In this document: one piece after another, positions 1-64,000 of the stretch | How positions within the stretch are numbered: the first letter of the stretch is position 1 | Layout of the letters: the number at the start of each line of letters is the position of its first letter | DNA from: Paenibacillus sp. BIHB 4019 | Lineage (GTDB): Bacteria > Bacillota > Bacilli > Paenibacillales > Paenibacillaceae | NCBI RefSeq assembly: GCF_002741035.1 | Contig: NZ_CP016808.1 | Span: 5,752,501 to 5,816,500 of the forward strand | DNA length: 64,000 nt | Reading direction: 5' to 3' | Position numbers and translations under genes: made by a program | Notes under the pieces: model-generated | Database searches by the model: none | Told to the model about the DNA's origin: nothing | Seen by the model: the letters and a program-made list of their open reading frames with translations, nothing else

Positions 1-1
1 G

Positions 2-613
2 GGAGTTCCCCATGAGTATTATGCAGTAAGCTCCTCCTGGATCGTCGACTGGATCGTCTTTGACGGCCATCAAGTGCAATCGTTTTTGAACCGCATTGCT
101 GGCATCTCAGCATCCGGCGTATATTATGTCTCCAGGCCTGAGGCGCTGTTGGCCAGAATAAGGAATGTCCTTGATATTGGGCAGTCGAACGCCGGATTAA
201 AGGGTATCCAATGCTCTGGAGTGATGTACTCCCTGCTTACAGATATTGTGCAATATGCATCGGTCCTCCCCAACCATAGCGCCACCAGCCTCAATTTCAA
301 GCTTAAGCCGCTGTTCGATTACATGGAGCAGAACTTCCGCCAGCCGCTCACGCTGGAAATCTTGGCCGAGGTCATCGACGTTACGCCGCAGCATTTATGT
401 ACCGTTTTCAAAAAAACAACCGGTATACGTATTTTTCAATATATTCATTCCGTAAGGATTAAAAAAAGCAAGGAGCTTCTCCTGCAGCATTCTCAAATGC
501 AAGTGAAGGAAATTGCTTATCTTAGCGGCTTTGAAGATGCCAACTATTTCTGCTCTGTCTTTAAAAAGCTGGAACAAATTACACCGAGCCAGTACAGGAA
601 CATACATTTTTGA
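2..613 (+). CDS. AraC family transcriptional regulator, 5'-truncated by window edge
   Basis: The reading frame is open from the first bases of the window, so the true start lies to the left. The visible part begins inside an N-terminal sensory region (upstream of the first possible internal GTG at 74 the frame reads ...YYAVSSSWIVDWIVFDG...), then a linker, then a C-terminal pair of helix-turn-helix motifs over roughly the last 100 residues. The second motif has the AraC signature (VKEIAYLSGFEDANYFCSVF, then the TPSQYR end). The family binds DNA near promoters and senses a small molecule, often a sugar, through its N-terminal domain. The ligand cannot be told. No target gene is evident; the next gene is convergent. 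Confidence 0.9.
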   Translation, partial: GVPHEYYAVSSSWIVDWIVFDGHQVQSFLNRIAGISASGVYYVSRPEALLARIRNVLDIGQSNAGLKGIQCSGVMYSLLTDIVQYASVLPNHSATSLNFKLKPLFDYMEQNFRQPLTLEILAEVIDVTPQHLCTVFKKTTGIRIFQYIHSVRIKKSKELLLQHSQMQVKEIAYLSGFEDANYFCSVFKKLEQITPSQYRNIHF

Positions 614-625
614 TCCATTGAATAG

Positions 626-676
626 AAAAACAAAAAACCACGTCTTAGCAGGCACATTGTACCCCTTAAGACGTGG
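626..676 (-). terminator. Rho-independent terminator after the acetyltransferase gene
   Basis: Inverted repeat CCACGTCTTA (638-647) and TAAGACGTGG (667-676) with a 19-base loop. Read on the minus strand it is followed by a T-rich run (complement of 626-637). It lies about 75 bases past the stop of the acetyltransferase and just past the convergent AraC stop. Confidence 0.7.
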
Positions 677-752
677 TGCTTCGCTGACTTCGTTCCCATT
701 CACCGTCGGTTTGCCATCTTCAAATTGGATTTTGCTTACCTTTTCCAAAAAT

Positions 753-1349
753 TCATTCAGCGGGTCTTCTCCATGGATTGTCAGAGAATTTAACCGGTCT
801 AATGACTTTACACGGAACTCCGGCAGCGATCGAATTCGGCGGAATATCTTTAGTCACTACACTCCCCGCTCCGATAATGCTATTTTTACCGATGGTCACG
901 CCTTGAGTAATCTTTACGTCTCCGCCAAGCCATACGTTATCTTCCAGAATGATTGGCGCCGAATACACCCCTTTTTCTGACCGTTCAAAAGGGTCCTCCG
1001 CATGATTGGCTGCATACAGTCCCGCTCTCGGTCCAATATATACATCGTTGCCTATTTTCACTTCATTGCAATCGAGGATAATCATGTCATGATTAATGTA
1101 TACATCATTTCCGATGGAAATATTAAAGCCAAACTCGCAGCGGAAATTAGACTCAATGTACACATTTTCCCCCACTTCGGCAAACAACTCTTTAAAAATG
1201 GACATGTCGTAGTCATCATTAGTATTGACTTTATGATTGTACTTCCGACATTCCGAAATAGCATGCGTTCGAAGTGCGGCTACGTCTTTTCCGGCATCAT
1301 CATACATGTCACCAGAATTAACCATCCTTTTAATTTCTTCGATATTCAT
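753..1349 (-). CDS. Maltose/galactoside O-acetyltransferase-type hexapeptide-repeat protein
   Basis: A 198-residue protein of the Maa/LacA family, which transfers acetyl from acetyl-CoA to a hydroxyl of a sugar. The N-terminal 55 residues form the helical Mac domain. After it comes a left-handed beta-helix of hexapeptide repeats (ISIGNDVYINHD, VKIGNDVYIGPR, IILEDNVWLGGDVKI, VTIGKNSIIGAGSVV). The conserved active-site His of the family fits AANHAEDPFER, and the typical end PPNSIAAGVPCKVIR is present. Length matches the family. It is divergent from the AraC gene at 1473, which may control it. The natural acceptor of Maa/LacA enzymes is often unknown, so the substrate is left open. Confidence 0.9.
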   Translation of the reverse strand: MNIEEIKRMVNSGDMYDDAGKDVAALRTHAISECRKYNHKVNTNDDYDMSIFKELFAEVGENVYIESNFRCEFGFNISIGNDVYINHDMIILDCNEVKIGNDVYIGPRAGLYAANHAEDPFERSEKGVYSAPIILEDNVWLGGDVKITQGVTIGKNSIIGAGSVVTKDIPPNSIAAGVPCKVIRPVKFSDNPWRRPAE

Positions 1350-1472
1350 AAGCCCTCCTGTATTTGACCTATCCTTTTTCTTTTGTACAAGATAAAATTA
1401 TATCAGCGCGCCATCTAAGAAACGTGCACTTTATTCTCCAATTATATAACGATATTCCCAATCGGGAGGTAA

Positions 1473-2444
1473 ATGAATTTGATTTTAGACAACCAGCATC
1501 TAGACCATACGCTTTATGAAAAAATTCAACATGGCCAAAAGGATTTCCCCATTCAATTTTATATAGATGAGCTTTACACATTTGAAAATAAAAAATTTCC
1601 GCTGCATTGGCATTTTGAATTGGAATTTTTCATCGTACAAGATGGTCCCCTGCGAGCTCAAATCGGTAATCAATTCATAGAGCTAAGTCCAGGGGATGGC
1701 ATTTTTGTTAATGGAAATACGTTACATTCTTTTGAACAGGTTCATAAAGAAGATAGGTGCAAATGTCCTAACATTGTGTTCTCTGCAGAGATGATTGCAC
1801 CCCATTCAAGTATCATCTTTCAAAAATATGTCCTGCCTATCCTCATAAATTCGGATTTGCCTTATTTTGTTCTGTATGCTGGTATTCCTTGGCACAAAGA
1901 AATTTTAAATAAGCTTTCGTCTATTTTTTCCTTATTGCATCAATATGGCCTGAAGAGTCCTTTTGGCGACTTTCCCTATCTCCCTTTAAATACTGAGCAT
2001 CGGGAAGAAGCGTGTTTTGAAATGCAGGTGCAATGCGTTTTGAATCAAATTTGGCAATCCATCTACAGGCACTTGGATCAAATTCCTAAAATCGCTCAAA
2101 CTCAAAAAGCTATCCAATACCAGGTACGATTGCAAAAAATGCTGGCGTTTATTCATCAGAATTATAGGTTTGAGGTTTCGCTTCAGCATATTTCGCTTGC
2201 AGCCAATATAAGTAAAAGTGAAGCGTCCCGCTGCTTCCATTCCTTTCTGAACTGTTCGCCCATCGAATATTTGCTGCAGCATCGTGTTGAGTCATCCAAA
2301 CATTTGTTAAGCTATACCGCCTATAATATCCAAGAAATCTCCTTAGAATGCGGCTTTAATTCGCCTAGTTATTTTATTAAAATATTCAAAAGGAACACAG
2401 GGATGACACCAAGAGAATATAGAGCAAACAGCAATAGCACCTAG
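1473..2444 (+). CDS. AraC family transcriptional regulator with N-terminal cupin sensor
   Basis: A complete 323-residue regulator. Residues about 45-120 form a small cupin barrel (FPLHWHFELEFFIVQDG, then LSPGDGIFVNGNTLHSF), the usual effector-binding fold of sugar-responsive AraC proteins. The C-terminal 100 residues carry the two helix-turn-helix motifs (SLQHISLAANISKSEASRCF and IQEISLECGFNSPSYFIKIF) and the MTPREYR end. The ATG at 1473 follows GGGAGG at good spacing. It is divergent from the acetyltransferase at 753-1349 with a 123-bp shared promoter region, so local control of that gene is likely but inferred. Confidence 0.93.
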   Translation: MNLILDNQHLDHTLYEKIQHGQKDFPIQFYIDELYTFENKKFPLHWHFELEFFIVQDGPLRAQIGNQFIELSPGDGIFVNGNTLHSFEQVHKEDRCKCPNIVFSAEMIAPHSSIIFQKYVLPILINSDLPYFVLYAGIPWHKEILNKLSSIFSLLHQYGLKSPFGDFPYLPLNTEHREEACFEMQVQCVLNQIWQSIYRHLDQIPKIAQTQKAIQYQVRLQKMLAFIHQNYRFEVSLQHISLAANISKSEASRCFHSFLNCSPIEYLLQHRVESSKHLLSYTAYNIQEISLECGFNSPSYFIKIFKRNTGMTPREYRANSNST

Positions 2445-2475
2445 TGTGTTACTTTTTTTGGAAAACACATCATTA

Positions 2476-2523
2476 ATAATAAGAACAGCGTACCCAGTAG
2501 TGTGGGCACGCTGTTCTTATTAT
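2476..2523. terminator. Bidirectional terminator between convergent genes
   Basis: A perfect 16-bp stem (2476-2491 with 2508-2523), then one mismatch and four more pairs (2493-2496 with 2503-2506) around a six-base loop. A and T flanks on both sides suit termination of the AraC gene on the plus strand and the GNAT gene on the minus strand. Confidence 0.85.
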
Positions 2524-2537
2524 GTCCCTCCTGATTA

Positions 2538-3119
2538 CTAACCTTGGTTAGAACTCGTGCTGAAGCGAAAGACTAACATTTCTCCAACTTCAGGATGATG
2601 GCCAAGCTCTTCGGAGTATTTTCCGTTGGTGCATGTGTTAAGTGTCCTGCGCCAGAAACGTTTCGCACGTTCGTTTCGTTCGGTGGGATTGGTTTGCACT
2701 TCCCATTGACCTGGCATCTTTTCAATAATCTGACGCACCGCTTCTTCTCCAACGCCCTTTCCTCGATAATATCGTAATAGGAAGAATTCATTCATGTAAT
2801 AATCGATATAGGGAGGACATGGTGTGAAAGGCGGAGTCGCCACAAAAGCAAGACCGGCTGGTATATCATCCACTATGATAAGATACGGGAATAGAACGTT
2901 CGGGTGTTCCCACCAAATATCAAACACGCGATTCTGTTCAATCAAGGTTCGGGTATCATCATTCTCAAACACCCCATAACGATTGATCTTGTGTTCCCAC
3001 ACCTCGGACAAATCATGCAGATAAAGAGGATAAATATTATTGATAATAAACTTTTCCTCTATACCGCATAGTCGAACGGTAACCTTTAACTTATTTGCTT
3101 CATGATTAACGCTATCCAT
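2538..3119 (-). CDS. GNAT family N-acetyltransferase
   Basis: A 193-residue protein of the GCN5-related family, which moves acetyl from acetyl-CoA to an amine. The central part shows the core strands (FPYLIIVDDIPAGLAFVATP), the acetyl-CoA pyrophosphate loop after a long strand (FFLLRYYRGKGVGEEAVRQI, matching Q/RxxGxG/A) and the C-terminal motif NPTERNERAKRFWRR. The substrate is not visible from sequence. It stands alone between two terminators. Confidence 0.88.
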   Translation of the reverse strand: MDSVNHEANKLKVTVRLCGIEEKFIINNIYPLYLHDLSEVWEHKINRYGVFENDDTRTLIEQNRVFDIWWEHPNVLFPYLIIVDDIPAGLAFVATPPFTPCPPYIDYYMNEFFLLRYYRGKGVGEEAVRQIIEKMPGQWEVQTNPTERNERAKRFWRRTLNTCTNGKYSEELGHHPEVGEMLVFRFSTSSNQG

Positions 3120-3247
3120 TTTGCAACCCCTCCAGATTCGCTACTTTCAATCTTCGATTTTACTGATACCATAATTCTTTCCTAGCATCAGTATAAAGTG
3201 AATATTGCATCCTTTATAGGCAGAGTATTCGTCTATTCATTTCTTAC

Positions 3248-3294
3248 ATAACAAAAGGCTCGCGTTGGATAAAACCAACACGAGCCTTTTGTTA
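3248..3294. terminator. Terminator overlapping the stop of the CD3324-type gene
   Basis: A 21-bp stem with one wobble (3248-3268 with 3275-3294) and a six-base A-rich loop. The stop codon of the gene at 3292-3561 lies inside the outer stem, so the hairpin forms at the very end of that transcript. Confidence 0.8.
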
Positions 3295-3561
3295 TGCCTT
3301 CGTATTATAAACAATCTTCTTAATGCTGTCATGGGATAGACAGTAGGAACTCGCGAGTTGATCCACATTCATTCCCTGCCGGAAATGCTTCCGTATCTCT
3401 TCGTTTCGGTTCAAAAGAAATTCACGTTGCCCTGAATGATGCCCCCACTTTTTTCTACATCCTTTGGGTGCGGGGATATATATGGTCTTGCCTTGTATAT
3501 ACTTTTGTATTTCATGAAGTAATTTTTCCGGTAAAATCTCACTTGCTGAAACATATTTCAT
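3292..3561 (-). CDS. CD3324 family (Mor-like) small DNA-binding protein
   Basis: An 89-residue protein starting MKYVSASEILPEKLLHEIQK. This is the typical start of the CD3324 family, followed by IQGKTIYIPAPKGCRKKWG and a C-terminal helix-turn-helix (MNVDQLASSYCLSHDSIKKIV). The frame is open 18 codons further upstream, but the ATG at 3561 has an AAGGGG site and matches where the family begins. Members are common small regulators in Firmicutes related to the Mor transcription activator. The target is unknown. It follows no operon partner. Confidence 0.85.
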   Translation of the reverse strand: MKYVSASEILPEKLLHEIQKYIQGKTIYIPAPKGCRKKWGHHSGQREFLLNRNEEIRKHFRQGMNVDQLASSYCLSHDSIKKIVYNTKA

Positions 3562-3899
3562 TGGCTTCGCCCCTTCATCTAATAGCGATGGAAAGTTGCA
3601 AAGCCTACATGACAAACGGTTTCTTGCCGTTCATTCCTTGTTATATGGTTAGAATAATAGGCTCCATGCAAACAACCGCGTTAATATCATATAGACTTTG
3701 CATGGAGCGAGTCTCGTAACTTCGCATCGGTAAAATTTCACGAAGCATCGTTTTACTAACACCCTTCATAACGACATCCCTCTTTTCTGATGATATTTAA
3801 TTTGTTATAGTTATTTCTTCGTTACGATGATGAATTCCTTCTGAAGAGTTGATTTTGATTCGCAATGTATTGCTCCATTTCTATTAGCAATTACACTAA
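3562..3899. other. Intergenic stretch with a long-loop inverted repeat
   Basis: No convincing gene. It holds a perfect 12-bp inverted repeat, GCTCCATGCAAA at 3661-3672 and TTTGCATGGAGC at 3697-3708, with a 24-base loop. There is no strong T-run on either side, so it could be a weak terminator for the minus-strand gene ending at 3900 or a protein-binding site for the CD3324-type gene. Confidence 0.5.
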
Positions 3900-5411
3900 C
3901 TATTGTCCTACATATTTTAAGTGATAAACTGTCCATGCCTTAATTGGTAAGCTACGGGTATTAGTAACATTTTCTCTCCCCATTTCCTTGCAGTTCCAAG
4001 CATCATATGTGATTGCCTCATACTCTAATTCAGTGCCATCAAATGGTCCGCACCACAAACCTTTACCAGGTAGATCATAACGGCAAAATATTAAATATTC
4101 CTTCATATCCCGGTGTAAAGTGAAATAGTGATGCCCCTCCGTGTTTAATGGATCCCGTTCCATGTATTGGAACTGGCAAGTTTCTAGTATTTGCTTCATG
4201 AACTTGAGTCTAGGTGCGCTCTTGCCTATCAATGTACCGCCATATGCCCAAAAAAGATCTTGTTCATTGTCGTTAAGCTGAATAACTTCGCCATGAGTTG
4301 CATAAGAACCGGCCATTACTGAAAGCCAATGACGAAATACAGTCGTTTCGCTGTCATTATTGCCCCATTCTTCTTTAATATTTCCTTCGTACTGATATTC
4401 ATCATTCACGATCGGTTTCTTATATCTGTTTTTTAATTCAAGAGCAAGCGTATAAGTATCTGGATGCTGATAACTGACATGGGTCATCCAGTCACGGTTA
4501 GGATAAATAAAACCAAACGGAATATTATGAATGGAAATTAGGTGACTGTGCGGGTCATTAGCCTTAATTGTCGCACCGAACAAATCCCAGTCTTTACGAT
4601 CCATCCGAACGCAAGTTTTACCCTCGGGCGTCTTATCCACATCAAACTCATTAGCCAAAGACCACCATACGTTCCTATATGCAGACAATCGCGCAATTAA
4701 ATAATTAATATATAGCAGCTGATCATCCTGCTGCATTCCAGCGTCAATTCCCCAACAATCGTATGGATGGAACAATATCACATCCGCTTCAATTCCCAAT
4801 TTTAATAAATCCATAATCCGATCTTCTAAATTTTGAAAATACCCAGGGCAAAACCGCTGAAAATCGAAAGAATTAGGTTCTCCTTCAAATGGGAATACAG
4901 ACGGCTCGTACGAAATTTCAAATTCTTTGTTCTCGCCTCTACCGCGCATGTATTTTGGAAATACGAGCATACGAATTTTATTAAAGCCATACTTTTGGAA
5001 TGAATCCAACGTCCGCAGTCTATTTTCTTCTGGTAGGTACGTCCATGCGTAGGCGGTAGTACCCATGACAAAAAACGGATTGCCGTCCGCATAACTAAAG
5101 TGCGTGCCCGTTACTTGGATAGGCCCGTGATTCCCAGGGGAAGGGGCTGCAACTACGAATGAACCCTCTAATCCTTCAAAGTTGCCATAATCCGAATATA
5201 GTCTGAAACGATATTCACCCTGCGATTCGGGCATAAATCGGAGCTTCCAAGTAGAGCCCCCATCATGAAACCCTCTCATTTGCTTTGATTCTTTTCCATT
5301 CCAAAACTCCCCGTAAAGATTAACGTCTTTGAAAGGATTATTGAACGTATGAGAGGCCTGCAGCTCGATTTCGAAAATATTCCATTGCTCAACGCTTTCT
5401 ATAAATTTCAT
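3900..5411 (-). CDS. DUF5060/DUF4038 glycoside hydrolase-like protein
   Basis: A 503-residue protein without signal peptide. Residues 1-90 form the beta-sandwich DUF5060 domain (VEQWNIFEIELQASHTFNNP). Residues about 100-390 form a TIM-barrel of the DUF4038/apiosidase-like type. Two candidate catalytic glutamates are visible: WWSLANEFDVD (acid/base position after the fourth strand) and KPIVNDEYQYEG (nucleophile position). The C-terminal 100 residues fit the small beta domain that often closes this family (DUF5605-like). It is last in a probable operon with a heparinase-type lyase and a KdgF-like cupin, so it likely acts on a side sugar of the same plant or algal polysaccharide inside the cell. 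The exact linkage cannot be inferred. Confidence 0.8.
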   Translation of the reverse strand: MKFIESVEQWNIFEIELQASHTFNNPFKDVNLYGEFWNGKESKQMRGFHDGGSTWKLRFMPESQGEYRFRLYSDYGNFEGLEGSFVVAAPSPGNHGPIQVTGTHFSYADGNPFFVMGTTAYAWTYLPEENRLRTLDSFQKYGFNKIRMLVFPKYMRGRGENKEFEISYEPSVFPFEGEPNSFDFQRFCPGYFQNLEDRIMDLLKLGIEADVILFHPYDCWGIDAGMQQDDQLLYINYLIARLSAYRNVWWSLANEFDVDKTPEGKTCVRMDRKDWDLFGATIKANDPHSHLISIHNIPFGFIYPNRDWMTHVSYQHPDTYTLALELKNRYKKPIVNDEYQYEGNIKEEWGNNDSETTVFRHWLSVMAGSYATHGEVIQLNDNEQDLFWAYGGTLIGKSAPRLKFMKQILETCQFQYMERDPLNTEGHHYFTLHRDMKEYLIFCRYDLPGKGLWCGPFDGTELEYEAITYDAWNCKEMGRENVTNTRSLPIKAWTVYHLKYVGQ

Positions 5412-5462
5412 TTTTGTTCACCTCAACCTTTACTATTTATTTATTGGCTAATTAAATCAGGA

Positions 5463-5780
5463 TTATCGTAGAAGATCTTCCCGAATTGGCGTGAAGATGT
5501 CCAGAAGAGCGGAAGATTCCAGGGCGGTCACGCCATGCTTTACCCCGCTTGGCACATAGATAACATCTCCCGGCAGCAGCAGCCGAGTCTCGTCCCCAAG
5601 ATGATATTCAATCTGGCCCCATAAGCAATAACTGATTTGTTCGTGAACGTGATTATGGTCACGCCCGACCGCTCCCGCTTCAAAGTGCACTTCCATCGTC
5701 ATTAATTGTCCCGAAGCCGTCAAAATCTTGCGCTTTACTCCGGGCTCTGCCGATTCCCATACGTCAATATTCGTCCCCAT
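5463..5780 (-). CDS. Cupin protein, KdgF-like
   Basis: A 105-residue single-domain cupin. The ATG at 5780 is preceded by GGAGGAG; the longer open frame upstream only overlaps the lyase gene. The metal-binding cupin motif is visible (DHNHVHEQISYCLWGQIEY, then LLLPGDVIYVPSGVKHGV). In pectin and alginate users such cupins next to lyases are often KdgF, which linearises the 4,5-unsaturated uronate released by the lyase. That role fits the place directly downstream of a heparinase II/III-type lyase, but many sugar-locus cupins look alike, so it is a likely assignment rather than a firm one. Confidence 0.72.
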   Translation of the reverse strand: MGTNIDVWESAEPGVKRKILTASGQLMTMEVHFEAGAVGRDHNHVHEQISYCLWGQIEYHLGDETRLLLPGDVIYVPSGVKHGVTALESSALLDIFTPIREDLLR

Positions 5781-5799
5781 TTTCGCTCCTCCAACAAAT

Positions 5800-7815
5800 C
5801 TAGTTTGCCAATCCGATCTCAAACTGGTGTTCCTTACGTCCATCCTCCGTCTCCAGTATGACGGATACATGTCGCCGGTCCACTGACTTAATAGATGCAT
5901 TCAGAATATACGGCCTATCATCTTCGTACGCCTCAAACACATTCACATATAAAACGTCATTGCCCCCTTCAACCCGGCTTAACATATAGGAAATTTCGCT
6001 GGTCGAGGGATTATCTGGCCCCATAGCATAAATGACGAGATGAGGCTCCGTGCAGAAGCTGAAGAGACTCGTTGTGCAGTTGCGATACTTCCAGCTCGTA
6101 TGCATCGTTCCTTCCGGCTTGTGGCGCTGTACCTCACGGACATATTTGAGCGGTTTGTTCGCATCCAGTGCCGGATACTCCTTGAGCGCTGTCTCATTGT
6201 GCACGCCGCCCAGCTCTCCTCTGCTATGCACAATCCAATCAACGCTTCTTCCTGCGGCGTTCTCCACTAGAAATGCCTCAACAAAATAGCGATCCCGCCA
6301 TAAGATCAGCCGTCGCATCTTTATATTGGAATAGTCCGCTTCGCTCCATTCGACGCGCGTCAAAGAATCGATACCGGGGAACGAGCCATCCCAAACCGCT
6401 TCGGCTTCAAGCAGAATCTGTGAGCCGTGCCGCTCGTATTTAATTGTTCGCCCATTGGCTGGAGGCTGGTTTGCTCCATTGATCGCAACGGTATTGTGGG
6501 TTGCCGTATTTTTGTAATAGTCGTAATGAAGCTGCGCGCCATATCCGGTTGTTCCCAGATCGGGGATGATATCTTCGCCAAAGGCCGAGAATTGAATGCC
6601 CAGCTTGTCGTAATGATCGTGTTCTCCGCCATATTTGCCATGCTTTATCAACAAATACCGCTGGCCTTTGCCTCTGAAGACGGTAAAACCAGAATGCTCG
6701 TTGTCATGATAGTCCTGCAGGTTAAATTCCGAAGTTGCTGGCAGTTCATCCACGCCATATAGGAAGGCCTCGAGGTTATTTCTATCGTGAGTTCTATAAT
6801 GCTGATTCAACATCCAGGCGAATTCCCAGTCCCCATAGACGGTATAAGCAAACTCATAAAAAGCAGGCAAGTGTTCCCGCAAAATATCACCGACTCCATC
6901 GCCTATCGTGGGCAATTTGAACTCTGGCTGTAAAAGGCGAATTGGCATTTTCAGCATGTTGCGATATTCGGGTCGCTGCAACAGCCCATAAGGCGTACGC
7001 CTCACGAACTTCTCATAAACCATGAATGCTTCCAAAGCGAAATAATGATAATGAAACGTTCCTTCAAACCAGAAGTCGTCCTGCAGCACAGCATGTTCCA
7101 GTTGATACACCAGGCCGTATTTGGTATGAATTGCAAATTCCATAATATCTGGCCTCTCAAGCAGTACTCCCAGCATGCCCATTGCCCCGCCGACAAGCAC
7201 TTCATGATTATGGATTTGATCCATTCGGTATTCCATCAGTAATTCTGCGCATAGGGTGAAAAGATTATCATCGATCAGCTGCCTGTTCTGCATGGTTAAC
7301 GTTTCCTTAATGATGTCGTATCCCATCGCCAAGCTGCGTATCCAGACGGCTTCGCACAAGGTTTGGGCATTGGCCTTCCCTGGATTATTGTATGGAATTC
7401 CTCCATGAATCTCATAGCTCGGATAATAGGTCGCATACCGCAACAATATCGCTTCGGCAATTGATCGGTAATTCTCTTCGCCAGTTAGCAGCCAAAGCAA
7501 CGCCAGATCGTAGCAGGAATCCGCATTGATTCCGTTGACGAATCTCCACCACGCCCCATCGTACGGCTCGCCCTCATAATCCTTATCGCAGACCGGACAC
7601 CTGTGCCGCGAACCGTCTTCATATCGAAGCTCAAGTCCGACCGAGTGTACCGGACAATAATAATAGAGCGTCCAAGTCGCGACCGCCTTTTCCGGAATGT
7701 TAACCCCGTGCTTCAGCACAGGCTCCACCCGGGCCAACAGTTTCTTAATGATACGATCGTTCCCAGCCGCTCTCTGACGCAACGAGTCGACTTCTTGCTC
7801 GCTGAACTGAATCAT
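5800..7815 (-). CDS. Heparinase II/III family polysaccharide lyase
   Basis: A 671-residue protein with no signal peptide. It starts with a helical (alpha/alpha toroid) half, including a CPVHSVG...RCPVCDKDY cysteine pair near residues 50-80 that may bind a metal. The second half is the heparinase II/III beta-sandwich (KYGGEHDHYDKLGIQFSAFG, then TATHNTVAINGANQPPANG), where the family places active-site His and Tyr residues. Such enzymes cleave uronic-acid polysaccharides (alginate, heparin-like, ulvan-like, rhamnogalacturonan) by beta-elimination. The cytoplasmic location suggests action on imported oligosaccharides. Start ATG has GGGGGAGG. A terminator separates it from the permease gene, so it probably has its own promoter near 7830-8070. 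Confidence 0.85.
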   Translation of the reverse strand: MIQFSEQEVDSLRQRAAGNDRIIKKLLARVEPVLKHGVNIPEKAVATWTLYYYCPVHSVGLELRYEDGSRHRCPVCDKDYEGEPYDGAWWRFVNGINADSCYDLALLWLLTGEENYRSIAEAILLRYATYYPSYEIHGGIPYNNPGKANAQTLCEAVWIRSLAMGYDIIKETLTMQNRQLIDDNLFTLCAELLMEYRMDQIHNHEVLVGGAMGMLGVLLERPDIMEFAIHTKYGLVYQLEHAVLQDDFWFEGTFHYHYFALEAFMVYEKFVRRTPYGLLQRPEYRNMLKMPIRLLQPEFKLPTIGDGVGDILREHLPAFYEFAYTVYGDWEFAWMLNQHYRTHDRNNLEAFLYGVDELPATSEFNLQDYHDNEHSGFTVFRGKGQRYLLIKHGKYGGEHDHYDKLGIQFSAFGEDIIPDLGTTGYGAQLHYDYYKNTATHNTVAINGANQPPANGRTIKYERHGSQILLEAEAVWDGSFPGIDSLTRVEWSEADYSNIKMRRLILWRDRYFVEAFLVENAAGRSVDWIVHSRGELGGVHNETALKEYPALDANKPLKYVREVQRHKPEGTMHTSWKYRNCTTSLFSFCTEPHLVIYAMGPDNPSTSEISYMLSRVEGGNDVLYVNVFEAYEDDRPYILNASIKSVDRRHVSVILETEDGRKEHQFEIGLAN

Positions 7816-8074
7816 CCTGCACCTCCCCCTTGTGCTTCTCTGTGTTCCCCATCTGTGCGTTCCTTGGCAGCTACGCGCAATTTGTTGTGAATAGGCAGGT
7901 GTTTTTTAGTCATGTGCTTGCTCGCTCTCCCATCTGATTACCTTGCTATTTTATATTCATAATAATTGTTTCTGGGCCAACAGCGTGTGATGCTACCCGA
8001 TGCTAGAGGGGGTGAGAATCAACTGTTAAATGGCGATATGAACACTCTGTATTGCACTAGGCACCACCAAAAAA
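7816..8074 (-). promoter_or_regulatory. Leader region of the lyase operon with first copy of a repeated 48-bp element (7981-8028)
   Basis: No gene. The segment 7981-8028 matches 15021-15068 at about 37 of 48 positions, with both copies in the same orientation upstream of a minus-strand gene. Conserved blocks include CAGCGTGTGATGC, CCGATG and GGTGAGAA.CAACT. Here it sits about 165 bases before the lyase start, just after the terminator at 8075-8119. It could be the binding site of the AraC-type response regulator encoded in the same locus. On the minus strand copy 1 shows a direct repeat TAGCATC.GGGTAGCATC, as expected for such regulators. This is inference from position and repetition. Confidence 0.55.
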
Positions 8075-8119
8075 ATAAAACACATGCCCGGATCATTATC
8101 GATCCGACGTGTGTTTTAT
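8075..8119 (-). terminator. Terminator after the permease genes
   Basis: Inverted repeat ATAAAACACA (8075-8084) and TGTGTTTTAT (8110-8119), with an inner CGGATC/GATCCG pair. On the minus strand it is followed by a strong T-run (complement of 8069-8075). It ends the transporter/two-component half of the locus ten bases after the permease stop codon. Confidence 0.85.
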
Positions 8120-8129
8120 CATTTCTAAC

Positions 8130-9014
8130 TTATCCTTTAACCGAGCCGGCCGACATCTGCATAAATGACCGATTGGTAAAAATATAAACGATCAAAATCG
8201 GCAAGATAGACAAACATGCTCCTGCCATCATAAGATTCGTCTGTTGAGCCGCTCCCGCAAACCCATATCTCAAATTGGCAAGGCCTACTGTAAGGGGCTG
8301 GAGACTTGGCGTGCTCATCGTAAATACAAGCGGCATAATATACTCATTCCAGGCGGCACGAAAGACAAATAACCCGGCAACGCCAATTCCTGGCGAGAGA
8401 AGCGGCAAAATGATTCGGAAAAAGACTCGGAAATACCCGCAGCCGTCAATCAATGCTGCCTCATCGAGATCCTTCGGTATAGAGCGAAAGAATCCAATGA
8501 GAATAAAAAATGTCTGCGCATGCCCAGCGACGAGGATGAGAATGATTGCCAACAGCGACTTATTCAATCCGATTGCCATCATAAGATCGAATTGGGGACG
8601 GAGAACTACAGCTCCGATTGAAATAAAAAGCGTAGCAGATTGAAGCAATACATACAGCCTCTTCCCCGGGAAACGAAAACGATCGACGGCATATCCGGCA
8701 AATGAAGCAACCAGTAACGTGCCAATCGTAGTTGTCACTGAGATCAAAAGACTGTTCCAGGTAAATCGGCTAAAATTCGCCCCCTCCCATGCATCCTTAT
8801 AATTGGACCATTGCAAGGATTTCGGCAACAGTCCTCCTCCAAGATTAATTTCGGCATTGGTCTTCAAAGAGCCAAGAACGGCCATGACGATAGGATAGAC
8901 CATTAGGAGCGCCATTAACAGCAGAAAAGCCCCGAGAAGGATAAAGCCGAATGATTTCTTGAATCGTGATGATACGACGCGTTGCCGCGTTAATGGCAGA
9001 TGTTTTGTCGACAT
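8130..9014 (-). CDS. CUT1 sugar ABC transporter permease, MalG type
   Basis: A 294-residue membrane protein with six predicted helices and the EAA loop seen as DLDEAALIDGCGYFRVFFRIILPLLSPG, which docks on the ATPase. It pairs with the MalF-type permease immediately upstream and with the lipoprotein at 13553. As usual for CUT1 systems in this group no ATPase is encoded here; a shared MsmX-type ATPase elsewhere is expected. Start ATG has AGGGG. The likely cargo is the oligosaccharide cut by the lyase downstream. Confidence 0.92.
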   Translation of the reverse strand: MSTKHLPLTRQRVVSSRFKKSFGFILLGAFLLLMALLMVYPIVMAVLGSLKTNAEINLGGGLLPKSLQWSNYKDAWEGANFSRFTWNSLLISVTTTIGTLLVASFAGYAVDRFRFPGKRLYVLLQSATLFISIGAVVLRPQFDLMMAIGLNKSLLAIILILVAGHAQTFFILIGFFRSIPKDLDEAALIDGCGYFRVFFRIILPLLSPGIGVAGLFVFRAAWNEYIMPLVFTMSTPSLQPLTVGLANLRYGFAGAAQQTNLMMAGACLSILPILIVYIFTNRSFMQMSAGSVKG

Positions 9015-9029
9015 CGTTGCACCCCTGTT

Positions 9030-9926
9030 CTAGTAAATCTTGCTTATTTTGCGGGACATGAAAAAATATAGTCCCGTTATGATTCCGACGATAACAGCCG
9101 TTGTAAACCCAACCGCACTTCCGTAACCAAAATCTTGATTGACTGACGAACCAGTCGATACCGGGAAGAATAGCCGGTAAACATACAGATACATGACATC
9201 CGTTTTGCCGATCGGCCCGCCTTCCGTAAGCACCATAATACTCTCATAGCCTTTCAGGGATACCGTAATGGCGAGCATGATAATCATCTGCATAACTGGA
9301 CCGAGCATCGGAACGGTAATAAAACGAAATTTCTGTACCTCGCCCGCCCCGTCGAGTGAAGCGCTCTCATACAAGTCATTGGAGATTCCTTGCAGACCTG
9401 CGAGAAACATAAGCATGTAATTTCCTATTGCACCCCAAGATGCAATGATAATGACCGTCAGCATCGCATATTTGGTTCCCAGCCATTCAACAGGTGAAGA
9501 GATCAAGTGAAGACTTAATAACAGCTCATTCAATGAACCATTATAGGAGTTGAAGATGACATAGAATACAACCGCCATTACCGAAGCACTGAATATAGTG
9601 GGAAGAAAAAAGACAGCTCGCAGAATCTGTCTTCCTCTGATCGCACGGTTCAAAATGACGGCGAGTACCAGCGACAATGGAATCGTAATCAGCAGCTTCC
9701 CACCCGCATAGACAAATGTATTGAGAACAGCCTCCCAATATAAATGATCATGAACCAGCCTGGTGAAATTATCCAAACCGGCGAAAACAGGCTTGCCAAA
9801 TCCCTTATAATCAAAAAACATATACCGCATCGCCCAAATAATCGGGTATACGGCAAAAACAACTGTCAGAAGAAAACTCGGAAGCGTAAAGAGATAGGCG
9901 ACGCCGAGCTTGCTCTTGAGACTCAT
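9030..9926 (-). CDS. CUT1 sugar ABC transporter permease, MalF/UgpA type
   Basis: A 298-residue membrane protein with six helices (first one LGVAYLFTLPSFLLTVVFAV) and the EAA loop (DLYESASLDGAGEVQKFRFITVPMLGP). I chose the ATG at 9926 because GGGAGG lies just upstream; the longer open frame adds a hydrophilic stretch without a ribosome site. It is 15 bases upstream of its MalG-type partner and downstream of the YesM kinase, so transporter and sensor are made together. Confidence 0.92.
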   Translation of the reverse strand: MSLKSKLGVAYLFTLPSFLLTVVFAVYPIIWAMRYMFFDYKGFGKPVFAGLDNFTRLVHDHLYWEAVLNTFVYAGGKLLITIPLSLVLAVILNRAIRGRQILRAVFFLPTIFSASVMAVVFYVIFNSYNGSLNELLLSLHLISSPVEWLGTKYAMLTVIIIASWGAIGNYMLMFLAGLQGISNDLYESASLDGAGEVQKFRFITVPMLGPVMQMIIMLAITVSLKGYESIMVLTEGGPIGKTDVMYLYVYRLFFPVSTGSSVNQDFGYGSAVGFTTAVIVGIITGLYFFMSRKISKIY

Positions 9927-10019
9927 GGTGCAGTTCCTCCCTTGTGAATTAATGTGTGCACATCTGTTTTGCTTGCTCCTGTTCATCATAAGCTAAACGA
10001 ATGAAGGAGCGTGTGCGGC

Positions 10020-11813
10020 TCATTGATTTACAAAGGGGTGCAACTCAACTTTACTGTCATTAAAGTTATACGGAATTCGCAGGATGACAGACGTCTCCCC
10101 GTCAGCAGCAGCAAGCACCATCTCGATGGAATCTCCGAAATACAATTTCAGCCTTTGGTACACATTTCGTAAAGCAAACGACCCCGATGAGTTGTCTAGC
10201 TGGAGATCGCGCATAATCTGCTGCGTGTCCATTCCGCTACCATTGTCCCTGACTTCCATTACTAAGTAATGATTTTGATCATTGTACACCCTAATCAGAA
10301 TGCGGCCGCCGGTATCCCAATTTTTAAATCCATGAATAATCGAATTTTCCACAAGCGGTTGAATGATGATTTTGGGAATCGAAAGCTGAAGCAGATCCGG
10401 ATCTTCCACTCGAATTTCATATTGGAACAGATTCTGGTAACAGTTGGCCTGCAGCTTCAAATAATGCTCCGCATGCTGAAGCTCCTTGTCTACTGTAGTC
10501 CACTCCTGGCCGTTGTTTAAGCCAAGTTTAAACAGCTTTGAAAGCGACATCACCATTTGTTGGACTTCCGATACCCGTTGTTGAGATCCTGCTTTCCAAT
10601 AAATCGCGTTTAAGGTGTTGTATAAGAAATGCGGATCAATTTGTGCTTGAAGTGATTTAATTTCAGTCTTTCGCTTGTCAGCCTCAACGGTTTTCACCTC
10701 TTGAATTAACGATGATATTTGGCTGAGCATCAAATTAAACTGCTCGCCGACCACACTCAGCTCATCCTGGTAAGGGCTAACAAACCTTACCGTTAAATCA
10801 TTGTTATCACCAGCTGCGCGCATCAGCTTCTTGAGCTTGATGAGCGGTCCTGATAAGAAATGGGCAAGCAAGTTGGACAAGAGAAGTGCTAGCAGAACGC
10901 TGAATCCGGTAGCCCCCACGACAATCCATTGAACTTTCTTCAACTCCTGCAATACAACGCTTCTTTTCTTAATACTGACAAGAACCCAATCATCGATGAC
11001 TTTGGAACGTTGATAAGTGACGAGGAGCCGATCTTGTTTCACGCGATGGTCGAATGAGCCAGAGGATACTTGGCTTATTTGTCCCAAAATGGACGGCTCG
11101 GATACCAAATCTTCATATTGAAAAAACGGCTGATCCATCAACGGTTGACCATTTGTCCCCAAGATAGCGATTCCATCGCGATATTCATTTGCATTTTCAA
11201 GTAAATAGTCCATTAATCCCTCCTCGCTGATATTGACAATGACATACACCTCAAGCTGCGGATTATCAGTAATCCCTCCTAAGATCAGGGAAATGACGCG
11301 ATCATGGTCAGAGAAGAATGGGTCCGCGTGCCCTTCTATCCACATCGTTCGATGTTGAGCATCGAAGCGTTTATAATATTCGCTGTCGCGAAACGTATTC
11401 TGAGTTACACGAGCGTCCGGCGGGGGATAAAACTCCCCAATCGGTGTAACGAGCAAGACCGAGCGAATTAGTGGTTCATTCAAGCGCAGCTGCATGAATG
11501 GAACTTGAAGGGCAGAATAATGCTTGAAGTAGGACTCAGTTTCTCCGTATTCGGAAGAGCGGACCATTGCCTTAAAGGCATCGCTTATTAGAAGATTTGA
11601 CAGCGATACGGCGAGATGCCTAAGCTTCTCATCGAACGCCTGAGCGGACTTGTAAAGCATATCTTGACTGGACTCAAGCGCCTTATCCGCCATAATTCTC
11701 GAAGTCATATAATACGTCATAATACTGGTCGTTGATACCGCTATCAAAATTAAGCAAGTAAAGGCCAGTCGAATACGATTTTTATAGGAAAGACGGTAGA
11801 AATACGATTTCAT
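10020..11813 (-). CDS. YesM-type sensor histidine kinase
   Basis: A 597-residue kinase. It has an N-terminal membrane helix (about 15-37), an extracellular sensor of about 240 residues, a second helix (about 295-315), a HAMP linker (SGPLIKLKKLMRAAGDNNDL), the His_kinase domain with phospho-acceptor His in LQAQIDPHFLYNTLNAI, and the ATP-binding domain (PKIIIQPLVENSIIHGF; VRDNGSGM). This is the LytS/YesM family that partners AraC-type response regulators. It overlaps the regulator gene by four bases (ATGA at 11810-11813), so the two are translationally coupled. It probably senses the substrate-loaded lipoprotein or sugar outside the cell. Confidence 0.93.
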   Translation of the reverse strand: MKSYFYRLSYKNRIRLAFTCLILIAVSTTSIMTYYMTSRIMADKALESSQDMLYKSAQAFDEKLRHLAVSLSNLLISDAFKAMVRSSEYGETESYFKHYSALQVPFMQLRLNEPLIRSVLLVTPIGEFYPPPDARVTQNTFRDSEYYKRFDAQHRTMWIEGHADPFFSDHDRVISLILGGITDNPQLEVYVIVNISEEGLMDYLLENANEYRDGIAILGTNGQPLMDQPFFQYEDLVSEPSILGQISQVSSGSFDHRVKQDRLLVTYQRSKVIDDWVLVSIKKRSVVLQELKKVQWIVVGATGFSVLLALLLSNLLAHFLSGPLIKLKKLMRAAGDNNDLTVRFVSPYQDELSVVGEQFNLMLSQISSLIQEVKTVEADKRKTEIKSLQAQIDPHFLYNTLNAIYWKAGSQQRVSEVQQMVMSLSKLFKLGLNNGQEWTTVDKELQHAEHYLKLQANCYQNLFQYEIRVEDPDLLQLSIPKIIIQPLVENSIIHGFKNWDTGGRILIRVYNDQNHYLVMEVRDNGSGMDTQQIMRDLQLDNSSGSFALRNVYQRLKLYFGDSIEMVLAAADGETSVILRIPYNFNDSKVELHPFVNQ

Positions 11814-13463
11814 AGCCCTTCATCTCCTCCGCTTCCGGGAGCATAGCCCAGGGTGGCCCGATACTCGGACGGTGTCATGCCGGTCATCTTTTTGAACATG
11901 TCGCTAAAATTTCTCCGTTCCTCATACCCTAGTGCTGAAGCGATATCTTGAATCGTATTTCCACCGACCAGCATTTGTTTGGCTTTATTAATTTTCAATT
12001 CGGTTACGTATTGGCTGAATCTCTTGCCCGTCACCTTCTTGAACAAGCTAGCAAAATAGCTCCCGCTCAAATAGACGTGTGAAGCGCATTGATTTACCGT
12101 TAATTCTGCATGCAAATGTTCTTCAATGTAACGCAGAGCCCGTTCAATCAATTGATACGTCTCGGTGGACAGTCGGCTGTTGATCAATCGGCATCCTTCC
12201 TGGCATATGAGCCGAATTAGATGGTACGCCTCTTCAATGACACTAATTCCTCTTCCCTGCAGCTCGCGCACCCTGCTCTCCAGTTCCGAGACTTCCTCAT
12301 AAGCGACTTTCTCCAGCAGAGAGCGAATCAGCACATTGGCGATGCCAAACAATACAAATGATTGATACAGGGGGTGGGACAGAGGCTTATCGGACCGGAT
12401 CTGCTTATATAAGCGATCGAGAATAGCTAGCGCTAGTTCTTCATTACCTAGGAGGATCGCAGCCGCCATATCCTTCTCTTCCTCAGCCGGATATCTTGCG
12501 TTACTCTGCTGATAATTGGCGATATCGCTGTAGCGTATGACTCCTCCGTCACCTGTGTAGAAGTGATAAGTGAGCGCCGTATTTGCCTCCTGATAAGAAT
12601 CAGGCAAAGTTTGTACAGTGTCTGCCACGTTGCCAACACCGATGGATATGGACTTTCTGGCATACCGAAGGCAATTTTTATAGCACGACTCGGCCAGACT
12701 CTCCATTAAGTCATTGTCATTCGTATTGTAAATAAGCAGAATTCGGTCGACCGACTCTCGAATGACATATCCCTTGGTGAAGCTCCGGATCGTCTCTTCG
12801 AGGATATTGTGTATTGCAAAATAAGTCAGTTCTACCTCGCCAATTGCAAGCGATTCACGGTTGGCGCGAAATTGGTCGACCTCCGCTACCATGACGGCAA
12901 GATTGTTTTTACTCAAATCCATCTCCAAAAAATCCCACCTGCGGCTCACTTCCTGCTCATTGGCGCGATGATGAACCAGCAGTCTAAAATATTCTTGCCG
13001 CAACACCGGCATGCTTTCGTTCACTTTTGCTTGCAGCTTGCTGTGCTGCACTTTCAGACTCTTTTCGACAAGTACCTGATCTCGAGCATTCCATACGACC
13101 TCAAGCACATCCTCCATTGAGAATGGTTTTGTAATAAAGTCGAAGGCGCCGAGCCGAACTGCTTGCTGGGCATATTCAAAATCGGCATAACCTGTCATGA
13201 ATATCAAATTTGCAAGCCGAATGATATTGAAACATGCGACGGGCCATGTCGATACCATCGAGCCTCGGCATGCGAATATCGGTTAGCACAATATCCGGCA
13301 ATGCTTGTCTTAACAATTCCAATCCTTGCTCTCCATTATTTGCTGTACCGACAACCTTGATACCATACTCTGTCCAAGGGATTTGCTGTGCCAATCCTTC
13401 CACCACACTTGGAATATCGTCGATGATCAATAAGGTTATCGGATTCATTTGCGCATCTGCCAT
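11810..13463 (-). pseudogene. YesN-type AraC response regulator, interrupted by a frameshift
   Basis: Two overlapping frames together make one regulator of about 550 residues. The first (from ATG 13463, after GAGGG) has the receiver start LLIIDDIPSVVEGLAQQIPW, the phospho-Asp region LPDIVLTDIRMPRLDGI, and then runs out of family similarity. The second resumes in another frame at IFMTGYADFEYAQQAVRLG and continues through the Lys of FDFITKPF to a C-terminal AraC domain (IQDIASALGYEERRNFSDMF, MTPSEYR). The join lies in the CAAATTT run at 13205-13211; removing one base restores C-K-L-I-F-M-T-G. As written, the protein is truncated in its receiver. Either a real mutation has silenced this locus or there is a one-base sequence error. 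Confidence 0.85.
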
Positions 13464-13552
13464 CTCATTTCCCTCATTCCTGATGACCTATATAGTAAAG
13501 CGGCCATCCCCCATGGGGAATGACCGTATTCTTGCCCTATAGCAGATAGACT

Positions 13553-14959
13553 TTATTTCGCCAATGACCCTTGCAATTTGCTCGCATCGAATTCAGGATC
13601 CTTCGGGTCCTTGATCTCACCGCCGCTAATTGCCTTCTCCAAAGCAGTATTGTATCGATCGTTCAAATCCTTCACGACTTCTTCCCATTTGCCGCCTACC
13701 AGAATATACTTCCAGAAGGTGTCGGCATATGGTACTCCGTCTAGCGTCAAAAAGCCGGTTGGAGCGACAGGCCACATCGCGTCGTACTTGGTTGGAAGGA
13801 AATAGTCCAGACCATAGATATCGCCGCTCAACTGCACCTTCTCCGAAACACCGGGTGCTAGTGGAATTCCAAGCCCCTTTTCCGCATATGGAACCATCGT
13901 TTCATCGCTTTGCAGAAACTCGAAGAGCTTCCAGGCCTGTTCCTTCTTCTCAGAAGAGCTGCTGATCTCCATCCAACTGGTTCCACCGTTCGTACCGACC
14001 GCTCCCGCCATCGTACCGTCAACAGTTGGAACCGGAGCAGCTGCCCACTTAATAGTGGTCGGGAATTGCGATTGATATACACCCACCTCAGCCGCATAAG
14101 AAATGTACATGCCGATCTTGCCTGCCGCAAATTGGGCGCGAAGCGGATCAATATCCAGCGACTCCACTCCGGGCAGCATACTGCCATCATCCCTAATTTG
14201 CTTGAAGGCTTGAACAATATCCTTGTACATATTGAAATCGAATTTGCCTTGCTTAAAGTCATAGCCGTGACTTCCCAGCCCCATGGCTTGAGCAATTCTG
14301 ACGCCTGAGCGTTCAAAGGCGCTGTTCGGGTTCTTGAAATTCAAAGCAAAGCCGTAGATGCCGTCTTTCTTTCCGAACTCCGTAATTTTCTGAGCATCCT
14401 CTACCATCTCCTTCAGCGTTGCAGGAGGATTGGCAATGCCAACTTTGTCAAAAATATCTTTATTGTACACCAAGCGTATGGTGAAGCCAGCATTCGGCAG
14501 AGAATAGATTTTCCCTTCGTAGGCATTGAGACCTTCAATTTTGGTAGGCTCGTACCGCTGCTTCATCTCCGGGCTCATGTATTCGTCCAACGGTTCGAAA
14601 TATCCCTTTTTGGCAAAATCAATGAAATTCGCAGTGTCTGGCATAAAAATGTCTGGGGCTTGCTTGCTTGCAACCGCCATTTCAAATGATTGCTTGAAAT
14701 TTTCCGACATAGAAACAAGTTCAACATCAATATTGTCTTTGTTCGTTTTATTGAATTCTTCGATGCGGCTTTTCACAAAGTCCAGATCTGCCCGGCCGAA
14801 TGTCCAGAACAGCAATTTGGTTTTTGAAGCGACGGCTCCTCCCCCTGAACTGCCAGGCTTACTCGAGCTGTTGTTCTCATTTGAATGGTTAGAGCTGCAT
14901 GCGGCAACCAAGAAAACCAAAATAGCTGTCATTAATGCGAGTCCTGTTTTTTTAAACAA
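13553..14959 (-). CDS. Sugar ABC transporter substrate-binding lipoprotein
   Basis: A 468-residue extracellular binding protein. It starts with a TTG codon at 14959, well placed after GGGAGG. A lipoprotein signal peptide ends in the lipobox LVAACSS, followed by a Ser/Asn/Gly linker and a type-1 SBP fold (LLFWTFGRADLDFVKSRIEEF; QAPDIFMPDTANFIDFAKKG). It is the first gene of the locus and delivers sugar to the two CUT1 permeases. Ligand specificity is not readable from sequence; the lyase next door suggests an unsaturated or uronate-containing oligosaccharide. Confidence 0.92.
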   Translation of the reverse strand: MFKKTGLALMTAILVFLVAACSSNHSNENNSSSKPGSSGGGAVASKTKLLFWTFGRADLDFVKSRIEEFNKTNKDNIDVELVSMSENFKQSFEMAVASKQAPDIFMPDTANFIDFAKKGYFEPLDEYMSPEMKQRYEPTKIEGLNAYEGKIYSLPNAGFTIRLVYNKDIFDKVGIANPPATLKEMVEDAQKITEFGKKDGIYGFALNFKNPNSAFERSGVRIAQAMGLGSHGYDFKQGKFDFNMYKDIVQAFKQIRDDGSMLPGVESLDIDPLRAQFAAGKIGMYISYAAEVGVYQSQFPTTIKWAAAPVPTVDGTMAGAVGTNGGTSWMEISSSSEKKEQAWKLFEFLQSDETMVPYAEKGLGIPLAPGVSEKVQLSGDIYGLDYFLPTKYDAMWPVAPTGFLTLDGVPYADTFWKYILVGGKWEEVVKDLNDRYNTALEKAISGGEIKDPKDPEFDASKLQGSLAK

Positions 14960-15020
14960 CTGAATAACCTCCCTTGTATTGTATATCCTTACGTTATGAT
15001 CATAATCGGATTGGACACAT

Positions 15021-15068
15021 CAGCGTGTGATGCAAGCCGATGGTGAGAGTGGTGAGAACCAACTATTT
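15021..15068 (-). promoter_or_regulatory. Second copy of the repeated 48-bp element, upstream of the lipoprotein gene
   Basis: Matches 7981-8028 at about 37 of 48 positions in the same orientation relative to its downstream gene. It starts 62 bases before the lipoprotein start codon and lies just after a minus-strand terminator, as the first copy does. The two copies thus precede the two transcription units of one locus, the pattern expected for an operator of the locus regulator. Confidence 0.55.
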
Positions 15069-15120
15069 GTTCAGCTTCGTCGAATTTTTCAATAGAAATT
15101 AGCGATGCGGAACTGCCCCC

Positions 15121-15162
15121 AGAAAAAAAGCAAAACCCATCATTTTCGAAAAATGTGGGTTT
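15121..15162 (-). terminator. Minus-strand terminator upstream of the lipoprotein gene
   Basis: Hairpin AAACCCATCAT (15133-15143) with ATGTGGGTTT (15153-15162), one bulge, followed on the minus strand by an eight-T run broken by one base (complement of 15122-15130). No intact gene lies directly upstream of it, so it insulates the sugar locus or is the tail of lost material. Confidence 0.7.
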
Positions 15163-15513
15163 CTCTGCAATAAGCAGGCTATAGGTAACCATTTACTTAT
15201 AGCCTTTTAAATCATGAAAATAAATATACCTATTATTTAAATTTTGATTAACAAAATTTCAGTTTTAACCAACACGCCGTTTAAAAAGCTCGTTTCTCCA
15301 GATGCCAGATATACCCTCAACGTGCCGGAGTTGATATTCTGTAGGGACGAATGTCGCGCCGGTTCCCGTTTCGAACCTTGGCGGCCCTGCTAATAGCGCC
15401 AGTGTCCACCACGAAATGCAGGGGCGAAATGTAGCTGATGGTGAAGGCCGTTTTTTTAGTTCAATGGTTCGCAGCAACTAGGTTAATCAGATTGGATCTC
15501 CCTGTACAACGAA
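15163..15513. other. Intergenic region with an unconvincing 70-codon minus-strand frame (15265-15477)
   Basis: No gene I can support. The minus-strand frame has a TTG start without a ribosome site and an odd composition (...ISWWTLALLAGPPRFETG...). It may be a decayed or repeated intergenic sequence rather than a protein. Nothing else is seen here. Confidence 0.35.
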
Positions 15514-15548
15514 AACTAAAACTCCGTGCCAAGCACGGAGTTTTAGTT
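15514..15548. terminator. Strong terminator downstream of the small-protein array
   Basis: A perfect 16-bp stem (15514-15529 with 15533-15548) with a three-base loop, flanked by A and T. It ends transcription of the minus-strand gene at 15654-16142. Confidence 0.85.
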
Positions 15549-15653
15549 GATTTCATTGATTTTCTTAAGTCAATGCTTATCGCTTTCGAACCGATTATAT
15601 TTGTCAGTTACTGTTGACGGTACATTACCCCCAACTGCCTTGAATAAATTACC

Positions 15654-16142
15654 TTATAACAGTTCGTCTGCAATCATTTTTGCCTTTTCCGCAAGCGCCC
15701 TCATATCATCGGTCGGAACAAGCTCGGCTAAATCGTAGGACAGCGGATTACGGGAAAACTTGTTCAATTCATCCCGAAGCAGGTTTCTATTTTCTTCAGA
15801 GGCATCAATATAAAGTTTGCGCGGCTGCCTAGCTTCATCCAAATCATGCAAATCGACATAGCCTGATTTAAGACTTTCCAACACAATGGCTGAAAGATCG
15901 ATCAGAGCACCGCAAGCTATATCAAGCTCTACCCGAAAGTTGCCGTTAGCACTTCTCCTATCAAATCCAATATTTCCGCCGTTTTTCAAGTCCCCCTCAG
16001 AAAGCAGAATATCGAAGCCCAAGTCCTTTAAAATCTGATTGAGCGTCACATCCGTTAAGTCCAAATGCTCCAAATAGTCTATTAATGCCAGCGAATCATC
16101 GGAACCGCCAATTAAATCTCCCCACCATTTGCTTATGTACAT
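15654..16142 (-). CDS. Acidic protein of unknown function, possible immunity protein
   Basis: A 162-residue soluble, acidic protein (start MYISKWWGDLIGGSDDSLAL). I do not recognise the family. It has no signal peptide or membrane segment. It is the last of a run of small soluble genes, two of which look like immunity-type proteins, so a similar role is possible but only by association. The start is preceded by a weak AGAG site. Confidence 0.6.
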   Translation of the reverse strand: MYISKWWGDLIGGSDDSLALIDYLEHLDLTDVTLNQILKDLGFDILLSEGDLKNGGNIGFDRRSANGNFRVELDIACGALIDLSAIVLESLKSGYVDLHDLDEARQPRKLYIDASEENRNLLRDELNKFSRNPLSYDLAELVPTDDMRALAEKAKMIADELL

Positions 16143-16279
16143 ATGATCATCTCTGCTTTCTTTTTAGGCATTCTAATTTTCCAAATCAAATGGGATATCT
16201 ATCGTAATCGAGCTTGTGGCGTTGGGAAATGGCACAAACTTGATCCGATAATAAAAAATGTTGTACCTTTATATTCGAA

Positions 16280-17029
16280 TTAATCTAATTCGGCTCGTGA
16301 AAATAGGTCTTTTATGAATGAGTCATCTTCACATGCTTCCTTAAACGCGATTGCAAAACTAAGTATGGCTTCTCTATTGTCTGAATAAGCAGCGAACATA
16401 TCGGCTTCAGGGTCAAATCGCACAATATCAACTAAATGAGGCATTTTTTCTTCAAGAAAAACGGCTGCTAATGAACCCCAATCATAGCCATTGCCCTCAA
16501 ATCCTTCTTCGGCTCGCGTTTGAAAAATATCAGGCTTATATTTGCCAACACTTAAAATCATAGATGTGCTTCCATTATTATGAGCAACTAGCCCAAATGG
16601 GTCTATTTTTTCATTAACTTCTAACAAACCTTCATCCTGTTCAACTTTAACGATATGGATAGTTTCATTTCCTGCTCTATCAGCAGCGTTGCGGCTCATT
16701 TCTAAAAACCTTCTGCCATGTGCATCTTCAGGGTCTAGTGCTACAGCTTGTTCAAACGCAGCTATCGCTTCCTTATACTGTTCAAGGTAATAATAAGCAT
16801 AGCCTAATCGGTAATGCCAAAGAGGGTCGTGCTCGCCTTGCTTTTGCACAGATAAAAAATATTGGATCGCTTCATGATAATTTTCTTGATTATTTAATGC
16901 TCTTGCCAAATGGCAAACTAAGTCATAGTCCCTGTCTGCTTCGGGTATTTCCATAATTTTGTTAATGATTTTCTCGTACTGGTCCTTGTTATGCCAAAGA
17001 GTGAGCTGCTTTAATAGATCCTTATCCAT
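16280..17029 (-). CDS. TPR protein with C-terminal Imm51-like domain
   Basis: A 249-residue protein from ATG 17029 (GGAGAG upstream). Residues 1-110 are helical tetratricopeptide repeats (DPLWHYRLGYAYYYLEQYKEA; IAAFEQAVALDPEDAHGRRF). Residues about 130-249 resemble the immunity protein 51 domain (EGNGYDWGSLAAVFLEEKMP; DPEADMFAAYSDNREAILSF). Imm51-type proteins are found beside polymorphic toxins, which they neutralise; no toxin is present here. Its TPR half is closely similar to that of the protein at 18180-18896 while the C-terminal halves differ. It starts 27 bases after the stop of the upstream gene, within one operon. Confidence 0.72.
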   Translation of the reverse strand: MDKDLLKQLTLWHNKDQYEKIINKIMEIPEADRDYDLVCHLARALNNQENYHEAIQYFLSVQKQGEHDPLWHYRLGYAYYYLEQYKEAIAAFEQAVALDPEDAHGRRFLEMSRNAADRAGNETIHIVKVEQDEGLLEVNEKIDPFGLVAHNNGSTSMILSVGKYKPDIFQTRAEEGFEGNGYDWGSLAAVFLEEKMPHLVDIVRFDPEADMFAAYSDNREAILSFAIAFKEACEDDSFIKDLFSRAELD

Positions 17030-17055
17030 CTTTGTATTCTCTCCTCTAACTTTAA

Positions 17056-17529
17056 TTAATTGGATTTTAAGCAAGTCATTTTAATTTGGGTGAGGTTTTC
17101 TAAGTTGATTTCAATTTGCAATTCGGTATGCTCATTAATAGCGATTAGGGTTTTATCTTTCATTTCTAAGCTTTTTATAGGATTTGAATTTTCAAAAAAT
17201 ATTCCCCATACCAGACGGTCTTCAGCATCCGTACAAGCAATAAATCCTTCATTGCCCATTTGACCATCACCGCCATAGATTTTCCCGTCTTGATAATCAA
17301 TGCTGACCCATTCATCAACGATCGTCCAATAATCATCATTATACTTTGCTATGCTTTCAATGGTGGTGTCACACAAGGGCGAGCAAAAAAATGCACTTTC
17401 TTTTGTGTTAGGGTTATATGTGCTGTAACAATTCAAAATGGTTACAGTCCCATTTGGAAAGATGATGCAATTCATGCCGGGCAGCTCATGCTTTTCAAGA
17501 TTCCAATGTTCCGCAACAAAAAAATTCAT
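17056..17529 (-). CDS. Conserved-looking hypothetical protein in the immunity-like operon
   Basis: A 157-residue soluble protein (start MNFFVAEHWNLEKHELPGMN) that I do not recognise. It is beta-rich in appearance and acidic, with the segment WVSIDYQDGKIYGGDGQMGN. It overlaps the upstream gene by four bases (ATGA, 17526-17529), so the two are translationally coupled and probably work together. Confidence 0.65.
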   Translation of the reverse strand: MNFFVAEHWNLEKHELPGMNCIIFPNGTVTILNCYSTYNPNTKESAFFCSPLCDTTIESIAKYNDDYWTIVDEWVSIDYQDGKIYGGDGQMGNEGFIACTDAEDRLVWGIFFENSNPIKSLEMKDKTLIAINEHTELQIEINLENLTQIKMTCLKSN

Positions 17530-18113
17530 AATAAATCCCCCCTTATTTCAACACTCTCACTTTTTGAAAGATAAAAGTCTTCCCAATGATCTCTTGTGTT
17601 CTGTGATTGTGGATTAGCAGGAATTATAATTTTTTCCGCTGGCAAGAAAAAATAGTTCTTTTGGGTATGCTTTTGCAATCCTGAAATTTTCTTCAAGTCT
17701 CTTTGTAATGCTCGATAAAAGGATTGAATTTGTTTGTTAGGATTTTTTGATATCATACGCATTTGTATAAGTTCTCGACTTTTATAGGTTTCTCTGCCGC
17801 CTTTAACTTCAATAGAATAAGAGCTTGGTTCATCGTAAAAATATCCAAATTCGTTTATTTGGGTTATATCTTGTAAAGGGTAGCAGGAAAAGAAGAAAGA
17901 GTTATACGCAGAATCATTAAAATAACTGGAGAACAAATCGTTTTTTTCACTTTCTAAAGATGAATATTGACGGTCACCCTGTACGTTAACAAATATTTCG
18001 GCATATAGTTTAACACCATGGCTCAGCATTATCTGATGGCTCACAGCAAGAAAATCCATAACAGGCATTGAAATATTAAAATAGATGGATATGCTATTTC
18101 CCTCCTTGTCCAA
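17526..18113 (-). CDS. Hypothetical protein coupled to the gene at 17056
   Basis: A 195-residue soluble protein of unknown family, mixed alpha/beta in appearance, with ELIQMRMISKNPNKQIQSFY and a basic C-terminal third. Its stop overlaps the next start. Together they look like a two-gene unit inside the array. Function unknown. Confidence 0.6.
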   Translation of the reverse strand: MDKEGNSISIYFNISMPVMDFLAVSHQIMLSHGVKLYAEIFVNVQGDRQYSSLESEKNDLFSSYFNDSAYNSFFFSCYPLQDITQINEFGYFYDEPSSYSIEVKGGRETYKSRELIQMRMISKNPNKQIQSFYRALQRDLKKISGLQKHTQKNYFFLPAEKIIIPANPQSQNTRDHWEDFYLSKSESVEIRGDLL

Positions 18114-18179
18114 AATCTAAATGAATAGGGCGTTATTCAAGTTGAAATTCAACCGCCACCCTCGAATCCCTCGTCTTCC

Positions 18180-18896
18180 CTACCAATCACGTTCTTGAAT
18201 GGCTGCTTCTGTATCTATGTCGATACCAAAAAAGGCTAAAATATCTTCAACAGTTTGTGCAATTGATTCTCTCGCAACCGTTTCAATTTCGCTGTCATTT
18301 TCGTCAAACTCTTCTGCAATAACATTGATTGCTTGGATGGCGAAATCAAGCTGTGCTTGAATTTCTTCGATATCTTGATTTCCTTGTTCCAAAAATTCAA
18401 CAACTTTAACAAGTTCAGCTTTGACTTTATCCACAAGAAAATCAGGGAAATATCCATCAATATACATATCTTTTAAATAGTCAATTGACTTACTGCTATT
18501 ATTTTGCACAGTTAGCACCGATGGTTTCATTTTGTCTGACTTTCGTTCGATTTTACCTCGGCTCCAATCTAATAATGTTAAAGTCGGTTTATCTCCTGGA
18601 TCTAGCTTATCTGTAATTTCAAATTCTCTTAAGGCTTCCTCATATTGTTCAAGATAATAGTAGGAGTAGCCCACGCGAAAATGCCAAAGAGGGTCAGCCT
18701 CGCCTAGTTTTGCAATCGTCAAAAGCTGTTGAAGCGCTTCATCGTAACGTTCCAGATTATTCATAGCTCTTGCCAATAAACTGATCGTATTATAATCTCT
18801 GTCTGATTGGGGAATTTCCATAATTTTATCTATTATTTTTTCATGTTCATCTTCTTCATGCCAAATATTAAGTTGTGCGAACGGGTCTTTCTCCAT
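18180..18896 (-). CDS. TPR protein with C-terminal DUF5713-like domain
   Basis: A 238-residue protein from ATG 18896 (AGAGG upstream). The first 110 residues are TPR repeats (DPLWHFRVGYSYYYLEQYEEA) very similar to those of the protein at 16280-17029. The last 105 residues fit the DUF5713 family (YLKDMYIDGYFPDFLVDKVK, then a long helical, acidic tail). Shared front, different back suggests exchange of C-terminal modules on a common scaffold, as seen in toxin-immunity loci. The partner it recognises is unknown. Confidence 0.72.
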   Translation of the reverse strand: MEKDPFAQLNIWHEEDEHEKIIDKIMEIPQSDRDYNTISLLARAMNNLERYDEALQQLLTIAKLGEADPLWHFRVGYSYYYLEQYEEALREFEITDKLDPGDKPTLTLLDWSRGKIERKSDKMKPSVLTVQNNSSKSIDYLKDMYIDGYFPDFLVDKVKAELVKVVEFLEQGNQDIEEIQAQLDFAIQAINVIAEEFDENDSEIETVARESIAQTVEDILAFFGIDIDTEAAIQERDW

Positions 18897-19451
18897 CACT
18901 CTGCCTCTTTTCGTTTGTAAAATAGTAACACTTCGTAAATACCAATACATATTCCCCAAATTTCAATGAGCTAAAAATTGCTATCCTTTCAGGAAAATTC
19001 GTTGCAAACGGATTAGCCACTTGAGGCGGATGTGCCGCTGCAACCATAATGTGTATTCCAGTCTAAATCCAATACAATGGCCTGTATGTCCGATATCTGC
19101 ATCCTCTATCAAGTAAACCGGAGTCTTAATCTTCCAATTATAACCTATGACAAGGGCAGGTGATAGGTTCGATTGAATTAATCTGCCGATTAACTTAATC
19201 TCCACTTTTATGCAATCCTCGTAGGAGGAGGATGAGTCTCTTCTTTCATTTTTCTCTATAACTTAACAGTGGTATTGGGACATTGAATCTTTCTGGTAAT
19301 GTGAAAATGAAAAAAGACCATCTCGATATATGAATCGAAATGGTCTTTATAGTGGTTCGAATTTAAGATGGACTTTGTACATCCAAAGTTACCAAGCGTG
19401 GCTTCGACTGTAGTTTCTATTCATCTGGCAACTGCACGGTATCTTGCGCTG
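18897..19451. other. Intergenic stretch with a doubtful 74-codon gene and one terminator
   Basis: A minus-strand frame at 18981-19205 (GTG start, AGGA 13 bases before) could encode a 74-residue peptide starting MEIKLIGRLIQSNLSPALVI. I cannot assign it; it may be a remnant of a partner of the neighbouring immunity-like genes. Apart from this and the hairpin at 19311-19349 I see nothing. Confidence 0.3.
19311..19349. terminator. Terminator between the fructan cluster and the immunity-like array
   Basis: AAAGACCAT (19313-19321) pairs with ATGGTCTTT (19340-19348), with inner TCGAT/ATCGA pairs. It is flanked by A on the left and T on the right. It lies downstream of the GH43 gene on the minus strand. 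Confidence 0.7.
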
Positions 19452-21845
19452 TTAACCTCTGGATTCAGCATAAAGCTGATCAAAAGCCGCTGCTGGACCG
19501 TGTACCCGCAAGCCGAGGCTGCCCGATGCGAAGGATGAATCCGTAACGTCTATTTTGGCCGCAGCCATGTCATCGACATACACGCGAATACGTGCTCCAT
19601 CGGCGATAACTTTCAGGCGATAGGTCGTTCCTGTATTTACCGTCATGCTTGCGCCTGTAATGTAGGTCCAATTGTTATCGAATTTTCCGAGAACGACGGA
19701 GCCGTTCGTATTGATCGCAGCGTAATATCCCTTCAAGCTATTGGCGCCGAATCCCGGGTCGGACACGCGAAACAAAAGGCCGGCATCACCGCTTCCGGTA
19801 GTCATGCGGACATCGCCTTCATACACTACGTTGCCGAACGACGAAGTAGAAAAGACAGATTTATGACCGCTGCCGGCGCTTACCGTGTAGGCCCCGCTGC
19901 CAATCCCCCACGTCCCTCCGTAAGCTGCCCAGCCGTCGGGGTTTCCATCGCTGAAGCCGTCGGCAAACACCGGCGTTGCCGTCAGGTTGTCGAATGTCAC
20001 CGCCGAATTGTACGTGCGCACGCCGATTCCGCCTGAGGTATAGGAACTGTCGCTGTGCGTGACGACAGGCGTATCCATATCATTAACGTAGACTTTAATA
20101 GTTGCTCCGTTCGCGACGACCTTCATGCGATAGGTCGTCCCTGGTGTTACGGTGAAGGAAGCGCCTGTCAGGTAAGTCCAGTTGGAGTTGAACTTGCCTA
20201 AAACGACCGTGTTGTTCGTATTCAGCGCCGCATAGTAGCCCTTCAGTGCATCGCTGCCTATCGCCGGGTCGGACACTCGGAACAGCAGGCCGGCATCGCC
20301 TCCGCTCGCCATTTTCAGCTCGCCCTCATAAACGAAGTCCGACAAGTTGATGCCGTTCGCGATTGATTTAAAGCCGGCTCCTGCATTTACGCCATAGGCT
20401 CCTCCGCTAACGCTCCATGAACCGCCGTATGTTGTCCAGCCATTGTCGCTGCCATCGCTGAAGTCATCGCCGAATGACGGACCTATCCACTCCAGCTCGA
20501 TGCTGTCGATCTCCGCGTAGTTGACTCCTTTCGCAAATTTGATTGTGTTCTGGTAACCTTTCTTCATCTGTGTCTCGAATACGCTGACGTCGTAAGTATC
20601 CCAGCCGATGTTATTATAGCTGAGCGGGAACGGCGTGCTTCCGTTAACCGATACGTTGTGGGTAGCGGTTGCGCCGCTTCCGTTCGCATACCTCACATGG
20701 ACTTTGTAGTGGCCCGATGCCGGCGCGTTGATGCCCTCGAACAGCGCGTAGCTGTCACTGTAGTCAATATATCCGGCGACTGCTCCGTGAGATGCTCCTG
20801 CTTTCGTATGAACTAGCGCGTTATGCAAGGTCGCGTGTTCCCCTTCAATTCGAAACTCGCCGGAAGGTACTTGTGTTCGCGCAGCTGGAGATACAGGAAC
20901 GCCGAAATTTGGGGTTCCGTCCCCATTCCACGTGAACTTCTGCATGCGCGTCGGACGAGGTCCGCAGCCTTGCCCTGTTTCATTATTGGCATGATACACA
21001 ATCCAATCTTCCGTGCCATCCTTTGATTTGGCAAAGCTGTTATGGCCTGTGGCGTATACGTTGTTCGAAGGGGAGGATTGGAACACGGAGCCAGAAGACT
21101 TTGTCCAGGAAGCGGCGCTTAACAAATTAGCCGTATCGGATGCCGTCAGCAAGCCGAGCCGGTAATTGTCCGACCAGCACGGGAAAGTCGAGTAACCAAT
21201 GAAGATTTTGCCGTTTCGCTTGAGAACTTCAGGTCCTTCGACCAGATCGCTCTCCCAGCTTTGGTCGCGCGTCGCGATTTTAGTTAGCGGGGTGGACAGC
21301 GTCCACGGGTTGCTCATAGCGGCGATATAGATGCTCGACCAATTGGAATCATAACCGCCGTATAGAAAGTAGAGCGTGCCTCCGTTTTCGAACACAGTGC
21401 CGTCGAGCCCAGCTCCAGTACCGACGACTTTTCCTTTGCTCGTCCACGAGCCGGCGAATGGATCTGCCGAAGCGTTTTCCAAAATGTAGACACCACGGCA
21501 GGAGTCGCCGCAGCCTGAATTGGCCGTATAATAAATATACCATTTGCCTCCGATAGAATGAATTTCGGGAGCCCAAATGTCAGACATGCCGCTCGGAGGT
21601 GTCCATACCACCTTCTTCTCGCTGCTGTCGATTCCGGTCAACGTGCGCGAACGCCAAAGCGTGACATCGCCGGTCGTGCGTGTGTAATAATAATACCCGT
21701 CGTTGTCGTTATAATAGACCCAGGGATCTGCCCCGGCACTGTTAACGGGGTTTTGAAACTCAGTCGTGGGGGTAGCAGCGACGCTCCCAACAGCTAGCGA
21801 CAACGCCATCCAAACGGCAAAAAGTAAGGCGATCGATTTTTTCAT
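19452..21845 (-). CDS. Secreted GH43 family hydrolase with CBM6/35-like and two CBM66-like modules
   Basis: A 797-residue secreted enzyme. Signal peptide residues 1-24 (ending VGSVAA). GH43 five-bladed propeller about 28-325, with the catalytic carboxylates visible: base Asp in AGADPWVYY, modulator Asp in GLDGTVFEN, acid Glu in LVEGPEVLK. A CBM6/35-like beta-sandwich about 330-460 (RIEGEHATLHNALV). Then two tandem modules of about 165 residues (each with GDAGLLFRVSDP, LKGYYAA.NTN, VVLGKF..NWT) that match CBM66, the module of B. subtilis SacC that binds terminal fructose of levan. GH43 enzymes are mostly arabinosidases or xylosidases, but CBM66 points to fructan or fructose-capped targets. Last gene of the fructan-type run, after a YesN gene. 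Confidence 0.85.
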   Translation of the reverse strand: MKKSIALLFAVWMALSLAVGSVAATPTTEFQNPVNSAGADPWVYYNDNDGYYYYTRTTGDVTLWRSRTLTGIDSSEKKVVWTPPSGMSDIWAPEIHSIGGKWYIYYTANSGCGDSCRGVYILENASADPFAGSWTSKGKVVGTGAGLDGTVFENGGTLYFLYGGYDSNWSSIYIAAMSNPWTLSTPLTKIATRDQSWESDLVEGPEVLKRNGKIFIGYSTFPCWSDNYRLGLLTASDTANLLSAASWTKSSGSVFQSSPSNNVYATGHNSFAKSKDGTEDWIVYHANNETGQGCGPRPTRMQKFTWNGDGTPNFGVPVSPAARTQVPSGEFRIEGEHATLHNALVHTKAGASHGAVAGYIDYSDSYALFEGINAPASGHYKVHVRYANGSGATATHNVSVNGSTPFPLSYNNIGWDTYDVSVFETQMKKGYQNTIKFAKGVNYAEIDSIELEWIGPSFGDDFSDGSDNGWTTYGGSWSVSGGAYGVNAGAGFKSIANGINLSDFVYEGELKMASGGDAGLLFRVSDPAIGSDALKGYYAALNTNNTVVLGKFNSNWTYLTGASFTVTPGTTYRMKVVANGATIKVYVNDMDTPVVTHSDSSYTSGGIGVRTYNSAVTFDNLTATPVFADGFSDGNPDGWAAYGGTWGIGSGAYTVSAGSGHKSVFSTSSFGNVVYEGDVRMTTGSGDAGLLFRVSDPGFGANSLKGYYAAINTNGSVVLGKFDNNWTYITGASMTVNTGTTYRLKVIADGARIRVYVDDMAAAKIDVTDSSFASGSLGLRVHGPAAAFDQLYAESRG

Positions 21846-21929
21846 ACGAAATCTTCCTCTCGCATTTGTTTTGTACTTGCACCTTCAAATACCGCTTTGC
21901 AAGCTTGCTGAGTCTTTTTATGATAACGG

Positions 21930-23432
21930 TTACAATTCAGAAACCTGTTTTTCTTTCCGGTATTGCCCGGGAGAAACCTGCTTCTCTCGCTTGAATACGC
22001 GCGAAAAATATTTTTCGTCCTCGTACCCTACCTCTCTGGAAATTTCAACAACTTTCTTATTCGTTCCGGCGAGCAGCGCCGCGGCTTGCTCCACTCTCTT
22101 CATCGTGACGTAATCGATAAAATTCATCCCGGCGGCCTCTTTGAACTTCACAGAAAAATACGAAGGGCTCATGTACAGCGATAGAGCAACCTCCTGCAAC
22201 GAGATGTCTTGCTTATAATTTTTGTCGATAAACCGAATCGCTTGCTCGAGCTGGCTGCCGGAATCGTTTTTCGCCCGCTTGCATACCCCGGCAAGGCTAT
22301 GAATGATAGAAAACAGCCAATCTCTGATGTCGAGAATGCCTACCTTTCTGTTTAGGAGGGCTGCAAGAACGTTAACTTCCCATTCGGGTCGAATGTCAAG
22401 CTTCTTATCTTGCAATCTCTCGTTCAAGCGCAGCAGCACGTTTAGCGCTACCCTCTTCACGTCAGCAATCGTTGCCATTGAATCGATCGCCGCCAACATG
22501 TAACGGTCCAAAGCCTGGACCAGTGAGTCCATATGATTCATGTCGATCCACAGCTGGATGTCGTCGTACTTGGGAACTTCTACTGGCTTGTCGCTTAGTG
22601 ACGCCTCCATTTCATCGAACGCATAACGGCGAGCCGAACCATGGAGCAAGCCGTAATCGACCATCTTCATAGCTTGCCTGAACGAAACTTCGATCGCGGA
22701 GCCTGGCACCTTAGCACCAATCCCTGCAATAACGTCAGTGTGCACATCCATCAGTTGTATGAATTGGCGCTGAGCGTCCGGCCATGGAAGATCCCGCTCT
22801 AATTCAGAAGCTGATCGGGGGATGCAAGCGACAAGGATGTTCTTTCCGATCTCCGCGATTCTCCATTCTAAGTCGGCTGCTGCCCGGCTCAGCTCAGCAT
22901 GCAGCGAGGCGATGCCTGCGGGTGTATGCAGGGCAGCGACAAAGTAATCGCCAATGAGTTCCTCTGCCGAAGAAGGCTCGCCTCGCAGTCGATTTCCCAG
23001 CTCGACCGCTGCATTTTTCCGAAGCGCGTCCCTTTGGTTGCGCTCAAGCTCTTGTCTCGCCTCCAGCCGGCCTCTGAGCTTCAGGAAAATTTGCTCCGCT
23101 TCATCGAACAAATTCAGCTTGAGCATATACGCCGCAGCTCCAAGAGCGATGCCTTGCTTCGCATAATGAAAATCCTCGTAACCGCTGAGCAGCACAACTT
23201 CGCATTCCGGGTCCATTTCCTTGGCCGCTTTCAGCAAATCGAGACCGCTTAACTCGTACATCTTAATATCCGTCATAAGCACGTCAGGCCGAAGATGGGC
23301 AAAGCATTCCAGCCCTTCCTCTCCACTGCCTGCCAGAGCCACGACCTGAAATCCCCAGTCCTCCCAAGGCACGGCGTCTTTCAGTCCCTCTCTCAATATT
23401 TCTTCGTCATCCACAATGAGCAGAGAAAACAT
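21930..23432 (-). CDS. YesN-type AraC response regulator
   Basis: A 500-residue regulator. Receiver domain 1-120 with the acidic pair LLIVDDEEILREG, phospho-Asp in PDVLMTDIKMYELSG and the conserved Lys in YMLKLN. A long middle domain follows. The C-terminal AraC domain is about 395-500 (DISLQEVALSLYMSPSYFSVKF; KVVEISREVGYEDEKYFSRVFK; VSPGQYRKE). Its gene lies four bases after the kinase gene, so they form one unit. It probably activates the fructan-type genes around it on a signal from that kinase. Confidence 0.93.
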   Translation of the reverse strand: MFSLLIVDDEEILREGLKDAVPWEDWGFQVVALAGSGEEGLECFAHLRPDVLMTDIKMYELSGLDLLKAAKEMDPECEVVLLSGYEDFHYAKQGIALGAAAYMLKLNLFDEAEQIFLKLRGRLEARQELERNQRDALRKNAAVELGNRLRGEPSSAEELIGDYFVAALHTPAGIASLHAELSRAAADLEWRIAEIGKNILVACIPRSASELERDLPWPDAQRQFIQLMDVHTDVIAGIGAKVPGSAIEVSFRQAMKMVDYGLLHGSARRYAFDEMEASLSDKPVEVPKYDDIQLWIDMNHMDSLVQALDRYMLAAIDSMATIADVKRVALNVLLRLNERLQDKKLDIRPEWEVNVLAALLNRKVGILDIRDWLFSIIHSLAGVCKRAKNDSGSQLEQAIRFIDKNYKQDISLQEVALSLYMSPSYFSVKFKEAAGMNFIDYVTMKRVEQAAALLAGTNKKVVEISREVGYEDEKYFSRVFKREKQVSPGQYRKEKQVSEL

Positions 23433-23436
23433 CGTT

Positions 23437-26145
23437 TTAAGCCTCCTTTACCAATGGAAGTGTCAGCGTTACAGTCGTTCCGCTTCCGTACTCGCTTTCG
23501 ATGCCCAATCCGTAATTCGCGCCGTAAAACAATTGAATGCGCTCATGAACGTTCAACAGGCCGATATGATCGGAAGGTGTCAAATAAGCGAGCCTCATTT
23601 GAATGGACGAAAGCTTGTTGCCTGAAATGCCTACTCCATCGTCTTCTACGGAGATCAGGAGCCGATCTTTGCCATCGGTCCTCAGACGAACGATAAGCAA
23701 TAACGGTTTATCCTGGCTGGAGGCGTGTTCGAACGCATTCTCGACAACAGGCTGGAGCAGAAACTTCGGCATTTTGTAGTTCTCGATCCCTTCCTCATAC
23801 TGCTGCACAACCTTGACTCGGGAATTGTAGCGAATTTCCTGAAGCCGGATATAGGCACCGACATGTTCCAATTCCTCTGCCACACGAATGATTTGATTGC
23901 CGCGGTATAAACCGAAGCGCAGCAGTTTGCCGGTCGCTTGAATCATTTCCGACGCCTTGTCATTTTGCTTGGTTTTGACGAGCAAGTGGATGGACGTAAA
24001 GATGTTATACAAAAAATGCGGGTTCATTTGTGATTGGAGCGCGGTCAGCTGGGCTTCTTTTTTCCGCTTCTCAAGCTCGAAACGCTCCAACTCCTTCTCC
24101 TTGATGTCCTCGCTCATGGAGTGGAGCCGATTCAGCATCTTTTTGAAGTTGCGCGCCATATGAGCGAATTCATTGTCGCCCAAATACAGCGCAAGGTGAT
24201 TCAGCTTTTGCGTCTCAAAGCCGTCCATAGACCGGATCAGCTTTGCCATCGGCCTTAAGATTTGCTTGATTAGCAGTTCTGAAAAAGTCAATGCGAACAG
24301 CAGCAGCATTCCGACAACGATCAGGCTGCTAGTCAGAATGCGAACGTTTGAGGAAGCCTCTCCTTTCGAAGGCATGACGTAGACGAAACGCCAATCCGAA
24401 GCGCGTACTGCGCTATCGGCGATCATCATGCCGTTAGCCGAGTGTGTCTCGAACTCCGCCCCTCCGTCCCTCAAGCCCGTGCTCGCCAGCCAATCGCGAA
24501 CACTTCGCTCCGTCTCGAATTCGTGTGGGCTCGACGAGTAGATCAGATTGGCAGAGCGATCGAACAAGTACAAAATGCGATTCGATCGTTCGGCGGACAA
24601 CTGGATCTTCTCGTCGAAGAAAGGCTGCATCGCCATCTCGATATAGCCGATTTGCTTGAAGGCGCGCGTCTCGCGTCCCGGCTGCGGCAAAAATTTCACT
24701 TTGCTGTATAAGACGAGCCTGCGCACTTCGTCAGCGCCTTCATTATCTGCGTCCCAGAAGTAGGTGGCGAATTTGTTCATGAGCGCTTGCTGCCAAGCGT
24801 CATTGCTTGAGGCAAGACGTTCCTCGTTATCGCTCGTATAGATTAACCGATAGTCCTCGTCGTAGAATCGGATGTAGCGGATATGATGGGCCAAGATGCC
24901 TTTGTTCAAAAGCAAATCGGACATGTCCTTATTGTCCCCGAACGGCGCGGCGCTTGCTGTCAATGTGATCATTTCCTGCTGGATAGCAGGATCAAGGGAC
25001 AGTTTTTTCAGGAAGATGCTGTAGCTTTCCATCTTGTATTCGATATTGCTCCGAATTTCCCGAACCGTGCCGTAGTCCTTCGTCCGGGCTTCTGTCAGGA
25101 CGACGTCTCTGAATATAACGAAATTTGCCAAAATGACGATGAAAAGCGGTATGATGCCTAGCGAGAAATAGACGTAAAGCCGTGTTCGCATTCCCGACCT
25201 GCGCTGGTATTGCAAGATGAACCGATCGATCTCGTCTGTCTGGGATACATGTTCAATATGCGTCAACAGGCTGCTGAACGCGCTGATGGGGCGAAGCAGC
25301 CTGTCGGTGCTCCAATACAAAATAGCGCCGAAGATAACGAAAATGAACAGGCTGAATAAAATGATATGGAACAAGGGTTTGCGAAATTTCGCCTCGATTT
25401 CCTTGTCGTTCATCCATAACGAATATTCGAAGTCGCTATGCGGCAAGGAGTACTGTATTTCCAGATAAGAGGAGCTCCGCGCCATATCGGATTCGCTGTC
25501 GCCCGCGGCGTTTTGCCTGTAGACAGGGAGTTGTTCCTTATTCCGGATTTCGATCATCATCTGCTGATCTGAGATTAGTTCTCCGAACTCAAGCGCTCCG
25601 ACCAGATATACGCCGTTCGAGACGCGCGTCACAATGACGTGCTCGGGCTGGAGCTTCTGCCTCGTATGAGACTTGGCTATCAAACGAAGCGCCTCCCGCT
25701 TCGTCTTCTCGGTGTCCATCTTGTCTCGGTCAGCCGTCTCTTCGTCGTAGACGGCCCAGTCCGTCGTTCCCTTGCCGATCAGCCAACCGCCCGCCAAGAC
25801 GTTCAGGCTCTGAAGCTCTCTCATATGGTACAATTCCACGCTCAAGCGATCGAGGACGCGATCAATCTGCTCGCTTCTCTCGTAAGACGTGGTTGGCTTT
25901 CCCGCAATCGGTGTTATCTTGGCGCGTAGATCGTAATCGTCTGCCAGCAGCTCCAGCTTCTCGCGCACCACCGAATACGTGTCTCGAATCCGATCGTCGA
26001 TTGCCAGCAGCTCGCTTTTTTTGGATGCGATGATTTGATCGGTAATCAGTTGTTTGGACACGACGAAGCTGATCCCCGACGATAATACATCGCAAAGCAG
26101 CAGCAGCATAAGAGCTTGTAAAAAAACTTTTCGCTTCAAAGTCAT
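23437..26145 (-). CDS. YesM-type sensor histidine kinase with a doubled membrane sensor
   Basis: A 902-residue kinase from ATG 26145 (GAGG upstream). It is about 300 residues longer than the YesM norm. An extra N-terminal unit has a helix at about 8-29, an extracellular loop of about 225 residues and a helix at about 258-278. A second complete sensor unit then starts with a helix at about 322-344, a large extracellular domain, and a fourth helix before the HAMP. The kinase part is normal: LQSQMNPHFLYNIFTSIH with the phospho-His, QPVVENAFEHA and EDDGVGI of the ATP site. Two input modules on one kinase may let it read two signals, for instance two binding proteins. Coupled to the YesN gene downstream. 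Confidence 0.9.
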   Translation of the reverse strand: MTLKRKVFLQALMLLLLCDVLSSGISFVVSKQLITDQIIASKKSELLAIDDRIRDTYSVVREKLELLADDYDLRAKITPIAGKPTTSYERSEQIDRVLDRLSVELYHMRELQSLNVLAGGWLIGKGTTDWAVYDEETADRDKMDTEKTKREALRLIAKSHTRQKLQPEHVIVTRVSNGVYLVGALEFGELISDQQMMIEIRNKEQLPVYRQNAAGDSESDMARSSSYLEIQYSLPHSDFEYSLWMNDKEIEAKFRKPLFHIILFSLFIFVIFGAILYWSTDRLLRPISAFSSLLTHIEHVSQTDEIDRFILQYQRRSGMRTRLYVYFSLGIIPLFIVILANFVIFRDVVLTEARTKDYGTVREIRSNIEYKMESYSIFLKKLSLDPAIQQEMITLTASAAPFGDNKDMSDLLLNKGILAHHIRYIRFYDEDYRLIYTSDNEERLASSNDAWQQALMNKFATYFWDADNEGADEVRRLVLYSKVKFLPQPGRETRAFKQIGYIEMAMQPFFDEKIQLSAERSNRILYLFDRSANLIYSSSPHEFETERSVRDWLASTGLRDGGAEFETHSANGMMIADSAVRASDWRFVYVMPSKGEASSNVRILTSSLIVVGMLLLFALTFSELLIKQILRPMAKLIRSMDGFETQKLNHLALYLGDNEFAHMARNFKKMLNRLHSMSEDIKEKELERFELEKRKKEAQLTALQSQMNPHFLYNIFTSIHLLVKTKQNDKASEMIQATGKLLRFGLYRGNQIIRVAEELEHVGAYIRLQEIRYNSRVKVVQQYEEGIENYKMPKFLLQPVVENAFEHASSQDKPLLLIVRLRTDGKDRLLISVEDDGVGISGNKLSSIQMRLAYLTPSDHIGLLNVHERIQLFYGANYGLGIESEYGSGTTVTLTLPLVKEA

Positions 26146-26240
26146 AGCATCCGATCCTCGCAGCGGGCTTATATAACGGCAGGCAGGCTTCGACATTCCC
26201 GAGCAGAGCTTGCCGTCTATAGATGACTTGCGCCCCTGAA

Positions 26241-27830
26241 TTACTTAGCATTCGCCGCCTCGAAAGCTTCAATGTCATTAACAATAGCCTCGTAGCCGTA
26301 CGAAGTCCACTCTCCAATAAACTTGTCCCAGTCAGTCTCGATATCCGCATCTCCGGTTACGAAGCTCGAAATCCATTTCGTATACACTTCTTCTGTTTTC
26401 GGGCCGTATTTGGCCGTGTTGTTCGTATTGAGGCCAATAATTTCCTCGCGAACGCCATGTTCGATAACGTCCATATAATTGTCGTGAAGAATCGGAAGCA
26501 CTCGCGGCGACTTTTCTTTGGCAATGCCCGGAAAGATCAGCTGGCGGATGAAATGATGCTCGATGCCGCCGAAGTCGTGCTGCCACTTCTCCTCATTGTA
26601 CAGGACCTTTCCATCTTGCATCTCGTAATGGATGCCTTCCACACCATTAAGGCTGAGATTCGTTCCTTCTTCGGTAAGCAGCCAATCGAGAATGGCCAAC
26701 ATGCGGACACTGACTTCTTCGTTTTCATTGGCAAGCAATATGCCAGTGGATCCGTAAGGGCTGCCGGAGCTTCTGACCTGCCCCTTCGGACCTGACGGGA
26801 ACGGAACCGCCAGCGTAACATCCGCATCGGGCTTATATTGCTGCAGCGGAATTTGAATAAAATCTTTGTAATCGATGCCGTTCGCGTTATGGATGATCAT
26901 GCCTGCGCGTCCTGTCGTAAATTTCTCCCGCGCGTTAGAAGCCTTCAGCAAACCAAACTCCTTGTCGATTAAACCTTCCTCATACATCCGGTGAAGAAAT
27001 TTCACGCCTTCCTTGAATTCCGGCATGAGCACTTTATGCGTCCATTGCCCGCTTTGCTTCGTCCAACCCATCGAATGTACGCCGGTAAAGGTCGTCAAAA
27101 TTTGATCAAATGTACCGAGGTCATCCGCTCCGTTCAGAGTAAGTCCTATATTTTTGTTGCCGTCGGGGTCGCTCTTAACGAACGCCTTTAACACCCTCTC
27201 CACTTCTTCCCAGGACTTCGGCACTTCAAGATTCAACTGCTCCAGCCAGTCCTTGCGAATGAACAAGCCCGGGTTGGGATAACCGTCGTTGCGCGGAATG
27301 GAATAAAAGTCTCCGTTTTCGTCAGCGTATATCGGCTTGGTTCCGAGCTCCTCAGCTTGCTTTAGCTGATCCAAAATGTTGATGAAATGATGTTTCTCCG
27401 CAAGCTCCGACACATTGACCGCCACTCCATCTTCAATCAAAGCCTTGTATTGAGCACCAAGATCCGATATCCAGAACCATGGCACAAGTGCGTAAGTGGC
27501 GTAATCTCCGGAAGCGATTCGCATGGCGAAATGGTCGATGTTCGGCTGAAAGTCGGCAACCGTAACTTTGAAATTAACGTTGAATTTTTTGCTGATAAAC
27601 TTCATGACTTCATCGTCAGGATTCACCATAATCGGCCACCAAGCCATTACTTCGATATCCAGCTTCTTGCCGAAAGGGTCCGATTCATTGTCCGTTCCAG
27701 CATTCTTCGCAGTTGGAGCTAAAGCGAGCAGGTCCGCTTCTTTCGGATCGTTCGAATTTGCACTGCAAGCGCCAAGGATGGGGACAAAAAACACACTGAT
27801 CAGAAGCATCGCAAAAATACGCCTTTTCAC
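26241..27830 (-). CDS. Extracellular substrate-binding lipoprotein
   Basis: A 529-residue lipoprotein with signal peptide and lipobox VPILGACSAN, followed by a large type-1 SBP fold as in YtcQ/LipO (IEVMAWWPIMVNPDDEVM; GTKPIYADENGDFYSIPRND). It lies between a GH32 gene and the kinase with doubled sensor. No permease is adjacent, so it may serve the LplB/YtcP permeases at 32.9-34.7 kb or report ligand to the kinase. Confidence 0.88.
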   Translation of the reverse strand: MKRRIFAMLLISVFFVPILGACSANSNDPKEADLLALAPTAKNAGTDNESDPFGKKLDIEVMAWWPIMVNPDDEVMKFISKKFNVNFKVTVADFQPNIDHFAMRIASGDYATYALVPWFWISDLGAQYKALIEDGVAVNVSELAEKHHFINILDQLKQAEELGTKPIYADENGDFYSIPRNDGYPNPGLFIRKDWLEQLNLEVPKSWEEVERVLKAFVKSDPDGNKNIGLTLNGADDLGTFDQILTTFTGVHSMGWTKQSGQWTHKVLMPEFKEGVKFLHRMYEEGLIDKEFGLLKASNAREKFTTGRAGMIIHNANGIDYKDFIQIPLQQYKPDADVTLAVPFPSGPKGQVRSSGSPYGSTGILLANENEEVSVRMLAILDWLLTEEGTNLSLNGVEGIHYEMQDGKVLYNEEKWQHDFGGIEHHFIRQLIFPGIAKEKSPRVLPILHDNYMDVIEHGVREEIIGLNTNNTAKYGPKTEEVYTKWISSFVTGDADIETDWDKFIGEWTSYGYEAIVNDIEAFEAANAK

Positions 27831-27876
27831 CGTACAGCCCCCTCAAGCTTTCATAGAAACTAACCTTTCATCGCAA

Positions 27877-29328
27877 CTAACTTAACTGATACAGTTCAAG
27901 CCGCCGGAGCTTAGCTCCACCGTCCTTGGAATCATATAACCCCAATCCGGTTGCCGCGGTATCGGGAAATATGAGGTCGGTTATAACGGCAATCCCATCA
28001 TTGACGAACACCTCTACCGAGGAGCGATCCACAAAGACATGCAGCTTGATTAGTTCGCTCTCCTCCTCAAGCTTCACCGAATGAATGACGGCAAAATTCT
28101 CTTGAAAGCCAATTAATCCGGACCGTGTACGGTCTAAATAGATTTCATTGTGTTCGGATTTATAGCCAATTACCGTTTGCTGGGAATCCGACGCTCTGAC
28201 CTTTATAACGACATCCGAGGCTTCGGCGGAATGAAATTCCGCAATCATTTCAAAGCTTTCAAGGTTCAAGTCCGCCAGACGCGCGTGTGCTTCCCTGAGG
28301 GATGTTTCCTCTAGCGCCAAAATAGGCGTTCGAAGAATTTCCAATTCGCGGACGGGCTTCTGAATCAGCCGAATGCTGCCGCTTTGGGATGCCAATGCCA
28401 AGCTCCTTGGAACGGTCATCGCGCTTCGCCATCCATCTGTCGGGGTAACGGTGCAATAGTGATGATTGCTCATCCATGCCAGATAAATCCGGCGTCCATC
28501 TTCCGCTGGAAGATCGGACCAGCTGACCCCTGCGTAATTGTCGCTGCCGTAATCCAGCCGAAGTACGGTGCCAGCAGGGTTATCGTTCACAAAGGTCTGT
28601 CCATCGAAGTCCCCGATAAAATACTGGGTGAGCGACCCTTCGGCATGCTCGGCTCTTCCTCCGACGCTGACGATCATGACCCATTTCGTATGGGCAGAAT
28701 CTCCATCGACAGGCAGTGGAAACAAGTCTGGACATTCCCATACCCCGTCGTTCAGTCCGTTATTGTGTCCAAATTCGCTGCCAAAGGTCCATTCCTTCAA
28801 ATTGGCGGAGTGGTATAGACAGACCGATCGTCCCGTGGCCAGAATCATGACCCACCGCTTTGTGCCGGGATGCCAAAACACTTTGGGGTCACGGAAATCG
28901 ATGAACCGATCGCTCTCCAGAACGGGATTGCCGATATATTTGACCCAGCTTCTTCCGGAGTCGGAGCTGTACGCCAAACTTTGGCGTTCCCTGACGCGCT
29001 CTGTTCCCGGCACTTTGTCATGATGGGTGAAAATGGCGACCAAGCCCGGCTTGCCACCGAAAAACCCTGTCGTATCCTCCCAGTCTACCACCGCGCTTCC
29101 GGAGAAGATTACCCCGTTCTCATCCGGATACAACGCGATCGGACGATGTTCCCAATTCACCATATCCGCACTGACGGCGTGCCCCCAATGCATGGGCCCT
29201 GGCGTTGTGCCGTCCGGGTGGTGCTGGTAAAACAAGTGATATTCTCCGTTAAAGAAGACCATGCCGTTCGGGTCGTTCATCCAATTTTTTTCGGGCGTAA
29301 AATGATAGATTGGTCTAAATAAATCCAT
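27877..29328 (-). CDS. GH32 beta-fructofuranosidase (sucrose/fructan hydrolase)
   Basis: A 483-residue enzyme without signal peptide, so intracellular. The three clan-J motifs are present: nucleophile Asp in NWMNDPNGM near residue 17, transition-state Asp in FRDPKVF, and acid/base Glu in VWECPDLF. The C-terminal 150 residues form the beta-sandwich typical of GH32. The ATG at 29328 has AGGA ten bases upstream; the GTG three codons earlier has too short a gap. It would cleave imported sucrose or fructo-oligosaccharides. It follows the two ketosynthase-like genes by about 50 bases. Confidence 0.92.
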   Translation of the reverse strand: MDLFRPIYHFTPEKNWMNDPNGMVFFNGEYHLFYQHHPDGTTPGPMHWGHAVSADMVNWEHRPIALYPDENGVIFSGSAVVDWEDTTGFFGGKPGLVAIFTHHDKVPGTERVRERQSLAYSSDSGRSWVKYIGNPVLESDRFIDFRDPKVFWHPGTKRWVMILATGRSVCLYHSANLKEWTFGSEFGHNNGLNDGVWECPDLFPLPVDGDSAHTKWVMIVSVGGRAEHAEGSLTQYFIGDFDGQTFVNDNPAGTVLRLDYGSDNYAGVSWSDLPAEDGRRIYLAWMSNHHYCTVTPTDGWRSAMTVPRSLALASQSGSIRLIQKPVRELEILRTPILALEETSLREAHARLADLNLESFEMIAEFHSAEASDVVIKVRASDSQQTVIGYKSEHNEIYLDRTRSGLIGFQENFAVIHSVKLEEESELIKLHVFVDRSSVEVFVNDGIAVITDLIFPDTAATGLGLYDSKDGGAKLRRLELYQLS

Positions 29329-29379
29329 ATGGCGCACATCCTGTCTACTATTTATATGGTAAAAAAGAAAAATAAAATT

Positions 29380-29955
29380 TTACTCCTTGCGCAGTGTAAT
29401 GGCGTGTTTCTCGTCTCCGTCCCAAAAGGCAAGCTCGACGACTGCACCCGGTGCAAGCAACGGCTCGCAGCCTTTCAGGTCCAGGAAAGGCTCGCTTGCC
29501 ATCTGCTGCGTCTCCAGGCAAAACGCTGGATTTGCCGATGGGCTGCGCAAATCCTGATACACTCCCCGCTCCCGCGATGCCTCTATGATGGCAACATTGT
29601 AAAATTTGACGCTCTCGTCAGCGGAGCTTGCCACTTCCGAAAGCTCAGCAATCACAAACAACGCTTCGCGATGAGACCCCGATGCCAATAGCCACTTCGT
29701 TAACGCAAGCGCGTGAGCGAACGATAAGCAGCCGGAATGTCCGAACGCGAGAGGAAACAGGAGATGGAGTCCGAGCTCAGCTCGCAGCTTGGCACACGGC
29801 GCTTCCCACGCTGCTCCCGTCAATTGATGGCAATAGCAAAGCAGACTGGGCTTCCGTTCCGGCTCCTCCAGACTAAGTTGCACGAAGGCGGCAAGCGTTT
29901 CGTTGCTTACTGCCCTGCCGACATGGCGGATGGTCAAATAAATGTCAGGCTCCAT
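29380..29955 (-). CDS. Half-length ketosynthase-like protein of the thiolase fold
   Basis: A 191-residue protein. The segment LHLLFPLAFGHSGCLSFAHALALTKWLLASG resembles the region around the nucleophilic Cys helix of KAS III or thiolase-like enzymes (GCxSFxxAL), but the protein has no counterpart of the second half that normally carries the His and Asn of the active site. It overlaps the KAS III gene upstream by one base (TAATG), so the two are co-translated. It may be a non-catalytic or initiating partner. Function is inferred only from fold-like similarity. Confidence 0.6.
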   Translation of the reverse strand: MEPDIYLTIRHVGRAVSNETLAAFVQLSLEEPERKPSLLCYCHQLTGAAWEAPCAKLRAELGLHLLFPLAFGHSGCLSFAHALALTKWLLASGSHREALFVIAELSEVASSADESVKFYNVAIIEASRERGVYQDLRSPSANPAFCLETQQMASEPFLDLKGCEPLLAPGAVVELAFWDGDEKHAITLRKE

Positions 29956-30881
29956 TATCGCGCCTCCCCGCTCTCAAGCGGCACATACTGATGAAGCGCA
30001 CAGCCGTAGTACCCGCCAAATCCGATTGAAACAGTCAAATAATAGTCTCCCGGCTGCAGCAATCCGTCCTGAACGGAGCAGGCAACGCTGTGAAGGACAT
30101 CGACATTGTGCATGTGCCCGAATTCCGGCAGCGTCCCCCGATAGATTTTATCGGGAGTGCAGCCGATCGCCATCGCGATGCCAGTCCACTGTTCCATTCC
30201 GAGGTTCGTGCAATATACGGCGCAAATTTGTCCCAAATCTAGCGAAAACCGGCGCAGCAGCGTCCGGACAACGTGGCGGACACCAAGGTAAGACGTCGAG
30301 AAATACTGCCGCGACTGTTGGGAGGGTTGAGAGGAATCGTCGAATACGAAGCCGTCCGCTCTTATTTCCACACCGTACGTCGCATGGCCCCCTAGACTTG
30401 GCTCCGGCGTATACAGCGCGGAGCAAGCGCCGTCACCGAAAACCATGTACCGATTGACTCGTTCCGATGGCTTGCCGGCTTTGTCCGCCGTCACGAAGAG
30501 GATAGCCTCACCTTCTCGCACGAAGCTGGCATAAAACCGTTCTGCCAAATGCAAGGCAAGATGCACGGTGGAACAGCCGTATTCGCCGAGCTGAACGACC
30601 ATCGTGCGAATCAGGCCCATTTCACGCACAATACGCTGCACAGCTTGCCGGTGTACGCTTGCTTCGTTCGTGACGCTTGCCAACAAGACGGCCGATATGG
30701 TCAAGCTGCGATCCGCCGCCTGGCGGACGGCTGGCTCAATGACGCGCCTCGCCATTTCCTCGAAGCCAAGCTTCTTTTCGACCGGCACATATTGAAAGCC
30801 CTTGCTGGCATATTGTTGCGCTGTACCGGCAAAATCGACGCCAGCCTCCAGCCCTTGGCCGACTGCTTCTTCCACCGTCAT
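29955..30881 (-). CDS. KAS III-like (FabH-type) 3-oxoacyl-ACP synthase
   Basis: At least 308 residues. The nucleophile region is LGEYGCSTVHLALHLAERFY, and the second half has FGDGACSALYT and an HxxN-like stretch EFGHMHNVDVLHSVA, so the catalytic His/Asn geometry differs from housekeeping FabH (no GNTSAAS). KAS III enzymes join an acyl-CoA or acyl-ACP with a second unit; relatives in secondary metabolism also act as acyltransferases. The ATG at 30881 is the first standard start, but the frame stays open to 30971 and the added residues (FSLSGIYVYVPETK) look like the normal first strand of the family. An AAGGAGG site lies seven bases before an ATC codon at 30971, so the true start may be non-standard. 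Confidence 0.78.
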   Translation of the reverse strand: MTVEEAVGQGLEAGVDFAGTAQQYASKGFQYVPVEKKLGFEEMARRVIEPAVRQAADRSLTISAVLLASVTNEASVHRQAVQRIVREMGLIRTMVVQLGEYGCSTVHLALHLAERFYASFVREGEAILFVTADKAGKPSERVNRYMVFGDGACSALYTPEPSLGGHATYGVEIRADGFVFDDSSQPSQQSRQYFSTSYLGVRHVVRTLLRRFSLDLGQICAVYCTNLGMEQWTGIAMAIGCTPDKIYRGTLPEFGHMHNVDVLHSVACSVQDGLLQPGDYYLTVSIGFGGYYGCALHQYVPLESGEAR

Positions 30882-31129
30882 TTTAGTCTCCGGAACGTAT
30901 ACGTAGATACCGCTTAACGAAAAAATCGGATCTTTTAATAGCTTGTTAGGAACATCACGAATCAGATCGATCCCCCCGCCTCCTTTTTATCAGCTGCCCA
31001 ATTCCTTGGCGCCTCCCCAAGTTGCCTCGCCCCTGCAGCGGCATTCATTGCCTCCTATGGGCATACGGCTTCCTCCTGCTTTACTATGGGAATGAACTCG
31101 CTTTTAGCGGCTGGACTCACTTGTACACT

Positions 31130-31150
31130 GGCGGTTCGCGAAGAACCGCC
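31130..31150. repeat. GC-rich hairpin after the lipoprotein gene
   Basis: GGCGGTTC (31130-31137) pairs with GAACCGCC (31143-31150). It lacks a T-run, so it more likely protects the 3' end of the upstream sugar-transport message or attenuates transcription into the ketosynthase genes than stops it fully. The rest of 30972-31178 shows no gene. Confidence 0.5.
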
Positions 31151-31178
31151 CGCGCATCTATTGCATCCGTGTACTTAA

Positions 31179-32822
31179 CTATTTTTGATTAGCGATGTAA
31201 CGATCGTACGCTTCTTGCACATATCCGATAAACTCGGGCAGTCCCGCTTTTTCAAGCTCCTTTTTATAGGCGTCCCATTCCTTTTCAATGCCGCCATCAA
31301 TAATCCACTTTCTCCGGTTCGTGTCAATTAGTCCATAAACTTGAGGCGACAGAAGCGCCATTTTATCCGCCGTTTCTGCTTCGTAAAAAAGAGTATGAGG
31401 AATAAACGGATCATTAAAATGCTTATCCAAATACCCAACGGCTTTCATATCGTTCAAAATATCTTGTGCGTCCTGCGGATACTCAACCACCGTATCGTAG
31501 TAATCCGTCAAGATAGCAACGGGCGTATTTCCTTGAATCGTATTTCTCGCCCGCATATCGTTATAGGTATCTAGGCCGTCCTTTAACGTATCAAATACCA
31601 TAACGCCCTTCTCGTTCTTTTTATATTGGTAGCCGAGCGGTCCCCAGTTCGTCTGAACCGACCATTCGGGATCATACATTTTATCGACCCATGCAAGCAC
31701 CGCCGCAGGATTCTTGGTCTTGGTCGTCAACACGAATGATAGCGGATTGTGCATTTCAACCAAGTTTTCCCTGCCGCCATATTCGCCGCCCGGTCCCTTC
31801 AAATACGGAACGGGAACATAATCATGGGCTACCTTCTCGCCCGCGACATCGAGAACCGAAAAATGCACGACGGAACCTACTGTCACTACTTCGTTCCTCA
31901 GCTTGGCTTGAAGCTTTGGCCCATCCGTGATAGAGAACTCGGGATCAATGAGTCCCTCTTTGTACATTTCATGGAGATATTGAATGCCTGATTTGTAGGC
32001 TTCCGTCGAAGCGGTATTGAAAATCTTTCCGTTGCTGTCCAGGTCCATGCTGTCGCCGCGATCGACCTGTCCCCATAATCCGAAGAACTGGCCAAAATCG
32101 GCATTATTTCTCCATGAACCAATACCGGAATTGGCATTTTTGTTGGCAAGAGCCAGCCCGATTTCGTCTTTAATGCCATTCCCGTTCATGTCGTTCTCGA
32201 CAAATTTCTTTAACGTATCGCGATACTCGTCTATCGTCGTCGGCACGGGAAGATTCAATTTGTCCAGCCAAGGCTTATAGATAGAAAGAATCCCCTGATT
32301 CGTAATTAGGCCAAACATTTCTTCGATATACGGCAGCCCGTAAATATGTCCATCCGGCGCTGTAATTAACGCCCGATACTCGGGTCTTTTCTCCAAAACT
32401 TTAGAGAAATAGGGCATGTCGTCAATATAATCCTCGATCGGAAGGAAAATGCCCGACTTGACATTTTTCATCACTTTCCCGATGCTCATCGTACCTAAAA
32501 ACGCATCCGGCAAGTTGTTTCCAGCCAGCATCAGATTCACTTTCTCGTCGACGGATTCGTTAGGTATCTCTTCCCATTTGATTTTGACATTGGTCGGAGT
32601 CACCTCGCTATACTTCTTGAACCAAAGCATTTCTTCTACCGGCAAATTTCTGGGATCCTTGCCCCGTACGATCGTAATGCTCGTTGGTGCATTGGGATCC
32701 GTTGATTCGACTTCATTTGTCTGGTTATTGCTGTTTGCCGGGCTGCTCTCGGCGCAGCCTGCCAGCAAGCTGACGGATACGCAGCCGATTACAAAGGCTT
32801 TCGTCCATTGGGTTAATTTCAT
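31179..32822 (-). CDS. Extracellular substrate-binding lipoprotein, YtcQ/LipO type
   Basis: A 547-residue lipoprotein with signal peptide and lipobox SLLAGCAES, then an Asn/Thr-rich linker and a long SBP fold (NLMLAGNNLPDAFLG; NDMNGNGIKDEIGLALANK, a Ca-binding-like loop common in this class). It is downstream of an LplB/YtcP permease pair, completing an importer typical for complex oligosaccharides in Paenibacillus. Cargo is probably fructo-oligosaccharide given the GH32 neighbours, by inference. Confidence 0.92.
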   Translation of the reverse strand: MKLTQWTKAFVIGCVSVSLLAGCAESSPANSNNQTNEVESTDPNAPTSITIVRGKDPRNLPVEEMLWFKKYSEVTPTNVKIKWEEIPNESVDEKVNLMLAGNNLPDAFLGTMSIGKVMKNVKSGIFLPIEDYIDDMPYFSKVLEKRPEYRALITAPDGHIYGLPYIEEMFGLITNQGILSIYKPWLDKLNLPVPTTIDEYRDTLKKFVENDMNGNGIKDEIGLALANKNANSGIGSWRNNADFGQFFGLWGQVDRGDSMDLDSNGKIFNTASTEAYKSGIQYLHEMYKEGLIDPEFSITDGPKLQAKLRNEVVTVGSVVHFSVLDVAGEKVAHDYVPVPYLKGPGGEYGGRENLVEMHNPLSFVLTTKTKNPAAVLAWVDKMYDPEWSVQTNWGPLGYQYKKNEKGVMVFDTLKDGLDTYNDMRARNTIQGNTPVAILTDYYDTVVEYPQDAQDILNDMKAVGYLDKHFNDPFIPHTLFYEAETADKMALLSPQVYGLIDTNRRKWIIDGGIEKEWDAYKKELEKAGLPEFIGYVQEAYDRYIANQK

Positions 32823-32924
32823 AGTTTACAGACCTTCCCTTCGAATTTTTATTTGTGGTTTATTTCCCTTGCCGCTTGGCTTCCAAACCCTCCAGATCAC
32901 CTCCCCTAAAAAGTTTTGTGGCGA

Positions 32925-33809
32925 TTATCCCTTAATCGATCCGATCATGACGCCTTGCGTGAAATACTTTTGCAAAAACGGATAAACGATGAGCAGCGGC
33001 AAGCAAGCCACAACGATGACACCGTACTTGAGCTGCTCCGATATGCGCTGTTTCGCAGCAAGCGACATCGGATCAATAACCATGCGAGAACCCGCTTCAT
33101 TCATAATCAGCAGATTGCGGAGTATAACCTGCAATGGAAACTTCTCATTGCTTGTTAGATAGAGCATAGGCTCAAAGAAGGAATTCCAATGGCCGATGCC
33201 ATAAAAAAGCGCCATAACCGCGATGATGACCTTCGATAAGGGCAAAGCGATGGAGAAAAAGAATCGAAAGTCCGAGCATCCGTCCATGACCGACGCTTCC
33301 AGCAGCTCTTCCGGTATGTTGCTCTGGAAGTACGTTCGCGTAATGATGATATTCCAAACGGAGGCTGCCACTGGCAAAGTGATGGCCCAGACGGTATTAA
33401 GCATGCCGAGATTGGAAATGAGCAGATAGGTTGGAATGAGTCCTCCGCTAAAAAACATCGTGAAGGCAAATAACAGCATGATGGGCGTCTTGCCCGCAAG
33501 CCCTTTACGCGACAGCGCATAAGCACAAGGAATGGTAACAGCCAGATTAATGAAGGTTCCGATAAACGTATACATAATGGAATTGAGATAACCGTCCCAT
33601 AGCGGCTTGTAAGCGAATATTTTTTTGAAGCCGTCAAGATAGATCGATTCTGGGAAAAGGAGCAAACCGCCGCTGTTCACTTGATCGGGATCCGTGAAAG
33701 AAGCCAGAAACACGAAGTAAAGCGGATACAAAATAGCGATGGCAATGATGCTCATAATCGAATAATTAAACAGGTTAAATAATTTGTCGCCTTTGGATTG
33801 GCTTATCAC
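32925..33809 (-). CDS. ABC transporter permease, YtcP type
   Basis: About 294 residues, six membrane helices, EAA loop EELLEASVMDGCSDFRFFFSIALPLSK. I place the start at the GTG at 33809 because AAGGAG lies eight bases before it; the GTG three codons earlier sits on top of the ribosome site. It works with the LplB-type permease four genes' worth of frame upstream and the lipoprotein downstream. No ATPase is encoded with them. Confidence 0.9.
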   Translation of the reverse strand: MISQSKGDKLFNLFNYSIMSIIAIAILYPLYFVFLASFTDPDQVNSGGLLLFPESIYLDGFKKIFAYKPLWDGYLNSIMYTFIGTFINLAVTIPCAYALSRKGLAGKTPIMLLFAFTMFFSGGLIPTYLLISNLGMLNTVWAITLPVAASVWNIIITRTYFQSNIPEELLEASVMDGCSDFRFFFSIALPLSKVIIAVMALFYGIGHWNSFFEPMLYLTSNEKFPLQVILRNLLIMNEAGSRMVIDPMSLAAKQRISEQLKYGVIVVACLPLLIVYPFLQKYFTQGVMIGSIKG

Positions 33810-33821
33810 TTTACCCACTCC

Positions 33822-34730
33822 TTACCACAGACTGTTCTGGGTCAGTTTTTTGGAAATAAAATTCGTCACAATCAGCAATACAAAGTTGATGACGGAGTTA
33901 AACAAACCGATGGCAGTCGCCAAACTGTACTGCGAATTCAGAAGTCCCACCTTGTACACATAAGTCGAGATGATCTCCGATGCCGGCAAGTTCATTCCTT
34001 GCTGCATAAGAAATGCCTTTTCCCAGCCGACCGCCATGACGCTGCCGACGCCGAGAATGAGCAGAATCATAATGGTAGGCGTAATAGACGGGAGGTCGAT
34101 ATGCCATATCCTCCGTACGGTTGTGGCTCCGTCCACGGTGGCTACCTCGTGTAATTCGGGATTAACCCCGCTTAATGCCGCCAAATAGATGATGGCGCTA
34201 AAACCCATCGTCTGCCATACGCCAGAGGCGATGTATACGCTGCGGAACCATTCGGCCCGCGCCATGAAATTAACGGCGTCTCCGCCGAACATCGTAATGA
34301 GATTGTTCACGAAGCCCGTGCTTGGAGCCAAAAACACATTGAGCATCGATACGAGGACGACCGTGGAAATAAAATACGGCGCATAGGTAATGGTCTGCAC
34401 GAAGCGTTTGAATAGCTGCCTGCGAATTTGATTAAGCAGCAATGCGAATAAAATGGGAATAGGAAAGCCGATCAAAAGCGAAAAAACGCTAAGTTTTAAC
34501 GTGTTGACTACGACATTCGTAAATACATATGAATTAAAAAAGGTTTCAAAGTGCTTGAACCCTATCCAAGGGCTTCCCAATATTCCTTGAACCGGATTGA
34601 AATTTTTGAATGCAATGATGATGCCGTACATGGGAGCATATTGAAATAAGAAGAGATAGACTAAGGCTGGCAATAACAGCACATATAATTGCCAGCTTTT
34701 CATGACTTGCTTAGGCGCCAATTTATTCAT
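33822..34730 (-). CDS. ABC transporter permease, LplB type
   Basis: A 302-residue permease with six helices and EAA loop LHEVATVDGATTVRRIWHIDLPSIT. Its ribosome site GGAGG lies within the last codons of the methyltransferase gene (stop at 34739), only eight bases away. This ties the importer to the biosynthetic genes in one transcript and makes its translation depend on theirs. Confidence 0.92.
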   Translation of the reverse strand: MNKLAPKQVMKSWQLYVLLLPALVYLFLFQYAPMYGIIIAFKNFNPVQGILGSPWIGFKHFETFFNSYVFTNVVVNTLKLSVFSLLIGFPIPILFALLLNQIRRQLFKRFVQTITYAPYFISTVVLVSMLNVFLAPSTGFVNNLITMFGGDAVNFMARAEWFRSVYIASGVWQTMGFSAIIYLAALSGVNPELHEVATVDGATTVRRIWHIDLPSITPTIMILLILGVGSVMAVGWEKAFLMQQGMNLPASEIISTYVYKVGLLNSQYSLATAIGLFNSVINFVLLIVTNFISKKLTQNSLW

Positions 34731-34738
34731 GATAGCGG

Positions 34739-35689
34739 TTAGCCTCCAGTTCGTTTGTCATTCGGTTTGACGAGTCTTGCCAATTTATATTTGCGCGTGC
34801 CTTCTCGCATCTCGTCGTAAATTCTCGTTCCCGGCAGCCCGATCGACTCCAGCAAAGCGCCTTCCATTTCATGATCCCTTTGCAAAGTAGAATAGCGTCT
34901 ATTCCCCGTCAAATCGCTGGATAATAACACATTTTCCGTAATGTCCTTTTCGAACGCGAAGTCGAATCCAACACCTCGCAAATATTGCTCTCCCTCTTCA
35001 AATTTGGACAGGGGAAGATCGTCGGCATAAATGAACGTGCCGCCAGGCTTCAATACGCGGTACACCTCCTCGTAAAAGCGGTGCACATTAGGAAACAAAT
35101 CCGCGGCTTCAATCGTCAGCACAATATCGCAGGAAGCTGTGCCGATAGGCAGCAGCTCGGCGTCTCCGACAAAGAAGTAAGCGTTCTCATGACGGTTTCG
35201 ATTTTGGCAGAACAAGACGTTCACTTCGGTCAAATCCATACCTACGACGCTTTTGGGATGAAACTCCTTACAGAGCGCAGCCACGTTGCCGCCCCTGCCG
35301 CATGCGATTTCCAGCACGTCTTTGCCGGTAACGCCAGTGTCTCCGATCGCTTCCCGCAGCAGACGAACCGAGTTCCGGTGAACGGCATGCGCCTGAAGCT
35401 CTTCGCGTTCCTCTAAGTCCGCATATCCCCAATTCACGAATGTGGAGAAACGAGATAACCCGCTTGCTTCCAACGTCTCGTGTATCGAGGTAAACATCCG
35501 TTTAACGGAGTCCTTGTGCTCCGATTTTCGCTCGTCATCGAGCATCAATCGATAAGTTCTCCCTTCAACAGGATAATAAGAATGAAGACAGGCGGGGCAT
35601 ACCCACGATTCGACGCTGTCGTCCAATGCTGCCTTGCAACGGGGACATGCAGCTACAATGCCGGACATAGGCCAAATCCGGCTGCTCAT
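34739..35689 (-). CDS. SAM-dependent methyltransferase with N-terminal zinc ribbon (copy 2)
   Basis: A 316-residue protein. The first 45 residues hold a zinc ribbon (ACPRCKAALDDSVESWVCPACL). A Rossmann methyltransferase follows, with motif I VLEIACGRGGNVAALC, the acidic residue of motif II VVGMDLTEVNV, and the post-motif VYRVLKPGGTFIYADD. The start ATG overlaps the stop of its paralogue upstream (35686-35689). Two related methyltransferases in series suggest two methylation steps or a heterodimer. It is probably a tailoring enzyme of the embedded cluster; the acceptor is unknown. Confidence 0.85.
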   Translation of the reverse strand: MSSRIWPMSGIVAACPRCKAALDDSVESWVCPACLHSYYPVEGRTYRLMLDDERKSEHKDSVKRMFTSIHETLEASGLSRFSTFVNWGYADLEEREELQAHAVHRNSVRLLREAIGDTGVTGKDVLEIACGRGGNVAALCKEFHPKSVVGMDLTEVNVLFCQNRNRHENAYFFVGDAELLPIGTASCDIVLTIEAADLFPNVHRFYEEVYRVLKPGGTFIYADDLPLSKFEEGEQYLRGVGFDFAFEKDITENVLLSSDLTGNRRYSTLQRDHEMEGALLESIGLPGTRIYDEMREGTRKYKLARLVKPNDKRTGG

Positions 35690-36621
35690 GCCTCCCTATC
35701 TCCCTTGGTGAAATGCCAGATGTGAAACGTCCGTTTGCCTTGCTTCATCTCCTCGTACCTCTGAGTGCCAGGTGCTTCGAGCCATTCCAGCACTTCCTGC
35801 TCGCTTTCGAACGAACCTCGCAGCGCAGACATCCGATTGGCCAGCGCCTTTTCCCCCGCCTTCAGCACATTGGCTGTAATATCCCGGGAAGCAATCTGTG
35901 TGAATCCTAGCTCCTGAACAACCGCAATATTTTGCTGAAGGTCTGCTTCATCCATGACGTCGGCGTAGAGGAACAAGCCGCCAGGCTTCAATACGCGCCG
36001 CGTCTCTCGATAAAATTCGCTTATATCAGGGTACAAATGAGAGGACTCGATATTCAGTACGACGTCGAAAGCATCGTCTGCGAAGGGCAGCTGTTCTGCA
36101 TCCCCAACGACAAATGAGGCCTGAGCATATCGATTGTTTGCCGCGCAGAATGCAATATTGGATTCTGTCAAATCCAAGCCTACCACCTGTCCAGGTCCAT
36201 ATAACTTGCACAAGGCGCTAACGTTGCCGCCCCTGCCGCAGCTTACTTCCAGAATGTTTTTGCCTATGAGCTCGCATCCCTTGACTACTTCCGACAACAA
36301 ACGGATAAACAGCGCGTTCGCTCTACTGGCGTCCTTGTCGTCTTCTTCGTGTTCGAGAGGGGCATATCCCCAATTATTAAAGGTCGAAAATCGCGACAAG
36401 CCCTTATCCTCCAGCGATTGATTAATCGCGCTGAACGTCCGTTTAACCTCCTCTTTCTGCTTGCCTACGTTTCCCGATTGAAGCATGACGGGCTGGCCCG
36501 CGACTTTTTCGAAACGCAGCTCGCAAGCAGCGCATTCCAAGCGGTCTTGATAATCGGTAACATTGCCTTTGCATTTGGGACATGCTAGCGCAATCCCTGA
36601 TGTATGCCATTTGATGCTCAA
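35686..36621 (-). CDS. SAM-dependent methyltransferase with N-terminal zinc ribbon (copy 1)
   Basis: A 311-residue protein with TTG start after GGAGGAG. Same plan as the next gene: zinc ribbon (ACPKCKGNVTDYQDRLECAACE), a shared linker (LSRFSTFNNWGYAPLE), motif I ILEVSCGRGGNVSALC, VVGLDLTESNIAFC, and VLKPGGLFLYADV. The two copies are clearly paralogous and came from a duplication. Tandem retention and co-translation indicate that both are needed. Confidence 0.85.
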   Translation of the reverse strand: MSIKWHTSGIALACPKCKGNVTDYQDRLECAACELRFEKVAGQPVMLQSGNVGKQKEEVKRTFSAINQSLEDKGLSRFSTFNNWGYAPLEHEEDDKDASRANALFIRLLSEVVKGCELIGKNILEVSCGRGGNVSALCKLYGPGQVVGLDLTESNIAFCAANNRYAQASFVVGDAEQLPFADDAFDVVLNIESSHLYPDISEFYRETRRVLKPGGLFLYADVMDEADLQQNIAVVQELGFTQIASRDITANVLKAGEKALANRMSALRGSFESEQEVLEWLEAPGTQRYEEMKQGKRTFHIWHFTKGDREA

Positions 36622-36671
36622 TTTGACTCCTCCTCGGTTTGTTTATCGTTTCCGCTTGCGTGATCTAGCTA

Positions 36672-37484
36672 TCAGCCGTTCGCGCTGCTATAGTTGCGTA
36701 TCGCCTTGTTCCACAACACCCGAACGCTAATCAAGAGAAGCACGGGCGCTGCGGCGCCCCACATCATCTGATCTATCCTTAAAGCGTTCATTGCAGCGAG
36801 TGGAGCGAAATTCGTAATGACAAGGAACGGCAGCACATATACACCGATTCGCTGGATCCATCTGCCGTAGATAGGCATCGGCATATTGTTGGCATCCCAG
36901 ATTGCGTAGAAAATGCTGGATAATCCGCCGGTATTCACAAACCAGAATGAAAGCAGCGCCGGAACGATCATTAGGCAATACGTGATTATGACGCCGATGC
37001 CAAGGAATAGCATATACAAGACGATAGAATACGCCGTGAGTGGGATCTCCATTGCGTTCCAGCCGATTGCCACCATTGCAACGCCTGCGACCACGTTCGG
37101 GATTGGCATGCCCAAATCCAAGTATCGGAGCGAAACGAGAAACTGCAGGGAGATCGGCTTCACAATCATCAGGTCGAGCGAACCGTTTCTTACGTACTCG
37201 GGCATGCGGACGAAATTCGTAAAGAACAGGCCAGAGTACACGCCAGTCATGATGGTGTACGTACCGACGAACATAAGCATGCCATCAGGGGTAATGCCGT
37301 CAATATGCAGATCTGTTTTGTACACAACCACAACGTAAAGCAGCTTCGAAATCAGATAGGCTAGCTCCACCGCCAAGCCAAGCACGAAGTTCGCGCGATA
37401 TTCAAGCTGGGCAATCAAGCAGTTTTTGACGAATAGCCCATAAATGATCAAGTAGTTATTCAGCGTGCCGAGCCGACCTTTCAA
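36672..37484 (-). CDS. ABC-2 family exporter permease (second subunit)
   Basis: A 270-residue membrane protein with six helices and no EAA loop, of the ABC-2 type that accompanies COG4586-like ATPases. TTG start after GGGGG within the end of the previous permease gene. Together with the genes at 37488 and 38281 it forms a three-gene exporter, the expected route out for the product of this cluster. Confidence 0.85.
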   Translation of the reverse strand: MKGRLGTLNNYLIIYGLFVKNCLIAQLEYRANFVLGLAVELAYLISKLLYVVVVYKTDLHIDGITPDGMLMFVGTYTIMTGVYSGLFFTNFVRMPEYVRNGSLDLMIVKPISLQFLVSLRYLDLGMPIPNVVAGVAMVAIGWNAMEIPLTAYSIVLYMLFLGIGVIITYCLMIVPALLSFWFVNTGGLSSIFYAIWDANNMPMPIYGRWIQRIGVYVLPFLVITNFAPLAAMNALRIDQMMWGAAAPVLLLISVRVLWNKAIRNYSSANG

Positions 37485-37487
37485 ATC

Positions 37488-38297
37488 TCATCCCCCTAAA
37501 CCGAGATATTTCTTCATCCCAACGCTCCATATCATTCGCGAGCCGGCAAATAACACGCCAATCCACAAACCTTGCAGACCAAGCCCCTGAGCAATTTCAT
37601 GTCCATTCAGCTTCCCATTAATGACGTTCGTCGGAAAATAAATCGAATATTTAAACGGGAGATAATCCAGCAGTTCGTTAATCGTCTCGCCAAAAACTTC
37701 AATCGGAAATATGCCGCCGCTAAGAATAATGATTAAAAGGCCCGTCAATTCAAAAAAATAAGATATTTCTGCGAGCCAGAAAGCAATTGCCGCAACGGTA
37801 TACGAGATAAGAAAGGAGAGCAGCAGGGCCAGAGTCACCGCCGCGACAAACAAAGCGACTCTTTCTATCGTCAAGTCCACACCGTACAAGTTCGCGAATA
37901 CGATTAGCAAAATGAAAATGATGCCGTGCATGACAGCGAAAAAGAACATTTTCTGCCCAAGAAGGCCAAACAGCTTTAATCCGAAATAGCTAGCAGGCAA
38001 TATTAAATGTTTGTTGAGCGCCCCATCTTTAATGTCGGTCCCGATCGAATGGTCTGTATTCGAGGACACGATTCGGGTTACAATGGCTGCGACAATCGTA
38101 TAGAGAATCATTTCTTCATACGAATAGCCAAAAAATTGCCCGTCAGGCGAACCGGCAAATACAGCCGTCCATATAAAGGTTTGAATGAGAATCGGAAAAA
38201 ACGCGCTGACGAGCGAAAAGGCAAAGTCGAAGCGGTACTCCAGCGAGGTCTGAATACCCAGTTGAAACACCCGTAAATATTTACCGAATGGGTTCAT
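37488..38297 (-). CDS. ABC-2 family exporter permease (first subunit)
   Basis: About 269 residues, six helices. Start ATG 38297 (MNPFGKYLRVFQ) has GGAGGGGG just upstream; the longer open frame overlaps the ATPase gene. The gene begins 17 bases before the end of the ATPase gene, so translation is coupled. This permease type works as a heterodimer with the next one. Confidence 0.85.
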   Translation of the reverse strand: MNPFGKYLRVFQLGIQTSLEYRFDFAFSLVSAFFPILIQTFIWTAVFAGSPDGQFFGYSYEEMILYTIVAAIVTRIVSSNTDHSIGTDIKDGALNKHLILPASYFGLKLFGLLGQKMFFFAVMHGIIFILLIVFANLYGVDLTIERVALFVAAVTLALLLSFLISYTVAAIAFWLAEISYFFELTGLLIIILSGGIFPIEVFGETINELLDYLPFKYSIYFPTNVINGKLNGHEIAQGLGLQGLWIGVLFAGSRMIWSVGMKKYLGLGG

Positions 38298-39276
38298 GCA
38301 AGCTCCCCCTCCGATACAACGATAAGATGACGTCCTCGATGGGGACATCCTCGATCGTAATGTCATCGATCGGGAACCTGCCTAGCAGTTCTCTGGACAC
38401 TTCTTGGATACGCTCCCTCCCAATCTCCATCGTGACGACTTGACCATTCGACTGCATCACTGTTCCATAGGGAGCAAGCCATTCTGCTTCGACGCTGCTT
38501 GCAAACTTAAGCTTTACAATCTTTTTCCTGTTCATCCAATCGTCAATCCGATTGAATTCGCCATCGAACACGAGACTTCCGTCGCTAATGATAATAGCTC
38601 GATTACACAGGTCTTCAATATCTTTTAAATAATGGCTCGTTAGCAGAATTGTCGTTCGGTGCTGCTCGTTGTACTGCTTTAGAAATCTTCTCACCCTTTG
38701 TTGTGTCTCAATGTCGAGCCCAATTGTCGGTTCGTCGAGGAAGAGAAGCTTTGGGCGATGAATGAGCGCTGCTATCAGTTCCATCTTCATCCGTTCTCCC
38801 AGAGAGAGGCGTCGGACCTGCACGTTAAGAATCTTACCGACGTCAAGCAGCTCTACGAGTTCATCGAGCGTTTCCCGATACTGGCGTTCCTCCACTTGGT
38901 AGATGTAACGGTTTAATACGATCGACTCGGAAGCGGGCAGATCGGTCCATAGTTGGCTTTTCTGCCCCATCACGATTGCAAACTGCCTCTTAAACTCTTT
39001 TTTTCGTTCATACGGCTTGTAGCCAAGCACCGAAACATCTCCGCTTGTCGGATGGAGTATTCCCGACAGCATTTTAAGCGTCGTCGTTTTTCCTGCCCCA
39101 TTCGGTCCAAGGAAGGCTACCATCTCGCCTTCTTCGATCGAGAAGCTTACCCCTTTCACCGCTTCTTTCACAAGCGTATTCCTGCGAAACAAATTTTTCA
39201 GCGAATGCAAGACGCCGGCTTCTTTCGTATAGTAGGAGAAGCTTTTGTATAACTCCTCCACGTGTACATCCTTCAA
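38281..39276 (-). CDS. ABC exporter ATP-binding protein, COG4586 type
   Basis: A 331-residue ATPase: Walker A GPNGAGKTTTLKML, Q-loop VMGQKSQLW, signature RRLSLGERMKMELI, Walker B LLFLDEPTIGLD, H-loop LLTSHYLKDIE, then a C-terminal extension of about 90 residues typical of this exporter family. TTG start. Its ribosome site GGGAGG is formed by the last codons of the radical SAM gene, so exporter and maturation enzyme are co-translated. Confidence 0.92.
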   Translation of the reverse strand: MKDVHVEELYKSFSYYTKEAGVLHSLKNLFRRNTLVKEAVKGVSFSIEEGEMVAFLGPNGAGKTTTLKMLSGILHPTSGDVSVLGYKPYERKKEFKRQFAIVMGQKSQLWTDLPASESIVLNRYIYQVEERQYRETLDELVELLDVGKILNVQVRRLSLGERMKMELIAALIHRPKLLFLDEPTIGLDIETQQRVRRFLKQYNEQHRTTILLTSHYLKDIEDLCNRAIIISDGSLVFDGEFNRIDDWMNRKKIVKLKFASSVEAEWLAPYGTVMQSNGQVVTMEIGRERIQEVSRELLGRFPIDDITIEDVPIEDVILSLYRRGSLHEPIR

Positions 39277-39283
39277 CCAGCGG

Positions 39284-40453
39284 TCACCTCCCGTAATGGT
39301 ACAGCAAGCCGCACCGGGAACAGACGGGCATCAGTCCGCATGATAGCAGCTCCCGATGGTTTCCGTACTTGTCGCCATGCCAGATCTCTTCAGGAGAAGC
39401 CTCGTGCAGACTCCCTACAACAAGCTCAGGGAAGAACTTGCATGGAGTCGCTTGCCCGTTCGGCAGCACGTCCATCCGCGTCGATATAGCCAGACATTTC
39501 GTCCGGTTCATTCCTGCTTGCGGCTCCCCTCTAATGAAGCTATCCACTTCATTCTCCTCAAGCGCAGGCATAAATCGAACGCGGCTCGCCCATACCTGTT
39601 GCGAGATTCGGCGGACTTCTTCTTTCAAAGCCTCGATTCGATCCGGAGTAATACGGTATGTGAACGAATGCCAACTGCAACTGCCCATCCTTATGGAATC
39701 CAGCCACTCCATGCGCCTGGCGTAGAAGTCATCCATCGACGAGGCCGATTCAGGAGAAATGTACCAGGGATAGACGAGATAGATGGAGTCAACGCCCATT
39801 TCTGAAAAGTGCTTAATAAAGTCAAAGAGCTTTGGTATCATATTGTCGTTCATCGTCAAACTAACGGAAACACGGCCCTTGTATATTTGTTTCCGTTGTA
39901 GTTCCAGAAGCGTCTCGATGGCCGATACGACCTTCCGCCAGGTTCCCTTCCCGCGGATTTTATCATTTTCAATTTCGAATCCTTCCAGACTGGCCAATAC
40001 AACAAGCCCTTCGCCGATCTTCAATAGCGAGTCTAGCTTCTGCTCCAGCAACACCGCGTTGGTACAGATCGTCGTCGTCCTCTGGTCCGCTTCCAGCATA
40101 TTTGCTATTTCATCGAACCGGCTGTAATAGAGCGGCTCTCCTCCCCACAAATACACCTTTGATTTTTTGGGCTTTGTGAAGGCGAGCAGACGTTCAACCA
40201 ACACCGGATCAATCTCCCTGACCTGCTCCGATTTTTCCATGTTCCAATGAAATCCGTCTTCGTTCCACTCGTAGCAATGCTTGCACCTCAGATTGCATCC
40301 GTTGTTCAGCTTAATTCCAATGTCCTCCGGTATATCGAGCGCATAGCGTGGATTATCCGCTATTCTGCGACTCGCCCGGGACATGTTCATAATCGTGCGT
40401 TTCATGTCACTGAACAACTGCTCGTCAAACGTTCGATTCGTTTTCGGCTGCAT
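39284..40453 (-). CDS. Radical SAM enzyme with SPASM-type C-terminus
   Basis: About 389 residues from ATG 40453 (GGAGGG seven bases upstream). The radical SAM cluster motif is CNLRCKHC, followed by YLWGGEPLYY. The C-terminal part carries extra cysteines as in SPASM/twitch domains (CLAISTRMDVLPNGQATPCKFFPE; CGLMPVCSRCGLLYHYG) for auxiliary iron-sulfur clusters. This class modifies RiPP peptides or oxidises sugars and cyclitols (BtrN, AnSME-like). I find no short precursor peptide gene nearby, so a sugar or carrier-bound substrate is more likely here. The gene overlaps the glycosyltransferase gene by 29 bases. Confidence 0.88.
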   Translation of the reverse strand: MQPKTNRTFDEQLFSDMKRTIMNMSRASRRIADNPRYALDIPEDIGIKLNNGCNLRCKHCYEWNEDGFHWNMEKSEQVREIDPVLVERLLAFTKPKKSKVYLWGGEPLYYSRFDEIANMLEADQRTTTICTNAVLLEQKLDSLLKIGEGLVVLASLEGFEIENDKIRGKGTWRKVVSAIETLLELQRKQIYKGRVSVSLTMNDNMIPKLFDFIKHFSEMGVDSIYLVYPWYISPESASSMDDFYARRMEWLDSIRMGSCSWHSFTYRITPDRIEALKEEVRRISQQVWASRVRFMPALEENEVDSFIRGEPQAGMNRTKCLAISTRMDVLPNGQATPCKFFPELVVGSLHEASPEEIWHGDKYGNHRELLSCGLMPVCSRCGLLYHYGR

Positions 40454-41537
40454 ATAGATTCCCTCCATATTCAATCGTGCTCGCTCTTGCTTGGAGTAAG
40501 TTTTCGTGTATGCGGACAAGTGGTTCAAAGGCATATCCCTGAGTCTTCCAATCGTCGTACCAGATGCCGAGTCCCCGCTCGATCCAGTATCGTGCATTGC
40601 TTTCCTCATGCTTGGCGAAGGGCTCTAGAAAAATGAACGGCGTGGCTGATTCCAATGACTCGAATAGCGAGTAGCCGCCTGGTTTGCTAATGATCGCCAT
40701 GGAATTGCGGATAATATCAAACAGCGGCGGATAATCATCTCGCCGGGAATAAACGACGGGATAACCGGAGTCGATTCGCCCGAGCGGCGGAAAACCGTGA
40801 ACCCCTCGCCCATCCTTAAGCCACGGGCTCCAATTTGGATCGTTCATATAATAGCGGACGTTCTCGCTCATTTCGATATCGTTATCGAAATAAGCCAGTA
40901 CATTAAGCTGCATGCCGCCAGCGAGCATTTCCCGGCATGCTCGTTTATAAGTGCCGATTCCCCATCCGCCGCCATGAAGCGTGAAGCGCTGCTCGCGTTC
41001 CGCAAGCGGAATCGCAGATTGCTCCGTAATCGATAGAGTCATCGCCATCTGGCTGCAGGACGTGTCGAAGAAACGGATTTTTCGATAAAAGTCACCTATC
41101 AATTCGCGGTACACGACATAGGATACCGATATGCCTGCGTCCAGATGAAGCAAGTCAACCTTTAGGCCGCCAGAGCCATGACGTTCGCGATATTGATTCA
41201 GAACTGGCAGCCAAAATCCGGTTGTCGCGATAAACGAGTTTCGCCCTTCCCGCTCCCATTCATCGAGCAGCTGCTCCACCTTTAGCGGATCGAAGCTGCC
41301 GGAAATGTCATGGGCGAATTCGGCGCTTTTTTTAGCCAAGTTGAAGTCGTTGTGAAACGCTTTTCGGTAAGCCGGAACCTTATTTTTAATAGAATCCCTA
41401 TAGAAGTTTTCTAGGACGCATATTTCGGAGCGAATTCCCTGCGCGTCAAGCCGGCGCGATAATTGCACAGCCGGCACATAAGCGCCTAGCGAATTGCCCG
41501 ATCCCAGCAGCGTAACAACTCCCTTTGGATTATTCAT
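40425..41537 (-). CDS. MurG-like (GT28/GT1-type) glycosyltransferase
   Basis: About 370 residues from ATG 41537 (MNNPKGVVTLLGSGNSLGAY), with GAGG upstream. The N-terminal Gly-rich loop suggests a GT-B fold, and the C-terminal segment IISKPGGYSLFESLESATPFIFLEPFAKHEESNA matches the nucleotide-sugar pocket of MurG/UGT-like enzymes. It would attach a sugar, often GlcNAc in relatives, to the cluster scaffold. This fits the PIG-L deacetylase nearby, which commonly removes acetyl from GlcNAc. The assignment rests on the C-terminal motif. Confidence 0.72.
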   Translation of the reverse strand: MNNPKGVVTLLGSGNSLGAYVPAVQLSRRLDAQGIRSEICVLENFYRDSIKNKVPAYRKAFHNDFNLAKKSAEFAHDISGSFDPLKVEQLLDEWEREGRNSFIATTGFWLPVLNQYRERHGSGGLKVDLLHLDAGISVSYVVYRELIGDFYRKIRFFDTSCSQMAMTLSITEQSAIPLAEREQRFTLHGGGWGIGTYKRACREMLAGGMQLNVLAYFDNDIEMSENVRYYMNDPNWSPWLKDGRGVHGFPPLGRIDSGYPVVYSRRDDYPPLFDIIRNSMAIISKPGGYSLFESLESATPFIFLEPFAKHEESNARYWIERGLGIWYDDWKTQGYAFEPLVRIHENLLQARASTIEYGGNLYAAENESNV

Positions 41538-42807
41538 AGATTCGGGCACCTCGTTCTTGCAGGATCCGCTTCGCCTCGTCGTACAATCGTTCTCGCTCCC
41601 CGGTATCTTCGGCAATTACCGTTACATACAATCTTCCCTTATACCAATGGGCATCATCGCTTGGAATAGACGATTGAGCCGAAACCGCGGCGATGGATAG
41701 CGCTGCCGATGATAGAGGAATGATGCCGTCCCCTCGGCGGTTGGGGAACAATGCTTCGCGTCCTCGGAGTGCCAAAAGCAGATCCTCGTAGTCTATGATG
41801 TCGCGATAGCCGAATGAGATGAAGGTTAGCGCGCCTCTCCGCCGAAGCGTCCGGTCCAGCCGATGATTAATCAGCCCCATCGAAATGCGGGCATTAATCT
41901 CGACGACAGGCACCAATGTACCGTCCGCGAGCAGCATGGAGTCGACGCATACATGTCCGAAATAACCCGCTGTAGAGAGGCTGTCCGCTACAAGCTCCAT
42001 CGCATCAAAATAATCTCGCTTTTTTAAGGCTTCCCGGCCCTCTTCATCCATTGATCTGGAGCCGGCATATGCCAATTGGCGGTTGACCATTTCCTGTACG
42101 CCATGCCATTGAACAGAGCCGCCAGAGGATAATTCGAACTGGCAAGAGAAATCGCTCGCGACGTCGAGGAACGGCTCGAGAAGAAATCGGGTGACTTTGC
42201 CCCCTTCCTCCTGCTTCCGCAGGTACGCAACGACCGCGTCCAGGTTATAGGCGGAGCGGACAAGCAAATTCCCTTTGCCTGAGACCCCATAAGGATCCTT
42301 GATTAATATGGCGGCGTGATAACGGAGAAGCTCATGGCCTTGTACCGCCAAATCATCAGATCCATCTATCGGGTGGCTGAAGCTTGTCAGACCGAGCTTA
42401 TTTGACAAGCTGGCCGAATACAGCTTTGAATTGACCAGCCTAACCTTGTCGTACAGGGGCAGCTTCTCTTCCAAGCCAATCGAAGCGCAGAACTGCTGCG
42501 TATCGGCAAGGATGGAATAAGGCAATGCCCGACTGTACGATCTCAGCTTATCCGCCGTTTCGCTCACGCCGGCTGCGTGCGGCTCGAACGCAAAACCTAG
42601 CTTGCGCAAGTAGTACAATTGCGCCTCTTCGATCGGATACCGCGTAAGAAGGCCGTCTTGGGGGGCACACAAAGGAAACAGCAGCTCATCCATGCACGAC
42701 ACGATTAGCGATCGATCGAAATCCCTTATGGCCGGCAGCTTGCTGGATGCATCGTCCCTCCACAGCGACTCGGAGTCAAAAGTTCCGAACACGAGCGTTT
42801 TATCCAA
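41530..42807 (-). CDS. ATP-grasp ligase
   Basis: About 425 residues. The best start is TTG 42807, after GGAAGG, overlapping the ACP stop by eight bases. ATP-grasp features: ILIKDPYGVSGKGNLLVRS for the nucleotide loop and VPVVEINARISMGL with the metal-binding Glu/Asn. These ligases join a carboxylate to an amine, thiol or carrier. Sitting directly after an ACP gene it is the counterpart of BtrJ, which loads an amino acid on the ACP BtrI in butirosin synthesis. The substrate is unknown. The N-terminal 100 residues are of unclear fold. Confidence 0.8.
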   Translation of the reverse strand: MDKTLVFGTFDSESLWRDDASSKLPAIRDFDRSLIVSCMDELLFPLCAPQDGLLTRYPIEEAQLYYLRKLGFAFEPHAAGVSETADKLRSYSRALPYSILADTQQFCASIGLEEKLPLYDKVRLVNSKLYSASLSNKLGLTSFSHPIDGSDDLAVQGHELLRYHAAILIKDPYGVSGKGNLLVRSAYNLDAVVAYLRKQEEGGKVTRFLLEPFLDVASDFSCQFELSSGGSVQWHGVQEMVNRQLAYAGSRSMDEEGREALKKRDYFDAMELVADSLSTAGYFGHVCVDSMLLADGTLVPVVEINARISMGLINHRLDRTLRRRGALTFISFGYRDIIDYEDLLLALRGREALFPNRRGDGIIPLSSAALSIAAVSAQSSIPSDDAHWYKGRLYVTVIAEDTGERERLYDEAKRILQERGARIYE

Positions 42808-43048
42808 CTCGCGGTTCCATTCCTTCCAAAAAATGCATGAACGCCTCGACCGATAATAGATACTTGAAGTCGAGGTCCTCATATGAAATCTCGACCCGAA
42901 AAACGTCCTCGACCATGAGAATAAACTGAATCATTTGCAGGGAATCAATTCCGATTTCATTGATCAGGTCCGATTTCAACGTAATGGTATCTCGCAGCGT
43001 TTCGTCTTCTTTTACAGTTGCTAGAATGTCTTTTATTTTCTCGATCAT
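42800..43048 (-). CDS. Acyl carrier protein (ACP-1)
   Basis: An 82-residue carrier protein. The phosphopantetheine Ser lies in NEIGIDSLQMIQFILMVED (near residue 36), within a four-helix acidic protein. Start ATG after GGAGG. It leads the densely overlapping set ligase, glycosyltransferase, radical SAM, exporter, so the intermediate is probably carried on it during synthesis. Distinct from housekeeping AcpP, which has the DSLD motif. Confidence 0.92.
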   Translation of the reverse strand: MIEKIKDILATVKEDETLRDTITLKSDLINEIGIDSLQMIQFILMVEDVFRVEISYEDLDFKYLLSVEAFMHFLEGMEPRVG

Positions 43049-43070
43049 TGCGATTCCTCCAATTTTAAGA

Positions 43071-43098
43071 TTGGCATTTGAGAAAATTTAAATATAAT
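43071..43098 (+). promoter_or_regulatory. Sigma-A-type promoter of the PIG-L deacetylase gene
   Basis: TTGGCA at 43071-43076, 16-base spacer, perfect TATAAT at 43093-43098. It is in the divergent gap between the ACP-1 and deacetylase genes. AAAGGAG follows before the ATG at 43139. Confidence 0.75.
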
Positions 43099-43138
43099 AG
43101 AATTTAATTCATATTTTTCTAAAGGAGCTGCATCTGGT

Positions 43139-43927
43139 ATGAAGCATCTATTTCTATCTCCCCACCTGGACGACGCTGTCATTTCTTGCGGGGATTACAT
43201 CGATCACCTCGTCCAAACAGGCGATGCCGTGACCATCATGACGATTTATACGGGAGCGGCCGAACAGCTGTCCATGCTGGCCAAAATCATGCATAAGAAA
43301 TTCGGTCTGCGCGATCAGAATGTCATGGAAGTTCGGCTCCGCGAAGATCAAGAAGCGTGCTTCCTGCTTGGTGCCGACACCATACATATAGGTTTGCCGG
43401 AATGTCTCTACAGGGTTGATGAAGAGGGCCAACCGGTATACAGCAAGCTGCAGCAGCTGTTCGCAACCGCCACTTCCGCCGAACCTAGGGCTGGCAAGAT
43501 CATCCGCGCTGCGCTTTCCGATATGGACTTTTCGCCATACGACCGCATTTATATTCCTTTGGGCATCGGAAGGCATATCGATCATCTTCTTGTCCGGGAA
43601 GCAGCGGAATACATAACCGAGCAATCCGGGCAAGCTTTAAAGCTAATGTATTACCGTGATTTGCCGTACTTTTTTTACGGGACAGACCCTCATTGGAGGA
43701 GCGAGATCGCGCAAGGCATGCAGGAAATCCGTTTTACGCTTCCGGCCGTCTCACTCAGAAACAAGCTGTCCGCTATTGAACAATATGGCTCTCAGCTCCG
43801 TATGCTATGGACATCCCGGTTCCTCATGTTAAGACATATGGTTGTTCATGCTCGCTCTTTCGAGGACTCCCGCATGCGCATGCCGGAAGGGACGTACGCT
43901 TTCCCCCTATATACCCGGGCTCCGTGA
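43139..43927 (+). CDS. PIG-L family deacetylase
   Basis: A 262-residue zinc hydrolase. The PIG-L signature SPHLDDAVISCGDYI (metal ligands His, Asp, Asp) is at residues 7-22 and the second His in GIGRHIDHLLVRE near 145. PIG-L enzymes deacetylate GlcNAc units of small molecules and glycolipids (MshB, BshB, BtrD). It is the only plus-strand gene in the cluster, with its own promoter, and its end overlaps the end of the ACP-2 gene by 21 bases. It probably frees an amino group that receives the carrier-bound acyl chain. Confidence 0.92.
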   Translation: MKHLFLSPHLDDAVISCGDYIDHLVQTGDAVTIMTIYTGAAEQLSMLAKIMHKKFGLRDQNVMEVRLREDQEACFLLGADTIHIGLPECLYRVDEEGQPVYSKLQQLFATATSAEPRAGKIIRAALSDMDFSPYDRIYIPLGIGRHIDHLLVREAAEYITEQSGQALKLMYYRDLPYFFYGTDPHWRSEIAQGMQEIRFTLPAVSLRNKLSAIEQYGSQLRMLWTSRFLMLRHMVVHARSFEDSRMRMPEGTYAFPLYTRAP

Positions 43928-44200
43928 ACGTTCCTTTTCGTTGGCAAGCCTCCCTACCTCGCTTGCCAAGTCCCCAATCGTTGTCCACTTGCTGCCATGC
44001 CCAAGCAACTCGTCTGGCAAAATAATGTCATATTCCTTTTCTATCGCGACTACAAGCTCTATGACCCGTATCGATTCCAGCATCGGCCATAACAGCGAGA
44101 GCGGCAAATCTTGTTGAATGGTTTCTTTTACCTCTTCATTTTCAATCATGGATCGGATTTTATTAAGAATGGATTCGGTAATCGTTGCTATTTTGATCAT
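43907..44200 (-). CDS. Second acyl carrier protein-like protein (ACP-2)
   Basis: A 97-residue protein with an ACP plan: short helix 1, then a Ser motif MLESIRVIELVVAIEKEYDI at about residues 40-60, and a C-terminal helix TTIGDLASEVGRL. The usual Asp before the Ser is Glu, and Leu after it is Ile, so it is divergent, but the helix II spacing is right. Start ATG after GGAAGGGAG. It shares a transcript with the gene at 44241. Confidence 0.78.
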   Translation of the reverse strand: MIKIATITESILNKIRSMIENEEVKETIQQDLPLSLLWPMLESIRVIELVVAIEKEYDIILPDELLGHGSKWTTIGDLASEVGRLANEKERSRSPGI

Positions 44201-44240
44201 GGCTCAACTCCCTTCCTCCTTACGCTTTTTTCAGTTATGC

Positions 44241-45236
44241 TCACAGCATCCTCAGCATTGTAGTAAGCGTCTTTTTCTCCCGATCCGAAATTTCGCCGAG
44301 CAGCGTTCCAGCTTTTTTCATAAATTCGCGATTGCCGGCCACCCTTGCTTTGACGACTAGGTTCCTTGCCAGAAATGCCAAATTCGCTATGATTTCGTAT
44401 TCACCGTACAGCTCTTCATAATGATTCAGATATCCGTATTGCCCCATATATTCGATCCTTTTGAGCATAAGCTTCTTATGATCGTAAATGACGTGGAATG
44501 GTTTGTAGTCCGGTTCCCATTCGCCAGCTGCCGCCTTAATCGCGTCCTCCGCCAGCGCTTCGTACACATCTAACCCGAATGCGCATCGCCGATCGCTTCC
44601 GAGGCTGAAGCTGCTGGAGCAGGCCAGAAACTCCTGAATAAGTCTCCTCACGAGCTCGATGTTAAATTCGTAGCGGGCATCGCGAAAGCTGAAAAGTGCC
44701 ACGCCGCCGCGACCGCCCATTAGCCAATCCCATTCGTCGTTTACTGCTTCATAGGCCATTCTCAACTGTGCAAAAGACACTTTCTCGAATGAATACTTCC
44801 CTTTGAATGTAAAATCCGCAACATAAAAGACCTCTTCGTCCATGTCGTACCCATAAATAAACGTATCATGCTGAAAGTGGTCGATTCCGTCCAGAAAGAC
44901 GCTTTGTTCGACTACAGTGTAAATATAGTTGCCTCGATCGATACAGCCGCAAAAAAACGTTACAGGATCATCTGCGATCAAACGGACCGTCTCTCGCTTA
45001 AGCAACTGCTGGTATATCCATGGAGACAGATGAGGAAAGGTCCCGAATTCCACGGTCGGAGCGCGGTAAAACTCGATCTGGGAAGCCGTGGGATCGAAAG
45101 TCATTTGAAGCTGGATATAATTGCTCATGATCCACGGCGTGGACTGCGGATAATTGGACAGCACCGCTAATAGGTTGGCGTGCCATTGCCAAGACGTCAC
45201 ATCGGGATACTGCATAGGCAACACTTTCGCTACCAT
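44241..45236 (-). CDS. Unknown protein with a papain-like, BtrH-related look
   Basis: A 331-residue soluble protein. The stretch FQHDTFIYGYDMDEEVFYVADF (near residue 120) resembles the His-containing strand of BtrH_N / C39-like papain-fold proteins, which in butirosin move the acyl chain from ACP to the aminosugar. The expected N-terminal catalytic Cys is not obvious: the matching spot reads SWQWHANLLAVL, and cysteines occur only later (FFCGCIDRG). So the family call is tentative. It starts a few bases after a GH32 gene and precedes the ACP-2 gene by 40 bases, which fits a carrier-dependent acyltransferase. Confidence 0.5.
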   Translation of the reverse strand: MVAKVLPMQYPDVTSWQWHANLLAVLSNYPQSTPWIMSNYIQLQMTFDPTASQIEFYRAPTVEFGTFPHLSPWIYQQLLKRETVRLIADDPVTFFCGCIDRGNYIYTVVEQSVFLDGIDHFQHDTFIYGYDMDEEVFYVADFTFKGKYSFEKVSFAQLRMAYEAVNDEWDWLMGGRGGVALFSFRDARYEFNIELVRRLIQEFLACSSSFSLGSDRRCAFGLDVYEALAEDAIKAAAGEWEPDYKPFHVIYDHKKLMLKRIEYMGQYGYLNHYEELYGEYEIIANLAFLARNLVVKARVAGNREFMKKAGTLLGEISDREKKTLTTMLRML

Positions 45237-45242
45237 GAAACG

Positions 45243-46742
45243 TCAGCCCCCGCTTTCCAGATCCCACTTGTCTAAACTCAGCTCGCACTCTCCGTCCGAC
45301 TCGAACACGATCCCGGTGCTGTTGCCGGAGGGGTAGATGGTGGCGCTCATCGTACGTACACCACCATCCAAAAACACCTCGACGCTTGCACGATCGAGAA
45401 ATACCCGCAGCGATAAAACGCCATCGCGCAGTTCGATAGGTACGGAACGCTTGCCATTCACGCCTGCTTCTTCGGGAGGCGTAGATATGCTTCGACCGCT
45501 GTTCGAACGATCAAGCGTGAATGTCCCCTCAGCCGAATCGTAGTACAACCGTGTTTCTTCTTCCTCGCCTTTACGAACCTTCAGCCCAAATCGGGCTGCC
45601 TTCTTAGGTGTGAAAGAAATGAGCAGTTCCAGACAGTGACCTTCCACGCCTTCTGCCTTTGCTGTGCCATTTAGCAAAGTCTCGAATCGGATGTGATTTT
45701 TCCGATAAGCTTCAACTTCTCGTATCGGCTGCTGAATGAGACGGCTGCCTTCCACCTTCAATTCCCGGGGCAGCGTCATCATGCCGGACCATCCGTGTCC
45801 CCATTCATCCACTGGAATGGAACGCCCCCATGCTTGCATCCATCCAATGACAATTCTTCTGCCCTTGTCGTCGATAAGCGTTTGCGGGGCATAAAAGTCG
45901 AACCCGTAATCCAGTTCCTCGCTTGAAGAGGGCTGGAATTGCCCCGTCTCCCGGTTAAAGTCGCCGATCATATACATGACGGAATCCCGATTGTGATGGC
46001 GATACCCGTCTCTCTCCACGCCTTGAGGAGAAATAATCAGCACATGCCTGCCGTCCAGCGGGAAGAAATCAGGGCATTCCCACATATGGCCGAGGCTTGG
46101 GTTACCCTTCAGTAACAACCCCACATAGGTCCAATTCTTCAAATTCGCGGACCGATATAAAAGAATTTGCCCCACATGCTCCGCGGCACGACTTCCAATT
46201 ACCGCGTAATAGAAATCGCCATCCTTCCATAGCTTAGGATCTCTAAAATCCTGAGGCAATGCTCCTTCAGGCAGCTGATCAGAGGTCAATACTGGATTTT
46301 CAGCAATCTTGTCATATTGCATACCATCCCCGATAGCAATGCACTGGGTTTGCCTAGTCAACGAACCATCCTGCGAATGTGGTTGTACATGACCGGTATA
46401 CATGATGACATGTTTTCCATTATCCTCGATGGCGCTTCCCGAAAAACAACCGCTGATGTCGTATGCCTGATCCGGTGCAAGAGCGACGGGGAGATGACTC
46501 CATTCCATTAGATCCCTGCTTACCGCATGCCCCCAATGCATGGGGCCATTTTTCGAGCTGTAAGGATGATATTGATAAAATAAATGGTATTGGCCGTTGT
46601 AAAACGAACATCCATTCGGGTCATTGATCCAGCCGATTTCAGCGGAAAAGTGATAGGATGGTTTGTACTGTTCGTTTGCAGCATGTTTGTTCGCTTGAAT
46701 ATATTCGTTCGCGTTTTTCGTAGAGAAAGCCATAGTGTTCAC
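45243..46742 (-). CDS. GH32 sucrose-6-phosphate hydrolase/fructanase-type enzyme
   Basis: A 499-residue intracellular GH32 enzyme, a distant paralogue of the one at 27877. Motifs: nucleophile Asp in GWINDPNGCSF, FRDPKLW, acid/base Glu in MWECPDFFPL; C-terminal beta-sandwich present. GTG start at 46742; the ATG three codons later is also possible. It is the first gene of the long minus-strand run and is divergent from a LacI regulator, the usual arrangement for sucrose or fructan control. It leads into the biosynthetic genes without a terminator. Confidence 0.92.
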   Translation of the reverse strand: MNTMAFSTKNANEYIQANKHAANEQYKPSYHFSAEIGWINDPNGCSFYNGQYHLFYQYHPYSSKNGPMHWGHAVSRDLMEWSHLPVALAPDQAYDISGCFSGSAIEDNGKHVIMYTGHVQPHSQDGSLTRQTQCIAIGDGMQYDKIAENPVLTSDQLPEGALPQDFRDPKLWKDGDFYYAVIGSRAAEHVGQILLYRSANLKNWTYVGLLLKGNPSLGHMWECPDFFPLDGRHVLIISPQGVERDGYRHHNRDSVMYMIGDFNRETGQFQPSSSEELDYGFDFYAPQTLIDDKGRRIVIGWMQAWGRSIPVDEWGHGWSGMMTLPRELKVEGSRLIQQPIREVEAYRKNHIRFETLLNGTAKAEGVEGHCLELLISFTPKKAARFGLKVRKGEEEETRLYYDSAEGTFTLDRSNSGRSISTPPEEAGVNGKRSVPIELRDGVLSLRVFLDRASVEVFLDGGVRTMSATIYPSGNSTGIVFESDGECELSLDKWDLESGG

Positions 46743-47210
46743 CGCTTTTCGATGGATTTGCTTAAGTCGTCCGTCTTAATCGCCGATCGGCCGCGCTTTG
46801 CGGTATGCTAATCGTACGGTTCTCCCCCTTTCCCTCACGAGTTACCAAAGAAAATAAACACGAGTCAAGAAATATATTGAATACGTATTCATGTTTGCAA
46901 GCACTTTCATTTACAGGTTAGCACCCCGCATTTTTCTTGTCAACGCACTAAAACGAAGTTTAAGTTGGACTTTTTTTCTTGATTTCTTTCACTATTTTAA
47001 GATTGATGTAAGCTAAGTGTTTATGGTAATCTCTTCTTCTCTATAAAACCCTTTCTGCTTAGAGGAATAGATATTAAATTAAATTCACAAAATCAGAATA
47101 CGATTTCTTGTCAAGTTAATTAGATTCAGAATATATTCTTATTGGTATTCAGAGAATATTCTTATTCGACATTTTTTGTGATATAGTAAGTCTGAAAGGA
47201 GTTTGCCTCA
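46743..47210. promoter_or_regulatory. Divergent control region between GH32 and LacI genes
   Basis: No gene in these 468 bases. They hold a perfect palindrome TGAATACGTATTCA with a central CG (46878-46891), as expected of a LacI-family operator; next to it a cre-like site TGCAAGCACTTTCA (46896-46909) with 10 or so of the consensus positions; and two more palindromes, AGAATATATTCT (47128-47139) and AGAATATTCT (47153-47162), each followed by TATT, just before the LacI gene. The shared GAATA/TATTC arms suggest one regulator binding at both ends. Confidence 0.6.
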
Positions 47211-48209
47211 ATGGAAAAATTGACGATGAAGGAAATCGCCAAAAGGGCGAAAGTGTCTCAACCTACCGTCTCCAGAGTCATCAACGGGCATAAAGGCGTT
47301 AGCGAGGAAATCGTTAATGTCGTTAATAAAGTCATTGAAGAAGCTGGATATATTCCCAACAAAGCTGCTCAGTCATTGAAGAAAAGCAGTACGAATATCA
47401 TCGGCATATGCGTAAAGGAAATCTATAATCCTTATTTTGTCGAGATCATCCATTCGTTGGAGCTTGAATCGAGGAAAAACGGTTACAGCATTTTGCTGCA
47501 CAATTCAAATTTCAATCCGGTTACGGAATGGGAAAATATTCAAAACTTTATTTCCCGTCAAGTAGACGGTATGATCATTGTCCCGACTGGCGATTTTAAC
47601 TTGGAGCGAATTTCGAAGCTGGAAACGCCCGCCGTTGTGATTACACAAAATTATAAATTCATCGATAGCGTTGGACTCAATCACCTACAAGCAGGCAAAC
47701 TGGCCGGGGAACGATTTATTCATTCGGGGCATCAGACATTCGGGTATATTGGAGCGGAGCAAGACGGAGAGAAGTTTTACGGGTTCGTAAATGTACTGCA
47801 AGAGAATGGATTCGAATTCCAGTCATCAAACTTCATTCAAGTTTCTGAATCGTCCAATAGTACCTACTTGATACGCAGAGATATCGAGAAATATTTAGAT
47901 TATCCAGAAAATCATAAATTCACATGCATTTTTGCTGAAAACGATATTATGGCTCTTGAATTTATGAGAGCTGCTCAGGAAAAACAGATACGAATTCCTG
48001 AAGAAATAAGTATCATTGGTTTTGACGATACGTATTTGTCTAAAATCATGGAAATCTCAAGCATCCATCAACCGATTGGCGACATGGCAAAAACCACTTT
48101 CGAGGTATTAATGAACCGAATGAATCAAAAACTGTCCTCCAGTTTAGTTAATATTTTAATGGAGCCCACGCTAATCGAAAGGAAAAGCTCGAAAATACGG
48201 CGGAGTTAA
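47211..48209 (+). CDS. LacI family transcriptional regulator
   Basis: A 332-residue repressor. The N-terminal helix-turn-helix and hinge are canonical (TMKEIAKRAKVSQPTVSRVI; AGYIPNKAAQSLKK), followed by a periplasmic-binding-like sugar domain (NIIGICVKEIYNPYFVEIIH; EEISIIGFDDTYLSKI). It is divergent from GH32 and the whole fructan/biosynthesis run, so it probably represses that run until a sugar such as sucrose, fructose or a phosphate of it binds. Confidence 0.93.
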   Translation: MEKLTMKEIAKRAKVSQPTVSRVINGHKGVSEEIVNVVNKVIEEAGYIPNKAAQSLKKSSTNIIGICVKEIYNPYFVEIIHSLELESRKNGYSILLHNSNFNPVTEWENIQNFISRQVDGMIIVPTGDFNLERISKLETPAVVITQNYKFIDSVGLNHLQAGKLAGERFIHSGHQTFGYIGAEQDGEKFYGFVNVLQENGFEFQSSNFIQVSESSNSTYLIRRDIEKYLDYPENHKFTCIFAENDIMALEFMRAAQEKQIRIPEEISIIGFDDTYLSKIMEISSIHQPIGDMAKTTFEVLMNRMNQKLSSSLVNILMEPTLIERKSSKIRRS

Positions 48210-48624
48210 GACTACCCTCCTGTACTTAAACAACATCCAACAAACGGTGTACCTGCTAAGGGCAGAGAGCATTCTGCCTCTGCGGTTTCCACACAATCAC
48301 TCCTGCATACTAAAACATGACATATATTATAAAGTTATATATAGTAAGCATAGGTATCCATGCGTTTGCTTAGACAAAAAAATTACTGTCAACGGAATAG
48401 CCATAGTATTTAACCTCACTTTAATTAACAGGATTGATTCATTATTGTTGAGGAGGAAATAAGTTTTCTCTATCAAAATAAACAGACATGATGATATCAT
48501 CATGTCTGTTTATTTTTTATATTCTTTTATACGCTGAATCGCCAAAAAACTTCGACTGTAATCCTGATTATGCTACTGCGCTTACCTTTTATGAAACAGC
48601 CCCTCGTTTAGGACGGCTGTCAGT
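48210..48624. other. Intergenic region holding a terminator; no supported gene
   Basis: A 71-codon plus-strand frame (48247-48462) has no ribosome site and an unlikely composition. A GAGGAGG at about 48450 is not followed by a start codon at usable distance. The notable element is the terminator palindrome at 48475-48516. Confidence 0.4.
48475..48516. terminator. Perfect 42-bp palindromic terminator
   Basis: Each base from 48475 to 48495 pairs with 48516 down to 48496. The plus-strand side continues in T-rich sequence, so it can terminate the LacI transcript; on the minus strand it may also serve as a barrier for the esterase gene. Confidence 0.85.
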
Positions 48625-49486
<862 letters not shown>

Positions 49487-49727
49487 TGCTAACAACCTGT
49501 TGATTCATACTTCTTTCTCATACCCCAAAGTAGAAATTGGCGGGGCATACTCCCATAATCCGACAGGTTGCCGTCGACCATTGTCTAGTAGTAAGCTCAT
49601 TTTGTAAACGCATACATTTACTTCCATTCCGAAACAAGATCCCCAAGAAGAAAGTATTGCCCGCTCCACCCTGCCTTATTACTATCATGATTTGCATAAA
49701 TCAAACAAAATAAAGGAGATGTAACGA

Positions 49728-51434
49728 ATGAGTAAGAAGACATTCAGTTTAGGAGTCAAGATTATGCTGCTTCTCGCATTAGTGATGTCGCCGATGTTGC
49801 TAAACGGAAAGCCGGTAGAAGCGTGGGTTGGCATGCCAATGTCCAAGCTCCATGTTAGTGGCAATCAGCTGGTGAACACCAACGGTCAGCCCGTATTGCT
49901 CAGCGGGTGGCATCAGCCTTCCGGTGCTTACTGGACATACCAGAACAGCAACTACTATTTGAATCAGAACGGCGGGAATCGGCATGCAGCTATTCTGGCC
50001 TATTTGAAGGATATTACCGATACCTTTACGAGCACTTCCGCCAAATACGGCAACAACCATGGATGGTATATGAATCAGGTCCGTCTATTCATTGACCGGG
50101 AAGACATGGGAGACGTTGCAGCGGGTACCTATAACTTTGCTGGATTGCAGGCGGTTACCCAAAACGTAATCATCCCTTACATCAACTATGCCAAGACCAA
50201 AGGGCTTTATGTTACACTCGGCCTCGATTTCACATTGAATAACAACCAAGCGACAACGCCCGACAATCTTGCAAAATTCAATCAGATCTGGGGCTACCTA
50301 GCTGACCAGCCGGGCATTAAGAGCGCGGATAACGTCATGTTCGAATTAATCAACGAGCCTGTTCTATCCGATGTTAACGGTGTTTGGGGCGGACATCCTT
50401 CCCAGTCCAATTTCGTTGCGTACTGGAACTCGCTCAAAAACTTCCAAAATGCAATGATCTCCACAATCCGCAGTAAAGGGGCAGATAACGTTGTCTGGGC
50501 GGCGGGGCTCGGCTGGGATCAATACTATCAATTGTGCGCAGCGTACCCGCTGACGGATCCACTGAACAATATCGGTTATTCGGTCCATTGGTATCCAGGC
50601 TATGGTGCCAATGACAATTATGCGCTGTTACAGCAGCAGTGGGATACCAATATTAAGCCTTGCGCTGATAATTATCCAATCAATATTACAGAAACAACCT
50701 GGTTTAAAACACAACCCGGAGACTCCTCCTATTGGGAGCTGTTTAACGGCTCAAACGAAGGATTTGGCAAAAACACTAAAGCGATCTTCACAGCGGCAGG
50801 CAATGTGAGCATTGCCGTCCATATGAACGGATTTTTGCTGAATTCCGGCACGAGAAGCTCGTTCGCAGACCCGACAGCCGGTTTGCTGTATGATGGCAAT
50901 ACCGCCCGCGATGGCATGGCCCGCTTTATTTTTGAATGGTATTATGAACGGGCGCAGTTAAATCCCTGGAATGGTGTCTGGAATGGAGTGACGAATGGTG
51001 CGACGTACAAGCTTGTGAACCGTGCATCGGGCAAAATACTTGAGGTGCCGGGCGGGCAAAACACGAATGCGCTGCAGCTTCAACAGTGGACGGACAATAA
51101 CACGACGGCTCAGCGCTGGGTCGTTACGGATCAAGGAACCTACAACAACTATTACGAATTGCGGAGCGTGAGCTCATCCGATAATAAAGTCATGGATGTT
51201 CGTAACGGAACAAAAAATAACGAGGAAGCGATTCAGCTTATGCAGAATCTCTCTAATACAGCACAACAGTTTCGATTGATCAAGCTGAGTAACGGATACT
51301 GGAGCATTCTTAACGTGAACAGCAACAAAGCAGTCGAAGTATTGGGATCCTCCACGGCAGATGGAGCGAAGATCCAACAAAATTTATACCGCGGCGATCT
51401 GAATCAGCAATGGCAGTTGGTTCAGATTAATTAG
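49728..51434 (+). CDS. Secreted GH5-type glycoside hydrolase with ricin-type lectin domain
   Basis: A 568-residue secreted protein. Signal peptide about 1-32 (LLLALVMSPMLLNGKPVEA). A GH5-like TIM barrel about 40-410, with acid/base Glu in NVMFELINEPVL and nucleophile Glu in YPINITETTWF. A ricin-B/CBM13-like beta-trefoil about 420-568, with three sugar-binding subdomains each ending in a QxW-like motif (AQRWVV, AQQFRL, NQQWQL). GH5 enzymes cut beta-glucans, mannans or xylans; the subfamily cannot be set from sequence alone. AAAGGAG precedes the start. Together with the esterase it suggests hemicellulose use. Confidence 0.88.
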   Translation: MSKKTFSLGVKIMLLLALVMSPMLLNGKPVEAWVGMPMSKLHVSGNQLVNTNGQPVLLSGWHQPSGAYWTYQNSNYYLNQNGGNRHAAILAYLKDITDTFTSTSAKYGNNHGWYMNQVRLFIDREDMGDVAAGTYNFAGLQAVTQNVIIPYINYAKTKGLYVTLGLDFTLNNNQATTPDNLAKFNQIWGYLADQPGIKSADNVMFELINEPVLSDVNGVWGGHPSQSNFVAYWNSLKNFQNAMISTIRSKGADNVVWAAGLGWDQYYQLCAAYPLTDPLNNIGYSVHWYPGYGANDNYALLQQQWDTNIKPCADNYPINITETTWFKTQPGDSSYWELFNGSNEGFGKNTKAIFTAAGNVSIAVHMNGFLLNSGTRSSFADPTAGLLYDGNTARDGMARFIFEWYYERAQLNPWNGVWNGVTNGATYKLVNRASGKILEVPGGQNTNALQLQQWTDNNTTAQRWVVTDQGTYNNYYELRSVSSSDNKVMDVRNGTKNNEEAIQLMQNLSNTAQQFRLIKLSNGYWSILNVNSNKAVEVLGSSTADGAKIQQNLYRGDLNQQWQLVQIN

Positions 51435-51466
51435 CTGAGCCTATTAGACAAAAACGCTGTGAAATT

Positions 51467-51504
51467 GGAAGGGCAAATCCATTACGGACTATGCCCTTTC
51501 TTTT
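51467..51504 (+). terminator. Terminator of the GH5 gene
   Basis: AAGGGCA (51469-51475) pairs with TGCCCTT (51492-51498), with inner TCC/GGA pairing, then TCTTTTG. About 35 bases after the GH5 stop. Confidence 0.65.
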
Positions 51505-51583
51505 GCTTAGTATGAGCTAATAGCAGGTTAAAATAGTATCATTAAGTTCACTTGCCTGATCTTAAGCACCTAGTTGCCGTCGC

Positions 51584-52861
51584 TCACCGAAGGATAATCT
51601 GCTCCCGACTAGGCCCTACAGATACCGTCGTGATCGCGACTCCGATCTCCGACTCGATGAATTCGACATACCCCCTTGCCGCTTCCGGTAAATCTTCCAT
51701 TTTAGTCACCTGCGAGATATCGGACTTCCAGCCCGGAAGCCGCTTATATACAGGTTTGGCCGAGGATAACTTCTGTGGGAAGAGGAATTCGTCCGCGACC
51801 TCCCCCTCCGTCTCATATCCTACGCATATCGGTATCTCATCCAGGTAACCTAGAACATCCAAGTTGGTAAGGGCGACGGAGGTTGCGCCTTGGATCCTGC
51901 AGCCATAACGCGTCGCGACCGCATCAAACCATCCGACCCTTCGCGGCCGGCCTGTCACCACTCCATATTCGCCGGCATCTCCCCCGCGGCTTCGAAGCTT
52001 CTCGGCCTCCTCCCCCTCCAGCTCTGCAACGAAAGGACCGGCGCCGACGCAGCTGGAGTAAGCCTTAGTAACCGCAACTATCTTCTCGATCGCATACGGC
52101 GGAAGCCCTGCACCGACCGACGCGTATCCGGCAAGCGTAGATGAGGAAGTGGTGAACGGATAAATGCCGTGATCCGGATCACGCAGAGCCCCAAGCTGTC
52201 CCTCAAGCAAAATTCCTTCTCCATTTCGATATGCCTTATGCAACAACGATGTGGTGTCGCACAGGTAAGGCGCTATGGCTTCCGCCTGCTCGCTTAGCTT
52301 GGATAACCAGTCCTCCACCTTAATGCAAGACTGTCCGTAAAGATGCTCAAGCACAATGTTCTTGCTCTCCAATAAATGCTCCAACCGTTCACGAAGATGA
52401 TCTTCAGCGAACAACTCGGAAATTTGAATTCCGAGCTTCGCGTATTTATCGGCATAGAAAGGAGCAATGCCGCGTTTGGTCGAACCGAAGCTGCGTGTTC
52501 CCAATCGATTTTCTTCAAGCTCATCGAGCATCCGATGCACTGGCAATACAATTTGAGCCCGCTCCGAAATACGTAATTGAGGACTCGGAATCCCTCTTAC
52601 CGTTAAGGATTCCAATTCTTGCAGCAGCACATCGATATCCACCGCTACTCCCGGGCCGATAACGTTTACGACATTCGGATAGAAAACCCCTGAAGGAAGC
52701 ATCCGCAGCGCGAATTTGCCGAAAGGGTTGATAATCGTATGCCCCGCGTTGCTCCCGCCTTGGTACCTCACCACATAGGAAGAATCGGCCGCCATCACGT
52801 CTGTCATTTTTCCCTTGCCCTCGTCTCCCCAATTCGCACCTACAATTGCTGTTATCGTCAT
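51584..52861 (-). CDS. Adenylosuccinate synthetase-like protein (PurA paralogue)
   Basis: A 425-residue PurA homologue with GTP loop and catalytic Asp in GANWGDEGKGK, RYQGGSNAGHT, GSTKRGIAPFYADKY and the GTP-side GRPRRVGWFDAVA. PurA joins IMP and Asp. This copy differs from the housekeeping form at usually fixed places: LEGQLGALRDPDHGIYPFTTSSSTLAGY in place of EGAQG..LDID.GTYPFVTSS. It lacks purB or other purine genes nearby and is divergent from a LysR gene. It may be an inducible spare enzyme, for instance resistant to a PurA inhibitor, or act on a related nucleotide. Confidence 0.85.
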   Translation of the reverse strand: MTITAIVGANWGDEGKGKMTDVMAADSSYVVRYQGGSNAGHTIINPFGKFALRMLPSGVFYPNVVNVIGPGVAVDIDVLLQELESLTVRGIPSPQLRISERAQIVLPVHRMLDELEENRLGTRSFGSTKRGIAPFYADKYAKLGIQISELFAEDHLRERLEHLLESKNIVLEHLYGQSCIKVEDWLSKLSEQAEAIAPYLCDTTSLLHKAYRNGEGILLEGQLGALRDPDHGIYPFTTSSSTLAGYASVGAGLPPYAIEKIVAVTKAYSSCVGAGPFVAELEGEEAEKLRSRGGDAGEYGVVTGRPRRVGWFDAVATRYGCRIQGATSVALTNLDVLGYLDEIPICVGYETEGEVADEFLFPQKLSSAKPVYKRLPGWKSDISQVTKMEDLPEAARGYVEFIESEIGVAITTVSVGPSREQIILR

Positions 52862-52969
52862 ATCCTTGACCTCCGACCCTAATTTGCTTACAGAGCTAAT
52901 GATAATGGAAGTAAAGTGTATTAGAATAATAGATATTAGTTATATTAGGTATAAAGAGAGGTAATGGAT

Positions 52970-53851
52970 ATGCAAGTGAATCTGGAATGGTACCGTGTCT
53001 TTTATTGGATTGCTAGAACAGGAAGCTTATCGCGGGCCGCGGATCAGCTTCATATCACTCAACCGGCCGTCAGCCATACCATTAAACAGCTGGAGAGCAC
53101 CCTTGGTGGGCAGCTGTTTTTCCGCACTCCCAAGGGAGCTACCTTGACCAAGGAAGGAGAAGTGCTTTTTCACTACCTGGAGCAGGCTTTCAATTTCGTT
53201 GACATCGGAGAAAAGGCCATAGCAGAGATGAACAACTTAAACAGCGGAGAAATCGCGATTGGAGCAAGCGACACGTTGTGCAAACACTACTTATTGCCTC
53301 ATCTGGAGCAGTTCCATGCCCAGCACCCCGGAGTACGGATTCGAGTCACGAATCGGACGACTCCGGAGACGCTAGCGCTGCTAAAGGAAGGCAAAATCGA
53401 CTTTGGCATCGTCAGCCTGCCCGCATCCGACAAACAAGTTGAGTTCCGTAAGAGCACGCCGATTCAGGACAGTCTTGTCGGGGGGATCAAATTTCGGGAT
53501 TTGGCGGCTGACGGCCCGCTTTCCATTGAAGCCCTCAAGCAATATCCTCTCCTAATTCTTGAGTCGGGGGGCAGTACAAGAAGGTACCTGGATGACTATG
53601 CCGCTTTACATGGAGTAAAGCTGGAGCCTGAATTCGAACTGGGAAGCGTGGATCTTCTCGTTCAATTCGCTCGCAGCGGATTCGGCCTTGCTTTTGTCGT
53701 TCGAAATTATGTCCAAGAGGAGCTGCAGTCCGGCAAGCTCTTTGAAATATCATTGGATCCGCCGTTGCCCGAACGGCAAATCGGTATTGCAACGCTGCGA
53801 GGAGTCCCTCTGTCTTCGGCGACCCGGTCTTTTCTGGCGTTATTGCCTTGA
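52970..53851 (+). CDS. LysR family transcriptional regulator
   Basis: A 293-residue regulator. The N-terminal winged helix is canonical (VFYWIARTGSLSRAADQLHI; TQPAVSHTIKQLESTLGGQL), followed by a two-lobed effector domain. The ATG at 52970 fits AGAGAGG better than the one at 52964. Divergent from the PurA paralogue across 108 bases, the classic LysR arrangement, so that gene is its likely target. The effector is unknown. Confidence 0.92.
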   Translation: MQVNLEWYRVFYWIARTGSLSRAADQLHITQPAVSHTIKQLESTLGGQLFFRTPKGATLTKEGEVLFHYLEQAFNFVDIGEKAIAEMNNLNSGEIAIGASDTLCKHYLLPHLEQFHAQHPGVRIRVTNRTTPETLALLKEGKIDFGIVSLPASDKQVEFRKSTPIQDSLVGGIKFRDLAADGPLSIEALKQYPLLILESGGSTRRYLDDYAALHGVKLEPEFELGSVDLLVQFARSGFGLAFVVRNYVQEELQSGKLFEISLDPPLPERQIGIATLRGVPLSSATRSFLALLP

Positions 53852-53934
53852 AAGCCGTTCCAATCATCTGGCCGGGCCCTTCTGGAAGTAAATGTAACCG
53901 TCCCAACACCGCATCGTTCCTTTGATCCAGAACA

Positions 53935-56565
<2,631 letters not shown>

Positions 56566-56710
56566 CTAACCATTAAATTGAAAAAAAAATCATTTGACAC
56601 GAGTTCATCAACATAGTACAATTAAATTATAAGATGCGTTATTTATGTCAATTTAAATCACGAGAGTCGTATTCAGATTGTATCATCGTGTCTGTTTATA
56701 TGCAATATGA

Positions 56711-56739
56711 AAGAACCTGATTAGACTAATCAGGTTCTT
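56711..56739. terminator. Hairpin terminator
   Basis: AAGAACCTGATTAG (56711-56724) and CTAATCAGGTTCTT (56726-56739), followed on the plus strand by TTTTT. No plus-strand gene is just upstream, so it may act mainly as an insulator before rph. Confidence 0.65.
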
Positions 56740-56770
56740 TTTGTGATTTCTCGCTATGATTTGTTGTATC

Positions 56771-56817
56771 AAAAAAAGTGGACATTTCCGTTTTCTAAAA
56801 CGGATGTCCACTCTTTT
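56771..56817 (-). terminator. Terminator of the SDR gene
   Basis: A stem of about 15 pairs with one bulge (56778-56794 with 56797-56811), flanked by seven A on the left, which is seven T on the minus strand. About 55 bases past the SDR stop. Confidence 0.8.
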
Positions 56818-56871
56818 TGTACGCATTCTTTCATTTTATTCTTCTATGACTATTAATATATGATTATTGAT

Positions 56872-57630
56872 TTACCAATGAATATCTACGCCGCCTTCAA
56901 CACGGATATCTTGTCCTGTTATCCATCTGCTATCTTCTGAGGCTAAAAATAAAATAACGGGGATCACATCTTCTTCTGGTATTCCAACTCTGTTGAAGGG
57001 ACTGGATTTCGCCACTTCCGTCATTATGACATCATAAAGTTCTTTCGGAGAGTCATTTATTACCGTATCCGTTATCGCTATAGGACTGACATTGTTCACT
57101 CGAATATTATATTTTCCCCATTCAATCGCAACAGTACGGGTTAAAGCCCCAACAGCGCCTTTAGCTGCAGTATAAGATGCATATCCATCTAGACCTTGAA
57201 CGGCCCTGCTTATAAAATTGATAATCGATCCCCCATTTTCTTTCATTAAAGGGAAACAAAGCTGCATCATCGTCCATGTTGCATATAGTTGTGTTTTTAA
57301 TGAATGATCTAAATCCTCAATCGTTTGCTCTAAAAAAGGCACCATATAGTTCGAAGAAGTGGCCCCATTAATTAATACATCTACATGGCCAAATTTCTCT
57401 TGAATGCTCTGCACAAATTCCTTCATTTGCTCTTGTTCTTTTAAGTTTGTTACTATTGCTAATACATCTGTGCCTTCTGCCTCACACAGCTTTGCCGTTT
57501 CCTTTAATTTCTCTTCTTGAATATCACAAATGGCTAGTTTTGCCCCTTCTTTGGCAAAGCGGATCGCATTTTGTTTTCCAAGTCCTGCAGCTGCTCCAGT
57601 AATCACAACAACTTTATCTTTAAATTTCAC
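56872..57630 (-). CDS. SDR family oxidoreductase (FabG-like)
   Basis: A 252-residue short-chain dehydrogenase/reductase. NAD(P) motif TGAAAGLGKQNAIRFAKEGA, VLINGAT, active-site Ser in IINFISRAVQG and YTAAKGAVGALT with the Tyr-Lys pair, C-terminal ITGQDIRVEGG. GTG start after GGAGG. Substrate is unknown; relatives reduce 3-oxoacyl chains or other ketones. The AraC gene upstream on the same strand may control it. Confidence 0.9.
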   Translation of the reverse strand: MKFKDKVVVITGAAAGLGKQNAIRFAKEGAKLAICDIQEEKLKETAKLCEAEGTDVLAIVTNLKEQEQMKEFVQSIQEKFGHVDVLINGATSSNYMVPFLEQTIEDLDHSLKTQLYATWTMMQLCFPLMKENGGSIINFISRAVQGLDGYASYTAAKGAVGALTRTVAIEWGKYNIRVNNVSPIAITDTVINDSPKELYDVIMTEVAKSSPFNRVGIPEEDVIPVILFLASEDSRWITGQDIRVEGGVDIHW

Positions 57631-57788
57631 TTGCTACACCTCCGAATGTTATGAAAAACAGATCCTGTGTCCATATAAAAAATGACACCTTTACTGTAAC
57701 AAACTTCGAAGCGGTAACATTACAAGCTTGATGCTTTTTTATATCAGATTTGTACGTGAACTTTTAGATGGTGCAAAGTGGTGCAAAT

Positions 57789-57830
57789 AAGAAATAGACC
57801 ATTCTTCGCCAAGGAGATGGTCTATTTCTT
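57789..57830. terminator. Terminator downstream of the AraC gene
   Basis: AAGAAATAGACCAT (57789-57802) and ATGGTCTATTTCTT (57817-57830), 14 perfect pairs with a 14-base loop, T-rich on the right and A-rich on the left. Confidence 0.75.
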
Positions 57831-57878
57831 TTCTGAAATTAAGCGTTTATCTTTGGTTAATATGTGCTTCAGCCTCAA

Positions 57879-58589
57879 TCATGTTTGAGATTTAGGCTTG
57901 AGACGGTACTGATGGGGTGTGATTCTCATTTCTCTCCGGAATATATCGGTAAAATGGCTTTGTGAGCTGAAGCCGAGCTTTTGTCCAATATCGTTCAATG
58001 TCAGCGAAGTATGTTCGAGAAGCTGCATAGCCGCGGAAATCCTCTCCTTACGGATGCGATCAGAAAGCGTTTCTCCCGTCTCTCGTTTATATGCATGGGA
58101 AAGATGGCTTCGGCTAAAGTGCAGCGCCTCCGCGATTTCGCTGACAGTCAGCGAATCGTACAGATGTTCTTTAATATAATGATGACACTTTCGAACTAAC
58201 GGTGAATAGCGTTTATCCTCTTGGGCAAGCGCGACTTTGCCGGCATACTCAAGGAAAACTTGTTGATGCAAATCTAATAAAGCTTGCACGGATTTGACCT
58301 GTTGCGCCTTAAGAATATAATTGCGGTAAATACCTGAAGCCTCCATATCCGACATTCCTCCGTCTACGGCAGAACGCACAATTTGAGGCCATAAAAATTG
58401 AACAACCATATAAGTAAAAGATAATTGATTGCTAAAAATCAGCTTTGTATAGGTTTGAAATTCGGGTGTACTCAGCTCTCTCTCAATTTGTTTGCGACGA
58501 CCGCCGCGAACGCAATCTAATAAAAACGATAGGATGGAATTTCCTTTCAGTCTCGCATATTCATCAGAAATATCGGTTTGAAAGTCCAT
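57879..58589 (-). CDS. AraC family transcriptional regulator
   Basis: A 236-residue protein. The N-terminal 130 residues are helical and lack a cupin, so this is the subgroup with an all-alpha sensor. The C-terminal AraC domain is complete (SLTVSEIAEALHFSRSHLSHAY; TLNDIGQKLGFSSQSHFTDIF; ITPHQYRL). Start ATG after GAGGAGG. It may act on the SDR gene downstream or on the SnoaL-like gene upstream; neither is proven. Confidence 0.9.
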   Translation of the reverse strand: MDFQTDISDEYARLKGNSILSFLLDCVRGGRRKQIERELSTPEFQTYTKLIFSNQLSFTYMVVQFLWPQIVRSAVDGGMSDMEASGIYRNYILKAQQVKSVQALLDLHQQVFLEYAGKVALAQEDKRYSPLVRKCHHYIKEHLYDSLTVSEIAEALHFSRSHLSHAYKRETGETLSDRIRKERISAAMQLLEHTSLTLNDIGQKLGFSSQSHFTDIFRREMRITPHQYRLKPKSQT

Positions 58590-58718
58590 TGCAAGCGCCT
58601 CCTCATCAAATCACTGTTTCTATTCTACCAGAGAGTTGAGGAGGTTTTCATCTCAGAGAGTGTGACCATTCAAAGAGTAAGCGATTTCTAAGCCTGCTTT
58701 TTCTCAGCAGCATCTCCG

Positions 58719-59138
58719 TTAAGCTGTCGGTGCAGCCCCAATCTGTTGAAGCAACCCCAGCATATCGGGTTGGCCAAATTCTTCGACGATTTGTCCACCG
58801 GAAAATCGGTAGAAATTCATTGCCTGCACTTGGATCGTCTTCGTTGTTGGTGGGAAACCGTAGAAAGTGCCCAGATGTGTACCTCGCATGATGAAGCGTA
58901 CAGCCACCTTATCCCCTTCGGCAACCATCTCCTCCAACGTCCACTTTATATCAGGGAAGCCACTTCGCATCATTCCGATGATCGCGAGATAGCCAGCTGG
59001 CCCCCGCATCGGCTCGGCCTGTCCGGGGACAAAGAAGATAGCATCCGGTGCAATAAGCTCTACAGCTAGCTTCTCGCTAGCTGTATTAATAAACTCAGTA
59101 AATCTGTGCATCTGATGTTTGTTAGTTTCAAATAACAT
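58719..59138 (-). CDS. SnoaL-like/NTF2-fold ester cyclase-type protein
   Basis: A 139-residue protein from ATG 59138 (AAAGGAG upstream; the longer frame upstream has none). Pattern of the SnoaL/NTF2 superfamily: HRFTEFINTASEKLAVELIA, FVPGQAEPMRGPAGYLAI, GFPDIKWTLEEMVAEGDKVAVR, GEFGQPD-like end (IVEEFGQPDMLGLLQQIG). Members are cyclases, hydratases or simple binding proteins, so the reaction is unknown. Confidence 0.82.
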   Translation of the reverse strand: MLFETNKHQMHRFTEFINTASEKLAVELIAPDAIFFVPGQAEPMRGPAGYLAIIGMMRSGFPDIKWTLEEMVAEGDKVAVRFIMRGTHLGTFYGFPPTTKTIQVQAMNFYRFSGGQIVEEFGQPDMLGLLQQIGAAPTA

Positions 59139-59169
59139 GGTGAAACTCCTTTCTAGACTTCTATTGTTT

Positions 59170-60006
59170 TTAAGGCTTAGGGAAAGCTTCATTTTTCGAA
59201 ACATGTATCATCGCATGAGGGAAACTTTTCTTGAAGTACTTTTCGACTCTGACATGGATATCCCCGCGGTACCAATCGGTCAGCCCATGTGCTGCAAATA
59301 ATTCAGGCATTCCTAGCCGCTTTGAACGCTTTCCCATCGAACCGTCCCCTATATTCAGCGTATCAATCCATATACGATCCACTATGCCGTTCAGCAATTT
59401 AGGAAACTCAGGGGTAAACGGCAATACCGGTGAAATGGAGGCCTGCGCAGCTATTCCGGATTCATATATTTCTCTTATAGCTCTTAGGCGCAATTTGATC
59501 CCAGGCGCATACGGCGAAAAAATTTGCTTAATATCCTCTCGATCTGTTTCAATCGTCATGGATACCAGGACATCACAAGTCTCCTTTAATTTAAGTATCA
59601 AATCAAGATCCCTTGTAATGAGTGGGCTTCGTGTCTGGATTTGAAGCAGATCAGGCGGCGTTTCGAGCATCGCTTCCAAAATCCGTCGTGTAATAGCTGT
59701 CTTTCGTTCAATCGGTTGATAAGGATCAGTTGCCGAGGACATAAAGATCTTAATCGGTTTGTTTTTTTGACGCAGCTTGATGACTTCATTCCGGTAATTT
59801 TCAGCCGCATTTGTTTTGATCTCCACCCATTCTCCCCAAGGCGTCTCTTTAAACTTTTGAATCGGCATTTCTCTTACGTAACAATATCTGCATGAGAATG
59901 CGCAGCCGCTATACGGGTTTAAGGAATGGGTATATCCCGTATCTAAATAACCTGTGGCTTCACTTAAAATTTTCTTGGAAGTTATATCTTTCAATTCAAT
60001 TGGCAA
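59170..60006 (-). CDS. SPL-type radical SAM protein
   Basis: A 278-residue radical SAM protein related to spore photoproduct lyase. The 4Fe-4S motif is CAFSCRYCYVREMP near residue 34, preceded by the typical GYTHSLNPYSG. A SAM-side motif KIFMSSATDPYQPIERK follows, then a DVLVSMTIETDREDIKQIF segment. Most members of this family (COG1533) have no known substrate. It is 26 bases downstream of the macrodomain gene and probably in one operon with it and the sirtuin. Confidence 0.88.
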   Translation of the reverse strand: MPIELKDITSKKILSEATGYLDTGYTHSLNPYSGCAFSCRYCYVREMPIQKFKETPWGEWVEIKTNAAENYRNEVIKLRQKNKPIKIFMSSATDPYQPIERKTAITRRILEAMLETPPDLLQIQTRSPLITRDLDLILKLKETCDVLVSMTIETDREDIKQIFSPYAPGIKLRLRAIREIYESGIAAQASISPVLPFTPEFPKLLNGIVDRIWIDTLNIGDGSMGKRSKRLGMPELFAAHGLTDWYRGDIHVRVEKYFKKSFPHAMIHVSKNEAFPKP

Positions 60007-60032
60007 TTAAATTCACATCCCTCTCTGTAAGA

Positions 60033-60929
60033 TCAGGATTGAAACGCATGGAGGTATTCCGTGTAATCGTCGTCGCTGAACACATTAAAGATGATTTTCT
60101 CAAAATGGTGGGCATGCGTATTCAACCACTCATTGACGGTTTGGACAGCTATTCTGGACGCTTCTGGCTTAGGAAACCCAAACACCCCTGTCGAGATTGA
60201 GCAAAAAGCGACCGTTTTTATATCCTCTATTTCATTGGCCAGCTCCAGACAAGCTCGGTAACAAGCGGCTAACTCTGCCTTTTGCTGCTCTATCAATTCC
60301 GTTCCTTTGAATACTATCGGACCTACGGTGTGCAAAACAAACCTTGCGGGCAAATTATAACCTCTTGTGATTTTTGCTCCACCTGTAGCTTCTGGCTCGC
60401 CTTGATAAGCCATAATGATTTTGCAATCTTCCCTTAACTGCGGGCCTGCCGCACTGTGAATAGCATTATCAATACAAGCATGATATGGTTGAAAACAGCC
60501 CAACATATATTGATTCGCTGCATTGACGATTGCATCTGCACCAAGCCGTGTAATGTCGCCCTGCCATAAGCTGAATTTATCAGCTTGGCTAAAGCTGCAC
60601 CGGGGTACCAAAGTTGAAACGCAATCTAAATGATCCACATCAACAGTCCCTTTTTCTTTTAATTCGGTTTGCAAAAGAGCGTCTAGCTTGCTTAAAAAGT
60701 CCGCTGCTAATGGTGCCGGTTCCCTGACCGTGAGAAGCCTCTTTAGTAAATTGCGTTTTTCCATATAATTAGAGGGAAGCTCCGTTTTCCGCACCTGCTG
60801 TTGTTCTTCCAGCAGCGTTTCTAATAAATCGTTTACCATTTCCTCTTTACGACAGAAATCATTTTGCGCTGGTATATAACGGTCGTTCAATTGGATGAGA
60901 GAAGCATACTCCATTAATGTTAGTTGCAC
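60033..60929 (-). CDS. Macrodomain protein-ADP-ribose hydrolase (SirTM-linked, zinc type)
   Basis: A 298-residue protein: about 110 N-terminal helical residues, then a macrodomain with the ADP-ribose loop WQGDITRLGADAIVNAANQYMLG and VAFCSISTGVFGFPKPEASRIAV. The segment CFQPYHACIDNAIHSAAGPQLR carries the His/Cys residues that bind zinc in the SirTM-associated class. It removes ADP-ribose that the neighbouring sirtuin adds. GTG start after GGGAG. Gap to the sirtuin gene is 27 bases. Confidence 0.9.
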   Translation of the reverse strand: MQLTLMEYASLIQLNDRYIPAQNDFCRKEEMVNDLLETLLEEQQQVRKTELPSNYMEKRNLLKRLLTVREPAPLAADFLSKLDALLQTELKEKGTVDVDHLDCVSTLVPRCSFSQADKFSLWQGDITRLGADAIVNAANQYMLGCFQPYHACIDNAIHSAAGPQLREDCKIIMAYQGEPEATGGAKITRGYNLPARFVLHTVGPIVFKGTELIEQQKAELAACYRACLELANEIEDIKTVAFCSISTGVFGFPKPEASRIAVQTVNEWLNTHAHHFEKIIFNVFSDDDYTEYLHAFQS

Positions 60930-60956
60930 CCTTTTACATCTCCCTCAACATGAATT

Positions 60957-61802
60957 TTATTTCATAACCGCTAATACAATCTCTTGCATATCTTCGGTAA
61001 ATGTGATTGTTTTAGCATTTATTTCCTGCATGCCCTCTGGATGGTCTTTGTTCAGCCGAATTAAAATAGCCCTCTCATTATGATAAGTCATTGTTTCAAA
61101 AGGATAACGAATGATGCCCGGCGTATTAAAACCAACTCCCAATTCCAAAAAAACAATCTTCTTTTCTTCAGCATTCAATAAAAAATTTTTGTATGACGTA
61201 TCCCGATCATGCCACTTGTCATCCTGCACAAAATACCGGTTCATTCTTAAATTAGGATCCATCTTTCCGCCGCAGACCGGACATTTAGGTACGAGCTCAG
61301 CTGGTATTTGACAATTAACGGTCTGCTGAATCATATCCTTAACGATTTGTTCATTATAATAAAGTTTGTTGTGGCAGCCTTTAGCACACTGTAGATAGCT
61401 GTAATTGCCTTGTATCTCAAATATGCGATCTGGCGGAAAGCCTCCCTTTTCAAACTGGCTTTCGACATTGGTCGTGATGACAAAATACGGCTTGTCTTGA
61501 ACCAATCGAAATAAATCCTGGTAAAGCTTGGTCGCACCCGCTTCATAGCGGCTTAAACTGATATGCTTGGCCCAGTAAGCCCATTTCTCTTCCTCTGTTG
61601 CAAACGGATAAAAGCTGGACGTGTAAAGGTCAGTGAAGCCATACTTTTCAATAAAGGGGCCAAAATGGTCGGTAAAAGGTTTCCCGCTATATGCAATACC
61701 CGCAGCTGCCGATAAACCTGCCCCTCCGCCTAATAAAATGGTATCCGCTTCCTCCAACGCCGCTTTTGCTTTGTCCAAACGCGCACGATAACTGTCCATC
61801 AT
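60957..61802 (-). CDS. SirTM-type (class M) sirtuin, protein ADP-ribosyltransferase
   Basis: A 281-residue sirtuin from ATG 61802 (GAGGAG eight bases before). The NAD loop is LLGGGAGLSAAAGIAYSG. The usual catalytic motif of deacetylase sirtuins (GxxH) is replaced around FEIQGNYSYLQC, with Asn where His is expected, as in SirTM enzymes that ADP-ribosylate rather than deacetylate. A zinc-binding CxxxC...CPVCGG pair is present (QCAKGCHN; PKCPVCGGK). In known operons it modifies a lipoylated GcvH-like protein; no such gene nor LplA2 is here. Confidence 0.9.
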   Translation of the reverse strand: MMDSYRARLDKAKAALEEADTILLGGGAGLSAAAGIAYSGKPFTDHFGPFIEKYGFTDLYTSSFYPFATEEEKWAYWAKHISLSRYEAGATKLYQDLFRLVQDKPYFVITTNVESQFEKGGFPPDRIFEIQGNYSYLQCAKGCHNKLYYNEQIVKDMIQQTVNCQIPAELVPKCPVCGGKMDPNLRMNRYFVQDDKWHDRDTSYKNFLLNAEEKKIVFLELGVGFNTPGIIRYPFETMTYHNERAILIRLNKDHPEGMQEINAKTITFTEDMQEIVLAVMK

Positions 61803-61842
61803 TTCGATCACTCCTCGGTTCTTACCAGAAATGAATTGCTCT

Positions 61843-62223
61843 TTAGAAAAACGGTTCAAAACGTTCCATCTCCCACTCATTCCCTAATATTCCTGACATG
61901 CATAGGATGCCATACTCTGACACGAGCGACAGCGAATGTTTCAATGTTGCCGTTCCTACTAGCTCCAAAATTTTATTTGCACCTTGCGGCGCAATAGCAA
62001 ACAGCTTTTCGGTTAATGATTCATCATCAAGCAGTACATAATCTGCGCCAAATTGCTTTAAAAAATCTGCTTTGTTTTTATCTCGGGTAGTCGATATACC
62101 AGTTGCGCCAGCGGACTTGGCAAGCTGCATGGCTGCCATACCTACAGAACTGGTTCCTCCACGAATCAGCAATGTTTCACCCACGCTCAACCTTAGACAT
62201 TCAAATAGCGAAGCATAAATAGT
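61843..62223 (-). pseudogene. Remnant of a zinc-type quinone oxidoreductase/alcohol dehydrogenase
   Basis: About 125 codons with clear similarity to the middle of NADPH:quinone oxidoreductases (YASLFECLRLSVGETLLIRG; GTSSVGMAAMQLAKSAGATG; SLTEKLFAIAPQGANKILELVG). The catalytic N-terminal domain (about 130 residues) is missing, and the C-terminus stops at ERFEPFF where the family runs on for about 60 more residues. No start codon with a ribosome site is seen. It is decayed, and its end lies just before the sirtuin gene. An operator palindrome upstream suggests it was once MarR-controlled. Confidence 0.75.
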
Positions 62224-62391
62224 CCTTAGAATGATTGAAAAAATAATCGGATAGTTGCATCCATAAATTGACGCCCAATGTGACTCGCCCTTTATCCTCG
62301 AAAAGTCATCGTATAATAGCTGCGACGTTTTACGGGGATGCTAAGCGCCCATATTTAACACAAAAGTGCGCTTAAACCATTCATTCAAGCA

Positions 62392-62413
62392 TTTAGTTTT
62401 ATATAAAACTAAA
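62392..62413. promoter_or_regulatory. MarR operator, distal copy
   Basis: A 22-bp perfect palindrome TTTAGTTTTATATAAAACTAAA. Its 16-bp core AGTTTTATATAAAACT recurs exactly inside the promoter of the MarR gene. It lies after the MarR stop and before the oxidoreductase remnant, where the target promoter would be. Confidence 0.7.
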
Positions 62414-62425
62414 TCGCCAAAAAAA

Positions 62426-62842
62426 TTAGAACTCGATTTTGCGAAGAAGTTCTATGATTTGTTTTTTTTCCTCAATAGCGAACTTGCTATATATTTTGTC
62501 TATTAGAGAATCAGATATTTCTTCAAAAACTTTTCTAAGATCGTATCCTTTCTCTGTAAGAGTTAGCCGATATATACGCGTATCCTTTAGATCCTTCTCT
62601 TTTCGGATGTATCCTTTCTTCACCATTTTATCAACCAAAACGGTTACTGTTGATTTGTCTCGGTCGATTAGCTTGGATAACTCATGCATAGTAAGGCTTT
62701 CTTGCTGATACAGTCTAAACAAGATATCACCATGTGATGGCGCAATATCCTTAATATTTCTTTCTCTTAGCTCACTTTCTATAAACCGATTACCCTGACG
62801 ATGGATGCGGCCAACTAAAGATAAAATATATGTTTCATTCAT
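62426..62842 (-). CDS. MarR family transcriptional regulator
   Basis: About 138 residues. Winged helix with the core LTMHELSKLIDRDKSTVTVLVDKMVKKGYI and wing KDTRIYRLTLTEKG. Earlier in-frame starts at 62878 (TTG) and 62851 (ATG) fall on the -35 and -10 boxes of the promoter, so translation likely begins at the ATG at 62842, close to the expected transcript start. MarR proteins sense phenolic or oxidative compounds and repress themselves and a neighbour, here apparently the degraded oxidoreductase. Confidence 0.88.
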   Translation of the reverse strand: MNETYILSLVGRIHRQGNRFIESELRERNIKDIAPSHGDILFRLYQQESLTMHELSKLIDRDKSTVTVLVDKMVKKGYIRKEKDLKDTRIYRLTLTEKGYDLRKVFEEISDSLIDKIYSKFAIEEKKQIIELLRKIEF

Positions 62843-62849
62843 GAGCTTC

Positions 62850-62878
62850 ATTTTAGTTTTATATAAAACTTTTGTCAA
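62850..62878 (-). promoter_or_regulatory. MarR promoter with operator in the spacer
   Basis: On the minus strand TTGACA (62878-62873), a 17-base spacer and TAAAAT (62855-62850). The palindrome AGTTTTATATAAAACT (62855-62870) almost fills the spacer, so bound MarR would block RNA polymerase. Confidence 0.8.
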
Positions 62879-62939
62879 GCACCGTGCTGTTACTTAAATC
62901 AGTCAAACTGATTACTTAACAAAAGATTGCTTAACTTAA

Positions 62940-62966
62940 AAGGCTGCCGATTTTGCCGGCAGCCTT
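62940..62966 (-). terminator. Terminator of the UvrA-type gene
   Basis: AAGGCTGCCG (62940-62949) and CGGCAGCCTT (62957-62966), ten perfect pairs with a seven-base loop, TTTAAG on the minus-strand side. About 45 bases after the stop codon. Confidence 0.75.
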
Positions 62967-63008
62967 GGAGGAGCATATGAATATTTATCTGAATGTGGAT
63001 TTGATGCC

Positions 63009-64000
63009 TTACATCAGATATTTTCCTGTAATCGACTGCTCCGCATCGATGATCTGCGGAGGTGTGCCCTCGAACACTACCTGGCCGCCCTTGCTGCCTC
63101 CGTCCGGTCCCATATCAATGATCCAATCGGCTTGGCTGATCACATCGAGATTGTGTTCGATAACGATTACCGTATTGCCGGCATCCACGAGGCGGTTCAT
63201 GATCTCCAGAAGAAGACCGATATCTGACATATGCAGACCTGTCGTCGGCTCGTCCAGTACGTAGATGCTGCCCTGCTTATGCAGCTCGCTTGCCAGCTTG
63301 ATGCGCTGGCATTCCCCGCCCGAGAGCGTGCTGAGCGGTTGGCCAAGCGTTATATAGTTCAGCCCCACATCGCTCATCGCCTGCAGCTTGCGTACAACGA
63401 CTTTCAGCTCGAAAAAATCCAATGCCTGCTCCACAGTCATTTCCAGCACTTCTGCAATGGACTTGCCGTTCAGCTTGTACGCGAGCACCTCTTCCTTGAA
63501 CCGTCTGCCTCCACATTCTTCGCACGGCAGCTTTACGCTGTCGAGAAAGGCAAGGTCTGTATATACAACACCGAGCCCTTGGCAGTTCTCGCAGGCCCCC
63601 TTGGAGTTGAAGCTGAACAAACCTGGGCTGACCTTGTTCGCGGAAGCAAATGCCTTTCGCACATCATCCATAATCCCCGTGTAGGTCGCGGGATTAGAGC
63701 GCGTTGACACGCCTACCGCCGATTGGTCGATGACGATCGCATCCAGATGCTGGCTGAGGAACACTTCATTAATCAGCGTGCTTTTCCCCGAGCCGGCGAC
63801 ACCCGTAACTACCGTTAGCACGCCGGTTGGAATATCTACACTCACGTTTCGCAAGTTGTGCAGTGTGGCATTCTTGATGGAGAGCTTGCCAGACGGCTGC
63901 CTGCAATCATGCTTCAGCTGGAGCGGCCGCTTCATATGGGTGCCTGTCAATGTACCTGCCTCCAGCAAACCTTGGAAGCTTCCTTCATATACGATGTTGC
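63009..64000 (-). CDS. UvrA-family ATPase, C-terminal part (cut by window edge)
   Basis: The frame is open to the right edge, so the gene continues beyond the window. The visible 330 residues are the second ABC half: Walker A VTGVAGSGKSTLI, the second zinc module GACENCQGLGVVY...CEECGGRRF, the signature TLSGGECQRIKLA, Walker B YVLDEPTTGLH and the H-loop VIEHNLDVI. This pattern fits the shorter UvrA paralogues (often annotated UvrA2 or drug-resistance DrrC-like) as well as UvrA itself; SGECQRIKLA and absence of nearby uvrB favour a paralogue. Roles are DNA damage recognition or antibiotic resistance. Confidence 0.85.
   Translation of the reverse strand, partial: NIVYEGSFQGLLEAGTLTGTHMKRPLQLKHDCRQPSGKLSIKNATLHNLRNVSVDIPTGVLTVVTGVAGSGKSTLINEVFLSQHLDAIVIDQSAVGVSTRSNPATYTGIMDDVRKAFASANKVSPGLFSFNSKGACENCQGLGVVYTDLAFLDSVKLPCEECGGRRFKEEVLAYKLNGKSIAEVLEMTVEQALDFFELKVVVRKLQAMSDVGLNYITLGQPLSTLSGGECQRIKLASELHKQGSIYVLDEPTTGLHMSDIGLLLEIMNRLVDAGNTVIVIEHNLDVISQADWIIDMGPDGGSKGGQVVFEGTPPQIIDAEQSITGKYLM

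What the first reader, a model, noticed from the sequence alone, without database searches (positions are those of the whole stretch)
29380..46742. An unrecognised biosynthetic cluster built into a fructan-use locus
Between two GH32 genes lie two ACPs, an ATP-grasp ligase, a glycosyltransferase, a SPASM radical SAM enzyme, two methyltransferases, an ABC-2 exporter, a KAS III pair, a PIG-L deacetylase and a possible acyltransferase, mostly overlapping and on one strand. The mix does not match NRPS, PKS, RiPP or aminoglycoside clusters I know. The sugar importer is in the same run, so the product may be made from, or in response to, fructans; an imported sugar could even be a building block. The gene calls are read from motifs; the product is inference.
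Basis: partly seen in the sequence, partly recalled or inferred. Interest (0 to 1): 0.88.

Follow-up and report, generated by a model that had tools for sequence, protein, structure and literature searches.

The report
Exported-metabolite cluster inside fructan-use locus
A soil bacterium carries, in the middle of its genes for eating fructose-containing sugars, a conserved set of genes that probably builds and exports an unknown sugar-linked small molecule, and in several related lineages the same set also sits beside sugar-eating genes.

Summary
Between two GH32 genes (29380-46742) lie two carrier proteins, an ATP-grasp peptide-ligase relative, a GT-B glycosyltransferase, a SPASM radical SAM enzyme, an ABC-2 exporter, two methyltransferases, a KAS III relative with a half-length partner, a PIG-L deacetylase (opposite strand) and a CcbD/BtrH-fold protein. 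The block is heritable: 13 other genomes of the family keep it nearly complete in the same order. In all 13 the second methyltransferase runs straight into KAS III, so the importer inside the run is special to the window.

Tied to fructans? Partly. On the block's tree, 5 of 7 lineages adjoin sucrose/fructan genes (GH32 directly upstream in 4, ScrK-like kinase in 1); 6 of 15 testable loci, one clade, have no GH32 nearby. The GH32s are not one co-inherited gene. The wider core belongs to a GT family found in 146 of 394 family genomes; in a hand-picked control of 24 of these, 1 had GH32 near. So fructan linkage marks this subtype only.

Best reading: lincosamide/butirosin-like carrier-protein assembly of an exported sugar conjugate, wired into sucrose/fructan use. 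Product, substrates and regulation are inferred. Ten open-licence full-text searches found no description.

The parts
47211..48209 (+). LacI-family regulator, divergent from GH32a
   Evidence: Pfam LacI + Peripla_BP_3; NCBIfam hits all below cut-off, incl. D-fructose-responsive TF 120.6 bits vs 389.55
46878..46891 (.). perfect 14-nt palindrome TGAATACGTATTCA, possible LacI operator
   Evidence: sequence; only exact copy in the 7.25 Mb genome, two more with 1 mismatch
45243..46742 (-). GH32a, sucrose/fructan hydrolase, no signal peptide seen by eye
   Evidence: Pfam; NCBIfam scrB_fam 437 bits, above cut-off 356
44241..45236 (-). 331-aa CcbD/BtrH-fold protein; His123 and Asp141 kept, no Cys at the expected place (residues 16-17)
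43907..44200 (-). ACP1 (carrier protein, Ser43)
   Evidence: Pfam PP-binding E 2.6e-4; Ser invariant in 12 of 12 ACP rows
43139..43927 (+). PIG-L family de-N-acetylase, opposite strand
   Evidence: Pfam E 1.2e-13
42800..43048 (-). ACP2 (carrier protein, GIDSLQ)
   Evidence: Pfam PP-binding E 1.5e-6
41530..42807 (-). ATP-grasp ligase (start inferred, TTG)
   Evidence: profile to 8ynd ATP-grasp peptide ligase E 1.2e-16, also 8yi6 and PGM1; ATP-grasp-type residues invariant
40425..41540 (-). GT-B (GT28-like) glycosyltransferase (start inferred)
   Evidence: AF2 pLDDT 91 and Foldseek; profile to 9wde E 2.3e-7
39284..40465 (-). SPASM radical SAM enzyme (start inferred; first-ATG ORF starts at 40609, distant relatives align from about residue 50)
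   Evidence: Pfam Radical_SAM E 4e-21, SPASM E 8e-11; alignments
38281..39276 (-). exporter ATPase
   Evidence: Pfam ABC_tran
37488..38285 (-). exporter permease 1, ABC2_membrane_6 (start inferred)
36672..37484 (-). exporter permease 2, ABC2_membrane_6
35686..36621 (-). methyltransferase 1
   Evidence: Pfam Methyltransf_11 E 9.5e-23
34739..35689 (-). methyltransferase 2
   Evidence: Pfam Methyltransf_11 E 4.5e-18
33822..34730 (-). sugar importer permease 1 (inserted in the window lineage)
   Evidence: absent between MT2 and KS1 in 13 of 13 relatives
32925..33818 (-). sugar importer permease 2 (inserted in the window lineage)
   Evidence: as above
31179..32822 (-). sugar-binding lipoprotein SBP1 (inserted in the window lineage)
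   Evidence: as above
29955..30881 (-). KS1, KAS III relative: Cys103 kept; FabH His position is Thr225, Asn position is His256
29380..29955 (-). KS2, half-length KAS III-like partner
   Evidence: weak PF08545 E 0.031; conserved beside KS1 in 13 of 13
27877..29337 (-). GH32b
   Evidence: Pfam
26241..27830 (-). SBP2, solute-binding-like lipoprotein (read from sequence, no Pfam hit)
23437..26196 (-). sensor kinase
   Evidence: Pfam His_kinase
21930..23432 (-). AraC-type response regulator
   Evidence: Pfam

Best explanation
The block is a specialised-metabolite cluster that works on carrier proteins in the manner of lincosamide and butirosin assembly. The ATP-grasp enzyme charges a carrier with an amino or other acid (inferred). 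The GT and the PIG-L deacetylase make a free-amine sugar (inferred). The 331-aa CcbD/BtrH-fold protein, with ACP1, joins or positions acyl and amine parts without the usual Cys (inferred). Radical SAM, two methyltransferases and KS1/KS2 tailor the product, and the three-gene ABC-2 system exports it. In this lineage it is wired into a sucrose/fructan-use locus: GH32a heads the first run behind a possible LacI site, the importer ends the second, and GH32b-SBP2-sensor genes follow the third. So it is probably made while the cell feeds on fructosides, as a competition or signalling molecule. Shown: gene content, conservation, folds, neighbourhoods. Inferred: product, substrates, regulation.
Against: 6 of 15 testable loci (G112, G134, G202, G362, G338, G337) have no GH32 in the fetched flanks. 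Near GH32s are of several types. GH32 is frame-broken in G303 and a remnant in G327. G134 and G202 lack the exporter. The usual Cys of CcbD is missing in 50 of 50 family members at the inferred place. PIG-L breaks the run, so one joint transcript is not shown. If the fructan link is ancestral, lineages are not independent and the p-values overstate it. undercounts GH32 in rich genomes (G134: 3 there, 6).
Confidence: 0.57

Rival explanations
1. The biosynthetic block is a mobile metabolite cluster that landed in a fructan locus; the two share a place but no function or signal.
For: One clade keeps the block without GH32 nearby; near GH32s are not orthologous; the importer insertion was seen only in the window; G112's block groups with G362/G338/G337 (support 100 for the group) although G112 is of another genus, which suggests transfer.
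Against: 5 of 7 lineages adjoin sucrose/fructan genes, GH32 immediately upstream and co-directional in 4; the importer starts 8 bp behind MT2; 1 of 24 hand-picked control genomes of the wider class has GH32 within about 10 kb of the cluster.
Confidence: 0.26
2. The block makes or decorates a cell-surface glycan or glycolipid, and the fructan link reflects envelope or biofilm physiology.
For: GT profile hits processive diacylglycerol glucosyltransferase; methyltransferases resemble phthiotriol and fatty-acid methyltransferase models, all below cut-off; ABC-2 exporters also move glycolipids (general knowledge).
Against: 16 of 394 family genomes, plus one fragment, have it; two carrier proteins, an ATP-grasp peptide-ligase relative and a CcbD fold fit small-molecule assembly better.
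Confidence: 0.12
3. The genes degrade or detoxify an imported fructosyl conjugate rather than build a product.
For: GH32 without signal peptide, importer, deacetylase and local sugar regulators.
Against: Carrier proteins, ATP-grasp, GT, KAS III and an ABC-2 exporter are anabolic or export parts, and they stay together without an importer inside the block in 13 of 13 relatives.
Confidence: 0.05

Closest known systems
Lincosamide condensation system (CcbD/LmbD with carrier protein; celesticetin, lincomycin)
   Same: CcbD-fold protein beside a carrier protein; amino-sugar and mycothiol-type parts around an amide-forming step (PMC12945683 passages; PMC4351081 abstract)
   Different: No adenylation domain in the block, ATP-grasp instead; usual Cys absent
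Butirosin AHBA side-chain machinery (BtrI, BtrJ, BtrH)
   Same: ACP + ATP-grasp + BtrH_N-related protein; two wider-class loci carry a BtrH_N protein above cut-off (G003, G301) and one a PLP decarboxylase (G301). That BtrI/BtrJ are ACP/ATP-grasp is recalled
   Different: BtrH_N reached by only 5 of 50 relatives and not by the window protein; no decarboxylase found in the block
CtaG (closthioamide) and the AziU2-U3 complex (azinomycin)
   Same: Same fold; carrier-dependent action recalled
   Different: CtaG entries name Cys11 and His128 variants; the window protein has no Cys at that place
Sucrose/fructo-oligosaccharide utilisation loci (GH32, ABC importer, LacI, two-component system)
   Same: All these parts surround or enter the block
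   Different: Interrupted by a 14-gene biosynthetic block

Membership tests
Lincosamide synthetase | CcbD-type fold protein | tested here: met
Lincosamide synthetase | Cys-His-Glu catalytic triad | tested here: not met
   No Cys at residues 16-17 in 50 of 50 rows, one row has Cys at 15; His123 in 50 of 50. Register inferred from aligned ranges and helix start; realigning with two BtrH_N proteins did not settle it
Lincosamide synthetase | Stand-alone adenylation protein loading the carrier | tested here: not met
   No AMP-binding domain among block proteins
Butirosin side-chain system | BtrH_N protein | tested here: inconclusive
   Window protein no hit; 5 of 50 relatives E <= 0.01, best 1.4e-4
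Butirosin side-chain system | BtrK-like PLP decarboxylase in cluster | tested here: not met
   None in block; present in wider-class locus G301
Butirosin side-chain system | ATP-grasp ligase loads amino acid on ACP | not testable with these tools
   Family relation only
NRPS or PKS | Adenylation, condensation or type I KS/AT domains | tested here: not met
RiPP | Short precursor peptide gene | not tested
   Short ORFs were not examined for precursors
Cell-wall or spore core pathway | Near-universal in the family | tested here: not met
   GT at block-type similarity in 16 of 394 genomes plus one fragment
Canonical KAS III (FabH) | Cys-His-Asn triad | tested here: not met
   Profile alignment to FabH 2ebd: Cys aligned and kept; His position is Thr/Ser/Asn225, Asn position is His256
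Sucrose/fructan-use locus | GH32 hydrolase with importer and local regulator | tested here: met

The most novel reading that the evidence does not exclude
A widespread undescribed class of Paenibacillaceae natural-product clusters (carrier protein, ATP-grasp, GT-B transferase, SPASM radical SAM, ABC-2 exporter) builds glycosylated molecules on carrier proteins, here with a Cys-less CcbD-fold partner. One subtype has been lastingly or repeatedly coupled to fructan use, so that the bacterium makes a defensive or signalling sugar conjugate only while feeding on fructosides, perhaps from the imported sugar itself.
Probability: 0.33. Interest if true: 0.85.

Novelty: new variant of a known kind. 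Interest (0 to 1): 0.62.

Why it matters
If true, it would give a new family of exported sugar-linked metabolites with a ready inducer (sucrose, levan or inulin) for bringing a silent pathway on, and a case where sugar feeding and small-molecule production are linked by gene order. The GT that marks the wider core occurs in over a third of the held genomes of the family, without a described product that I could find.

Tried and rejected
NRPS, PKS or known aminoglycoside cluster: rejected, no such domains. Core cell-wall or spore pathway: rejected on distribution. GH32 as one gene co-inherited with the block: rejected, near GH32s fall in separate clades among 57 rows. LacI-type AANCGNTT and CcpA-type sites in the window: near chance (36 vs 28.7; 72 vs 61); GAATACGTATTC with up to 2 mismatches gave 8 sites vs 3.0 expected, reached in 2 of 100 shuffles. 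Promoter and terminator scans: near chance (25 vs 20.5; 18 vs 20.9). phmmer of the ATP-grasp and 331-aa proteins alone against PDB gave nothing firm (8ynd already led for ATP-grasp at E 0.011). Profile of the 331-aa family against PDB: no hit. Pfam on 33 GT relatives: EryCIII-like_C in 2, Glyco_tran_28_C in 1, DUF1314 in 1. Genome-contig scan with the GT: one locus, P. phyllosphaerae. Papers: listings (searches were on known relatives); passages of PMC12945683, PMC10318531, PMC2922099 and the abstract of PMC4351081 were read. No MIBiG or antiSMASH was at hand.

Rows dropped or limited: G340 (block-type GT fragment) was not fetched; G384's contig is too short for flanks and is not in the tree; G213 has a reduced block. 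Five further fetched loci found through the 331-aa protein (G236, G202b, G003, G172, G138) lack the block. Control genomes (24) and wider-class loci (23) were picked by hand's listing, plus P. phyllosphaerae. The GH32 tree used 57 rows from the window genome, 10 other block genomes and G394, not every hit. One search scored at most 5 candidates per genome; I tallied its column by hand.
Full report
WHAT IS THERE. The window is base 5752501-5816500 of a 7.25 Mb single-contig genome. In transcription order on the minus strand: GH32a, a 331-aa protein, ACP1, then PIG-L on the plus strand, then ACP2, ATP-grasp, GT, radical SAM, exporter ATPase and two ABC2_membrane_6 permeases, two methyltransferases, two importer permeases, a sugar-binding lipoprotein, KS1, KS2, GH32b, SBP2, sensor kinase, AraC-type regulator. 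Gaps run from -41 to +102 bp, with breaks at PIG-L and a 297-bp gap before KS1; several starts are inferred.

RELATIVES. A GT search of all 394 held genomes of the family gave 146 with E <= 1e-15. Sixteen, the window included, match at block level (E <= 2e-115); G340 holds a fragment. The other fifteen were fetched. Thirteen have the nearly complete block: G112, G093, G134, G202, G103, G195, G220, G362, G338, G337, G303, G327, G309. G134 and G202 lack the exporter; MT1 was not found in the fetched stretch in G195 and G309 and is moved in G220, G303 and G327; ACP1 and KS2 are present in 13 of 13. G213 is reduced (ACP2 to exporter) and G384 is cut by its contig. In 13 of 13, MT2 leads straight to KS1, so the importer trio inside the window's run was inserted in its lineage.

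IS IT TIED TO FRUCTANS? Testable loci: 15, window included. GH32 lies within 10 kb in 8: window, G093, G195, G220, G303 (frame-broken), G309, G327 (remnant), G213. In G093 and G213 there are GH32 genes on both sides. In G103 the next larger ORF after KS2 is a ROK kinase nearest the ScrK fructokinase model (309 bits, below its cut-off of 400), and a GH32 pair lies about 14 kb off. Six have no GH32 in the fetched flanks: G112, G134, G202, G362, G338, G337. Of these G134 has a PfkB sugar kinase nearby (nearest KDG kinase) and G202 a LacI-kinase-importer run about 2-10 kb downstream; I did not count them, because sugar importers are common in this family (general knowledge). The block tree (15 block rows, 5 outgroup rows) puts these six in one clade beside G103. 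Counting G134/G202 and G112/G362/G338/G337 apart gives seven lineages with window, G213, G103, G093 and the G195 group. GH32 is the direct upstream gene in four: window (6 bp), G093 (143 bp), the intact members of the G195 group (25-97 bp), G213 (630 bp, before ACP2). The chance of GH32 within 10 kb in four or more of seven is 2.4e-5 from GH32 counts per genome, if lineages are independent. They may not be: the tree also fits one ancestral link and one loss. The GH32 genes themselves fall in different clades: repeated recruitment or replacement. The cap undercounts both groups.

CONTROL: THE WIDER CLASS. In 23 fetched loci with more distant GTs (including a second one in this genome, L115, and P. 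phyllosphaerae, L035), ACP2 and radical SAM relatives are present in 23 of 23, an ATP-grasp relative in 22 of 23 (7 of them weak, 19-25%), the exporter trio in 19 of 23. Loci examined by Pfam add Gfo/Idh oxidoreductase, UDP-sugar dehydrogenase, nucleotidyltransferase, epimerase, methyltransferases, BtrH_N proteins and a PLP decarboxylase. Of 24 hand-picked wider-class genomes 11 have any GH32 at E <= 1e-10, and one (G007) has it within about 10 kb of the cluster. Several wider-class loci have sugar-import genes nearby (G341, G364, G391, G368, G202d), with no test against chance. A phylum sample of 398 genomes gave one hit outside the family (G702). So there is a broad class, and fructan linkage marks one subtype.

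REGULATION. Between the divergent LacI gene and GH32a lies TGAATACGTATTCA (46878-46891), the only exact copy in the genome. CG-centred palindromes suit LacI proteins (general knowledge). General LacI- and CcpA-type motif scans are near chance. A promoter-like pair lies in the PIG-L/ACP2 gap (where the overall count is near chance). One joint transcript is not shown; three runs, each starting or ending with sugar genes, fit better.

VERDICT. The cluster is real and, in the searches made, undescribed (open-licence PMC papers only). It resembles lincosamide and butirosin carrier-protein chemistry but fails defining tests of both, so it is filed with neither. The fructan link is better supported than one genome could show, yet it is neither universal nor proof of function.

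Noticed in passing
L115 (G000:C1:6930001-6950000): The same genome has a second cluster of the wider class, with two radical SAM enzymes, a Gfo/Idh oxidoreductase, a methyltransferase and a UDP-sugar dehydrogenase.
   Followed up: partly
44241-45236 family: The Cys-less CcbD-fold family is large: matches in 135 of 295 family genomes sampled, up to 8 in one genome, and relatives named from Lachnospiraceae assemblies.
   Followed up: partly
L036-L037 (G112) against L086-L091: G112 belongs to another genus, yet its block groups with G362, G338 and G337 on the tree, which suggests transfer.
   Followed up: no
L039 (G134) and L041-L042 (G202): The block has lost the three exporter genes in a lineage that also has no GH32 nearby.
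   Followed up: no
L093:821-2136: In G303 the ATP-grasp gene is split in two frames and the neighbouring GH32 is frame-broken too; the block may be decaying there.
   Followed up: no
L109:2872-3900 (G161): In a wider-class locus the KS2 relative beside KS1 is about 342 aa, so the block's KS2 may be a shrunken full-length partner.
   Followed up: no
40425-40609: The GT and radical SAM reading frames overlap; the radical SAM ORF stays open about 145 bases upstream of its likely start.
   Followed up: partly
19452-21845: A GH43 enzyme with 3-keto-disaccharide hydrolase-like domains follows the two-component genes on the same strand.
   Followed up: no
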